This document shows positions 1 through 64,000 of a stretch of DNA of 64,000 nucleotides, in pieces. A model generated the notes under the pieces. That model was not told the origin of the DNA. It saw only the letters and a program-made list of their open reading frames with translations, and did not search any database. The translations under genes were made by a program, and so were the position numbers. The DNA is from Asterochloris sp. CNOR1. Taxonomy: Eukaryota > Chlorophyta > Trebouxiophyceae > Trebouxiales > Trebouxiaceae. How positions within the stretch are numbered: position 1 is the first letter of the stretch; each line of letters starts with the position of its first letter. Where the stretch lies: contig OZ017757.1 of assembly GCA_963969365.1 (NCBI GenBank), positions 1,488,001 through 1,552,000 on the forward strand, in the 5' to 3' direction.

Positions 1-2913
1 CCATGAAGTGGATGGACCTCAGCCTGAGCATGCCTGGGTGCACCATGGGCATCTATGCGCGGGATGCAGTCTACCTGCACGACCTGCCACGCCTGACGGA
101 CCACGTCTTCCTCGGCGCAGCCAACAGGTGCAGTCAGCTTGGGCTTGCTGTCAGGCATGTGATGGCATGGTCTGCCACGCCTGAGAGACCATGTCTCCAT
201 GGTGCAGCCACAGCTGCTGCCTTTGGCTAAGTTGGGTGTTGAGAGCCTCGCTGCTGTCATCCCTGGACACTGCACTGACATGGTGCATGCCATTCTTCCC
301 ATTGCGTAACAGTCCGCAGCCGGTTCTGCCTGACTACACGCACTCAGTCAGGCTGCAATGCCCTGGGACCAGACAATGCTATTTGCTTCGCTGTCAGGCT
401 GCCACCAAACCTATCACCCTGAAGACCTTGTTGGCGCTCCAGGCATGTCAGCATCCTGAGCAAGTCTGGTGTTGTCCCCCTGCCGGCAGCCTGCACAAGC
501 TGGTGCCCCTCACTCTGCAGGGTGGAGCTCATGATCCAGTGCGAGGCTGGCACGTATGACCTGCAAACCGGCGCAGGCCCCATGAAGCAGCAGGACAGCT
601 GCAAGTCGACACATTGCGAGCTGATCGTCCAGGACGTGCTGGCCACACTCGATGTGGTGAGAGCCAAGTGTTGACCTGCGCCAATCTGCAAGCAGCCAAC
701 ATCTGCAGTGACCTGATTGTTGACAGGGGTTGCACAGGCACCACCTGCATCTGCCCAGGCTGCACCATCCCCACTTACAGGAACACTTGGCATCACCCTC
801 TGCCTCCAGGGCCAGCCAGCCTCATCTGTGGCCTCAGGCACTGCTCCTGTTGTCTGCCGCAGGCTGCTGTGCCATGTGCCACCACTCTGACCTCCGGGAT
901 TGCTGCCTGCAGGCGCCCTCCACCTCCCAGGCTGACCCTGCCATCGAGACGATGGGCAACTGCATGCCCCAGTACCCAGCCTCGCTGCAGGAGCTCAGGC
1001 AAGCCACGACCCTGCTGCTCCACACTGATTCTTGAGCAAAGCCTTGCAGGGCATGCCTTGCACCGGTTTCTTTATTGCACCAGCCGCAGCCTAGCCACAG
1101 AACCTCAGGCAACCCATGTTCTGCCTGCTCCACCTTGCTCCTTAATCAAGGGTTGCTGCCAACCTGGGCATCCAGCATGCTTCTGCGTGAGGACTGTCCG
1201 CTTGACAGAGGCCATGCATTGCACAGCTCTGCCTGAGTACTTTCAGTATGCTGGCGGCCTGGGTTGTCACTTGTTGCAGAGGGCTGCAAGCCATGTTTTG
1301 TAACACACAGCAGGCCTTTCGCCCTCTGCCCGGCTGAAGGTTGACCCTACTGCCTGCAGGAATGGCTCTGTCGCCCTGAAGAACGTCCCCACCTCGCACT
1401 ACGGCCTCCTCAACTTCACCAACCCTGCTGACACCCCCAACTCAGCCGGCTGCGCCGTGAATGGGCTGCTGTACCAGGACTCTGCGCCAATGCAAGAAAC
1501 CATTGGTGACCTGATGGAGCTGAATCTGGAGAACATTGACCTCCACCCCTACCATCACCACACCCAGCCGTACGTCATGTGATGCCCTGGGAGCCCCATT
1601 GCCTGTGCTGACTTCTGCTATAATGTCTGTGCGCAACTGGATTGCCAACAATGCCTGTGCTGTGCTTGATAGAGCCCAACGCTGCTTGCATGGCTAGTTG
1701 CGTTTCCGCTTGTTCCATCTGGGAGGTGTTCAGGAGCACTGCTTTTGATGTGCCCTTGAAGATACGCTCCTTCCTTCCTCAGCTTGTTCCCTGTGGCTTG
1801 CTGATTGTGCCTTGCAGTTGAGCCCCCTGCATATGCACGTGCTGCAGGTACCAGATTGTGGACTTCCCCAACATGAACACAACACAAGTGGACAACGGCA
1901 CCTGGCAGGTTGGGGACTATGTGGACACCCTGCTGATGCCAGAGTTTGCATCAGAGGCCAGGGTGCGCTGGATTCCAGGCCCAGTCAACATCACAGGTGG
2001 GCAGGCAGCGCCAGACGGCCTGCAAGTTGCAGAAATCAAGGCTGCAACTGCTATGGGCAAGGGCTGCATGTTTGATGAGACCGGCACAGAATGTGTGAGC
2101 CTTGCGTTGCCAAATCGTTGACTCTTGCGCGTACGTGACGCTAGATGGCAGCGCGCCTGGGCACGCAGCGTCACTGCAGGCTGCCTTGTAGCACGCGGAA
2201 CAGCTGCTGCCCCAAGCGGCACCACTGCCGCCTACCTGTTCATCTGCTGGCCCCTTGTGAGGCGCTCCCAGCTGACACCTTCACCGCTCTGCCTGCAGGC
2301 ACCGGCACCGCCGTGCTGCATTGCCATATACTGCCACATGAGGACGAGGGGTGCATGATGAAGACACAGATTCTGGAGGCCAAGTGAGCTGGCAATCCTT
2401 GTCCCTGCTGGGGCCTCCTTTGTTGACTGTGTCAGGGGCGTCCCTTGAGTGGTTTTGCCTGCATGCTGTGTGCAAATGCAGACCAATCTGCCTTAAAGTG
2501 AGCTGCCTCTGCTTTTGCAGTAAGACTGCTCAGGGCAGCAACACCTTGCTGTTGAAGTGGCGTGTGCAGTCTGCATCTGAGTGCTTTCATGCTGCATAAT
2601 CTGGGGGGAAGGCTATCTCCTTGTGCTGGGACTGTGAGGCATCTCAGGGCCTCTCCTTGGAGGCAACACAGTGGCCAAGGCGCTTTGCACTACTGAGTGG
2701 CCCCCATGATCTTACAGGTACCTGACCACACCTCAGCATGGCTTGACCAAGGGAGGCTCATCGGCAGTCGCCCTTGTCTGCACTGCTGTTGTGGTGGGTG
2801 GTGTTGCTGCCCTGGTGGTCTTGAAGCGCCGCCGCAAGGCCCGCTGCCAGTTGGCTGCACTCCAGCAGGCTGCCCTCATTCATGACGAGGAGAGGGGTGC
2901 AGATGCCCCTTGA
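1..2913 (+). CDS. Multicopper oxidase with C-terminal membrane anchor (5' end outside window)
   Basis: Copper-dependent oxidase, probably at the cell surface. Exons 3-127, 521-656, 913-998, 1360-1569, 1848-2056, 2299-2383 and 2718-2913 (stop TGA) join in phase into 348 visible residues; the N-terminal cupredoxin domains lie before the window. The type 2/3 copper motif HPYHHH is encoded near 1541-1558 and the blue-copper/trinuclear motif HCHILPHEDEGCMM at about 2320-2361. The last exon encodes a Gly/Ser linker, one hydrophobic helix, a basic stop-transfer run (KRRRK) and a short tail, so the enzyme domain should lie outside the cytosol. Two introns (from 999 and from 2057) need GC donors to keep phase. 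The residue ten places after the type 1 Cys is Cys, not Met or Leu. Laccase, ferroxidase and ascorbate-oxidase-like roles cannot be told apart from this fragment. Confidence 0.86.
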
Positions 2914-3236
2914 GAAACAGTGACAGGAGAAAGGCACACATGCGGGTGAAATATGCTCACAGGCCCTCGATCAAAGTTTCCCAGCAGGAGGAAACACGAA
3001 GCAGCAGTTGAAGCTTCAGAAACCAGTTGCAAATACCTTGCCAGTGCCCTGCTTGCTAAATTGAGCAAAGCAGTGAAGCCTGTCTAGCTAGCTGATCTGG
3101 ATTTTGTCTTCACACGAGGCTCACAGCGCCTTCTGTCAGCTGAACCTATGTTCATGAGTGGCGCAAGTTTCCCATGCCGACTGAGAGTTCTGAAGGGGCG
3201 ATTTGCCCTGTTGCTATGACACAGACTCCAACTGCA
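2914..3236. other. Convergent intergenic region (multicopper oxidase / misato)
   Basis: Lies between two stop codons facing each other, so it should hold both 3' UTRs and polyadenylation sites. No further gene is seen. Confidence 0.6.
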
Positions 3237-6200
3237 TCACCAGCTGTCATCATCAGGCTGATGGGCTGTACTCAACACATGCAAGTGTTCCTCAATCTGG
3301 CTGAGCTCATCCGCCTCACAGCCCCAGCGCCGCAGCAGGCTCTGGGATGCTGTTGAAAGGGACAGGTCTGCAGCAAAGATTTGCCAGGTCGCATGCTGAA
3401 GTGCATGCAGGATTGAGCCAAGAACTGCAATGCTCCAGGTGATATGGTAATGTGACAGCTCACCCTGCAGGGCGCGCAGCTGGTTCAGCGCCATGGCATC
3501 CAGATGGGGACCTGAGTGGTGTCTGGTGAGCACAGGGACAGACACCACATCATGGCGATCAAAGTGGTGCAGACCATCGAAAGTGCCTGCACCACAGGGC
3601 AAAGCAAAGACTGTGTTCCGCCGACATCACACCTGTTGTCAAGCAAGGTGCTGACGGAACAAAGTGTTGGGAGCAGGGCGTGCCTGGCAAGCTTAGCACA
3701 TATCACCACCGGTGGCACAAGCGGGTGTCAGAAGTTTCTGCCCGAGGCCATTGTGAGTGCAGCACTTGCCTTGCCCAAAGCGTCCCACCTCCGGCCTGAA
3801 GATGGATGGGAAAGGCAGGGGAATGGGCAGTGCTTGGGCGGTGACACAAGTCTGGTGCAGGCATCGCACTCCTGCAGCCCAGCACTGCCACCTTTGGACA
3901 CAGGAGAGCTATGCAGGATGCGGCATGTTCTGTTCAAGCAGAGGGACAGGCATGGCTTTGTGTGAAGACCACCTGGGTGCACCATGGTGCAGCCTGTTCA
4001 AGCTGGCCCTTGAACACATCTCCATCTGCTGCCATCTCACAAACACTGCGCAGTCCTGAGTGCAGCATCCCTGCTGCTCCTTTTCATGCAAAGCAGTCTG
4101 AGCCCTGCACACCCTCCTGGGCAAGGCTGGAGCCTGCCACCATCTGCAGCACTGCAAGCAGCAGAGCAGGAGACAGCCCTGCCCGCCAGAACACAGGTAC
4201 GTCAGATGCCAGAGTCGACACAAGCGTCTGCAGCCTTGTCACCCCACCACACCACGGCCAGCTGCGCTCCGGAGCCCTTGGCACCACACAGAGCCTGGCT
4301 GCACTCCAGCACCTGCTGCCCTCCCACCACACAGATCTTTCTGGCGGCAAGCCTGCACCCTTCAGCCGTCCACAGCCGGGCTGGCCCCCAAAGTTTCAAC
4401 TGCACTAGCACCTGCTGCCCCCTCACATGCGAAGCAGTCTGGCCGCCACCCAGCACAGCACCCTTGCACACCTTCCAGAGCTAGGCTGGCCTCCAGGATT
4501 TGAGCAGCTGCAGTGGTCTGCAGCGGCGCCCCTTCCTGCCTCGGGCCCCGCAGCGCGACATGCTCGACGGCAGGGCCCCGGCCATACCCTGACTCTGCTG
4601 GGGTTGCAGGGCTGCCAGGCGTCCAGCTGGCCACTGCAGATTGCGTCAGCGGCTCTGCAGGCAGGGGGAAGAACGCATGTTGCAAACATCAGCTGGCCTC
4701 TGCGGACCAAGGGAGTGGCTTGCCGGCAAGGTAGGGAAGGGGAATCGGGCCCTGCCTGCCTCTGGCTGGCACTGCAGAGTGCATCAACGGCTCTGCAGGC
4801 ACCATGGCTGTGGTGTGACCATGGCATTGGGGCATTTGCCTGCAACGCTGCCCAGCGAGATGCACAGCATGCAGCGGTGCAGGGCAGCCACCTGGCTCGC
4901 GTCACGCCTACGCACAGCAGCCAGTGCATAGCAGACCTTGTGGCAGAATTTGCAACGGCATGCTGTGCTGGCTGCGTCTGACCTGTTTCGGACATTGGTG
5001 GCCTGCTCACCTCAGTGCTTTCATTGTAGCTTGGAGGCTCACCAACCGAGCGCACATCTCTCTAACTGGCACCCTTTCAGCTCATTCCCTTTCAGCTCAC
5101 CTGCATGGCTGCCCTTTGCGCTGCCAGGTGCAGCACTGCTGGCTTGCTGGCGCATGCGACTGTCCTGCTGCTGTGCGGCCTCTTGCTCAGAGGGCAGGCT
5201 GGGGCAGGGAACAGCTGCAGACAGCGCTGCCAAGTTGCTGCCTGGGGTGGGTGCCAGGCTGCTTGCTAGGGTCTGTAGGTCAGTCCTCCCTGCAAGGCAA
5301 TTCTGAACAGCCTCAGTACATGCTTGCTACAAGTGTGCATGTGGAGGCTGCAGGCGAACACAGCAGCCCCTCCGCGCGCGCACTCATGTTCCAAGCCAAG
5401 AGAGCGCCCTGTCTGGTTGCCAGCAGCAGGATCTCTGTCACTGCTGCTTCTTCCGTGGCCCGAGACTGCAGTTTGCTGCAGTGAGCCAGCATGCTGATCT
5501 CAGGGGGTCAAACACATGGCGCAGAGCGCAAGAGCACAGCCGTCAAATGAAAGACCTCGGGCAGAGGGGAAGGCATCCAAAGCTCACCGATGGGGGCTCC
5601 CAGGCTGCAGGGCAGCGGGTGCTGCGCCAGCCTGCAGGCCACCAGCGCGGAGTCCAGCACGCTGGCGCACAGTGCGCTGGCATGGAAGGGGTTGCCCGGC
5701 CGCCAGCACAGGCGAGCCAGCTGCGGCAGGGCTGGGCTAGGGTTTGCAACGACGGTGTACAGCGAAGCCTGCTGGGACAGGAGGCCCATGCTGAGGGCAG
5801 CACTCAGGCGCCACGCGCACACAGCTGCAGCGTCGGAGCTGGCTGGGGGCTGCTGCTGGGCGCGCACGGCAAACAGCAGCAGGGGCTGGGCTCCGTAATC
5901 GTCCCGCAGGTCGGGCAGGAGGTCTGCGGCCAGGCGCCCAAAGCCGGTCTGGTCGTCGACAAAGCACTGGAAGCCCTGCGGGCGCAGCACTTAGCCAGAA
6001 AGTCAGCCCGCAAGCAGCACAAGACTCAGTTGGGCTCAGCTGTGGGCTCATGACACTGCTTCAGAGAGGCAGGCAATGCAGGGTACCCAAATGGGTCGCC
6101 AGGGGATCACTGGGAGCCTTGCAGGGACAGCTGTGTGGCCTGCTGCCTGACGCTTAACGGGGAACTGAGCTCGTGTGGAAGCACACATGCCAGCGGTGCA

Positions 6201-8249
6201 CAGCAGAGCAGCTGCAACATCGCATGATGGCCCGCAGGATATTGCAGGCGCAACAACTTGTAATCCAGAGGCTTAGCATTCCTGGTCCTCTCGTGCCAAG
6301 GATGCAGGATGTTACAGTCCTGCCTGGCACTCTGTGGTGCAGGCATGCTGGCGTGATGTGCTCACTCATTACATCGCGGGGACCACTCCTGCTCCCACCT
6401 CAGGGCCAGCAGGCTCAACTCCTGATGGGGCACTGACCCGCCCCTTGAGGGACTTGCCTCAACCTCCCAGGCACCAGCAGCACCGCTGCCACCTAGATGA
6501 TGCCACTTGACAGGAATCACAGCACAGGAGCCCTGCCGCAGCCACTGAGCCCTGCTTGGTGATGTACTACCCTGCCCCATGCACCACGTGTTGCCAGGCA
6601 GCAGGGCCCACCCTGAAGCCCTGAGCAGCTTACTCATTTCTGTCCAGGCTGACCTGGGGCTGACCTGGAGGGTGTCGCACTCTTCTGCCCAGAACCTGAC
6701 CCTGTCGAGGGCAGCCTCCCTGGTCTCAGAGCTCTCCAGCCCGGCAGCACCCTCCCCAAACCCCTGGGGGCTGGTTCCATCCTGCCAGCCCGGCAGCAGG
6801 CACGTGCTGCGCGGGTGCAGGTGCATCTTCAGGTAGTCGGTCCAGTACCTGACACCGCTGTCAGCATCTAGACCCCTGCGGTAAGGAGTGGCATGCTCAG
6901 CTGGCTGAGGGCATTGGTAACCAATATTGGCAGGTGCAAAGGTCCTGGCAGCAATGGTGCACTATGAACGTTTAGGAAGCCACAGGACAATGTAGGTGAC
7001 TGCCAGCACGTAGGTCCCAGCAGTGGTGAAGTGCAGAGCCACCTCACACACAACCCTGCGGTGCGCTCAGGAGACGTGAGAAAAATTTGGGGCTCACAGC
7101 CGCGAGGTGTTGCGGCCTCAGCCAGCAGCAAAGGCGGCCTCTGCACCTGCAGGGTGGCAGGCAGCTTCACCTGGCAGCCTCCTCAAGCGCTGCCTGCTGC
7201 TCCTCCTGAAGCTGAGCCTGGGCGCAGGCCTGGCCTCCGGGAGCTGCAGCACTGCACCGGGAGGATGCACTCAGCAGGCCACGCTTCAGGACCATCCGTG
7301 CATAGAGAATTGAGGGTTCAGCATGCAACCCTGCTGGCTGACAGGGGCCAGGCACAAGAGTGGTGAGCAGAGCCTAGCTGTCCTCGGGAGGGGTGCAGCT
7401 AAGATCTGGCCCAACTGAGACATGCTGGTGAATGCACCATGATGACTTGTGCACCAGCCAGCAGCTCCTGGGGTGCAAGAGTCACCTGCAGCCGCTGCGG
7501 CCTCACTGTCCTCGGCCTCCAGCTGCTGCACAAACGAGCTGCGTGAAATTGTGGGCTGGCGGTGGACCTGCACAGCCCCTGCCCAAGTGCTGACGACGGG
7601 GACAGTCCCACCCCCTCCCAGCATGGAGGGGCAAACTCCTGCAGTCATGAGGCCGGGCATCTAGTCTGTGCGAAGGGGACCTTGAAGGCATTTGATCAGG
7701 TGCATGACGAGGCATGGCCTGTAATGTGCCATGCTCAAGGCGCAAACTTGCAAGCTGATGTGGTGTGCAGCAGCCCCTGATCTCTGTGTGACCAGCCTCA
7801 AAGCTGCGCAAGTGGTGAGACATGGCAGGCATCGCTCTCTCAGTGGCTTTCAGCATGGCGACTCGGACTCACCACCTAGGCTGCCAGCAGAGTCAAAAAT
7901 GACAGTTCGTGGGTAATAGGTGGCTTGCCCCTGCAGTGCAGGACGGCAGATGGACAGGAGTGCTGGTTATTGTTGCACAGTCACGGGTGCTGTGGAGAAC
8001 ACCCACCGCACCAAGCTCTCCTGAGCTCAATAACACCTCAGGGTCTGTCTGGGAGGCGACTCCAGCAGTGTCAGGCTGCTGTGCCAGCCCCAGCAGGTCA
8101 TCCTGCCGGACATGATGAAGGTATGTGAGCCTTGATCAGCTTGCAGCTTGCCGCAGCTTCCCACCTCAGCCCACCTGAAAGTTCCAGAGGTGTGCTGCTG
8201 AGTAGTTGGCAAATGGACCAAACTGCAGGGTGATGATCTCTCTGCCCAT
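3237..8249 (-). CDS. MSTO1: Misato homologue (tubulin-like mitochondrial distribution/morphology protein)
   Basis: Misato/DML1 proteins carry a degenerate tubulin fold and act in mitochondrial distribution and, in animals, spindle function. Thirteen exons close in phase: 8249-8175, 8102-8007, 7930-7873, 7638-7486, 7243-7171, 6875-6665, 5975-5588, 5465-5442, 5226-5101, 4654-4472, 3871-3770, 3586-3464 and 3367-3237, giving 580 aa, a normal family length. The N-terminus (MGREIITLQFGPFANYSA) is the family signature. Later come WTDYLKMHLHPRS, GFQCFVDDQTGFGRLAADLL, PIPLPFPSIF and a C-terminal LLRRWGCEADEL segment, all typical of plant misato. The 24-nt exon at 5465-5442 and the GC donor at 3769 are inferred from phase and family similarity. 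Intron 10 (3872-4471) contains degenerate repeats. Start chosen as the only ATG before the conserved motif. Confidence 0.92.
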
Positions 8250-8421
8250 GTCTTACAACCTGGCGAGCTTGATCATGGATCAGCTGTGAATCCTGCCAAG
8301 ATCCGCAGAGACCTGCATTGTCGAGGCTGAGGCATGCATGCAGGAACCAACCTGAGGCCTAGTAGGTTAAAGTGCCAAACCGCTCAAGCTCAGACGAGAA
8401 GTTAGCACATACCCGCCCAGC
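8250..8421. promoter_or_regulatory. Head-to-head promoter region, misato / GAT-domain gene
   Basis: Only 172 bp separate the two divergent start codons, so both promoters and 5' UTRs must share this segment. I see no obvious TATA box or palindromic operator. Confidence 0.6.
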
Positions 8422-9653
8422 ATGTCCAACGCCTTCCAGCAGCGCCTTGGCGCGTTTCGATCCAAATTTCAGCAGGTTTTGGGAGGGCGATCATCTCAGT
8501 ATGAGGAGTTGAGCACCCTTGAGGCCCCTCTGGTGGGCAACGAGAACTCCCAGGTGCCGGGGGACAGTGACCAGGTGGACTCCTATGGTGCCCCTAGGCC
8601 AGCAGGGTACCACTCTGGACGTCCAGTTGAGCAGACAGTCTACCCAGGCCGCTCCGGAGCCACATCACAGCATGCAGTGCCAAGCCAGGTTAGCATCTGC
8701 AGGGAGGCATACATGCTTTGCCTCACCTACTTCTTCTTACGTCATGGCTGGCATCCTTGATTACAACAGCCGAGTATCTGCATACTTGATTGCAGCGCCT
8801 GCTGCAATCAGCGACGTGCACATCTATAGGGCGCAGGCGGGTAATATTGCTCTTTCACTGCACTGCAGGGCGATGAGCTGAGGTTGCTGGCTGGTCTGGC
8901 CAATGACGCAGCTGGGCTGTTGTTTGAGCTGGCGGCGATGCAGGACAACGGCGATGCTGCCAAGGAGATGCTGACCAAGTCGGAGCAGCTGCAGGTCAGC
9001 ATTGTTTAGGGGTCAGCCACTGCCCTTTTGGCAGCTGCTGTGTCTCTCGCCATTGTAGAACTGTCAGCTGCTGCTTACAGCACTGCCAGGCAGATTGACT
9101 TTTCCTAAACAGGTCCGTGCATGTCTGCACCATTTGCCATCTGAGCTGCTCATGCCTATTTCTGCCAGCGCAGTCTCCAGCTGGCTGTCCTGTGTGCTCA
9201 GCTGAGGGTTGCAACATGGATGCAGCACCCCTGGTGGTTTGAAGACTGTCCATCTCAGCTGGACAAGCATACTGTGTCTTTCAGGATTGCAGCCTGCTCT
9301 CCTGTCTCTTGCCAGCAAAGCATCTGTCCTGATATTGCCTCTGCCGTGTGCTCTGTCAGGCCCAGCTGAGAGGAATGATTGGGGACGCACAAATCGTGGA
9401 CGAGCAGACAATGGCAGGTTCCCTGGAGGCCTTTGAGGCATTGTCCAGGACTCTGGACGAGTACAAGGGCACAGACAATGGTAGCAAGCTGCCTGCCTCC
9501 ACTGGGGCCTACCCCCAGGCTGGCACACAGCCCAGCACAGGCACAGGCACACGGCTGGCTCCACCCCCTGGGGCCTCTGGGGCTCAGCAGCCTGGTCCAG
9601 AGGTAGCTGCTGGCCGGAAGGTTGAAGATGAGGCACCCCTGATCCAGTTCTGA
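8422..9653 (+). CDS. Small GAT-domain protein (TOM1/GGA-like, no VHS domain)
   Basis: Exons 8422-8688, 8869-8994 and 9360-9653 (TGA) give 228 aa in phase. Residues about 90-170 form a helical segment (AGLLFELAAMQDNG ... MIGDAQIVDEQTMAGSLEAF ... LSRTLDEYKG) that matches the GAT three-helix bundle of TOM1/TOL and GGA adaptors, which bind ubiquitin on endosomal cargo. Family members normally have an N-terminal VHS domain. Here the first 89 residues are a short polar stretch starting MSNAFQQRLGAFRSKF, too short for VHS. The C-terminus is Pro/Gly/Thr-rich and ends in APLIQF. It could be a stand-alone ubiquitin adaptor; function is inferred from the domain only. Confidence 0.78.
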
Positions 9654-9977
9654 TCTACCCGCTCCTAAACAAACACATGTATATGTCCTCTGGCCAGTCC
9701 ACAGCTGCCTGATTGTATCTACTGAAGTGGCGCTCCATCCTCTGGCCCTTGTTGAAGTTGTGCCTCCCCATAAATATCGCAAGCTTTTTAGGTGGGCATT
9801 CAAATCAGTGATTTACCCTGATGGGCTGTGCTAACCGGCCCCATCCTTGCTGAGTCATTGGACTCCAACTGCAGCATTACCTTTTTCATTTTCCCTGCAC
9901 GGTGACGTCGTCATCGTGGAGCTCCAACTGCTCAGAGCACAGCATAGCAGCTGGTGCCCTACAGAGCAGATCGAGGC
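9654..9977. other. Spacer between GAT-domain gene and NF-YC
   Basis: Same-strand spacer of 324 bp. It must hold the 3' UTR of the upstream gene and the promoter and 5' UTR of NF-YC. No extra gene is seen. Confidence 0.55.
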
Positions 9978-12900
9978 ATGGCCGGCCAGAATGGCACACA
10001 GCAGACAGGGGGAGGCTCTGCCCCCATCCAGGTCAGCACATGCAGTATTCTGTATGGCATGTGCACCGTGCTCTGTGCAGCACAGCACCATTACAATGAT
10101 GCAAAGTTGTCTTGTGTGCGAAACAAGAACATCAGGACAGCTTTTACCTTTGCAATTGCCACCATGAGCTCGGGGCCATACAAGGTATGCATTCTGCACA
10201 GCCCGAGAAATGAATAGGAGCAACATGCTCCCGTGCTTGCATGATCAAGAGCACGACATCCCACTATGACACTTGGCGGCGTCTCTCACTGAGCGCGAGA
10301 GACAACTGACAGGTTGAAATATAAGAGTACCAAGCTATGGCACTCCTGTTCCGCAGGTGACAGCTGGTCAGGGTCCCTACCCCCAGCCTCCAGCGCAGGC
10401 AGCGCACCAGACAGCCCAGCTGCGGCAGTTCTGGCTGCAACAGGCCGATGAGATTTCGCAAGTGGGGACAGACATGGCTGAGTTCAAGAATCACCAGCTG
10501 CCGCTGGCTCGCATAAAGAAGGTGACTGTTCAGCAGTGATGTGATGTGCTGTGCGTGGCGCACTGGCTTGCTTTCATGTAGAGGCTGTAGTTCCGCCAGA
10601 GTCTGGGGAGGCTTGTGCACCAGTACTAGAGCACCAGGGCTGCCCTGGTGCAGCAGAGTCCACCTTTGGGCTGGCTAAGAGGGTGGCAGCCAGTTCTCAT
10701 GGGACATGCCTGCTTGGGGCATGACTCGGTCAAGGCAACAGCAAGCCAATCCTGCAGTGTTGCATGGTGGTGTGCCAGGCAGTGAGTCAGGGTTCCAGCA
10801 GGCTGAAGAGGCCTGCCATTAGCTCAAGACAGCAGTGCTAGGCCTGACATGCAGGCAGTGCCCCGGCACGGATCAAGTGCCCAGGCCCTCACAACACTGT
10901 GCCTGGCAACTCCCGCGTTGCTGAGACCTTCTGAGCGCCCAGTACGGGGCACCTTTCACTTCACCCTTGCGGCTTCACATGTTGCTGATGGAACATCTGT
11001 GTCATGTGATGTGCATCCTTTGGCAGGATCCTGGTAGCCTCGGTCGGTGCACAAACTTAGGGTTGCAGTATTGACACTGCCAGCCGTTCACTTCTGAGCA
11101 TGTACAAATGCAGATCATGAAGTCTGATGAGGATGTGAGGATGATCAGCGCGGAGGCACCCGTCCTGTTTGAGCGGGTGAGCCACTTCTGAGCTGCACTT
11201 GAAGGGGGCCAGCTGGCCTGTCTGCCGGGAACTCGTCCAACCAGTGACACGCTGTTGACAGTGCAGCAATTGCACTTTTAAGGCTGTCACTGCTAGGTTG
11301 CCCAGGGGTTGGCACCTCGGCCATGTGGTGCTTTCTCAGGGAGGACTTGCCACCAGGCTGATCCATGCCCTGGCTGCTGCAGTCCACGTGACAGGTCCAC
11401 GCTGGTGTGGGCTGGTGCTGAACCCTGTTGCGACAAATGCCTTTGTCAGGATTGCAAGATGGTCATTCTGGAGCTGACGCTGCCCTGCGCCAGGCATACG
11501 AGCTACATGTTTCTCATCTCATCAGAGCTGCTGCGCCCCTTCTGCCAGACCCTGCTCTGAGCCACTGCAACAGGCCTGCAAGGATGCATGTGCCTCAAGC
11601 CTGTGCAGACCAGAGTGCTGTGGTAGGCACTGCTGCCTGCAGGCCTGGAAGAGGGTGCAGGCTTGGCAGCCTGAACCCTTCCTCCTTGGTTGCCTCCTCT
11701 GAGGCTCAATCTTGCAGCCTGTAGGTGGGAGCCCTTACCCTCCTGTGCAGGCTTGTGAGATGTTCATCCTGGAGCTGACGCTGCGGTCCTGGAACCACTC
11801 AGAGGAGAACAAGCGGCGCACGCTGCAGCGCAACGACATCGCAGCAGCCATCACGCGGACAGACATCTTTGACTTTCTGGTGAGCACTTCTGCTGTGCTC
11901 CCTGCTCCCCAAAGGGCAGATCTGCGATGCTCTGCAGCACTGCACTTTGGGCTGGTGCTTCCCACTGCACTCATCGGGCAGACAGAATGGTTTGACTGCC
12001 TGGTGAGCAGTTCGCGCACTGCTGTGCACCCATGCTGCTAAGGCCAGATCCACACAGGCTGTGCAGCACTGCACCCCAAGGTGGTAGCGTGCCTGGCGCA
12101 AAGCCTTGCCGCCCTGTTCGCTTCCTCCCATGTTCTCCCTAGGCATGGACAGCAGATTTGGAATGTTCTTGCCGCCGCCTGGCGATCTGTCTTGCTCATG
12201 TGACGCTGTATGCTGTCCTTCGGCATGCTGTGCAGGGAGCTGGGGCAGGCCTGGTATGTAGGAGCCTGTCTTTGTGCTGGCCTGCGCCCAGCCTCATGCC
12301 TGATCAGACAGACCTTGGCGATGGGCAGCTATGAGCGGCTGACATGAGGCTGGAGCGCTGCTGTGAGGCTTGTTCGTGCATCGTCCAGGCTCCATAGCTA
12401 CTGATCTGCATTCCAATCCTGCAGGTGACGGTGGTGTGCCAGGACAAGCAGGTTGTCCCTGATCAGCCACCTGCAGGGGCCTTGCTGCCAGGGCAGTCTG
12501 CTGGTCTCTTCACTGTCACCCAGTTGCTGCTGCAGGTGGCAAGTCGTGCCCCAAGGTGAGCAGGGCGATCGGGATGGCCACGTTCTGCTGTGCAGGCATG
12601 GGTGCTCCTGCAGGTGGGCACACTGGACAGGCATGAGCAGGAGGATCCAGGAGCTGCATGCTGTCCCTGTTTACAATGGATGCACACTAGGGTCGGACGT
12701 GCAGGCTTGGCTGCTTCGCCAGGTGGAGCAGCGAGGCAGGCACATGCCAGCTTTGTGCTGCTGGGGTGGACAAGTCAGACGCCTGGGCTGCTGCTGCAGG
12801 TGGACATGTGCCCTGGGATCAGCAGGTGTTACTGGGGTCCCCTCCACCACTCACCAGCTGGGGCTTCTTGCCCGCACACATGGTGTCATCAGCTCTCCGT

Positions 12901-14107
12901 GACTGCAGGTGGACATCGTGCCCCGGGATGAGCGGGAGGACCCGGCGGCAGCGCGGGTGCAGCAGGCGGCGGCTGCAGCAGCGGGGCCCTCAGGAGCACA
13001 GCCGGCTGCCAGCGCCGCATCGTCTCTGGCGACTTCAGCACCCGCCTCGGGGGGCCTCCCAATGCCCACAGGTGCGAGCGCCTGTAAACAAAGTTGAATC
13101 CTGAGGTGACGCAGTGCTGGACATGGTGTTTGCCTGCAGGCGTGGGGTCTGGCTGTGACATGGGCTCTGGCAGCAGTCAACAACAGGAGGCCCTTCACTG
13201 GGAACACTGGGCATGCCTGCTTGCTCTGCAGAGAGAATGACAAGCCCCAACACTGTGACAGCCACAGGCTGCAGAACCAGCTTGATCACCCTGTGCAGCA
13301 AATGACAGTTGCGCCGACCGAGACTCTGCAGGCTGCCGCAGAATCAGCCGCGTGCAGTGCAGGAGGGGCTGTGGCTCTCAACTGCAAGCCATGTCTTCTG
13401 GATGTGCAAGCCATCTCCTCTGAAGGGATGGCTATTGGCATGTGCCGTCCAGTCACAGCGCTCTGTGCCCAGCACGGTGCTTTAGGGTCTTGGCGAGCTC
13501 TCTCTAGCAGGCTGGGAGCTTGCTGCACCGTCAAAGATTGCAGGAGGCCCGCATCCAAGCCACCCAGTCGGAGCGCTGCTTGCTGCTAATGCAGATCCTG
13601 GCTTCTTGGGAGTAAAGCTCCCTGGACGCCTGCTGCTGAGAAGTGCTGCCTGCCAGGCAGGCGTGCACCAGAGCTTGTCCCTGCCCCACTTCAGGCCTGC
13701 AGCATGCTCAAGTGCTGGCTGCTGAGCACGTGCTCTTGCCCTGCAGGCATGCCCCGCCCCACTTCAGTCGTGCAGCACATCTCAATGCCTGCTGCTGACA
13801 AGTGCTCTCTGCGTGTCTTACAGGCATGCCCCACACCTTCCCCTGGCCCAGCACCGGAATGATGCCGCCACCTGGGCAGCCAGGCATGGGAGGGTCCATG
13901 GGGATGTCCAGCCTCAACATGCAGCCGCAGTTTGCAGGTGGGGACTCGTCCATGCTGCAGCTGTATGGGACGGGCATGCCGTCCCCCTGGGGAGCCATGC
14001 CAACCATGCCCATGGACCCATCACTGGCTGCCGGGGGCCCCAAGTCTGAGGGGCTCGATCTCATGATGGGGTCACAGGAGCCCCCGTCAGGCCCACCTAG
14101 CGATTAG
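9978..14107 (+). CDS. NFYC: NF-YC (CCAAT-binding factor subunit C / HAP5)
   Basis: Histone-fold subunit that pairs with NF-YB and recruits NF-YA to CCAAT boxes in the nucleus. Exons 9978-10031, 10357-10521, 11114-11176, 11751-11879, 12909-13071 and 13824-14107 (TAG) give 285 aa in phase. The histone fold covers about residues 61-145: FKNHQLPLARIKKIMKSDED, then ISAEAPVLFERACEMFILEL, then NDIAAAITRTDIFDFLVDIV, nearly identical to plant and animal NF-YC. The N-terminus is Gln/Gly-rich. The C-terminal third is Ala-, then Met/Pro/Gly-rich, as in activation regions of this family. Introns 3 to 5 contain decayed copies of neighbouring exon edges, described separately. Confidence 0.96.
11450..11510 (+). 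pseudogene. Decayed duplicate of NF-YC exon 4 start
   Basis: After an AG at 11448-11449 the sequence reads like the true exon at 11751: CKMVILELTLP against CEMFILELTLR. Matching is strong for about 35 bases and then lost. It sits inside intron 3 and would break the histone fold if used, so it is read as a pseudo-exon. Confidence 0.8.
11856..12100 (+). repeat. Tandem duplication of an exon end plus its 5' splice site (NF-YC)
   Basis: The end of exon 4 and the start of intron 4, with donor GTGAGC at 11880, recur 123 bp later with GTGAGC at 12003. Both are preceded by an ACAGA...TTGACT...CTG stretch. Both are followed by matching intron sequence including GCAGCACTGCA. Confidence 0.75.
12529..12940 (+). 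repeat. Serial copies of the NF-YC exon 5 acceptor
   Basis: Upstream of the true exon 5 (12909), acceptor-like blocks starting (C)TGCAGGTGG recur near 12534, 12608, 12718 and 12797, each followed by partly matching bases. The block at 12797 (GTGGACATGTGCCCTGGGAT) matches the real exon start closely. Confidence 0.7.
13640..13850 (+). repeat. Serial copies of the NF-YC exon 6 acceptor
   Basis: The start of exon 6 (GCATGCCCCACACC at 13824) has decayed copies upstream: GCATGCCCCGCCCCACTTCA at about 13746 and a weaker one near 13650-13690. Each is preceded by a similar 'tgctgctga(c/g)' intron tail. Confidence 0.7.
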
Positions 14108-14726
14108 TACGTGTAGCTACATCACTACAACAGTGTGGAGCAACGCTGTAGGCTAGGAGTATCATTCTGTATGCTTCTGACAGAACTCAGTTCTTGATCA
14201 CACAGATAGGCCTTCAGGGGCATTCAGTCTTTTGGCTCATAGACAACTCTGCATTGTAGATCTGCCCCCCTCCCCCCCGCAAGTTGTCTGCAAACCCAGC
14301 TGAGCTCAAGCGGCGGCACTGGATTGGACACACAGGGCTGCTCTTGCCTCAAGGTCTGCAGCTGGCACCATTCAAATCACAACTTTGAAAGCCCCTGAGA
14401 GGGCAAACCCCCTGATGGATAAATTCATCGCAGCATGGACACATCTGCAATGCTGAAGTTCAAGCAAGGGAGGGCACTGTCACTAGCAGGGCTGCTGGAA
14501 CATCAGCATAGAAGCGATTGTCAATATGTCATGAGCCCTTGTTGTGATCTCAACTTGGATGGGCAAGGTGCTGCACTGACTTTGTGGGTTGAAGAGGGCT
14601 GTGATGAGCCGCCAACTTTATGCAGAAACTGCTCCTCACTGGCAAAAGCAAGCTGCAACTGCAGGGTGATGAGCTTTGACTGCACTGCCTGAGTGGAGAA
14701 AGCTGTTCATCCACAGCAGGGACTGT
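14108..14726. other. Convergent intergenic region (NF-YC / coiled-coil gene)
   Basis: About 620 bp between facing stop codons, including a C-rich run near 14265-14280. No gene recognised. Confidence 0.55.
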
Positions 14727-17700
14727 TCACTGGCGCACATAATTGGCATAGGCCGATGTTTGGTGCTGCAGTCCGGTCTGTGGGTGTGGGATTGACTGTG
14801 GCTGCGCTGCCTGGGTGGGCAAAGCCAGGGCTCCCTGACCCTGCACCCACTGGAACCCCAGCTCCCGATCATCAGAGGCACCCCACCCTAGGCTTGTGTC
14901 GGGGATCCATGCCTGGATTCTGGCAGCAGAGCTGTCTGTATCCCTGATATGTACATGGTCGCTGGCGGTCGCGCCCAGCCCAGCCTGCTTGACTGTCAGC
15001 AGTCCCTGTGCGTGGCTGCTGGTGCTGGTGCCCTGCCCTGCCAGTCTGAGTGTCACCAATTCAGCTACCTCCATGTCCTCTTCCCAGTGTGCAGGCACTG
15101 TGCACACTGCCTGTGTGCCAGACCCCACCTGCAACAGCATGCAGCAGGTGAGAGGCAAGGCGGGCACGGTGCGCACAGGCCAGCATGGGTTGGACCCCGC
15201 GCAAAGCAACATCAGGGTGGTGAGACAAGGCTGCTGCCAGGCGTGAAACTCCTGCATGCCCTGCTGCGCTCTGCTTGTGATGCATGACTGCGCCTCTATG
15301 GCTCTCAGACATGGCAGAACAGGCCAGGGCCAAGCGTGACGGCAGCATGCGCAAGTGGTGCCACTATGACGAGGCATGCAGGAGATGGCAACAGGAGGCG
15401 ATGTCCTGAGAGCAGCAAGTTGGCGACCGCAACCTGCTTGAGGCCTTGTTGTGATAGAGCATTGCCTGCCGCCAAGACAAGCTGGCAGCGTCATGCGTTA
15501 AATGTGCCCGAGACAGGGGGCAGCCTCACTGGCAATTCCAGCATCTGCCCCAGATGTATGCGCAGCATCGACAGCCACACAGGCAGGCTGTTGTTGACGG
15601 GCTCACCGGCAGGTTGTCCATCTTGAACAGCATCTGCCCCAGCTGTGTGCGCAGCATGGATAGTTGGCGCTGCTCCTGGGTTAGCGCCCGAGTCAGGAGG
15701 TGCTCATCCTGTGAGTGCAGGCAAAGGCACAGCACATGAATGTGTGCTGGATCGTGACTGCACCATTTGCAGGGGTATCAGCCCATCTGAGCCACACAGA
15801 TTGGCCTCACCAGCCCAATGCCTGGCTGCAAATGACACTCCCAGATTTGCAGGTAGGCAATCACCACAGCAATGGCAGCACACAGGTGCTGATGCTTCGC
15901 TGCTGCTGTGTGGCATGTACACCTGCAGAGAGCCGATGCTGCTGTGCAAGGCTATCCTGCCATGGCTCCACCAGACATCTCACATGTCGTACCGCCTCTG
16001 TGCAGCCCAAGCCTGCTGTGCACCCTCGCCTTTGGCCACAATGCCATCTTCATCTTCTGCCTGGCAGGCAGACTCCAGCCTGCAGCTTGCCTGCACGTTC
16101 GCAGGCAGCGCTACGCCTGGACCTCGCAGGCAGCGCTACGCCTGGACCAACAGCTGGGTACAGGGCGGCCCAAAGTCGACTTCACCCGACGTCACACCTC
16201 GAAGTGTGCCTTCCAGTGCAGCCCCACCTGCTGCCACATTGCCTGGTCGTTGTCCTCCTCCTGGCCTCCAAGCTGATGCTGCCAGGTAGGGCTGCCTGCA
16301 ACCTTCTCCTTGCCTGCCTTCGTTGCAGCCTGGGCAGAATGCAGCGCTGCCTGCAGCTGCTGCACGCGCACTGCCATGGTGCTGTCAGCGTCACGCCTGC
16401 CTTCCAGCTGTCGCTGCAGGTCTGAGCATTGCTGATCCTTGCTGGCAAGATCAGCCTCCAGCCTGGCCTGCAACGACACAGTGCACAGTGCAACACTTGA
16501 CGCTTGCCGTTGGTGGAGCATACAGCCAGTCTTGTTCGGCTGTTTGGCAGGGTCAAGCAAACAATTGGGTGTCGAGAACTGACCTGAAGTGTACCCTGCT
16601 AGATAAGCAAGCCTGCCAATTCATTGCCCGCTCAAGGCAAACGTCCCTGCAGGGTTCCTGGTTCTGAGCATGCAATGTTGGCTCACCAGGGCTGCCTGCA
16701 GAGTTGAGGTACTGCCAGCTGGCAGGTCTGCTGCGCCAGAGCTTGTCTGCAGGCCTGCCCACTCAGCACGCCGCACAATCTGCAGGTGGGCTCAAGTGTG
16801 GGTGGAAGCCTGGTCATGAGGTATGGCGTGCAGCATTATGGTAAAGCAAGCTATTGCACTAGCGACAGGTCCTGGCAAGCATCAGTGAACCCTCGCCAGT
16901 GCAGTGTGTGCACCATGACTGACTTCTGTGGGCTCCACATCCACAGGTCATGGCGGCACATTCAGGCCACACTGAGACCCGCACCAGAAACTGGCTGTCG
17001 GGGTTTTCCTCGTCCCAGCTCTGCATCAACTCATCCACCTGCCTCTCCAGCATCCTGCAGCGAGCCTCCAGCTGACACACCTGCAGGCATAAGCAGCTGT
17101 CTTCAGCAGGCTGGGTTCGGCTGGCGCCCGGTGCAGTGTTGGCAGGTGCTGCTTGCAGCTGCTCTGACAGGTTCTCCGCAGTTGCACCACCTGTAAGCTC
17201 ATATCATTATTTATGATATGACTGCAATACGTCAGATACAGAGGACTGTATGGTCTGCTTCCAAACCTGCAGCTGGCAAATGCATCCTATATGTAGCGCA
17301 GACAACACTTGTGCTTGAGCAGTGCGCACGTGTCGAAAGCCGCGCAGTGAGTCGCCCAAAACAGTGCTAAATTGCTTCCCTGTGCCTTGGAAGAAGTCCT
17401 GTTGCATCGATCAGAGCTCCAGCATGCCTGCACTGCTTCCATGCGGGCAGTAAGCCCACTTGCTTGATCTGTCCTTTGAGGCAGCCACCAGCCGCATGCC
17501 AAGTGCCACCACAAAGCACTACCAGCAAAGAGGCCCACCTCTGAGAGGACACCTCTCTACAGACAAGAGCATGACACGGCACCCACCTGCTCATTTTTGT
17601 ACTTGGAGGCGGCCACCAGCTGCGCCTTCCCTGCTTCCACAAGGCGCAGCCGCTCCTGCGACTCGTCCAGCTCCTGCCTGACCTCTGACACAGCTGCAGC

Positions 17701-20683
17701 GTGCTGCACTGCCTCCTGGTGCAGGCGCTCTGTCACACCCAGGGGCAGCTCCTCCCTGCAAGAAGCCTGGTCACTCCAGTTCACAGAGCGCCAGTGCTGT
17801 GCACCTGTCTGCAGGCATTGCCTCAGAGTTGAAAGGCTTGGCGCCTTGACATGTACCAGCAAAAGCGGTCCCCAATCCATGTGTGCGTACTTTAACTGGC
17901 CCAACGCACTGGCGCACAAGGTCAGTGTCCTGTGACTTGATGGCTCAGGCATGAAAGTATTGCATTGCCAAGAACCAGTAGATCAGCAGCTGCAGCAGTC
18001 TAGAGCAGCACCAGGAGCCGCACAGAAGCTCAGTCAGCCTGGGATCCCTGACTGGATTGGCCTGTGATACATGACCATCAGGCTCAAGCACTGTCTGCTG
18101 CAGGGCCAGCTGCCAGCTGAGGAGCCTTTTTGAAGCATACTTGTCTGTGCATGGGCTGGCAGCAGCAGAGCTGGACGGTCTCAGAGTGGAGGATGTGCTG
18201 GTCTCCATGTCAGGTGCCCGCAGCGCGTGCTGCTGCTCAGAGGGTTGCGGCGCAGCAGGCCACTTACCAGCAGCTGCCTCCAGGGCATGCACCTGCGCAG
18301 CAGCCGACACTGGCATCAGTCGCAGCTGGAGCCACAGCTGCTGGGTCCGACAAGATGCTGCCAGAGGTGCTCATTGCTGGCACAGCCATGGCCGCAACAG
18401 GAAGCGGGGCTGGCAAGCCACAGTGAACTATGTCAGCTGTCAAGCTGGAGTGCAGCAGCAGCAGAGGGGTGCACGCCGGCCAGACAATGCAGGCTGAAAT
18501 GGCAACAAGGTTGGGGAATTGCACAGCAGCTGCAGCTGCAGCTGCCTCCCTATGGCTTCGCATGAGATGGCTGCGCTGTACTTAGCACTGTCTGCCTGCT
18601 CAGAGCATCCCTGAGGGAGAGCCAGAGCACTCATCACCAAAGACTGCCCACTCAGATCTGAGGAGGCGCCTGTCAGGCACTGCTCATCCCTCGCAGGAGA
18701 CAGCCCCCACTATCCACCTGGCTGCGTTCCTGCTGCAGCAAACCTTCCTCTGTGGGATTCGACCACTGGTTGCAGCGGCCTGATTGAGCTGGTGTGCCCC
18801 TGCACTCTCAAGACCATGCCACAGTTGCTGTGGCAGGCAAGCCACCTTGCTCTTCTCTGCGTGCAGCAGCCGGTCTAGCTCGTCCCGCTCCCGGCGCATG
18901 CGAGTGCACTGGCGTCTCAGTTCCTGCTGCTTCTCATCGAAGGCCTGGCGCTCGACCTCCCAGTTGGCAGCCTGCAGGCCACCAGAGCTGCTCAGCCAGG
19001 CCAGGTCAGCCAAAATGAACCCAGCAGGCCAGTCCTTTGGCTCTGCACACTGCACTGTGAGGGGCCAGGAATGTGTCAAAACGATGCCTGGCCATGAGAC
19101 CATATGCAATCATAGTCAGGCAGTCAGCTGCCACATGGCAGCACAAAGGTGTGATGAGGCGGCTGTGCACCACAAGCATGGGGCTGCTGGGTGAGGCTCA
19201 GGCCCTGCAGCCCCATCGCCAGCGTCGCTCCACAGCATCCTGGCTCTCTGGAATGAGTTGCAGGCCATGCGGCTCAGAAGAGACTTGTCAGACCTTGGTA
19301 CACCGCTCAACCAGCAGTGTACGTAGCCTATGCACATCTGCCGAAGCCAACGACACTCGTGACCTAGCTTTCCCAGGCAATCTCCTCCTGACCATGCAGC
19401 CTCCACAGGGGAGCCTGAAGAAATGCACCAGAAGCCAACAGCACTTGCAACCTGGCTTTCCCAGGTACTCTCCTGAGACTATGCAGCCTCCACAGGGGAG
19501 CCTGCAGAATGCACCAGTCAGCAGCTCTACATGTGGTCACTTCAGGCCAGGCAGTCTCCGCCAGGCCTCTGCCTGGTGGTCTTCTGACGGCCGTCAGATC
19601 ACGTGTTTTCCCACCCACCAAGTACCTTGGCGCCCTCCTCTCGCAGCTGCATTGCCAGCTGCTTGTTTTGTTGCTGCAGGACGATGATGAGGCGCTTGAG
19701 CTGCGTGATCTGCAGGACCTCGTCTTGCAGGGTGGCTGCGTTGTGCTGCTGCTCGGTGATGACCTTCAGCAGCTGATGTTTCTCCACCAGCAGCTCCTCC
19801 ACCTGATGCTGCAGGGCTGCCACATTCCCCTGCACAAAGGGCAAGGATGTTTAAGTTACTTGTCTTGAGTGTTAACAGAGAGACATGGCACTGATGGGCT
19901 GATGCATTGCCTTGCATGTATCAGGCAGGCATTCAGCTGACTGACTGCAGGACAGCAAGCAAGTGATGGGCACCCTCACCAGGGCTGCGTGTCCATGCAG
20001 GCCTCAAGAAAGCAGGAGTCATGTACCAAGTAAGCAGGACCATCTTTGACGCTCTAACAGCATTTATGGGAACCCCTCGGCTGGCCTGTCACATTGCCCT
20101 GCGCGGGAGTGCCTGGGTCGTGAATGCCCCTATGCTTGCATCGCAATGCTGGCAAGCATGCCACTGCACTCAATGAAGGATCTCACAAGCATGGGGCTGT
20201 GCCGCCATCCTCTTGCTGTGAGGAGGATGGCACGCTGCAGCAGCGCATGCATGGATCATCTTCTCAGATGAGGCCAGCTGCATGGTGGCTGCTCAGCCCT
20301 TGCCTGAGGTGAGGATGCCCCACGAAAGAACCAGCCTCGCTTTGGAGTATGTGGGGTGGCTGGCGCCTGGCCTTCAAGAGCGCCAGCTGCTTGCAGGGAC
20401 CGCAGTGATACCTCTCCTTGCAGCGAAGACTGCCTGAACTGCACAAGGTCTGCCAAGGCGGACGCCACCTGCAGGGCATGGACCACCACGAATGCCTGGA
20501 GGCACGCGTGATGCCTGATCCATACACGCAAACACTGATGAGATGTGTGCAGATGGAAGCCACTGTTCTGCAGGCGGTGCTGAGGCTGCAACCCACCCTG
20601 TTCTCATGCACTTGCAGGACATCTGCCAGGTGCTTATGCTCCAGGAGCTCCACATTGTGGCTACTTGCGCTCCTGGTGGCCAT
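14727..20683 (-). CDS. Unidentified coiled-coil protein
   Basis: I do not recognise the family. In-phase exons: 20683-20612 (start, MATRSASSHNVELLEHKH), 20468-20412, 19829-19626, 18971-18846, 18292-18268 (weak), 17755-17587, 17080-16979, 16467-16303, 15708-15607 and 15128-14727 (stop). The peptides are strongly heptad-like, for example LQHQVEELLVEKHQLLKVIT, QQELRRQCTRMRRERDELDR, MLERQVDELMQSWDEEN and LTQEQRQLSMLRTQLGQML. The last exon (133 aa) is not coiled coil. The junction between 18846 and 17755 needs one more small exon to keep phase, and exon 2 may extend past 20412. Its place beside IFT20 and SFI1 makes a cytoskeletal or basal-body role plausible, but that is context only. Confidence 0.65.
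15530..15660 (-). repeat. Decayed copy of a coiled-coil exon in its downstream intron
   Basis: On the minus strand the sequence around 15590-15535 repeats the end of exon 15708-15607: TCGATGCTGCGCATACATCT against TCCATGCTGCGCACACAGCT, both followed by GGGGCAGATGCTG. Confidence 0.75.
16100..16149. repeat. 25-bp perfect direct repeat, two copies
   Basis: A 25-bp unit starting TCGCAGGCAGCGCTACGCCT at 16100 is repeated immediately at 16125, inside an intron of the coiled-coil gene. Confidence 0.85.
19343..19520. repeat. 88-bp tandem duplication in a coiled-coil gene intron
   Basis: Blocks starting GAAGCCAAC at 19343 and 19431 share CTTTCCCAGG and GCAGCCTCCACAGGGGAGCC at the same 88-bp offset. 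Confidence 0.85.
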
Positions 20684-21123
20684 CGGAAGCTCGCTTCTAC
20701 ATGAAAATGCTTTGCCAAAGATAGGTCATGGCAGGTAAAGTCAAGGCCAATTTTCCGCGGCAAGCTGATGAGCAGCACATTGCCGACCTCGCGAGTGCCG
20801 GCAGGGAACCATCGTAGAGGCAGAGGGTGCTGAGAAAGCAGGCGAGCTCCCCGCAGTGACAGTAGCACCATGGCGTCGTCCACAGACATGGCAGCAGCGT
20901 TAGTCGTCCCCTGAATGCATCCAAGCCCTGCTGCTGGTGCTGCTCAGGCCCTTGCGCCGTCAACAGGTTGCCATGAGCATTACCACTCTGTGCAACGCTG
21001 AGTGCATGCAGCAAGCCCTTGCAGGACTCAGAGCCTGAAGACCCACATGCCAGCTAAACTCTGATGTTTCACAAGCCTTCAGGAGATCTTTGGGGCACAT
21101 TGTCTTCAGCAGCAGGCAGCTGA
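20684..21123. other. Spacer between coiled-coil gene start and IFT20 stop
   Basis: Holds the promoter of the coiled-coil gene and the IFT20 3' end. An open stretch just upstream of the coiled-coil ATG (20889-20787, MSVDDAMVLLSLRGARLL...) could be a 5' exon, but I could not join it in phase. Confidence 0.5.
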
Positions 21124-21926
21124 TCACAAGGTTGCAATATCCACGCCTGTGCTGCTGCTGTCTGTCAGCTGCGCAATGAGCACATCTTGCTCCTGCCTGG
21201 CACGCACGAGTGACTGCTCCTCGACCAACAACCTGCACAACAGTGGCTTGTTAGCATAGCACCATGCTGTAACATTACTAAATGACACAGAGCAGCAAGG
21301 ACCCTCACCGTTCCAAGAGCTGCTGTTTGTCTCGCAATGCACCCTGCTGCTCCCTCTCCCTTTGCTTCCGGCCCTGCAGAGGCAAACAGGGTGCAGCCTC
21401 TGGTGCCCAGCGTCAAGCACACCATAGGCAACTGGCAAAATGCTGCTCACCTCCTCGAGTGTTGCAGCAGCATTTCTTGCACCAATGGCCTTCAGCTTCT
21501 GTGCTTCAATCCTTGCTGCCTGCGGAGAGCAGGCTGCTGTTGCCTGCTTGTTGAGGAGAGGGGGGCAATTGTGCTGGCATCCACATGGACAGTGCTGCTC
21601 TGTATGGCTGTGTTGCTGATGTCTGCGCCCATCATGCTCCCTCAGCTTGCTTGAGCTCCTCAAACAAGATCATCCCAACCTGCTTGTCCAGCACCTCCAG
21701 GTAAGTCTGCACCAGGCTGTTCAGCTCCGCCATTTTGCCTATGAACATGCTGCAGTCGTTCTGCAAGGCCTTGGTTGCCTGAAAGTGCTCAGCATCGAGC
21801 ACGCGAATCCTGTAGTCCTGCAGAGCACCATCAACGCAGGTGCTCAGCAACTCACAGGTTTGACAACCAGACGGCGGTCATTACTCGTACCTCATCAAAC
21901 GTGATGCCAGCGGCCTCAATCGCCAT
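21124..21926 (-). CDS. IFT20: Intraflagellar transport protein 20
   Basis: IFT20 is a small coiled-coil subunit of the IFT-B complex that links Golgi and cilium traffic. Five exons close in phase: 21926-21891, 21817-21680, 21519-21451, 21373-21309 and 21232-21124, giving 138 aa (family about 130). The N-terminal ITFDEDYRIRVLDAEHF, the central IEAQKLKAIGARN and the C-terminal LLVEEQSLVRARQEQ and LIAQLTDSSS are the family landmarks in the right order. Start ATG at 21926 gives a short leader as in Chlamydomonas; the frame stays open upstream, so a longer start is possible. The neighbour across 186 bp is an SFI1-like gene, so both may serve basal bodies or cilia. Confidence 0.95.
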
Positions 21927-22112
21927 TGCAAGTTGTCCAAGCTGGCGAAAATGTGTTGCAGTCAACCTTTGACCGGCACATGCGGCCAGCCCTAGACGTG
22001 CAGCAATGCTGGGCCCTTGATCTGCTGTTGACAGCCCCTGGAAGACCTCCACTGGTGGCAGCAGAAATTTGGCACGGTCCATTGTTAACATTGTGACCTT
22101 GTCTGTTCAGCA
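21927..22112. promoter_or_regulatory. Head-to-head promoter region, IFT20 / SFI1-like
   Basis: 186 bp between the two divergent start codons. Any shared cilium or centriole regulatory element should be here. I see no clear X-box-like palindrome. Confidence 0.6.
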
Positions 22113-25100
22113 ATGGATGCTCAGCTGGCAGGCACGGCTGTATTACAGGTGGGCCAAGACCACTGCTCTCCCAGGTGCATTGCCTTCACCAAGCAATGGC
22201 GGGTTGGCCTGCAGGCTGCAAAGCAACAGGCCCAGGGCGGGCGCACAGCAAAGGACCCGCAACAGGCACCGCCTCTGAAGCACAGGCGCTCTGTGAGCTT
22301 CAACTTGAAGCCTCGTCGCGCTGGGGCAAAGTACAGTTCCCCTGATGTTGTGCCTTTTGGGCAGGAGGAGCATCCAGCAGTCAAAAGGGGCCCAGTTGGA
22401 GACAGCTTGTTTCCAGGTGATGCACATTGCCACTGATGCCTCACCTGGATGCTGCTCTTGCAATGAGCACTCAAAGCCATCATCAGGCATGTGCCTTTGA
22501 GCTGCAGGCAACCCTTCCTTGTACAGGACTCTGTCGAGGTCTGCAGCTGTGGACGCGCTGGAGAGCCCATCTGTGCATGGCCTGTCAGGCTGCCCGCCTT
22601 GTCCCCCGGGTAAGTTGTATTGATTGCAGTGCCGCCAGCATGTTGCCAAGCAGCATCATGGCAGCCTCTGCAGGACTGACGTGCAGCCCAGCATGGGGAA
22701 AGCAGGCTGGGCCTGTGCCGCGCTCCTGGCGGGGTCGATTGAATCATCGTTGCTGTCGTTATCAAGCCACCCATTCTACACTAGATGCTTGGGGTATGCC
22801 CCCTGCAAGCATCCAGCAGCCAGCTGAGAGTCTGCCCACTGCTACACAGCATCCTTTACCTGCTGCTTTGATTTGTTGCCATGCAGCAACACAGCAGCAC
22901 GGCACACGCCCAGCCTGGGCCCATCAGCAAAGGACGTGCTGTGCTACTGGGCAGCATGATGCCTGCTCAATCAGGCCTGCCCGCCCTTGTTGCAGCAACT
23001 TCCTGGCGGCACCCTCCATGCAGGCACACGTGAGCACACTGAGCGCTTGCAGAGCCACAGGGCAGCATCAAGCAGTGAGCAGCTTGGCACTGCCCGGCCG
23101 CCCCCTGGCATGCACCGCGGCACCGCTGCAGAGCGCTTCCAGGCTCAGCAGGCAGAGCAGCAGCGTGTACAGACGGGCCTGGCACCGCCTGCGTTGCAGA
23201 TGCTGCAAGACCGTGTGCTTGATCCTGCGCTGGCCACGCAGCTGCTGAGAGCTGCATCAGGCCTGCCCGCGTTGGGGACTGGGCTGCAGCACGTTCAGGT
23301 GCGTCTCTGCATTAGATGGGGCGTCCCCCAAACATGTCCTGAGACTGAAGTCGACTGTGCAACCAGTCCACCAGACACAGCCTACAGAGCCACCGGCTTG
23401 CTCAGCGCACCAGGATGCCTCTGAAATGTACTTGTCACCATCCAGGCTCCGAAGTGATCTCTCTGCAGGTGGCATCTGGCCACCGTGAGGATGTCAGGCA
23501 GGTTGAGGCAGCCCCAACAGGGGGCAGCAGGCACCACCTGGGGCTGGACATCAACACCGCGTCAGGGCCCACCCCAGAGGTTATGGCAGTCCTGCGGCGC
23601 CTGCGGGCTGAGATGCAGGAGGAGGTTTCTCAGGAGTCGCTGCCCCTGAATTTGCAGCCAGCGCCCAGGAGGGCTGGGCTGGTGCTGCCGACCCGCGGGC
23701 AGGCCCATGTGTCGCAGCGGCTGGGTAAGCCCTCGCAGGGCTTCCTGCAGCAGCAGGAGGTAGCCTTCAGTACGGCGGGCTGGCAGGCGTCGGGCTGCGG
23801 TGCCCATCATGATTCTGCTGGGTATGAGGGGCTGCTGGTGGGTGCTGGTGGCCAAGAACATGACACCGAAGGTAGCATGCAAGCTGCCAGCACCACTGAT
23901 AAGGCAGCAGAGCAACTGGGCAGCAGTGCTGTCATGAATCATGGCCCTGGCAGCGCAAGGACGGCTCTTCCGAACTGGCAGGCAGTCGAGCCTGCCAGGG
24001 GGGACCAGGGCAGGCCTGCTGGTGGCTGGCAGCAGCAGCCAGCCTTCCCGCAGGCGCTAGAGCTGCAGCTGCAGCATGCCACCTCCCTGGACAGGCTGGC
24101 GGCAGCCAGGGCACAGTTGGCAGCGGCCGCTGAGCACCGTGCTCAGCAGTGGGCCCAGCTGGAGGCGCTGGCGAGTGGGCATGTGGCGCAGCAGCCAGGC
24201 GCCCCCATGCAGGCTGAAGGGCACGCCTCAGCAGATGTGGTTCGTCGGCAGCCCCCTGCTGGCCGCTCAATGGCACCCAGGCAGGCAGCTGCAGAGAGGA
24301 GGTCCCGTGCGGCAGGCTCCCCTGGCCAGCAGCCAGCTGGAGGGCTGCAGGTGACAGCACAGGGGAGATCGCATGCGGCAGGCTCCTCTGCTCAGCAGCC
24401 AGCTGGAGCACTGCAGGCAGCGGCAGGAAGGAGATCTGATGCAATAGGCTCATCTGAACAGCAGCCACCTGCACGGCCGCAGGAGCCAGAGACCATGCTG
24501 TGTCTGCAGCAGTGCCCTGCCAGCGCTGCGGCTGAGGCCAGGCAGGCTGCCAAGGAAGAGCTGTCTCATGCAGCAACTCTGACTGTACAACAGGCGGCAC
24601 CAGCAGCAGCAGCGGCTGTGCGAGACAGTGCCAACGATGTTGCAGTCGCCAGGCAGCTTTGCACAGATAAGAGGCCTGGTGCAGCAACCTGGGCTGCACA
24701 GCCTCCAGCTGCAGAGCTGCCAGCGCCAGCAGTGACGGTGACTGCGCAAGACGCTGCCACTGATGGGGCAGGAGTCAGGCAGGCGCTGGCACACGGGAGG
24801 TCTGCTGCAGCAGGGAGTGCAGGACACTCGCCCCCACGGCAGCCAGGTTCAGGTGCAGGCTCTCCTGCCTCTGCTCCTGAGCAAGGCGGCTGGCCTGTGA
24901 AATCACTCACAGGAGCTGCCCATCAGACTGCTGCAGGTCAGTCCCCTGAGTCTGCAGCATGCCAGCAGGGAGCACCGCAGTTGCCTGCAGCCGCCCTTGA
25001 ACTACCCAGCAGCTGCCACAAGGAGGAGTTGGCTGCACGCCCGCAGCTGCAGGGAACTCTGCAGGGGGGCACGCCGTCCGCCTGCGACCTGGATGTGCAG

Positions 25101-28100
25101 TACCCTCAGCACAGGCCTGCCCTGTGGGGGGTGGGAGAGGAGTCTGCAGCCAGCATGAGCAGTCCTGGCTCACCAGCAGCAGACGGCGCCTCGGTTGATG
25201 CCCCCAGCACACGGCATGCTGAAAGCAGAGGCACCAGGCAGCAGGAGGTGTCTGATCGGCTGGGCACCCCAGGCAGGGCTCAGCAGCCCTCTGAGGCACG
25301 CAGCATGCCTGCCCACTCTGAGCGCCCTGTGCTGACAGTGGGCAGAGCATTTGCTCTGCTGGGCATCCAGCTGGACTCAGGGATGGACGCTGACAGCCTC
25401 AGGGCCGCTGCGATGCGCCAAAACGCAGCCTCGCTGCATGCCCCTCTGTCTGTCAAACTTCACGCAGTTCAGGTGCGGCCCAATGTCATGGTTCTTACAG
25501 TTCATACCTGCTGTGGCAGGCTGCTTGAGAGACATACTCGATGCCTAGACTGTTCACAGTGGTTCTGACGGTGAACCTTCAGCATGTTGCAGCATGCCAA
25601 CACAGCAGGTGCTTATGCAGGTTGTGGCGAGTGCCAGAGAAAGTCAGGCGCGGAGGTCGCAGCAAGCATGCCAAAAGCGACTGCATGAGGTGCAGCGTCA
25701 ACTGGATTTCCAAAAGGTGACAAAGGGCATTGGCAGAGCCAAGACTCCCCTTGTTTCCAGCTAAGCATATTTGTGCAGCTGAGTCAACTGACGCCCTGAC
25801 AGATTTGGGACAACGCCCACCTGAAGTGCCTGAAGGCCCAGTTGCAAGTGTAGATACACTGGCTTAGAGCCCTCACAAGGCTAAAAATTCTGGTTGTTGT
25901 GCCTGCAGGCTGTCTTGGGCTGCGATGGAGTGAGGCTGAGGAAGCCAGCTCTGGGGGCTCCCCCCAGGCACTGGGTGGGCGGCACAAACATGCACCAGAG
26001 CAGCAAGAACGTCCTTGTCCACTCTGCCAAACCCCGCCAGCCAGAACTGCCTCATGCCAGGGTAGGTCGGCAGCACTGCTTGCTGCAGGCCATACTGCCT
26101 TGAAGTCTCCCGCACAAATGTAGGACAGGCGAGAGCAAATGTGTGCAAGGTTGGACCTGTCACTGCTGCAGCCTGCAATCCTCCCAGAGCTGGAAGGCAG
26201 GCTGTCTGCGGAGAGGATCTAGGTGAGCGGTCCTAAAGGTGCTGCCTACGACTTTGGGGGAAAGCTGCGATGGTGCCTGTCTGCGCCCCCATGTGCCCAC
26301 AGGATGTCTGTGGCAAGCTCAGACACTGCCTGCCTGCACAGGGGCTTGGGCCTAGTAGTACGGCTGAGGTCTTTGCAGCTGCTTGCAGCCATTCAACCAC
26401 CTGACTGATGGGGCGGTGAGCACAAGGTGCAGGCAAGTGGCAGCTCTCGCCCTCAACTAAGCTATCACGTGCCTGCTGGTAGGGCTGAAGGGAAGTTCAG
26501 TGAGTACAAGGCGCTGCTGCTTGGGTGTGCTGCATGAAGCTGAGACGCGGTGCATCCGCAGGCTGGGGCTTATTGAGAGGCAGTGAGCCCAAGGTGCAGC
26601 TGCTTGACAGTCTGAGCAGCTGCATGTCTGCAGGCGGGGGCTGGAGGAGAGCAATGGGTACAAAGCGCAGCTGCTTGAGGGTTCTGCCAATGACAATGAC
26701 AGGCGGAATACATCCGCAAGCTGGGAAGCCACGTGTCTGCAGGCGGGCGCTGACTGGGAGGGCAGCGAGTACAAGGTGCAACTGCTGGGAGCGCTGCTGG
26801 TGAAGCTGCGCATGAAGCTGGCCTTCATGGTTCTGCGCCACATCTGTACAGCTGCCGCTGACCTGGGGCGCCTGGTGGAGACTGTTGCCGCCACGTGAGT
26901 CAGAGGTGCCTGCAGCATAGATGGTGCAAAACATCTGAGCATCGGTCCTAGAATGTTCACCATTGCTGATGTGTGCTGTTGGGAGGCAGAGAGAAATGAT
27001 GTGTCTGCAGCGCTCTGTCCCAGATGCAGTCACCACAATAAGCAGCAGATGCTGATGAGGTCGCTTGCCTGCTTAGCGCCAATCTCCCAGAAATTGCGCT
27101 GCAGCGATGTGATGCAGCCGCAACAGCTCCAGTCGCCCTGCAGGGGGTCTAAGGCGCGCCTGTCCGTGGCACTGGCAGCGTTTTGGGACAATGCCTCCCG
27201 CAGCATCCTGGGCACACGCCAGGCACGCCGCTTCAGGGTTGGCCTGCAGCACCGCTCTCTGGCACGAAAGTTCCACGCCTGGCATGCCTGGGCTGCACGG
27301 CGGGCACAGCTGCAGCGTCTGTTGAAAGCAGCAAGGGTGGCCTGCCGGCGCATTGTGCTCACAGCAGGTGGGGCCTTGCTCGCTGTGCTGCAGAAAGACG
27401 CACATGGGAGTTGATTCTGTCCACTGACAGTCTCGGCTACACATGCATGATGCAGCTGCAGCGCCTGCACAAGTGGCCTGCCGGCGTGCCGTGAAGACAG
27501 CAGGCGTTCCCTGAGAAAACTCAGCCTCCAACAGTCCATTTGACAGTGTCTTACATCTGACGACCTTGTCAGAGCAGGCCAGTGCCTTGCAGCACTGTGG
27601 CCTTGAGCCTGCAGATTAACTTGTGCAGGACTGGCGCACTGGGCCCTTCTGGGGCGCAGATCGAAGGTGGCTGCCCATCAGGCAGTGACCGGCATGCAGT
27701 GGGGCCTGGCATGGCTGCGCGTCCGGGTGTTTGTCGTCTGGCGCACCTTCACCCGGCGCATGCTGGTGAGCTAGGCCATCTATCCCCTGCAGGACTGCCA
27801 CCCTGATCTCTGCTTGTCTTTGACCTGATCTCTGCTTATCCTTTACTGGATGAGGCCATACACGAGGACTCTGTGGCCTGTAGGCCCTGCTCAAACTGCC
27901 TGTCACTGGACTAGGGATTGTGCCAGAGGCTGGAAGCCCCAGAGGCAAGCAGTCCTCTGCTGTGCTTGGTGGTGGCAGGCAGCACACCTCTGCCCTACTC
28001 AAGTTGGTGCAACCTCCTTGAAGTGTCTTGGCACCAGAAGCTCTGAGGGGTGAGCTCACGCGTGCTGTGCGAGCCACTGCACGCAGCACCGCAGGCTAGA

Positions 28101-31100
28101 AACCTCCTGCATAGCCACAGCCTGTTTTGGGATGTGTGCTGCAGGCGGGCCACATCATGCATCAATACCGATAGATCTGGCCTGCCACCGTGGGCAGCAT
28201 TGCTGCAATCCTCACGCAAGACCTTGGTGTGTGTGCTGCAGGTCCTCAGGGGCAAGCTCACACACGAGCAGATGCAGGCCATGCCTGCTGTCACCTCGCT
28301 GGCAGCAATGCGGCAGCGCCAGCATGTGGCCTTTGCACAGCCCCGCTTTGAAATGGGGTGGGCTGCAGCAGAAGTGCGCCACCTGCACAGGTTTCTCCGC
28401 TTCTCAGCATCGGACGAGGATGTCATGTGGGCCTCTACAGGTGAGTGTGGGCGCTGTCAGGTTGCGGGGCAGTCCTACAATGCACGATGCCTCCTGCACA
28501 AGACTGGCTGTTTTCTGCATGGCAGGGATCACCATGGAGCAGCTCAACCTCTAGGAAGAGGTCACGCAAGATGCTGACTGCACAGGCTGGGCCTCATTTG
28601 TCCTAAAAGCGGCCAGGCCTCACACTTTCACTGCTTGCAGAGGCACTGACAGCAGCCGGGCCACTCAAGCAGGCCAGGAATCAGCTCATTGCATCTGGCA
28701 GATCTGAGGACTCGATTGCAGACCTTGGCAGCATTTCTATCCGGAACATCAGCCGGCAGAGCCCTGTGCTGCATGGACGCCTGAAGCTTGGAAAGTGGCG
28801 GCAACTTTTGTACTCCCAGTCCCTGCAAGTAAGCACAATGTGCCTGATTGTGGCTTCACGCTGCTCGAGCCTGTGGGGCAGTCATTCATCTGCTGGCTGT
28901 CAATGGCTGACACATAGTTACTGGTGGGTGCAGGCTGAAGTAGCCCAGCAGCGTCAGCTTGTGAGCTCTGCCAGCCTGGCGATGCAGCAGCTTGAGGCTC
29001 AGGCACAGGCAGAAACTGCAGAGGCGCAGGCCAGCACCAGGAGGACTCGCGATGCAGCAGCTGCAGCCCGTCTGGCAGCTCAATCTGCTGCAGAGGAGGC
29101 GGCTGCAGTGCAGGCTGCACTGCTTGCCCAACATGAGGTGCACTGCTGCCATCTCTGCATGTTTTGTCTCCTGTTTGGCTGTCAGCTGTGTTGCTTTTGC
29201 TCCACAAAGTCATCACAACTCTGCACCAACAACAAAGTTTTTGCAGCTGTCTCCTCCTGTGCAGGAGCTGGATGCTGTTTCAAGGGAGGTTGAGAGTTTG
29301 GGGCCAGCAGCGGCCGAGTGCAATGCTGCACTGGCTGCCATGGCCGCAAGGGAGCAAGCACTGGCTATCCTGGCGGCTCAGGCTGAGGAGAGGCTTCAGG
29401 TGAGGAGACCCGGGGAGCAGGCAGTGCAAGAGACCCTTCACATCTGCCTTCCAGGCTTGCTTCAGCGGGGCCAGCTGCAGCTTCAAGCGCTTGTGCTTTC
29501 AGGAGAGTCTGCCAGACAGCAGCCTTTTGAACTGCAATGTGAGCCCTGCGCATCACTTCATGTGCTTCAGCGGCTGAACTGCCTGCAGGATGCCATGAGG
29601 CAGCAGCGCCTCATCCAAGAGCAGCAGGCTCAGCTCCCATCAGACATGTTGGATCTGCCAGCTGCGCAGCAGCAGTGCACGAGCGCTCGGCAGGAGGCGG
29701 TCAGGCTGGCTGAGGGCAGGCAGGCCGCTGACGCGGCACTGCATGAAGCTCAGCAGCAGCGCGCAGCGGCTGTGCAGGCAACCCAGGGCGCTCTTGATCA
29801 AGTGAGTCGTGCGTTGGTCTTCATGCAGGGCCCAGATGGCCTCGTTGTGCCGATATCTGGGTTGCGGTGCTGAGAGCGGCAGTGCTGAGAGCTGCAAATG
29901 GCTGCGAGCAGGTCTGTACCTCAAAGCGAGCTGTCTCTTATGCCCAGAGCAGCGCTGCTTTGCAGCAATGGGGCTGTGCATTGTCTGCAGGTCGAGAGGC
30001 TGCAGGCAGCGCATGCCCGTGCTGAAGGTCAGGAGCAGCAGAGCCTTCTGCAGGGCCTGAATGCTGCTGAGCAGCGGCTGGCTGAGTTGAGGCGGGGCAT
30101 CAGTGCAGCAGACCTGCAGCTGGCAGCAGCTGAGGCTGAGAGCCAGCATGCTTGGGACACAGCAGAGGCTGCTGCAGCTGAGGCCAGCAAGCTGGAGGGC
30201 GGGCTCAGTCAGGCAGAGGCGCACCAGATGGCTGCCAGCGAGCTGCAGCAGGCAGATGGCAACGTGCGCGTGGCACAGCAGGTTAGCGAGCAGCCACCAC
30301 TAGCCAGGCACGCCGCGAGAGCATTCTGTGTGGCACAGAAGTGAGCAAGCAGCCACCACTGACCAGACGTGTTGCCATAGCATCTCACGCATCCTGCCAG
30401 CTGGGTGCAGGGGCTGGCCATGTGCCAGCATGTTTGCTGCATCATCCTTGAACTGTAGGTGCAGGAACTCAGCCTGATGCGGGGGCTCATGGTGTCTAGC
30501 AGCCTTTCATGCCCCCAGGCCAACTTGACTTGCAGACCCGTGTCCAGGCTCAGGCACAGCATGCGACTGTGCAGCGCCAGCTGGCAGAGCTGCGAGGAGA
30601 GCACGGCAGCAGGCAGGCTGTTATGCAGCACCAGCTGCAGCGCCTGCAGAGGCTGCAGACTGAGGTGGCCACACAGGAGGGCCTTGCCAGCGCCAAGCAG
30701 GCAGCAGCTGGAGCAGCGGCGCAGGCACAGATGGCAGCTGACCAGGACGCGGCTCAGGCAGGACTCACAGCACCTGCCTGAAAGAAACGGAGGGATACTA
30801 CCTAATGCTTGTGCACAGAGATGCTGGTTGTGGTGCACCGTCTTTCGAACATAGACAGCAGAGGGGTACTGGTTGCAGCGCAGTTCAGTCATGCTGCAAG
30901 CAAGCAGGGTCTGTCTGTCACTGCTCTGCCTGGAGGCCTCTGCTCAGCCCTGTGTGAACCACTGCCATGCAACCTGCAGGCGGAGGCAGAGCTGGTGGAG
31001 CTGCAGAAGACCCACCAGCATCTGCTGCAACAGGCAGCCAGCATGGCTGCAGCTGCGCATGCACAGCTGACCGACACACAGGCTGCCACGTCGGCTGGTT

Positions 31101-34100
31101 CCCAGGCAGGAGGTGCGCACACGCCTCATGTTACTCTGTGGCCACATGAGCCCGCCAGTGCAAGCTTTGGGCATCAAGGCCTATGCCTTGCACTGCCATT
31201 GCGCAGGCAATCGCTTACCTGCTCTGACCCGAATCCTGATGCGTTGCAGGCCTGGAGGGTCCTGTCGCACTGCAGTCCCCGACGCTGCTGGCAGCAGCAG
31301 CTGGCAGCTCAGCCCTGGAGGACACTGATGCCGGGCTCATGGCTGCTGCCGCCCTGACCCTGCCCGCTTTCAGCCGCACCGAGCCTGAAGGGCTCCCATG
31401 CATGCCCACACAACATGGCGCAGCTGAAGCGCCTCAGCAAGGGTGTGGCAGTAGCCGCCTGCAGCCCCTGATAAGACGGGCCATCACGCTGGGGGCTTGG
31501 GGGCTGAAAACGGGCGGCTCCTCTGGCCTGCCTAACCACATGGCCAGTGCTGGCCATCAGTCAGACAGGGCAGTTCTGGAGCAGCAGCAGGCAGCACCTG
31601 CTGAGGGGCCGCTGGATCATCAGGATGGCAGCAACGACTCAGACAAGGAGTCAGAGGGGGACGATCCTGGTGGGAATGCAGCTGGCATCAGCAGATTGCG
31701 CTCGGCGCTGGACAGCCGGCCGCACTCCCTGGAAGAGGCTGCCAGGCTGTTCATGCAGCGAATCACCGCGCGGCGTGTGCTGCAGGTGAGCGACTCAGCA
31801 CTGTGGCTTGATGCAGTGCCTGCGGCTGCTGAGGGCATCTTGCTAAGACATGCCAGGTCACACTCCCTGGAAGGGGCTGTACGTGCTGCACATCACTGCA
31901 CGGCACATGGTCTAGGTGGCATCAGGGTCAGAGGGCTGCGACTGAGCCTCACTAACAGCTGTTGTTGACTGCACAACGGGGGACCAGGCCTGTAGAAGCC
32001 CTGGCAATGTGTCGCCTCTGTCAGCAGCAGCGTTTGGTGGAGATGCTGCACACCGTGCAGCTGAGCATGGCCCTCTCATGTTATCCACCGTCTGCAGCTG
32101 CTGGCACCACATAGCAGGCTGGTGACCATATGGCAAAGCTGCAACGATCACAGCAAATGCCGGGCTGCCCTTCAGGCTTGCCCTTGTGTCACAGCATCTG
32201 CTGACAGACTGTGCAGGCCCTTAGTGCCTCTGGGCGGCCCAGAGACAGTGCATGGCAGCCAGCAATGCAGAGTCATGTATCCCATGGCAGCCAGCAATGC
32301 AGAGAGACATGGGTTCTGTACTTCTGCAGGCCTCCAGTCCCCTCCTGGCGGCCAGCGCATGCCCAGAGAGAGTGCATGGCAGCCAGCACGGCCAGGAGAC
32401 AAGGTCATTTGTCCCTGCAGGCCTTTCTGGACAATCTGGATCTGCGTAAGGCCCAGTCTGCAGAGGCGCGCAGGAGGTGTGGCCCTGCAATGTTGAGGCG
32501 CTGCCTGCGCATCTGGAGCAGCCAGGCGCAAGAGACGACGGCCTGGGTCACGCTCCAGGCAGGGGCGCTGACGCGGCGCAGAGGTTTCCTCGCCTGGGTG
32601 CAGTATGTGAAGGTGATGAGCACAGGGCTGCGTTGAGCAATACATCTGCAGCGCGGCACAGGAACAGGCAAGAGCCTGACTGGAGTACTTGAAAGTGACA
32701 AGCCCAGGAATGCCGGGTAGTACACCCCTGCAGTGGGGTGCAGATAACAAGCAAAGAGCCTGCATGTCTGGTGGAGAGTTAGGTTGAGCGCTTTGAACCT
32801 CTTAAGAGGTCCAGCAAGACCGTATAAGACACAACCTGCACAGCAGGCGGGGCTTCCTTGCCTGGGTGCAACACATAAAGGTGACAGCTCCAGGAATATT
32901 TCCGGGCACCTCATCTCAGCAGGTGGGGTGCAGCAGGCAGCAAAGGCTGTACAAATTGCAGAAGCCCCAAGCTGGGCATTCATGGCGTCTGACAGGGCCT
33001 CGACGTACAGAAGACATGGCTGTCAACAGGAAGCCAGCCACCTCACAATACTGATGTGTCCTAAGTGTGGCCTCTTGAGTGGTCTCCTTCAGCATGCATG
33101 CAGCCACCTCTGCTGCCCAAGGCTGCTGTGCGCGACCTCTCGGTGTCCCTCCCGGGTGCGAGGCAAGGAACGCCGCCTGCAGCACATGCGCAACTCTGTG
33201 CAAGATGCCGCGCTGCCATGCCTCCTTGCATGCAGCTACCCCACAGCACAGCTGCCCTGCAGGAAGAGCTGGCTTGCTTCCCTACACCTGTGCATGCAGC
33301 TGCCTCACAGCGCAGGCCTTGCCCATGCAGGATGGAATGCGCCGCCTGCAGCAGCTGCGACAGCTGCACGCTGCCCACTGCCTGCACCTGGTGCGGCCCT
33401 GCTTCCATTGGTGGCACCGCTGTGCAGCGGTGCGCCAGTGGAGGAGGAGGCGGGTGGCGCTGGCAAGGTGGCCGCTGTGGTATCACATTGCTTGTCATCT
33501 TCTGTCAGTGTGCCCAGTGGGAGACAGTGCGTGTCGCCTGGGACATGGGCTTCCCGGCTGTGGCTGCTGTGTTGTTGCTCTTCGTTGTTGCATAGGGTGT
33601 TACGGGCAAGCTTTTGTGCAGTAGGCACTCCTCTCCCAGGTTCGCTGCCAAGTCTTTCATTGTGCAGCAGCAGTGCGTGCAGGCCTCTGACAGCACTGCC
33701 TGCCCTCCTGCGCTGCAGGCAGCAGCATTTCGGCAGCTGTCTTCGAGCCTGGCGGCGCCAAGGTCTAGAGCAGCGCAGCCTGCGGCAGCGAGGCCAGATT
33801 GTGATGCAGGTCCACAGGTGTCCTCCTGCCTCCACACATGTGATTGCTGCAGCCAGTGGTGGCTGCCAAACATCTGGCCCTGCCTCAGAGTGCGATTCGC
33901 TGCTGAGAGGTGCCTGCTCGCCTGCTGTAAAACTCTGAAGCTGCAGCTCTGGAGCAGCCTGTGGCTCCTGTGAGCTTCCACTGAAGTGATGCCTGCGATC
34001 CAACTTTGGCACATTGCATTCTTCCTTCAGTGTCAGCTGGATGTCCTGTCATCACACATGTCCCGCAAGCCGGCCCACAGCCTCAGCCTTTGCCACGGCG

Positions 34101-37100
34101 TATCCAGCCAGCTGCTATGCACTGCAGGCGAGTGCAGATGCGGGAGGCCTGGCAGCAATGGGTATGGTATGCCGCCAGCAGGGTGAGCATGCATGGCACC
34201 TCCAGGCGAAGCAGCAGGCCACACAATAATCCTTTGGCATGCTGGCTGCACCTTGTGCTACCCTGACATGTTATGGCCACCAGACATGGCAGCCACACTG
34301 CAGTCCTGACGAAGTGGTGTGTTGCCTGCAGGCAAAACTGGCTCGCGTGTTTGCCATCTCAGAGGCTGCTTGGGAGAGATATGACCCACTGTCCTTACAG
34401 TTTGAGCTGCTCCAGCGCATAGTCTCTGACTGGCGCCAGCAAGCACAGGACAGGGCAGAGGACGCGCGTGAGGTGCAGAGGGAAGGCGCAGCGCTTCAAT
34501 ACAGGTACTAAATGTCACAACTTTGCATCTCAAGCCTGCGAGGTGCAATCTTAAAGATATTGTTGTGGCAGGGGATGAGGTGCACTGGTATCCTGTGCAA
34601 GAGGGGCACTGCTCCCTGAGCGATGCATGCTGCCCCTTCACTTGGCAATACTCACAGTCTCCTGACCGGGCCCTTGAGTTGTGGCCCATACCTCAGGTGC
34701 CTGCCTGCAGGCGGGGCTGCCTCCTGCTGGGGGCCATGCGCACCTGGCAGCTGTTCACGGCAGCCTGCATGCAGCTGCACCGCACAGAGCACCTGCAGGC
34801 GCGCCTGTTCAGAGCCTGGCGTGCCCGCACCCGCGCCAAGGTGCTGGACTGGCAGGGAGGGGGCAGCCTGGCACGGTCGCGCGCCCGGTTGCACCGCCGC
34901 GGCGTGAGGAGCGAGCAGGAGTGGCACAGGCACTACGAGCGCTGCAGGTGGGACCCATGTGCAGACTGTGAGACATGAAAAACTGCCTAACTGTGGCAGA
35001 GTCAGCGTGCTGAGGCCCTGCTCACAACTTCATGGGATCTCAAGATAATGCTGCACTGGCACAGGCCATCTGCATGCCACAGGTGGGCCCTTAGATGTGA
35101 GGTATGACGGACAGCGAGCTGTATTGCCTGTTGCAGCAGAGTGTTGAGCAGTATATGAGTGCTGCAGCAGGGCTCTGCTGCATTGCCTGAATGGGGCCTG
35201 AAGACACAAAGCCGCCGCGCCAGCTTATGCACTGTGCAGCATCAGCTGCGCTGTGCAGCCCCTGCCTTCACCCCTGACGACTTACAGCAGCAAGAGCCGG
35301 CAGCAATGGCATGCTGAAAATGAAGAGGAGACATGCTGTGCACCCCAAGCACGAGCAGCCGTCCTCTCCAAGCAGCAGCCAGGGGGTCACTTCTTGACTG
35401 CCTGTGCTGCAGGCTCACAATGGCCGGCTGGGCAGCATTTGCCCGGCGCATGGTCCCGCCCAGGCAGCACCACTGCAGGCAGCTGCAGCAGCGTGCGCTG
35501 AGGGCTCTGAGAGAGGTGGCCTGCCGGAGAGCCCACCTGCTTCAGCCCTTCCGGCTGCGCTGGCAGCTAGAGGCACCTCAGCGCAGGTATGTCCAGACAT
35601 GGTTGCACCGTGAATGGAGCTGCCAAACTTGAAGAAAGTACGAGGTGCTTTCTGCCAGCAGAAGCAATCGCGAGCACATGGGTTCTCGCCTGAGCAACAT
35701 CGTCTGCAGGAGGCGCCTGCCTCCTATTCTGCTGGCCAAGTGGCAAGTCCATGTAGCACAGTTGGTGATGCATGTGGAGGGTGCTGCTGGCTTTGCTGCC
35801 TGGCTGCGGTAAATTGCACATGTGGTGGGCAGACACTAATTTGCCTGATTGTCATGGCATCTGATGCCTGTGCAGGGCGCTGCTGGCCTGGCGAGCTGTG
35901 ACTGGAGTGGTCAGGCAGCAGCGCGGGCGAGAGGCATGGGCGGGCAGCATCCGCACCCATCTGCTGCAGCAGCGTGCCTGGCAGGCTTGGCAGGCTGTCA
36001 CAGTGGTCCACTACAGCCGTGCCTGCCAGCTGCAGGTGGGACCACTGTCCATTTGCTTTGGGTGCTGCTGAAATCTGCACCCCTCGCTGGCTCAGCATGG
36101 CTGACATCAGCAACTATGGCACGCATGTCACTCTGCCGGTGACTGCAACTGCAGGCCTGTCCAGCCCAATTGTCAGTTCCTGCGTGTCGCAGGCTGCAGC
36201 ATTGCACTGGAGAGGGGCACGGCTGCGCAGGGGTTTCAAGGCGTGGCGCTCTGCTGTGGCAAGCAAGGTGGCAGTCCAGCAGCATTGCCATAGGTCGCTG
36301 CTGAGGAGGGGCCTGCAAGGCTTCATCATAGTCTCAGCAGCTGCATGGCGCCTGAGGTTCGTAACATGGCAGCGCTTCAGATCACTCATGCACATTCTTG
36401 GCCGGGATTGAGCAGGTCACAACAGCGTCCACAGCGGGCAGTTCTGCAGTAGCATTCCTTGTCCAGTGCATCGCCATCACCTCCTGTACTGACCCTGTAC
36501 CCTTCACACCAGACCATTGCTGCCTGTATGTACACTGCATGCACTTGGTGACCTTGCGATTGGCATTACCTGCCAACCATGAAGGTCGGCCCCAGAGTTT
36601 CTGCAGTGTCATTCCATCTGCTTCGGGCCGCTGTGCAACTCCGCTGACCACCATAGCCTGCTTGCCAAGTGCCTGTTGCATGTGCATCCTGCCTGCTGGC
36701 GGTCTCTGCCTGAAGAGTGTTGTACATGTGCTCTGCAGCAGTGCTCTGCAGTCTGCAGGGACTGGGGCAGCTGCAACCTGTTGCCACCTGCGCTCTGCAG
36801 GGCAGCTGCTGCTGGCTATGAGCTGGAGAGGGCACGTGTCCTGCACCATCACTGGCACTGCAGCACGTGCTGCCAGGCCCACTGCCGCACGCAGCCCTGC
36901 TACCCGCAGGGGTGGGCCCACAGTCAGCACATGCGCTGCTTTGGGGCGCCCTCCTTCCTGCAGCACCCCAGACCCGGTGACAGGTGCATGCCTGTGACAC
37001 CCCTGGAGTGCGATGCCCCTCTCAGCGTGCTCCAAGCTGCTCAAGTCTTAGGCCTCACACAGGCCTGATTGCTCCTACTTTGGGGGCTCTCAGCATTGAT

Positions 37101-37834
37101 CCCACCATGCAGACGTACGAGGTTCCTTTTGACTGCAGGTATCTGCCATATCAGTGGGCCCTGCTCATGCGTGCGCTGGCCAGCTGGAAGGCCTGGAAGC
37201 AGGGCTGGAGGCAGCGGACTGCAGCGTGCTGGCGTCCAGGCGCTCAGGTGAGGGCAATGCAGCCACCTGCCATGTGTCTTGTAGCGTCTTGCCTGCCAAG
37301 GCTTGACGATGACATCATAATGGTCCTCCCTTCCCACCTGATCAGGGAGCACTGTGCACGTCACAGCAGCAATGCATTGCTCTGCAGGGCTGCCAACATC
37401 ACCCTGCCCTGCAGGACGCTGCAGGTGGCATGCTGGAACAGCAGCAGGGGTATCACGCAAACAGCTGTCGGCAGCCTCTAAGGAGCTCTCTGTGTACCAC
37501 TGCTGTTGGTCCTCTTGCCAGACGCAACGCCAGACCCAGCAGCTGCAACAACGGCACCCGCCCGGCCTGGATGCCCGTCAGCCCAGCCAGGGTTGCAGCC
37601 AACAGGAGGCCACAGTCACCAGCCCCCAGGCGTCCCAGAAATTGCAACGGCACGCTGCTGCCGGACTGGTACTGGCTCGGCCCATATGATGGCCTGCACA
37701 AGGACCCTTGGCAGGCACGGCAGGAAGTTTCACAAGCACAGCACGACGTCTCAGTCCACCCTGACACGCTCAGCACCCTGCAGGAGTTCAGGCAGCAGAG
37801 GGAAACCTCGCCGCCACTGATCACCACTGAATGA
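22113..37834 (+). CDS. SFI1: SFI1-like centrin-binding repeat protein (very large, about 30 exons)
   Basis: SFI1 proteins form long helices whose repeated FxxW-type motifs bind centrin at centrioles, basal bodies or spindle poles. Exons in phase: 22113-22416, 23024-23298, 23469-25472 (2 kb), 25621-25716, 25909-26061, 26129-26222, 26743-26894, 27105-27367, 27629-27765, 28242-28440, 28641-28828, 28934-29137, 29265-29399, 29589-29801, 29991-30281, 30536-30757, 30980-31112, 31250-31785, 32421-32612, 33331-33467, 33719-33809, 34128-34182, 34332-34504, 34711-34947, 35413-35586, 35876-36035, 36193-36356, 36801-36911, 37139-37247 and 37415-37834: about 2,540 aa. Repeats such as VVWRTFTRRML, RGFLAWVQYVK, RLFRAWRARTRAK, RRGFKAWRSAVASK and ASWKAWKQGWRQR run from 27105 on, interrupted by an Ala/Gln coiled coil (28934-31112). 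The junctions before 26743 and before 34128 do not close. Intron 16 (from 30758) starts with GC. Confidence 0.87.
24299..24480 (+). repeat. 22-residue tandem repeat (66 bp x 3) in SFI1-like exon 3
   Basis: Blocks at 24299, 24365 and 24431 encode RSRAAGSPGQQPAG, RSHAAGSSAQQPAG and RSDAIGSSEQQPPA. It is a low-complexity, probably disordered part of the 668-residue exon. Confidence 0.85.
26410..26800 (+). repeat. Decayed upstream copies of an SFI1-like exon
   Basis: The exon starting at 26743 (GACTGGGAGGGCAGCGAGTA ...) has older copies near 26410, 26480, 26562 and 26633, seen as 'g(g/t)gag(c/t)(a/c)caa(g/a)g(c/t)gcagctgctt'. The 26633 copy is open in the same frame as the real exon. Confidence 0.7.
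32570..32905 (+). repeat. Decayed downstream copies of an SFI1 repeat exon end
   Basis: The end of exon 32421-32612 (CTGGGTGCAGTATGTGAAGG, then donor GTGATGAGC) recurs as GACTGGAGTACTTGAAAGTG near 32679 and as CTGGGTGCAACACATAAAGG near 32863. Both are followed by similar intron bases including CCAGGAAT. Confidence 0.75.
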
Positions 37835-37990
37835 AAATGCCCACAAATGAGCACATCAACTGCTTGCGTTACATGGCTGCACCCGCAGCTAGCTGTGGCC
37901 ATGTTCAGCTGAGGTGACACGCTAGACTGCTTTTCACATGGACCAGTCAGTCTCAACATTTCTGCAGCTGAGGCCTGAAGTATGAACTGT

Positions 37991-38649
37991 TCACTCCTCA
38001 TTGTCGTGCTCTGCCTTCTCAGGCAGGTAGTGAAGCTTGTGCAGCTCATTCACATTGGCGCGCTGCACACCCACATCCTGCATGTGCAGCCAGGCAGATG
38101 TGAACTTTCATGCCAGCTGTGCCTCACAGGACAGGTCTGCCTGCACATGGCTGCAGCGCCTCTGAGCCCAGAAACGATGCTGGCTTAGTGCTGAAGCGCC
38201 TTTGGCATGAGGCAGACCGGCCTATTGCAGTCGGCCTTGCTGGGGTACATGGGCTGCTTACCTGAATGAGCTCTCTGTACATGTCCACCCACTGCAGTAG
38301 CAACAGCTAGCAGTCAAGGCATGAATTCTGTGCAATCGAGCAATGAGGCGCACAGCTGCAGCCTCTCACCTTTCTGCATTTCTGGATGTGGTTGACGCCC
38401 TCCTTGATGTAGCAATCTCTGAGCTTCTCGCGCACTAGCTGCAGGTGAGCAACCAGGGGCCTGATGTACAGCTGCAGCAGGTACCATGTCTGGCTGGACT
38501 CAGCCTGGAGACTGACAACAGCTGACCTGAGCCTTGGCTATCTGAATCTGCTTTTGTCGGGATACCCACTCTCTATGGTTCAGAATGGAGGCAGGATCCT
38601 CAGGAATGATTGTGGGCTCCTCCTTCGGCGACGGAGCCCATTTCCCCAT
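37991..38649 (-). CDS. NDUFB10: Mitochondrial complex I subunit PDSW / NDUFB10
   Basis: Accessory membrane-arm subunit of NADH:ubiquinone oxidoreductase. Exons 38649-38527, 38438-38370, 38291-38262 and 38077-37991 give 102 aa in phase, the usual plant size. The sequence has DPASILNHREWVSRQKQI, then REKLRDCYIKEGVNHIQKCR, then DMYRELIQDVGV and an acidic tail. The Cys residues in DCYIKEGVNHIQKC match the twin-cysteine intermembrane-space motif of the family. A TGA nine bases upstream in frame fixes ATG 38649 as the start. Confidence 0.94.
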
Positions 38650-40178
38650 AGCCGCTCAGCTTGGCAGACCGAGAGCTGGCAGGTTTTTCGCAACAGTATG
38701 AGCCCCTGGCCCGGGCCCAGAAAGCACAAATAGAGCAGCTATCAATTGCTTGCAGCCTGCCCGCATTAGAGCTGGAGGAGCTAGCGAAGAGTCTGCAGAG
38801 CCTCATGATTGCAATCACACAGTGCCTGAGGCAAGGGTGGGACCTGACGAAAAGTTGGCAGCCAGCAACCATCAGTCAAAGCATGAAGCAGGATGAGTGC
38901 CAACCTGCTGATTTGGCACAGGGCCCTGAGCTGCAACAGGAGCTGATGCCTTTCTTGGCAGTGCAAACGTGGTGCGACGACTGAAGTAGCACTAGGCTGG
39001 CCTGACCAAGCCAGGAGTTGCAATGCATGTCCGCACTCAGCGGGGTGCCCCTGCTACTCTCAGGTCATTGAGAACTCTGTAGGGTCAGCCCAACAATCCA
39101 CATGCCCCCCATGATGTCCAAAGCTGTTGCGCTGGTCACATGTGTCAAATCAACAGTGCTAACATTGAAGGGAAAGGCACAACTTTTGGTCAATGAAATG
39201 GGAGCGAGAAAGGGGCAGAGACTACAGGGTACATTCTCCTGGCTAAATTGCCAAAGAACATCATAAACTGGTGAGTTCTTACTGTGCCGAGCCTGCGACG
39301 CTGGCTCAGAAAGCCACAGCTTCAGTGGGGGCTGGTCATTTGGTCACTGGAGGCTGCTACCTGACTTTGGGAACTTGAAACGCTGGGGCTGGAATGCGAC
39401 TGGGCCTGCTGCTGGCAAAAGGGGTGGGAATCAAAGTCCAGACGCCTTATTGGTGCATCAGGAGACAACTGCAGGGTCAGGAGGGACTGTTCAGTGGCTC
39501 AGGCTTGAAGGGGTTGCTCTGCAATGTGCAGGGTCACACAAACAAATGTGTGCATACAGATGGTGCAGACCTGTGCTCGTGGTCTGACAGGATGGGCTTT
39601 CCGGGGTGCATTTGGTGGGCAGCCTGATGTACTGCTTGCCATAGAAGTTGCAACATAGCCAACAGAGCCAGGGCTGCCTCCTAGCTGCGCCTGCAGGAGC
39701 ACCAGAGTTCTGCCTTTGGTGCTGCCTTTGGATTTGGTGTGGACTCTACATTATTGCATCCTGAGGACCAGGCGAGTCACCTGAGATGCAACAGCGCCAG
39801 GGTTCTGATGTGGCAGGGACTGCTGGACAGCATCTTGCACATTTACATGCACATCCTGCACACAGTCACTTTGACACTCTTGACATTCAACATGGATGTT
39901 GAGCAAATTAGGAGCAGGCAAGCAAACACGTGAAGGGTATACCCTGACCTGCTCTGCAGGATCGCCAGCCGGTGATTGAGCCACTGGGCTGAGGTGAGAG
40001 CTGCTGGAGGCATTCATAAATGAACGAGTGCGCAATGCGTGATGTCCTGTCTGCTTTGACCTAGCCTTTGATTTAGTATTCCCGACTTTTTGCATGATCG
40101 CCCCCGTCTTCACAGACACCCTGCTGCTGGCAGCCAGGGGGTCTTGGCTGAGCTTACGTCCCCTTGCTTGCACATCCT
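38650..40178. promoter_or_regulatory. Divergent intergenic region, NDUFB10 / NOT4-like gene
   Basis: About 1.5 kb, the longest gap in the window, with a more AT-rich centre (39100-39260). It must hold two promoters. On the minus strand near 39600-39555 a short peptide VCTICMHTFVC resembles the zinc site of SERF/ZNF706-like small proteins, and MQKVGNTKSKARSKQ near 40096 could be a matching N-terminus, but I could not build a gene. Confidence 0.5.
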
Positions 40179-43100
40179 ATGGCGCGGGGCAAGGCAAAAC
40201 AGGACACCAGCACCAGCCAGGAGGTGAGACTGTGCCCCTGTACACTGCACTGGAATGGTCACTCTGCATGGAACAAAACCCCAGCACCCATAGCTGACAT
40301 TGACGGCTTGGACTGCTGTGCACACTTGGTCGCTGCCCTCCTCACAATCCCAGTCCATGCCACCAGCAACCTGTGCAGGAACGGTTGTGCCCGCTCTGCA
40401 TAGAGCCACTGGATGCCACAGAGCAAGACTTCTATCCCTGCCCCTGCGGGTGAGCTGCTGCCCTGCTGCGTTAGCTTCTTCAGTTCAACAGGTCAGGCTG
40501 TTGGGTGCCAGCCTGCCATGCTTTGCTAACCCTGGCTGGGGTCGGGGCGCCCATGAAGTGTGGGCCACACTGCAGTGCACAGCATCAGCTTGATCGAAAT
40601 CCAGCGTGTCCCCTCATGTGGCAGCAGTTGCCCATTACTATATTCCTACAGCAGGACAGCAGCAAAATTGGACAGGCAGCCCTGGCACACCATCAGCGCT
40701 GCACCTTGTTCCCCGCCAACTGCTGCACAGCACATATGCACGGGCTGGCTGATGAGCAGGCTGTCTGTCTCAGCTCAGGAGCCACAGGAGAAGCCACGAG
40801 TGATGTCTGGCCTTGCTCTTGCTGGATAGGCTGCCCAGTGCAGTGGCGAACCCATCTCTGATACATTGCCTTCGAGCCTGCACCTACACACCCCACTCCA
40901 CTTGCCCCTTCTGTTCCCCCTGCAGCGCGACAAGTGTGCAGTAGGCCGCACAAGGGCTGACAAAGCTCATGTCACCTGCCATCAGGCCAGCCCAAAGCTC
41001 ATGTCAAGGGGCTTCAGTGACTTGACCTTGACATTGCCCCCTGCCCTGCAGGTACCAAGTCTGTCTGTTCTGCCACGAGAAGCTGAAGACAGACTGCGGC
41101 AATCTGTGCCCTGGCTGCCGCACTGAGTACAAGGCCCCGGGCTCCCAGAAGGAGATCTTGGAGCGGCGCCGCAATTCGCAGCAGGTGATTGATTACAAGA
41201 CGGGGGTTAGAGCGCTTTGCAGGTTGGAGATGCAGCCACCGGAACTTCGACGGGGCTCTCTAAGATGCCAGCAAGTCTTTGTGCAGTCAAGCGCACCGCT
41301 GTGTTCCTCCAGCACAGCATTAGCTTGATGGATGAGATGGTGGGTGGTGGTGGGGCCGGGAGGCCCTCTTTGTAGCTGCTGCATCAGGGCGCAGTCATGC
41401 CCTCCAATGGGTCCCTGTGCACTCTCCACAAAGCAGCAAGGCAGCGTCGTCACTGATCATGCTTTCTTGGCCGCAGGTGCCTGCCATCAGCGCCAAGAGC
41501 CCACGCAGACCTGAGGTCACCACTGTCACTCCCCCCCAGCCAGCCCAGACTCAGACCCAGGGGGTGAGAGCCTCTACCAACATATGTGTCCTTTTTTGCA
41601 TGCCAGCCAGCTCAGGGCAACAGTCAGTGGGCAACAGTCAACGGGGAAGAGCGTGATGCAGCTCTGGACATTTTGCGTGCCTTGGATGCTGCAGCATGGG
41701 TGCAAAAGGTCAAACTGCAGGAGGGCCTTTTGTGTGCGTGTTTGTATATTGACTCTTGCCTCTAGCCTGGCTGCTGGCGCCTGCCGAGTGCTGCTTTCTT
41801 GACACAGCCCCATGCATGTGTGCAGAGAGTGGTTGCACCCGCCGCCCGCGCAAACTCAGGCCCCAGCGATGGGGGCCAGCCACCCAGCACGGCCGCAAGC
41901 AGCCCAGAACGCGAGCGGTCCGCCTCTGGAGGGTGGCCCAGTGTGGGCCAGGGCGCTGCTGCCCCCAAGCATGGGCCCACCACCACTGGAGCTGTGGGGC
42001 CGCCAGGGACCAGCCCGGCAGGGGTTCCTGGCGCAGCCACCCAGGAGACGATGGCGCGCACCCAGCGGAAGCAGGCCGCGTGGGCCACCCCCACAGCTGC
42101 TGCCTGGCAGGCCCAGCAGGCTCTGCAGCAGCAGGCAGCTGCTGCTGCTGCCAACGGGGGGCAGCCACCACCTGCACCAGCCCCAGCTGCTGCTGCTGCT
42201 GGCCCCGAACCAGGGCCCCAGCCCACCAGCCAGCAGCAGCACCAAGCACTACCTGCAGGGGCAGGAGCCACCCAGCAGGGCCCACCCCCACAGTGGCAGC
42301 AGCAGCAGCAGCAGGCCGCTCACCAGGCACAGGATAAGGAGAACCCTGGGACGCCCAGCGCGCTGAGCAGCAGCAGCAGCTGGGGGTCTGTGTCCCAGCA
42401 GCACGCGGGGGCTGCTGGGGGAAAGCACCCCCTCATGCAACCTTTGCAGCTGGGGCAGCAGGCCCTGCCTGCGACTGCAGCAGGCCAGCAGAACGGGGCC
42501 CTGCTGCAGCAGGTGACTCCTGCAATGCTGCATGGTAGGGCCGCAGCATTGCTTGACAAGTGCTCTCCTCATGGACGTCCTCACAATGGCGTCCCTGCTT
42601 CCTCCTGCCACTGCATCACCACCACTCACGCCCGTTCATAGCGCTTGAAAGCCACACTCCATGAAGGCTCAGCCCTCTTGGTCCTCTGACATTTGAAAAG
42701 GGGCAGATCTGTGTGGCGGAGTCAGCAGCCCTGATCTCTACCTCCTGCTGTGCTTCAGGTGGAGAGGGCCATTGAAAAGGGGCAGATCAGTGTGGAGGAG
42801 GGCACTCGCAGGATGGTGGCGCTGCTGCGCCAGCACCAGGTGCACCAGGGGGGGGCGGGGGCCAAGCGGCCCCCACCCCCCGGCTTTGCAGCGGCAGCTG
42901 CAGCAGCAGCGACTGTCCCAGAGGCCGCTGCTGCAGCGGCCGTGGCCGCCGGGGTGACCGTGGAGGATGAACCTGCGGGCACCTGGGCGGGCAGCGGAGT
43001 GGGGCAAGGCAGCGGAGCTGGTATGGGCCGCACGCAGCTGCCCTGGCCTGCCAGCCACTTTGCGGTGCCCCCCATGGCCAGCACCTTTTGGACTGTACGG

Positions 43101-43578
43101 CGACTCCCTCTTTCAGGTGGGCTGGCAGCTGTGCGTCTTGGCAAGGCAGGTAATCTGTGTCTGTGGGCTCAGGCCTTCCTGTAAGTCAACCTGACTGCCA
43201 CGCTTTGAGTGGAGACCACCGCTTCGGGGCTTGTGCAGTCACGCGTGCATTGCCAGCTACCTCACTTCTGCAGGGGGCTTGGATGCAAAGTGCCTGCCCT
43301 CTCCTTGCTCCTCTTCTGTGCTAAAGCTGTGCATTGGGCTTCCAGCTTGAAGACAGTATTGCTGGTCACTTGCAGGTGCCCAGCCTGGCAGCGTGGAGTC
43401 GCTGTGGGCCAGCCGGCTTGTCTTCCCCAGTCCACAGCTAGTAGCGCAGCATGTCCCACTGTATGCCCGTGCATCTGGCAAGCAAGGCACCCACCCCAAT
43501 GGCACCTTGAGTAATGGCTTCAGCAGCTCAGTGCCTGCCTCGAATGTAAACTCTCATGAGCTCCACCCTCCCCACTGA
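40179..43578 (+). CDS. NOT4-type RING finger protein without visible RRM
   Basis: NOT4/CNOT4 is the E3 ubiquitin ligase of the CCR4-NOT complex. Exons 40179-40223, 40379-40449, 41052-41184, 41477-41563, 41826-42512, 42759-43116 and 43376-43578 (TGA) give 527 aa in phase. The C4C4 RING lies at residues 19-61 (CPLC, then PCPCGYQVCLFC, then CGNLCPGC), with the NOT4 spacing and the PCPCGYQVC signature, followed by an ERRR basic stretch. After it the protein is Pro/Gln/Ala-rich (residues about 115-350), then a short charged helix (VERAIEKGQISVEEGTRRMV) and Ala/Gly-rich sequence. The RRM that follows the RING in yeast, animal and plant NOT4 is absent from every exon I found. An NOT4 identity is likely but rests on the RING. 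Confidence 0.85.
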
Positions 43579-43928
43579 CTTCCTTCTAGCATAGTGCCTT
43601 GCCCACCACCCCACAGAGTTCAAATGAATCTGCCAGCTGCGACTGGTGAAGTCTTGCAATAACATCCGGTCTGCATTTTATGGTAGCACTGCCTCATTTT
43701 GCACAGGGACATAACAGAAAGGGAAACAGAGGGTGTCTTTGGGTTCAGGTGGACATTTCTATGTAGCACTGGGAGCTGTCTCAGACAATCTGCCCGTTGA
43801 GGCTAACCAAGCCTGCTGCTGGTGGTTCCAGGACAGCATAGCATGAAGGGGTGCCTACCCTGACTGTTGGTGGCCAGCTATGTTATCATGTCACTCATCT
43901 ATATTGTTACTCTGTACCCTGGCCTCCC
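43579..43928. other. Convergent intergenic region (NOT4-like / IQ coiled-coil gene)
   Basis: 350 bp between facing stop codons; 3' UTRs expected, nothing else seen. Confidence 0.55.
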
Positions 43929-46900
43929 TTACATTCTCACACTGCCGGCGGCGCCGCTGCCTGTGAGGGTTGCCTCAGGAGTGAATGCCAGGCGACTGGT
44001 GCCTGCTGGGAGGCTAGCCCTGTTGATGGTGGACCCCAGGGGGGAGGCTGCATCTGAGGCAGCGCTGCCCAGCAGCATTCTGCGGCTGACTCCTGCCTGC
44101 AGGCTGCGGGTGGGGGACACGCCTCCAAACTCATCTGCGTGACTGGTCCGGCGGCTGGGTGATTTGCTTTCGTTGGCGCCAACCTTGTCCTGGAGGCAGG
44201 GGCACCACAACTGCTCAGGACAGCAGTTGCGGGCGCAGGCTGGAGTGCGGCAGCACAACGCCTCAGGTGAGCGGAACAGCTGCCGAAAGAGGCAGGCCTG
44301 CCAGGCTGCAGGGGCAGCACAACTGATCAGGGCAGGTGTGGTGCATAGCCTGGCGGAACAGGCGCAGCACAGGCGCTCAGCGCTGCTGGCGTGTGCACAC
44401 CCTGACAGCCTTATCAGAAGGAGATCGATGGCCGCCAGTGCTGCAGGCACAGGCAGACTTTGCCAGGCTGGGCTGCTGCAGAGCAGCAGCCCATTGTGAC
44501 CAGTGCTTGTAATGGCGGCATGCCTGCTGTCTTGCGAGGCGCTTTTGAAAATAGATGTTTCCCCACAGCTGAGCTTTCACGCAGACCAGTCTGAGTCAAT
44601 CTACACCAAGTGCTGTTCATGGGCTGTAGGGGCCAAATGAAGGTGGACTCGAAGCCAGCTTGTCTCAATGCACTAGAGCCTGCTGGGCGCAGTCATGGAT
44701 TCAGCTGAGTCCTGGCCAGCATCTGGCGGGCTCTGTGTGTGTGACAAGCTGATCCACTGATCCCTCAGACGGCTTTCTATTCATGCAGGGGTGGACAGCT
44801 GGCGGCCAAGCGCGACCCTGGCTTCCCCAGAGCTGGCACGGTTCAGGTTTGAACCTCCCCCAGATGAGGCCCGGCTGAGTTGTGTCACTGCCACAGAGGA
44901 TGGTCGACGCTGCACGGGAAGCACACATGCTTGGCCGCGGGCCGAGAGGGATGCAACGCTGCTGCTGCAATGCTGCCCAGGGCACCACCGGACCCCATCA
45001 GCAGGCAAAAGTTGAGCAGCGAGCCAAGCTTGCGGCACATCTCTATTCCTGCCAGACAGCCAGCAGCCTGCCGCGGCCGCCCCTGGCTGCATGCATGACC
45101 AGGCCCTGCCTTCCTCAGCCCCTTGGGGCCAGCCCCAGACTGATGTTCTGCGCCCTGCAACATGAGCAGGCAACTGCTTTGCACAAGATGCAAGCCCAGC
45201 TGCCAGCTCTCTGGCTCCCAGCATGGCATTTTCTCCTTGTTGCTCCGCTTCCCTGAGCCTAGCTAAGGCAGCAGGAAGGGGCATCATGGAGCCTGATGCC
45301 CACAGGGTTAGGGCGTACCTTGCTTAGCTGCTGTCCTGGACCCCAGAATTGCTGCAATGCTGCAATGCTGAGGCTTGTCAAAACCTCAAGCAGTGCGGCC
45401 ACATCCAGCTGCAGGGCTCCGCTCCCATTGGCAGCACCCATGGCCCTCCTTGCTGTTGTCCCAGCCCCGCAGATGTTCGCCTTGCTGAGGCTTGAGGTCA
45501 TGCCTCATGCCACTGGCAGTGCCCCAGTCGATGCTGTTGTCCCCAGTGCTTCCTGAGGCTGGTGGTCAGGCAGTCCTGTCACTGCCCCAGCAACACCCTC
45601 AGCTCACCCCACTGGCAGCACCGCCGTCCCGGCTGGTGTCGCGGCTCCCTGAGAACAATGTCTTCCTCAAGGTGCCCCAACCAGCCTTGACAGGAGACCC
45701 TGCAGCTGCAGGGGCGCTCACCCCGGTCCCCCCCCCATCGCGGCTGCTGTCCCGACTCCCGGTGCCGGACATCTTCCTGACGGTGGCAGCTGGCTCAGGC
45801 TTGAGCCCTGCCAGGTCATCCGCCTCCTCGTCCTCATCGGCCTCGGCAGCCAGGGCCGCCGCTGCAGCTGTGGCAGCGCTGGTGGAGCGCTGGTTGCGGG
45901 CCAGGAAGCCGTAGGTGGCCACGCTGCTGCGGCGGACCTTCTTCTCGCCCGCGCTGCCCTCCCGAGGTCGCTCGCGAACCTGCAGGCGGCGCACCAGGGG
46001 TTCAGGGCTGGCACGGGCAGGCTCTGGCTTCCCCTGCGGCAGGCGTTCTGGCGCCCGCACTGCCCTACTGGTGCTGGTCGTGCACCTGCATGTGTGCGCA
46101 CAGGTGAGCAGATGGCAATGGCAATGGCTGCAAATGTTGGCAGGGGGGCATGCAGCTGCCCTCCCAGAAGCGAGCAGGCGGCATCATCCACACTCAGCCG
46201 AGCTGGGAGTGCGCTGCAACGTGGCATGCAGACCTTCTGTCCTCAGAGGTTGAGCCAGAGGGATGAGGGAACAGATGCAGCAGGCCTTCCACAGCAAGGC
46301 CTGCGACACAGCCTCCACCTCTGGGCGCTCCTGTGCACCTTGCGCAGAAGCTGCATCGCATTCTTTAAACAAGCTTTCGACCACTTGCATCTTGGTTAAT
46401 CAACATTAGCAAAGCTAAATAGCTGTTGCCTTGAGGCAAAGCCTGGCACAAGGGTTGCCAGACCACTCAGCGAACCTGCGTCTGGGTGCTGGCACTGGTG
46501 GCACATGTCGCCGCAGCTTGTCCAGAAACTTGTGGAACACAAAGTTGCTCGCACCTCAGTGGGCTCCTGCATGCGCACTGTCCCGTGCTTGGGCACTGCC
46601 ACGCGCTTGGCAGGACGCTTGGCTCTCTCGGCCTGGCGCTTGGCAGCCTCCTCCTCCTGCTGCTGCATCACAGGCACACGCACACAGTCAGGACCCTCAG
46701 CTTTGATGAGCACAGAGAGAGGCGTCTCCTCTTGCTGCACCACAGGCACAGATGTGGGCAGCATCAGTGGCTGAAGACTTGCACAGGAGTGGGGACCAAT
46801 CAGGCACCAGAGTGGCCTGGATTCAGCATGTTGTGTGTGAACAACACGGATTGCTGCTGACATTAGGGCTGTGGACCCTCATCTTCTTGCTGCATCTCAG

Positions 46901-49900
46901 GCATAGGCCCAGTTAACACCTGCAGTGCGCACCCTGCACAGCTGACGGTGCTGAGACAGACGCCCCAGCAAGCAGGCAGTCCCAACAGGCATGCTGCCCA
47001 CTTGGCACATCCACACAGCAGGCTGCACAATCCAAGTGGACAGGGTGGCGTCTCGGCACACACACATCGCAGACACAGATGAGAGTGCCGCCCAGCTCGG
47101 GTAAAAAGGGAAATGGCGCCTCAAGGAGGAATGCAACTGAACTCAGCACGCAGTCATACTCCCCAATGTGTTTTGGTAAGCTCCTGCAGTGGTCCAGCTT
47201 ACACCATACATTGCGTCTAGGGTCCGCTTTGTGGACTCCATGTTCCTCATATTCCTCGAGGGGGCGCACAGTCCTCGACCGGAACGAAGGCGCCTGGGCC
47301 CGAGTCTGCATCCCATCCCAACCCCTCACCTGTGCCTGCATAGCCCTGATGGCAGCCTCTGCCTCAGCCCGCTCCTGCTGCAGGCGTGCCAGTTCCCTGC
47401 GCGCGCGGAGACCCCGCCAAGCCGTCTGCACGGTGGTCGCTGCGTTGGCAGGTCGCAGCCGCTCAGCCCTGCGTGCAGCTGCCTGCTCCTCCTGCACCTG
47501 CACAGCAGGGCAGCGCTCACTCGCAGGCAGGTCCTGCATGCTGGTCGCCACGGCTTGAGGCTTGAGGCGTTCGGCCCTGTGTGGGGCTGCCTGCTCCCTT
47601 TGCACCTGCACGTCACTGCACTGTGCAATCACAATCAGGCTCTGCACTGTGGTGGCCTTGTTGAGGGGTGTCAGGTGCTGAGCCCTACGCGCAGCAGCCA
47701 ACCTCTCCCGCGCCTGCACAGCAGTGCAGTGCACCATCACGGGCAAGCTTTGCACTGGGGTGGCTGCATCAAGAGGTTGCAGGCGATCGGCCCTGCACTG
47801 GCCTGCCTGCACCTCCCGCATCGGCAGCCAGTGATGCAACCCTGGGACTGCTGGATGGGCAAAGGCGTCCCTCACACTCTGCATGGCTGGAGGGGGCAGC
47901 CTGCTCCTGCAGCGCAGTGTGTTGGATTCAGGGTACACTTGGCAATGATTCCCTCCCTGACTACAGCCAGATATGTGAGGCAGCACCTTGTTGCTGCCGC
48001 ACATGCAGCAGGGTGTAGCCTGCCTGGGGCCGAACTCCTTCCAGTGTTCTTGCCGGCAGCACTGCTTCTTCAGCAGTCACATCGGCAGACTACACGAATC
48101 ACAGGGCGGCATGCACTCGCGGTGCTCAATCCATATTCTTGGCTCTGCCACAGAGCCTGGACGGCCCTGAGACCATCCACAGGCAGCTCCTGCGTGCTAG
48201 CACCCAAGCATGGACTCCACCAAAAGGCCAGACATTGCTAGACTGCGTCCACAAGCGCAACACAGTGGTATCAAGCTTGATAGCTAGCCTGTGAAGTGTT
48301 AAAGGTCTGAAAGACTTGCCCACTTTGACTGCAATCTGGAACTGCAAGTATGCCTCCAGCAATCGTGTCATTCAGCAGACTCACCCGCGTGTTGAACCCC
48401 GCCACTGCCTCCTGGCGCACCACAACCACCATGACATGGGCGCTCTCGACCACCACCGTCTCGGTCTGGACAGACTCCACCCTCTCAGCTGCTGCTGCCT
48501 GCCGCCGGTCTCTCACATTCTGGCGCATGGCTCGCAATGTCTGCAGGCAGGAACAGGCGTAAGGTAACAGCACTAGCCTTTGGCTGAAGAGCTTTTAACT
48601 GGCAGGCACCAGCATCGCTTGCTGCAATCAGCACCAAGACATGGGCTTGTTGCCCAGCAACAAGGCAGGTGCTGTGTGTGGCCTTACTTGTGTACAGCAC
48701 TAGTGCATGCATGTAGAGCACCAGCCTAAATGGCTGAGCTTGGCTGGGATGCACAGGCTGCTTGCTGTTTTGCTTACACACCCATATCTGGGCAAGCATG
48801 CTAGCTGCTCATGACCCCATACCCAGGTGCCAGACAGCAGCATGCCAAACAGGAGCAGACCCTGCAAGCTGTGTGCTGTGTGCTGTGTGCTGCATGCTGC
48901 CAGCTGCTTGCTGCCTGTGCCAGCCGGCATGCCGCCTGCTTGCCTGATGCCAAAACAGCAGCACGCCAAACAAGCTGCTTCCCGCCTGGAGGTGATGAAC
49001 TGCAGCGCACCTCCAGGCTTATGCCGCCCTCTTCTCTGGCGTGATGGTCGCCGGTCAGCGGTCGGTGGGAACTGGTGGTCCCTGTCAGGGAGGCCCGCCC
49101 CAGTGGGGACTGGGCGCGGCGCAGCATGAAGGATGCTGCCCCCACATGAGGTGCTGAGTTGGTACGAGCATGCGCAGGGGGCTGTGGACGAGCTGAAGCT
49201 GTCACAGTGCCAGCTACGCCTGCAGAGCCAATGGCAGGGTTCCCGGGGCTGGACAGGCACATCCTACAGGCTTGATCTGGAAGGCATCAAGCCTGGTTGA
49301 CGCAGCTGTGGCGGAGGCTCCTACCAGCGGTAGGCTGCAGTGGGGGAGCTGCCTGGGGCAGAGGCTGTGGCAGAGTTCACCTGAGGGCCGTCTCCGTGAC
49401 ACTTTGGGAAGGTGGGAAGCAGCATTGAGGTTGCAAAGGGCAGGATGATTGCGATGACATGCCTCAAAGCCTGGGAGGCAAGGCTGTCTGAGCGTGCTTG
49501 CTCATCAGCAGGCTTGGCGCAGCCCTGGAGGAATGCCAGCAGCTGCAGCACAGGCTGCAGAACCCCAACTCAAGCCACACACGTAAGCCTACAGCAGTCG
49601 ACGCAGTGTATGCCGTTGGAATGGCCAGAACCCCCCCCTGTCCCTGCTGGAGCCCACCTTTTCCAAACAGCAGCGGAAGTCAGCCCGTCGAAAGGTTAAT
49701 GAGCGGCAAAGCATGGAGTGCGTCCCTGACCTCACCAACGTCGGCAGCAGACGCCCCGGGATTGGGCGGCAGCCCCTATGTGTGCAGGGAACAGGGCAGG
49801 GCAGGTGTTTGTAAGCCCACCAAGTGACGCCGCCGAAGCTTCAGGCACGGCTGGCAGACCCTCCCCGTCCCCCTCTGAGCCCTCCTCATGCTCCTGCAGC

Positions 49901-52900
49901 AGCTCTGTGGCCAGCTTCTCAGCCTCCTGGCGCGCCTGCTGGGCAGCCGACAGCCGCCGGGTGAGCCCCTTCAGGGACAGGGCGTGCGCGCGCAGCTCCT
50001 TGTCGCGCTCCCCCACCAGGCGCTGCATCACCAACAAACAGCAGGGTGAGCACTTGGGTGAAGCGATCACGCTCCCCACCAGGCACTGCATCACCAGCAA
50101 GCAGCAGTAAGAGCCTTTCTGGCTGTTTGCCACGGCAAACATCAGCTGATGGGTTCCTGTCCCTCCATCAGGGCTCCTAACAGCAGTGATAGGGCTGCAG
50201 AGAATGAGAGCCCTCTGCTGTACCTGTGGAGGTAGCAGCTGCACAAGGCATCTTGAATTCAGCCAGCTCTGCACCAGAGTATTTGCACTCCCAAGATCAG
50301 ACAGCCGCCGGACGTCCTGGAACGCCAGGCAGCTGGCTGCCATTCCCATGCTCTTCTGAGCCTCAAATGAACGCACCACAGCTCTCCTGCTGCAGATCCT
50401 GCCTCCAAACCATGCCCTGAAAGACCCACCTTGAGCTTGGCCAGCTCAGCATTGAGCTCCTCCCGCTCCCGATGCCTCTCGAGGGCAATGGTCCTGAAGC
50501 GCTTAGCGTCCGACTCCTTGGCATGGGTCAGGACAGCCACCTGGCCCCGCAGGCGTGAGATCTCCTTTATCTGAGCCTCGATGGTCTCCGCAATCTCCCG
50601 GTCTGAGGCCACCTGCTGCGGGGACCTGTCGCATTCCTGCAGAGGCAGCTCTGAGAGATTGAAAAGCAGATGGCGTAGCTCACCAACGTTCTTGTTTTCT
50701 CCCACGTCTGCGTGCTGCCAAGGAAGCTCTGAGGGACTGCATGCCAATGACTTGGCGCCCACAATGAGGCCAGCTTCTGTGGGGCCCTGTTGCAATGCTG
50801 TAGGTTAGGGTCGGACAGACTGCAGTTGCAGTGGACCAGCTCAGCAGGATGTATGGGCAGTTAGATGATTGCCACCTGGCAGGTCTGCAGATACCTGTCA
50901 GAAGTCCCGCGGAGTGGGTTCTCCTGCAGGGGCAATGACATTGAGGTGGAGTGGCACATGCAGCAGGTTGCTTGGCAGGATGCCACCTCGTCAGATGGGG
51001 TATGACATGACCTGCCAGCCTGCAATGCGCGCTGTGCAATGTGCGCCAGGCATCTGCCAGAGCATTTGCCAGCATGGGTCTGGCTACAGCTGGATGGAAG
51101 CACCTATGTCTTGCTGCTGGGTCTGTGTTGCAGGCCTAATTTGCTGTGCTGTAGCATGCGAACTTGCCAGACGGTCTGCATGGCTGCATGGCTCAATTGG
51201 CTACATGCCCTCGAGGGGGGTAGAAGACTGCCCAGCTGCAGCTAGTGCACCAAAAGCCTGGATGAGCGAGTCACTGCCAGCAGGCAGCAGGCTGCCACCC
51301 GCATGTTCCTCAAGCTCTACCATGCCCCAAAGAGGTGCCAGGTTGGCTACCACCCCCACTGCAGTGTTGCTGCTGCAGGTCATTGACTGCAACGCCCCTC
51401 AAATGTAAGGGGTGACATGCAATGCCTGCACAAGTTTAGCTCTGGCACCGGATGGCAGCTCCGGCTGCTGCCTTGTCGTCAAGCTGAAGTGCCAGCCCGC
51501 TTACAGGCCAGTCAGGCTGGCCATGTCACTCCAATATGTGCTGCAGGCTATCAGCACCACCTCATTTGCAAGGGCTGACATGCAGTGCAGTCTGGCAGCC
51601 ACTGCACAACCCAACTGGGCTGGCCACGCACCTGCACCAGCTCCTGCAGGCGCTTTATGTCGTCGTGCAGGCGCAGGATGTGGCGCTCATGGGCCAGATT
51701 CATGGCATGCTCCTCGTACAGACGCTTTTTGTATGCCTTCACGCGCTCATGCAGCATCTGCAGCAGTGCAGGGGTGCTGTCTCAAGGCCAAAGGGCACCT
51801 TTCACAACCGCTTCCTGTGAGCTGAAATACTGTGTGTACTAGTGGCCACGTGTCATGCAACATCTGCAGCAGTGCAACGACGCTTGTCCGGTTTCACGAA
51901 AAGGTTGTGTGCTGCTGGGCCGACTGAATGACATCTGAGCTACTGATGTGTACGTCAGCACTGTAGTTGGGGCTACATGCGCACATGCAGCATCTGCAGC
52001 GGTGCAGGGATATCATCCCAGAGCTACTGGGCCGTCTCACAACTCATGAGTCTCACAAAAGATAACTGATGTGCACAGCCAGCAGCCAGGTTTCCATACC
52101 AGTGGCTGGGCTAAGCTGCAACAGCCCTGACAGCATGCCAAGCTGTGTCAGGTGTGCACGCTGACCCTGTTGTCCTCCAGGACTGCCCTCAGCTTGGCCG
52201 GCAGCTCTGTCTGGCGTGTGCCCGCAAATGTCTCCCCATACTTGGGACGCTCATCCACTGCCCGCCGATTAGCCTGCACGGTAACAGAGACACCTCATGC
52301 GGCTCTTGATGAGTGCCTGATGTGAGGCCTGCAGCACAGCAGTTCTCTGTTTGCACGCCATGGGTGCATCATGGGGAGTTGCCCCACAGCCGTGCCTCTA
52401 AAGGCATGAAGGTGGGCTGTGCTGGCAGACACAGATTTCCCACGGCATACGTTTCATGATGCCTGACAGGCTTGATGAGTGTGCAGAGCAAGTTCAGGGC
52501 AAGATGAGGATGGGCTGCCCTCCATCCTGTGTTTCAGTGTGGTGGACTGCGCAGTCTGGCACTGCCTTAGCCGCCTGCTGGCTCTGATCGACCTTACATA
52601 CGGCTGAGCACAAATGTCCTTCACCTGCACAATAGGTGTCTTCTGGAGGGCTTTGCATGCCCAACTGAATTGACATGCAGTAGCATGTGGGAAGAGCATG
52701 TTCACTCAAGCCATGCATACAGGCTGTTGATGGGAGAACTGCCAGAAGCGTCCTGTTGCTACAGGCTGCCACCAGGTGATCGGGGCATGGCAAGCTGCTG
52801 GCCTGCCGGCTGCTGACAGGGCGTGACACATATGGCGTCCTTGGCCAGATGCGTGGGAGCGTGACAGACCAGCGGGCCCCAGCATGCCGCACCAGGGGTG

Positions 52901-53929
52901 CCTTTCCACGCCTAGGGTTCTCTGGACAGGCTGTGCTACCTCATGAAGGCGGGGCTCCCCTCCGCTAGGAGTGCTCAAAGGCAGCAACTCAGCGGATGAG
53001 ATCTGCTGCCCCTCCTGACTGCAGCCTCCACTGTCCCTGCTTGCCAGATATAACTGTACTCTGGGATGCTGCCGCAGATTACGCCTCTCTGAGCTGGCCC
53101 AAAAAGAAAATGTTTCACTACCCTCAAGAGCATCCCCTGCCCCCCTGCCTGAGCATCCCCCAGAAGCAGCTTTGACCTTTGCTGTCCTGCCACAGAGCTC
53201 TTCACAGAGCACGTCCAAGAATTCCTCAAACCCAGACCGCCTTTCAGACCGTGTCCCCCATGCGCCCAGCATCCTGGAGAGCATCCTTGCAAAAGCTGCT
53301 TCACAATAGGCCTCACCCACAGAGTATGCTCCAAGGCCCTGCCACAGAGGATGAGTGTGAGCAACCCCCACCCTCAGAGCATGTCTCACCCTTTGAACAT
53401 CCCACACGTCACCCCTCAGAGCACAACCTCGGAGCGCCTCACACAGGCCTCACCCGCAGCGCCTCCCTGCGCTCTTGCCGCAGCTTGTCCAGCTCCATCT
53501 GGCGGGATGCTGCCACTGCCTCAGCATTGATCAGCTGCTCCTGCACGCATGAGGCGCAGTGCACGTCACTGTGAACAGGTGACGCAGGGTCTTCAAGAAG
53601 CAGGAAGGTGCTTGCTGTGCAGGAAAGGGTGCAGGCTGCTCCTGGGGCAGCACACAAAGGGCTGACAGTTAAGAGGAGTTTTGCACATGTGCAGCAGTTA
53701 TGAATACTGCATGAGATCTGGAATGCGCAGAAGAGACAGCAGACTGCCCTGCTCATGCTAGTGGAGCGTGCACCTGAAGGGTGTGCACCCGGTGCAGGCT
53801 GGCCTTTTTCTCTGCTGTGCGGCCTCCATTTTGCAGCTGTCCTGGGGCTGTGCTGGGAGGTGACTGGCCATACGAGTCTTCTGTAAGCGTCTCGGTGCCA
53901 TTGAGTGGAGGCAATGAGGAGCTGAGCAT
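43929..53929 (-). CDS. Unidentified coiled-coil protein with IQ motif
   Basis: Family not recognised. Exons in phase: 53929-53774 (start MLSSSLPPLNGTE), 53540-53454, 52273-52166, 51757-51632, 50636-50430, 50022-49821, then unclear Ser/Pro-rich coding near 49380-49320 and 49262-49008, then 48540-48385, 47497-47330, 46662-46555, 46033-45608, 45408-45319, probably coding near 45260-45170, and last 44189-43929 (TAA). Coiled coil is clear in QMELDKLRQERREALR, HERHILRLHDDIKRLQELVQ and RHREREELNAELAKLK. One IQ motif, ATTVQTAWRGLRARRELAR, lies in exon 47497-47330 and should bind calmodulin or centrin. The C-terminal third is Ser/Arg/Ala-rich and disordered-looking. A centriolar or axonemal role fits the company it keeps but is inference. 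Confidence 0.68.
46655..46910 (-). repeat. Three copies of an exon acceptor (IQ gene)
   Basis: The minus-strand acceptor of exon 46662-46555 (GATGCAG, then CAGCAGGAGGAGGA) has decayed copies at about 46735 (GGTGCAGCAAGAGGAGACG) and 46892 (GATGCAGCAAGAAGATGAG). Confidence 0.75.
47330..47812 (-). repeat. Four in-frame tandem units made of intron end plus IQ exon start
   Basis: Units begin at 47497 (the modelled exon), 47605, 47713 and 47812 on the minus strand: spacing 108, 108 and 99 bp. Translated, they read VQEEQAAARRAERLRP, VQREQAAPHRAERLKP, ARERLAAARRAQHLTP and VQAGQCRADRLQP, each followed by a (V/M)Q and a dozen dissimilar residues. All stay open in one frame. Only the first carries the full IQ motif. 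Each unit edge looks like a CAG|GTGCAG acceptor. Confidence 0.85.
49990..50105 (-). repeat. Duplicated exon acceptor (IQ gene)
   Basis: The start of exon 50022-49821 (TGGTGATGCAG, then CGCCTGGTGGGGGAGCGCGA) has a copy about 67 bp upstream (TGGTGATGCAG, then TGCCTGGTGGGGAGCGTGAT). Confidence 0.85.
51745..52010 (-). repeat. Three copies of an exon acceptor (IQ gene)
   Basis: The acceptor and start of exon 51757-51632 (TGCACTGCTGCAGATGCTGC) recur upstream with few changes near 51868 and 51998, spacings of about 105 and 130 bp. Confidence 0.8.
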
Positions 53930-54292
53930 GCTGCTAAGGGTGCACTCGGAGACAGGTCAAGCTGGGTTGGCTGGCTCCCATAGACCTGGCAAGGCCACTT
54001 TGAACCAGCCTCTCATGTCGCCTTCATCGACAAGCAGGCTTCCAGCAGAATGGTAGGAAAGTGACTTTAGGTTAATCTGATGACTCGAGTGCCCTCATGC
54101 CCTAACATCCCCGAACTGTGCAGGTCGCCCCTTCGTTATGTTCAAGCCTTTGGATGTACGGAGAAAAGCAATTGACCAGAACATGAGCAGATTGCCCAAG
54201 ATCACCATGAATACTGAGCCCAAGTGGCCCTGTCGTCATGGTCGCTCCCTGGCTGAGAAACCTTGAGACCAGCAGCATTCAAAGTCATTGAA
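53930..54292. promoter_or_regulatory. Divergent region, IQ coiled-coil / EF-hand genes
   Basis: 363 bp between divergent start codons. It also contains a coding-like plus-strand stretch at 54124-54266, listed separately. Confidence 0.5.
54124..54266 (+). other. Orphan coding-like exon
   Basis: After a CAG acceptor at 54121-54123 the plus strand reads 47 codons ending in TGA: GRPFVMFKPLDVRRKAIDQN and on to RHGRSLAEKP. Composition is balanced and not repetitive, unlike the chance frames around it. No upstream exon joined it in phase without a stop. It may be a 5' UTR exon or upstream open frame of the EF-hand gene, or a remnant. Confidence 0.35.
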
Positions 54293-57200
54293 ATGGCAGA
54301 CACTGCACACACAGGGGAATGCCAGAACAGGAGTGCTGCGCCCAGTCCTGACCTGACCGAGCGTAGAGGTAGCCAGGATGGAGTCAAGCAGAGCACTGCA
54401 CGCAGAGGCAGCATTGCATCAAAGGCTGTACCCAATTCACAGGAGTACTGTGAGGGGGATGCAATTGTGGACGGCCCAGTCTGCATGTACAAGTGAGCTC
54501 AGGCAACTCCAGCATGCAACAGCAGCTTGCATGGCTTGCAGCAGACAATTGTCTGTCCTCATGTCAGCTGCATAGTACTTGATGCTGATGTCTGGGCCTT
54601 GCTTGCATGCACAGCTGTGCTAAACTGCCACAAAGCTCTGCTCTGTCTTTTGATGTTGTGGCTTGGCCTGAAGGAAGGCACAGCCAGGTCAAATGTGCTG
54701 CAGGCCACCGCCCAAGTCTGGCAGGGCAGACCTGGCGCCTCTCCTCCAGACAGACATGGGGAAATGGCTCAAGAGCCATGGCAAGGTGGAGACTAGCAGC
54801 ACAGGGTGCTGCATCCTGTACTTTTGCATCCATCAGAGTGTTGACATGCTGCAGCGTCACCTGTGCAGAACAAGCTGCTGCCACCTGGGGCTGGCTGCGC
54901 CTGTGATGCATCTTCGACTGAGCGGGCCGGCTGTCAGTGAACATCACACTGCTGTGCATCACCAACCTGGCTGTCAATCTCTTTGCCTGGCTGCCTGCTG
55001 CCTGCCTGCTGCTAACAATACTGCCAGGTGAGATCCCCAAACAACAAGATGCCTGTTATGCTTCTGTGCAGTCTGTCAGAGTGTCGATGACCAGTGCCCT
55101 GAAGCAGCAGATGCAAGAGTGCTTCCGCATGATGGATGTCAACAACTCTGGCGGCGTGGATCCCCACGAGCTGGGCTCTGCCTTTCGGGTAAGTTGTGAT
55201 TTTGTGCCTGGCAAAGCTAGATGACTCAACACACAGATGCTGGCGACCAAAGCAGCTCATTCTAGTTTTCTGGACTTTCAATAGTGTGCAAGCAGCCCTG
55301 CAGAGCAAGCTTGCCCTTCAGCTGTGCAGTCTGTCACATTCTGCGTGGAGGCAGCATAAAGCGTACACTTGACTTGCTTGCCCCATGGCTTTGCCCACAG
55401 CCTGCCTGCAGCTTGCAACTACCCTGCCCTGCCTACAGGTGCTGGCCACTGATGCCTTAGAGGGTCCCCTTGCTTGGATGGTGCCCCTGCTGCCTAGTGC
55501 CAGACAGCAATGACTGGCATGCAGCCCACGCACCTGTTGCCTGGCCTGCAGATGCTGGACATCCAGCAGGTGTTCCAGTATGCCAGCGCGCGCTTCGCCC
55601 TGCTTGGCTCCAGCAACTGTGCTGCCCTGCGCCTGCACATGCTGAGCATCTCTGTCTGACAGTATGGCCCCGTTAGCCCCTGGCTTGCAGCGTGGAGTGC
55701 ATGTGGTTAACTGCCTGCGCTGTCCTGCGCCTGCAGATGCTGGGCATCCAGGCCTCCGAGCGGGAGGTGCAGGAAGTCTGTGCGACGGCTGGACACAATG
55801 GCGAGCTCAACTACCTGGACTTTGTGGGGGTGGGCATGCCGATGCTGCTTTGTACACCATGGCGTCATCGCCTGTGCAAGCAGCCCTCATTCCAGTATTG
55901 CCCAGAGGCAGACAGACCCAGCACCAAGCAGGCAACACGCTGCTGCGGCAGGCCTGAACCTGCCTGTCAGGTTGAGATGTGAGCTGATTGTCTTTCCTGC
56001 AGATGAGTGTCCATGCATGCAGAGGCATGACTATACTGATGTGCCAACTCGCCCGCCGACATGCAGGTGAAGGCCAACACCCTTCACGCAGCTAGGCTTG
56101 TGTACTAGGCCATCTGCCATCCCTGCCTGTGACAGGCTGCCCTCTAGCCCTGACAGGCGATAGCGTCCTGCACTGAAGAGGGTCCCTGAGCGTCTACCTT
56201 CTGACTTCCGCCTTCTGCCTCCCCTTCGCAGGTGATGACCCACATGCTTGGAGAAATGGGGCAGAACAGGCTGCCTAGTGCCTCTAACCCTGGCATCCCT
56301 GGCAGCGCATCGCTGCTGGCTGCTGCAAGGGCCGAAGCAAACACTGCGTCCTCCCTTCCCTTTGATGTCACAGCGACTGTGTTTCGCAGGCAAGTTGTGC
56401 AAGCTACAGGCAAGTTGTGCAGGCTGCCCTGCTCCCTCTCAGGTCGCAGCTCTCTCTCTCTCAGGTCACAGCACTTGTCAGCTGCGAGCAAGCCCTTGCC
56501 AGTGGCTGTGGGACAGCGTCCAAGTGGTCAAACATCTGTCTTGAGCCCACTCTGCCTGCAAACGATTCACACAGCTGCAATGAGGTCTTTCCACCCCATC
56601 TGCTACCGGCGGACACGGCGCTCGCAGTCCTTGTGCAGCGCAGTCTGTCGGCGGGCAAAGTCTCATCACACCAAGAGCTGGGAGACACCCTGCTCCAAGC
56701 ATGTGGCACCCGTTGCTGTGCAGGAAGGTGCTGATACAGGCTCTGCAGGACCCGCAGCATGGGGCTGAGATCATTCGCAAGATCACAGGGAAAGCTGCAG
56801 GTGGGTGTTCGAGACAGTCTGGGGTGACGGGCAGATTTGCTTGCATCTTCAGGGGTTTAGCCGGCACTGGCGCACGCAGCACCTGCAGAGAGCAGACTTC
56901 CCAGTGGATGGGCCCTGGCATCACAGCCTCCATGACGCCTGACTGCCAGTCTCTCTGGGCTCCCACATGCAGGTGACGAGCGTGATGCACAGTTGCAGCT
57001 GTCTGCTGTGGTCTGAGCAGGCCCCAGCATGCGCGCTGCAGCCCAGCATCAGTGCTTGGGACGCCACCCAGCCGGCATGCACCCTCTCTGCGCCAGCATC
57101 ATCTGCTTGCCATGCAGTTCAGGGTGCATGTGTTCCAGTGAGCAACTGATGCAAGGGACCGACTGCACCAACGTCCGCAGCATGGCAGGTGGTGGCTGGC

Positions 57201-59231
57201 AGTTCGTCAGAGGTGCAGCTGCTCTCAGAGCTGGTGCACATGCAGGGCAGCCCTGACCTGCGCTCCGTGCTGCAGAGGAGGCCAAGGCAGAGGGCGATGC
57301 CAGCAGCACAGAGAAGCCTGCGGCCCCCGAGACTGTGCTGGAGCAGGTCGTCAGTGGGCTGAATGAGGAGGACCTGGCTGCCATTGGTGAGCAACCCTTC
57401 TTGAGGTTGTGTGCCTCGCCAGCAACGCCCCGGCCGGCCTGCTGGCCACACCTGTCCCTCCCAGTGTTGCACTGCATCTTCCGACTGGTTCAAGCCTTGT
57501 GCTCTCAGATGGGTAGAAGCACCACTGAAAAAACCCCAGTGCGTCAGATCTTGTTTGGGGCGACATGCCATGCACTCCATCAGATGCCGATGGCCTTGTG
57601 AGCAAAGCCCAGGGGCACTCCGCATTGCTCTGTGGGAAGCAGGCTTGACGATGCTCCCGGCAGCTGATTGACAACCAGGATGTGTGATGCATGGGCGGGA
57701 CTTGGGCCAACCAGTTGCATCTAGGATGGCAAGCCAGCATGAGAGACGCCCAGCACGCCCGGGCCATTGGGCAGCAGCTTGCTGAGGGGCGCAGCCACGG
57801 CTGCAACAGTTGCTCTGAAATGATCCCCTACAATCTCCTCGCCCGGCATGCCCTTTTCAGGCAGACATGAGAAGCTGGTGCCGACGTACTTTGCCGGATG
57901 GTTGTGATGCAAGCGGTTGCTGTGTGCTTGATTGCACACACCTGCATGGTAACCACCCCAGCACACGTGTAAGATCTGCCTGTCCCGCACGACCTTGGGT
58001 GTCAGGCCGCACCGAATTGTTGATGTTTGTGCAGCAGAGGCTTTGAACCTTCCAAACTTGTGAGCCCGCGAGCCATGACAGAGCATTGCCCCTGAAAGTC
58101 GCACCCGTGATGCAGCATTCTGCCTTTTGCAGAGGAGGCGTTAAAGCTAGACGGGCCAGTGATCCTGCCCACCTGGCATGGTCCAAGGGCGCAATCCAAG
58201 AGCCTCACGGCGCAGCAGAGCACTATGTCAGCAACGCAGCTGTGGCAGGGGCTGCAGTCCCTCGCAGGCAGTCTGTCCCCAAGCGAATCCACAGACCTCA
58301 GGTGTGCTCGGCCATCTTTAGGGGCAGTGTGCTCAGGCGTGTGCAGAGCTGCGAAAGCTGCCCGGCATCGATGTCACAATGATGGGTTGCCCTGCTCCCT
58401 GAGGGATGCTGACTCATGTTTTGGTCTGTGCAGCCTGGAGGAGGTAGTGCATCTTCCAGCTGGGCTGTACAACCTGGACAGCAAAGCCTCAAGCTACCTG
58501 CCTGCAGGCAGGCCCTGGCTGGGGGCACAACACGCAGCCCCTTGGTTTCCAAGCGCAGCTCACCCCGTTCCAGCCTCACTCATGTCGAGGCCGCCCAAGC
58601 TGCAGCCGCCCTACATCCGCAAGTGTCCCATGTGACGGCTCTGGCAGCAGACAAGTCTGCAGCATCTGGCAGCAAGCTGGATGCATACCTGGACAGCCTG
58701 GGCTTGGAGCCCAAGAATGGTGCTGGCCTGCAGTCCACCACTCGCAGCCGCTTGGGGCAGTCTCCACAGCAACAGGCTGGCCAGTCTGCAGCTCAGCAGC
58801 ACACCAGGAGCAGCTCTGCAGCAGACCAGCGCTCCAGCAGTGGCAGTGGTGCCCCACCGCCGCCACTGCAGCATGGGCAGGCAGGCAGCAGGCTCTCATC
58901 TGATGGGCATCAGCAGCCAGTCACTGGGGGTGCAGCCCTGCAGTGGTCCAAGAGCAGCACGGCTGCAGCCCTCTTGGACGCCGCTCCAGTGCAGCGTGTG
59001 CAGTACAGGTGGGCTCTACTGTCTCAACTGCTTCTTATCGACATGCATGTGCCACAAGCATGTCCTTGGCCAGCAGTTCTCATGAATGCCCACCACCCAC
59101 ACATGGCATTCCTGCTTTCCAGCCAGGGCAACATCCACCTTTCGCATGCCCATGCCGTGCCTAGGGAGACCTAATGGCAGTTCTTAGCCTGCCTTGCCTG
59201 TAGGATCACACCGCACAGATCTCAGAAGTAA
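54293..59231 (+). CDS. EF-hand protein with long C-terminal tail
   Basis: Exons 54293-54492, 54725-54805, 55080-55188, 55737-55829, 56232-56389, 56724-56800, 57276-57386, 58133-58301, 58434-58507, 58606-59008 and 59204-59231 (TAA) close in phase as 500 aa. Residues 100-125 form a canonical EF hand (loop DVNNSGGVDPHE at 113-124). The paired second hand (TAGHNGELNYLDF) lacks the first Asp and looks degenerate, so one calcium site is expected. Downstream come KVLIQALQDPQHGAEIIRKI, an acidic helix, and a Ser/Gln-rich low-complexity end. Introns from 56390 and 58508 need GC donors. The frame between 58159 and 58635 is also open in a second register, so the 58508-58605 intron is the least certain step. 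No family beyond EF-hand recognised. Confidence 0.78.
55431..55760 (+). repeat. Serial copies of EF-hand exon 4 acceptor
   Basis: The real acceptor (CTGCAG, then ATGCTGGGCATCCAGGCC, at 55737) has upstream look-alikes: ACAGGTGCTGGCCACTGATG (55436), GCAGATGCTGGACATCCAGC (55548) and GCACATGCTGAGCATCTC (55635). Confidence 0.8.
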
Positions 59232-59794
59232 TCCCTGCGACGACAGCCTCTCCGTAGCCTTTGTACTGCGACTCTCTGGGCCCTAATACTTGGCAGGTGG
59301 TATTGTCTAGCTCTTTCCATTGTAGTATCCTGCACCTCAGCTCGCGTCTCCCATACAGCGCTCGGCCCTGTTCAGATTGTTATGTCTGCAGCACTGCACT
59401 CATTGAGAGCTGCCAGCGAAGGTATTGTGTTGTTTTGAATGAGCTGTCCATCGCGTGATGAGTCCCAACAATTAAATGTAGGAAGTCTAGGAAGCAACAG
59501 AAACATGACAGCCCGGCCAGACACAAATGCAGAGCAGGTCAAGCTATCATGATCCAACTGGGGCAGGACAGGGGAGCCACACAACAGAGCAGCAAAACTA
59601 GCTTTGCTACTCTCAGGGACACTGTTAGCCATTGTCTTGCGTCAGGAAAAGCATCACATGACACGAGCACCTATATCGAGACCAGGACCATAACAGCCTC
59701 TTGTGCGTGATGTCAGAAACTGGAACTGAGCCCAACACCAACCAGAGCTGAGTGTCTAGGGGCCAATGCGGCGCCATACATGTAGCTGCTATCA
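59232..59794. other. Convergent intergenic region (EF-hand / acyl-CoA oxidase)
   Basis: About 560 bp between facing stops, more AT-rich than the genes, consistent with two 3' UTRs. No gene seen. Confidence 0.6.
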
Positions 59795-62700
59795 TCAGTC
59801 CCAGCCAATGCTCTTCAGGTATGCAGCATAAACCTCCTTGTGAGAGGTTGAGAGCCCGATGGGGGCCCGCAGGATGTGGTCGGGGATGGTAAAAGCATCC
59901 ACCAGGGGCACTGCCACCCCCCTTAGCTCGCTGCACAGCTCCTCCACCATGCGAGCAATGGCCTTGGCCTTCTCGGGGGCCACCAGGTCGTCGTTGCGGA
60001 ACAGAATCTCCTGGTGGATGCGCTGCAGAGCGAACAGGTCTGCCATGGCCTGCAGCAGGTGCAGGGCCTGGTACTGCAGGCTGATCAGCTTCATACGGCA
60101 CAAAACACTTGGTGACTGCGCTGCACAGAGCAGTCCGCCATGGCCTGCAACAACACAGACAGGGCTTTGAGTGAGCTTGGGCTCACATTTGCTGAAGCAG
60201 CAGAGGGCCCTCAGCTTTGGCCTGCAGCAGGTACAGCAGGCCTTGCTGTACTGTAAAGCAGCCTTGTGTGTACGCTGCAGGGCAGAAAAGGTCTGCTATG
60301 GCCTGCCGCAACGAGGAGGGGACTCAGCGCAGCACATGCTTCCCTCACGAGATGCAGACAAATCAGGCTTGACATGGCCTGCACGAGCCATGAGCATGCA
60401 TTGCCTTGCTCGGCCAAGCTTGGTGTGTCCATCGCAGAACTAGAGGAGAGTAAGGTGGTGTCCTGCACTCTTCCTGTAGCAACTCTCTTTGGCTGTGAGC
60501 CATACAGTGGCCCGTTAGCCAAAGAGGTCACTCAGCAGCAGCACACCAGATTTGTGCCACTTGTAACGCTCACCACCTCAATATGGCATCCATGCAAGCC
60601 TGCCAAAGCCTTTCACAACAAGTGGGGGCCCAGCTTCAAAGAGGCTTATGGTGCAGGTGGCTTCAGTCCTCGCTCCTTGATGAAGTCAGTCTTTGCGGGT
60701 GGTCCACCATCCTTGACTTCGAAGGCAGGACAAGCTCAATACGCAGGGGTTACTGACAAGGCGTCAAGGGGGTCAAGGCCATAAAGGATGACGACACAAC
60801 ATGACCACCTCACGTCACACAGAACACCCCTGTGCAGCATGCACGCCTGTGCAGGCTGCCACGGTCACCCACCTTGAGGGACTTCCTGCTGTCTGCGTCG
60901 GGGCACGCGCTGCACCCGTCCAGGATGCTCGTCAGCATCACGCTCTCCACGTGGGCTCGCGCCAGGGCCAGCAGGTGGTTCAGGCACTTGTTCCAGGCCT
61001 GGAAGGCCCCCAGGCGCGGGGTGTGCTTGCGCAGGCGCTGGGCCACAGTCCGCAGCAGCCGCGCAGTGCGGTACCTGCAGTGGGGGGCAGGCAGTCGTTC
61101 CGGCAGCTGATCCAGGTGTGGCCGGCCTCAAATGCATGGTGTGTTTGCACACGTGCTGGACTGCGCCCCACAGCAGCGCCGTCTGCATCAGCTGCAGCAC
61201 CAGGCAGCCACACACATTTTAGTGCTGTATTGAACAAGGTGTCACGGGCACTCTTGATGTTGTGGAGCAGAGCTGCAAGCGGAGCAGCAGGCCGACCGCA
61301 CTATGTAACGCTTGGCACGCTGGCTGTCAGGCTGGAGCAGAACCTCCGTAACCCCACAAACAGCCACTTGCGCTCCTGGCACACCAGCCACTTGGGCAGC
61401 TGCCAGTCAGCACCTGCCTTTGCATGCACAAGACCCAGGCTGGGCCACACAGCTAGTCATCACTCGAGGGACATCAACAACGCACCCCTCAGAAGGCTGT
61501 GCATTGATGGATGAGCCAACACACTGTGTACTTGAGAGAGCACAGCTACTTATCAAGGTGGGGACATCAACCTCAGCAGGGGCGCGCTGACCCCCCTCAC
61601 GGCACAGTGCATTGATGCATGAGCCCTCCACCAACATTGTGTTCCCAGTTGTGTACCCGAGGGAGGCTGCTTCTCTCAGTACTTCCCAGGTTTGCACACA
61701 GGTGACGGCACACGAACAGGAGCGCACCTCATCATGCGCACGAGGAAGGCCGGGTCCCTCAGGTGTCGGGCCTCTGTGTCGTGGCTGACCAGGGGGTTGG
61801 GCGGCAGCGCGTCCAGGGCAGTCTGCCTCAGGTAGGTCCAGGTTGCCTGGACGGGGGACCCACTGAAGCGCTCCTTGTACTGCTTCAGCAGCATGGCTGC
61901 CACCTGCAGAGTGACAGGCTGGCAGCTGTGGGCTCATGGAGCAGCGCCCGCACAGAGTGTGGGGTGGACCAGAACAGAGTGTGGGGTGGGTCCTGCTGAC
62001 AGTGACCTGGCTGGCATCTGCATGGCAGACAGTCAGATGTCTGGTGGGGACTCAAGCTGGCCACTTCAGCAGCATGGCTAGCTTGTGCAGGCAACCAGCC
62101 AGGCTCAAATGGGAACGCCAGCTTTGCAGTGGACTACCACCACTGCAGGCTGGAGGGCATGCAGCAGTACTGTCCTGGTGCGCCAGGTAAGTGCACCCTC
62201 ACCTGCTGCAGCAGCACTGTGTTGTCGCCCTCAAAGGTCTGGAAGATGTCATGGTCGCTGCGCCATGCCCCAAACCTGTTCACCGCGGCATACCCATGAC
62301 CGCCGCAGCACTCGCGGCAGGTGCTGAGCGCCGCTGCAGTGTAGCTGGTCGTGTATGCTTTGAGGCCTGCAGGTGCCAGGAGGCAGAGGTTCGACAGACT
62401 TAGAGGCTTTCTTGTGCAGGGAGGGGGCTAAGCAAGGTGCGCATGCCATAGCTCATGCTGCGCTGCCAAGCAATGCCCTGGCGCGCCCCAGCCCGCACTG
62501 GTGGCAATCTATATGCCCCTGCCAGCCTTCCAGCAAGGCTGCCCTGCATGCGGTGGCTCGACCGCAGCTGCCCAGTCCGCCACTTGACATGACCTGCACC
62601 CCTGCTGCGCTGCAGCATCGACCTCCTGGCAGTGCGTGTTGTTGACTGAGTGTTGCCAAGCTGTGATGCCACATAACAGGGCCCACCTGCTGACAAGGAA

Positions 62701-63542
62701 TGCACATCAGCTACCAGGTCCTCATTCTTGCTCCTCTTCATCTCCACATACTGAGCCACGAGGAAGCGGCTAGTGAAGTGCAGCGCATAGCAGGTCGCCA
62801 GCATGGGCATCAGCTTCTGCTGCTGACTCAGGTAGTCAAGCACCGCAATCTCTGCACCCTCCGAGGGGCCGAATTGCTGCCGCTGCGCCCCGTAGCGCAC
62901 TGCAATGGTGACCGCTCCCTGCAGCAGCAGGTGTGGGGTGGCATATGATGTTCACAACCCTGCCCGAAAGGCGAGCAGGCGCAGCAGCCAGGCAGGCGCA
63001 AGGTACTCCTGTCTGCAACTGCAGCAGTGAGCCGAATTTGGAGGGAAGCACGGCTGGAGTAGTGCATAAAACCCCTCAGCTTTGGGCTAGACACAGCCTG
63101 AGGCAAAGTGCTGTGCTGAACTTGAGCACGCCTTTCAACCCCGTGCTTTGCCCTGCATCCATGCACCCATGCTCACCCCATGGAGCTGCAGGTCAGGCGC
63201 ACACAGTGCTGGCCACCAGATGTCGGCCCCAGTGCATTGCCCCATGCCCCCTCACATCCATCGGCTCCACGGAGCTGCTCAAACCAGCGACCCCACCTGC
63301 ACCGCACTCTGCATGGTCCCAGGCCCAGTGCTCACCTTGAGCACCCCCACAGAGCTGCAGGTGAGGCCCACACGCCCGCCCGTGAGCTCCCCGAGCGTGG
63401 CTGCAAAGCGGCGGCTGGGGGAGTAGGGGCTGCTGTACTTCCCGCTGCGGTCCACTGTGGCAAAACGGTCCAGCAAGTTGGTGCGCGGCAGGCGCACGCT
63501 GGTGAAGCGCAGGGCGCCATTGTCCACGCCTTGCAGGCCCAC
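59795..63542 (-). CDS. ACX: Peroxisomal acyl-CoA oxidase (5' part outside window)
   Basis: Flavoenzyme of the first step of peroxisomal beta-oxidation, making trans-2-enoyl-CoA and H2O2. Exons 63542-63336, 62918-62687, 62366-62203, 61903-61728, 61074-60873 and 60049-59795 join in phase into the last 411 residues. Landmarks: [59 protein letters not shown] and [14 protein letters not shown] (with the catalytic Glu), then the C-terminal helical domain with [18 protein letters not shown]. The VDNGAL wording is closest to plant ACX2/ACX3. The C-terminus is SIGWD with no SKL-type PTS1, so import would need an N-terminal PTS2, as in ACX2/3. That end lies beyond the window. Confidence 0.93.
60010..60315 (-). 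repeat. Three copies of the last-exon acceptor (acyl-CoA oxidase)
   Basis: The region around the acceptor of exon 60049-59795 (plus strand CGCTGCAGAGCGAACAGGTC, then TGCCATGGCCTGCAGCAGG) recurs decayed at about 60119-60150 and 60273-60312. Confidence 0.75.
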
Positions 63543-64000
63543 CTGCAGGAGATGGCAGGGTGAGACGTCTGCAAGGTACGTATTGACATTGTAGGGGACT
63601 CACACGGTGCCATCACTGCATGCTGCTGGTCCTGCAGCTGGTGCCTTCTACCTGCACAACAAGCCCAATAGCAGTGACAGGGACATCACCCATGTTATGA
63701 AACCACAGATCCCACTGATGAGGTTAGGCACACAGCCGTACTCAATGCTGCTGGTGCTGCACCTGATGTATTTCCCCTGCACGCCAGCCTGCAATCAAAG
63801 GGGCATCGTTACGGGTTTTTCAGATTACAGGGCGCCGTTGCCCCCCCATAAGCGCCACCTGCAGGGGCAATGCAGAAACCTGTCGAGAATGGTGTGGAGA
63901 CATTGCACGCCACTGCAGATGATCTGGTCAGACCAGCAGCTAACTGTCGCTCCTGTCGCTGCACACTTCTGTACAGCTGCGGCTGTCCAGATCGTGACAA
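63543..64000. other. Acyl-CoA oxidase intron sequence at window end
   Basis: Sequence upstream of the first visible oxidase exon. It contains another local duplication (CTGCTGGTCCTGCAGCTGGT near 63621 and CTGCTGGTGCTGCACCTGAT near 63748). No further oxidase exon could be recognised here. Confidence 0.5.

Follow-up and report, generated by a model that had tools for sequence, protein, structure and literature searches.

Exon-edge copies in the 64-kb window

The window analysed here, a 64,000-nt stretch of Asterochloris sp. CNOR1 (assembly GCA_963969365.1, contig OZ017757.1, positions 1,488,001-1,552,000; coordinates below are counted from its first letter), contains among its predicted genes a multicopper-oxidase-like gene (Pfam Cu-oxidase_2), an NF-Y-like histone-fold gene (Pfam CBFD_NFYB_HMF) and an acyl-CoA oxidase gene (Pfam ACOX). 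Direct repeats in the window are local: at a score of at least 16, 54 were observed at distances of 30-599 bp, as compared with 1 at 5000-5569 bp. The gene models are predictions, some with implausible introns of less than 60 bp, and a leave-one-gene-out trial, in which the splice-site matrices were not left out, recovered 114 of the 132 anchored introns described below with exact boundaries. Genes scoring below 40 and predicted introns shorter than 100 bp were excluded from the comparison of exon edges with introns. Among the 104 exon edges of the remaining 52 predicted introns, 16 match their own intron better than all 132 control edges, against a chance expectation of 104/133, or about 0.8. 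These 16 matches lie in 15 predicted introns, one of which (47498-47605) is false, being inside a coding 108-bp repeat; the remaining 14 predicted introns in 6 genes come close to the initial annotation, which counted thirteen introns or more in six genes.

On the forward strand, the multicopper-oxidase-like gene carries a decayed copy of the upstream exon end at 165..213 (predicted intron 128-520; score 140) and an exon-end copy at 1076..1108 (predicted intron 999-1359; score 81), each beating all 132 controls. The NF-Y-like gene, on the same strand, has exon-end copies at 9535..9576 (predicted intron 9519-10443; score 93) and 11963..12002 (predicted intron 11880-12235; score 83), which likewise beat the 132 controls, the exon start of the latter intron being matched as well (score 76). 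Between them, a decayed exon-start copy at 11450..11502 (predicted intron 11177-11750; score 134) derives from the exon starting at 11751, at an offset of 301 bp, with a 37-bp core that is 86% identical. Further forward-strand copies are an exon-start copy at 12800..12839 (predicted intron 12614-12908; score 98; the exon is without Pfam support), accompanied by a weaker second one at 12624-12657 (score 80), and an exon-end copy at 55607..55650 (predicted intron 55570-55736; score 97), where an EF-hand match is weak and below its curated cut-off.

On the reverse strand, exon-end copies were found at 17468..17517 (predicted intron 17081-17586; score 118) and 45619..45669 (predicted intron 44190-45721; score 111), and an exon-start copy at 46034..46085 (predicted intron 45980-46554; score 113). 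The gene model 16192-21926, which holds the first of these introns, opens with IFT20 and may combine two separate genes. The acyl-CoA oxidase gene, also on the reverse strand, contains two serial copies of the start of its last exon in its last predicted intron (60050-60872), a decayed one at 60239..60302 (score 134) and a second at 60094..60144 (score 125). Its other copies are exon-start copies at 61134..61181 (predicted intron 61075-61727; score 105) and, as an exact 16-bp match beating the 132 controls, at 62064..62079 (predicted intron 61904-62202; score 80), and exon-end copies at 63233..63276 (score 92) and 63091-63132 (score 84), both in predicted intron 62919-63296. In addition, TRF reported an unstranded tandem duplication at 19343..19517, with two copies of an 88-bp unit that are 84% identical.

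Exon-edge copies in independently placed introns

Introns were also placed independently, as gaps between consecutive Pfam-anchored exons. Of 376 listed family matches, 210, lying in 36 stretches, were joined into chains. The chains leave out PF00171 and PF00501 matches, a large number of kinesin and other matches from unfetched genes, and many stop-containing matches. Before counting, 11 of 143 inferred introns were discarded for an unclear reading-frame join or a low site score, leaving 132. For each exon, the outermost 60 bp at its start or end were compared with its own intron at a score of at least 90, with mismatched exon-intron pairs as the control. Matches were found for 23/132 exon starts and 22/132 exon ends, where mismatched pairs predict 0.40 and 0.50, and the maxima in 20,000 permutations were 6 and 7, respectively. 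About a third of the introns (42/132), in 22 of the 32 genes tested, contain a copy of an adjoining exon edge. Among the 264 edges, 37 have one copy, five have two and three have three at this score, as compared with 2/784 mismatched edges with one copy. The edge copies are real and are found beyond the window too. The suggestions that they are sometimes serial, that short tandem duplications across splice boundaries lengthened introns in many genes, and that decoy-like splice sites are left behind are supported.

The sequence is GC-rich with many CTGCAG and CAG words, which would favor chance similarity or low complexity, and a dispersed repeat family (introners) could in principle produce recurrent matches as well. 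However, the mismatched controls stay far below the own-edge matches, and among the 132 introns, which share no such family, only two pairs show weak cross-similarity at E<=1e-3, one between genes and one within a gene. Introners were therefore rejected, and an origin by chance, low complexity or a dispersed family is hardly credible.

The copies also have a consistent geometry. They are in direct orientation (reverse-complement edges yield just 3 and 0 matches at a score of at least 90) and lie near their own edge: the 180 bp of intron closest to that edge match 19/132 exon starts and 19/132 exon ends, the 180 bp at the far end only 1 and 3. Taken together, the near/far-side, own/neighbouring-intron and direct/inverted comparisons indicate that the insertions duplicate neighbouring sequence in direct orientation. 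Matches drop with depth into the exon, from 23/132 through 7/130 to 1/109 for starts and from 22/132 through 9/128 to 1/106 for ends, at 0, 30 and 60 bp. Offsets span 70-546 bp, with the similarity signal reaching some 300 bp, and are flat modulo 3 (15/16/16 for 47 copies at a score of at least 88). Similarity on the intron side, past the boundary, is best-ranked in only 13 of these 47 copies (about 2 expected), with decay hiding the remainder. Copy extents obtained by alignment extension overrun the true ends of some copies and are not taken as breakpoints. Contiguous tandem arrays are also present according to TRF.

Donor and acceptor sides

The initial annotation had placed the majority of copies immediately upstream of the authentic 3' splice site. 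Such copies do exist and are sometimes serial, as in the last intron of the acyl-CoA oxidase gene; however, an excess on the 3' side is absent, with exon-start and exon-end matches numbering 23 and 22 in the 132 anchored introns and 8 and 8 in the window (7 and 8 without the false intron).

Another candidate is intron gain via tandem duplication of AGGT-bearing exon segments. Donor and acceptor contexts of the anchored introns are both AG|GT-like, and 3 matches of exon-1 tails fall in the far 180 bp, against 0.12 expected, near and far parts overlapping in introns under about 400 bp. Such gain predicts, however, an exon-1 tail at the 3' end of the intron and an exon-2 head at its 5' end, and in the terminal 80 bp, at a score of at least 75, this geometry was found in 0 and 1 of 132 introns, versus 0.48 and 0.56 expected, in a test to which old gains decayed past detection would be invisible. 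As intron ends do not resemble the opposite exon edges in the 132 introns, this origin was rejected, and we regard it as highly improbable.

Intron length

Introns bearing copies have a length of 552 bp versus 372.5 bp for the others, and of 353.5 bp once offsets below 400 bp are subtracted (offsets of at least 400 bp were not). They are thus longer by about the offset, as expected from the proposal that duplications lengthen introns. Copies were observed in 5/44 introns below 350 bp, 30/78 at 350-700 bp and 7/10 above, so that part of the link with length may reflect room to hold a copy.

Age and decay of the copies

Identity between copy and exon ranges from.66 to.86. None of 45 copies is at least 90% identical, whereas a steady process would predict about 24%, and no near-identical 40-bp pairs within 1 kb were found in 255.9 kb. 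Over 35-51 bp, however, three pairs inside introns reach 88-94% identity, so that duplication did not cease altogether after the copies were formed. Age ranges starting at 0.15, 0.20 and 0.25 substitutions per site all fit the age spectrum (KS p =.24,.54 and.12), leaving the end date loose, and 0.10 gives.011.

Mismatches by codon position are.236/.209/.271, the third-position excess being consistent with silent change in the exon. There are 275 transitions and 251 transversions, with rates per exon base of.134 for C-to-T,.089 for G-to-A,.155 for T-to-C and.139 for A-to-G. By these codon-position and substitution counts, the copies give no indication of constraint as coding sequence or of hypermutation from C to T. 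Repeat-induced point mutation was rejected in view of the substitution counts, and mutually exclusive duplicated exons in view of the codon-position mismatches and the loss of matches at 60 bp depth.

The absence of young copies, together with the equal donor and acceptor numbers, makes an ongoing, one-sided process at 3' splice sites very improbable; instability of identical repeats alone would not hide the young class, since survival only falls with age. The initial annotation of the window thus stands with regard to local and serial copies, and fails with regard to a mostly 3'-side and ongoing origin. Steady duplication, with young identical copies collapsed in the assembly or diverging fast at first, is likewise improbable, if somewhat less so. 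Collapse through the assembly method is conceivable; however, 56.4 Mb in 21 contigs suggests long reads, two perfect 21-25-bp arrays survive in the sequence scanned, the 90-95% identity class is also absent among the 45 edge copies, and fast early divergence lacks a hypermutation signature.

Location-blind duplication or a boundary-specific process

The fetched loci contain 110 local pairs, of which 64 touch unassigned sequence and are unclassed; the 46 classed pairs comprise 36 exon-intron, 10 intron-intron and no exon-exon pairs, which suggests how splice sites survive duplication. Only 1/196 exon 60-mers matches the remainder of its own exon. Intron-internal 60-mers match in 43/652 cases, versus 45/264 for exon edges, a raw 2.6-fold difference.

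In simulations of location-blind duplication with purifying selection, seven settings were tried, chosen by hand rather than fitted, with duplication rates of 0.02-0.03 per bp per unit of substitutions per site. Three of the seven gave edge rates of.12-.19 and median identities of.77-.79, four other duplication settings gave edge rates of.08-.21, and simulation without intron deletions gave just 2-7.5%. The same three settings over-predict intron-internal pairs (.087-.129 versus.066 observed, about.017 of which is background) and give shorter offsets (medians of 84-120 versus 131 observed). When slower decay of the exon copy alone was simulated, it produced a 1.7-4.1-fold detection bias toward edges.

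These results bear on whether exon edges are copied into introns by a boundary-specific process linked to splicing or transcription. The 36 to 10 ratio of exon-intron to intron-intron pairs, the higher match rate of edges, the over-prediction of internal pairs by the location-blind model and the short exon portions of the copies would all fit such a process. On the other hand, the detection bias, the duplication of intron-side sequence in some cases and the occurrence of intron-internal duplications argue against it, and we consider it unlikely, though not negligibly so. As a 60-mer inside an intron has roughly double the opportunity to match, the true edge excess may top the simulated bias, and a real bias toward exon edges may exist. 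The earlier interpretation is therefore upheld for boundary duplications that lengthen introns, but not for one-sidedness, continuing activity or a clear need for a boundary-specific process, given that the location-blind model roughly reproduces the edge rates.

We propose that a past episode of short, location-blind tandem duplications probably left the boundary copies that lengthened these introns. Many duplications, with units of about 70 bp in the closest simulation settings, would have occurred without any preference for splice sites. Those inside exons would have been purged, apart from some in-frame ones, and those inside introns tolerated, with both copies decaying. Where a unit spanned a splice site, the mature transcript would have stayed unchanged provided that the outer site remained in use, since splicing then removes the extra copy; the inner copy, comprising a splice site and an exon edge, would then have become intron, lengthened it and decayed neutrally. 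Boundary copies would stay visible because the exon copy is coding and, being kept intact by selection, can act as the reference. The episode may have ended or greatly slowed roughly 0.15-0.25 substitutions per site ago. The copies themselves, with their symmetry, position, decay, age spectrum and association with longer introns, are observed; neutral decay, use of the outer site, the duplication mechanism and a bounded episode are inferred.

It is possible, though on balance somewhat doubtful, that a finite, genome-wide tandem-duplication mutator episode, perhaps due to impaired Okazaki-flap or fork processing, built a sizeable share of the current intron length and then ended, with exon edges as its fossil record because selection keeps one copy of each boundary-crossing duplication. 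Such duplications would add to intron length by a measurable, transposon-free route, and old neutral duplications that are otherwise erased can be seen by taking the constrained exon edge as the reference copy. The age spectrum further suggests that a mutation class need not keep a constant rate during evolution but can speed up and slow down.

Comparison with known systems

Targeted searches of the open-access literature listed no prior report of this intron-copy pattern. In rad27/FEN1-deficient yeast, insertions arising between short direct repeats convert ABA to ABABA, and the cited sizes of up to 100 bp (PMC5677150) are near the simulated unit size; this is a laboratory mutant, and for the alga it may offer a mechanistic analogy only. 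In flies and primates, short tandem-duplication insertions (PMC2374710, whose reference list includes Messer & Arndt 2007) resemble the present copies in being scattered through the genome and in that new sequence directly copies its neighbour, whereas offsets here are larger (70-546 bp), a large share of introns is affected and the young class is missing. Intron gain by tandem genomic duplication (reviewed in PMC3443670, with references including Gao & Lynch 2009 and Hellsten 2011) also involves splice-site sequence; there, however, a new intron arises from exon, whereas here the gain geometry was tested and not found, and existing introns were lengthened. Finally, decayed local duplications in fly regulatory modules (PMC3188502) were likewise recognised statistically by self-similarity; in that account the signal, which is linked to binding sites, extends to about 70 bp, whereas in the alga exon edges serve to detect it and it extends to some 300 bp.

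Exon-edge copies in independently placed introns

To avoid circularity, introns were taken from Pfam-anchored genes elsewhere in the genome (56.4 Mb in 21 contigs; the window lies at C12:1488001-1552000), with splice sites between consecutive Pfam-found exons of conserved genes set from a self-trained site model combined with reading frame and continuity of the profile. The tests used 132 of 143 inferred introns (median length 409 bp). Across 139 introns genome-wide, the consensus was CAG/GTGAGC at donors and CTGCAG/GT at acceptors; the acceptor motif CTGCAG/G was very strong, and acceptor and donor contexts were alike. The genome has 31 matches to the chlorophyll a/b-binding family, and one predicted window gene matches IFT20; the source therefore belongs to the green lineage, has genes for cilia and is probably an alga.

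Alignments paired every 60-bp exon edge with its own intron and, for comparison, with each of the remaining introns. At a score of at least 90, the own intron was matched by 23 of 132 exon starts (0.40 expected) and 22 of 132 ends (0.50 expected), with 17/112 starts (0.32 expected) and 16/112 ends (0.43 expected) in a strict subset, and 22 of 32 genes had at least one own-edge match. Reverse-complement edges yielded 3 starts and no ends at this score in the own intron, and the similarity is therefore genuine, in direct orientation and specific to each edge's own intron. Copies are equally frequent at donors and acceptors, contradicting the one-sided, 3' pattern proposed in the initial annotation; the window likewise gave 8 starts and 8 ends over 52 predicted introns (7 and 8 without one false intron).

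Among 47 copies scoring at least 88, the median offset was 131 bp (range 70-546 bp), with the three reading frames evenly represented. Copies were located in the intron part near their own edge. For 83 exons with both introns known, the adjoining intron was matched by 15 starts and 15 ends, the next intron by no start and the previous intron by one end. The exon part rarely extends 60 bp deep: at depths of 0, 30 and 60 bp, matches numbered 23/132, 7/130 and 1/109 for starts and 22/132, 9/128 and 1/106 for ends. Identity was 74-75% on the exon side and 63-67% on the intron side, where similarity was top-ranked in 13/47 copies. Of 25 acceptor copies 20 were aligned, 13 of them retaining AG; of 22 donor copies 18 were aligned, 7 of them retaining GT. 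Both proportions appear close to the neutral-decay expectation.

Copy-bearing introns were longer (median 552 vs 372.5 bp), a difference that disappeared when offsets below 400 bp were subtracted (median 353.5 bp, p 0.72). Copy frequency rose from 5/44 introns below 350 bp to 30/78 at 350-700 bp and 7/10 above; as long introns offer more room for copies to persist, cause and effect are only partly separable.

Local direct repeats

Ungapped direct repeats 30-599 bp apart (score at least 16) numbered 54 in the 64-kb window, whereas as many distant offsets gave 1; the corresponding counts in the gene loci analysed were 110 and 1. Of 18 arrays with period of at least 20 in 255.9 kb, only two were perfect (periods 21 and 25), one being the 25-bp tandem duplication at window 16099-16148. 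A 66-bp repeat of 2.9 copies (24281-24471), its unit a multiple of 3, lies within the long open frame 23349-25568. The 108-bp (36-codon) repeats at 47425-47826 are in an open frame containing what we take to be IQ-like motifs; the predicted intron 47498-47605 falls inside these coding repeats and is a gene-model error. Separately, about 90 bp at 20765-20855 shows 77% identity to a stretch on another contig, C15, and HSP70 exon matches of equal score occur 25 kb apart at C13:1549656 and C13:1574821, perhaps a recent larger duplication.

Age and origin of the copies

The initial annotation also regarded the process as ongoing, which the identity spectrum does not bear out. The 45 edge copies ranged from.66 to.86, none reaching.90, whereas simulations of a steady process, with detection matched to that of the data, predict 24% there (p 4e-6). 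Nor did any pair of 40-bp stretches at least 95% identical occur within 1 kb in 255.9 kb, where about 8 near-identical pairs are predicted even at one-tenth of the simulation's duplication rate, assuming 60% of this sequence neutral. Instability of identical repeats should not hide a young class, because duplication survival only falls with age and young copies could not become rarer than old ones in a steady process. The spectrum is compatible with age starts of 0.15-0.25 substitutions per site. Three intron-internal pairs at 88-94% identity over 35-51 bp suggest that activity may have faded rather than ended abruptly.

We favor a past episode of location-blind short tandem duplications. In a forward simulation, duplications fell irrespective of splice sites, exons were under purifying selection and introns underwent deletions. 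At 3 of 7 settings tried (0.02-0.03 duplications per bp per unit substitutions per site) it gave exon-edge rates of.12-.19 (.17 observed), a similar fall with exon depth, median lengths of 353-392 bp and a median identity of.77-.79. These settings overshot intron-internal pairs (.087-.129 vs.066 observed) and undershot offsets (84-120 vs a median of 131), so that duplication may be biased towards edges, or more sequence may have been inserted between the copies. The copies are too old for the duplication chemistry to be read.

Comparison with earlier studies

Short insertions are known to arise by tandem duplication (PMC2374710), and new introns have been proposed to do so as well (PMC3443670); a test on the 132 introns gave no sign of intron gain by this route. 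The exon-edge scale, the symmetry and the absent young class appear to be new in the literature searched. By analogy, the mechanism might resemble the ABA-to-ABABA insertions of rad27-deficient yeast, as described in PMC5677150.
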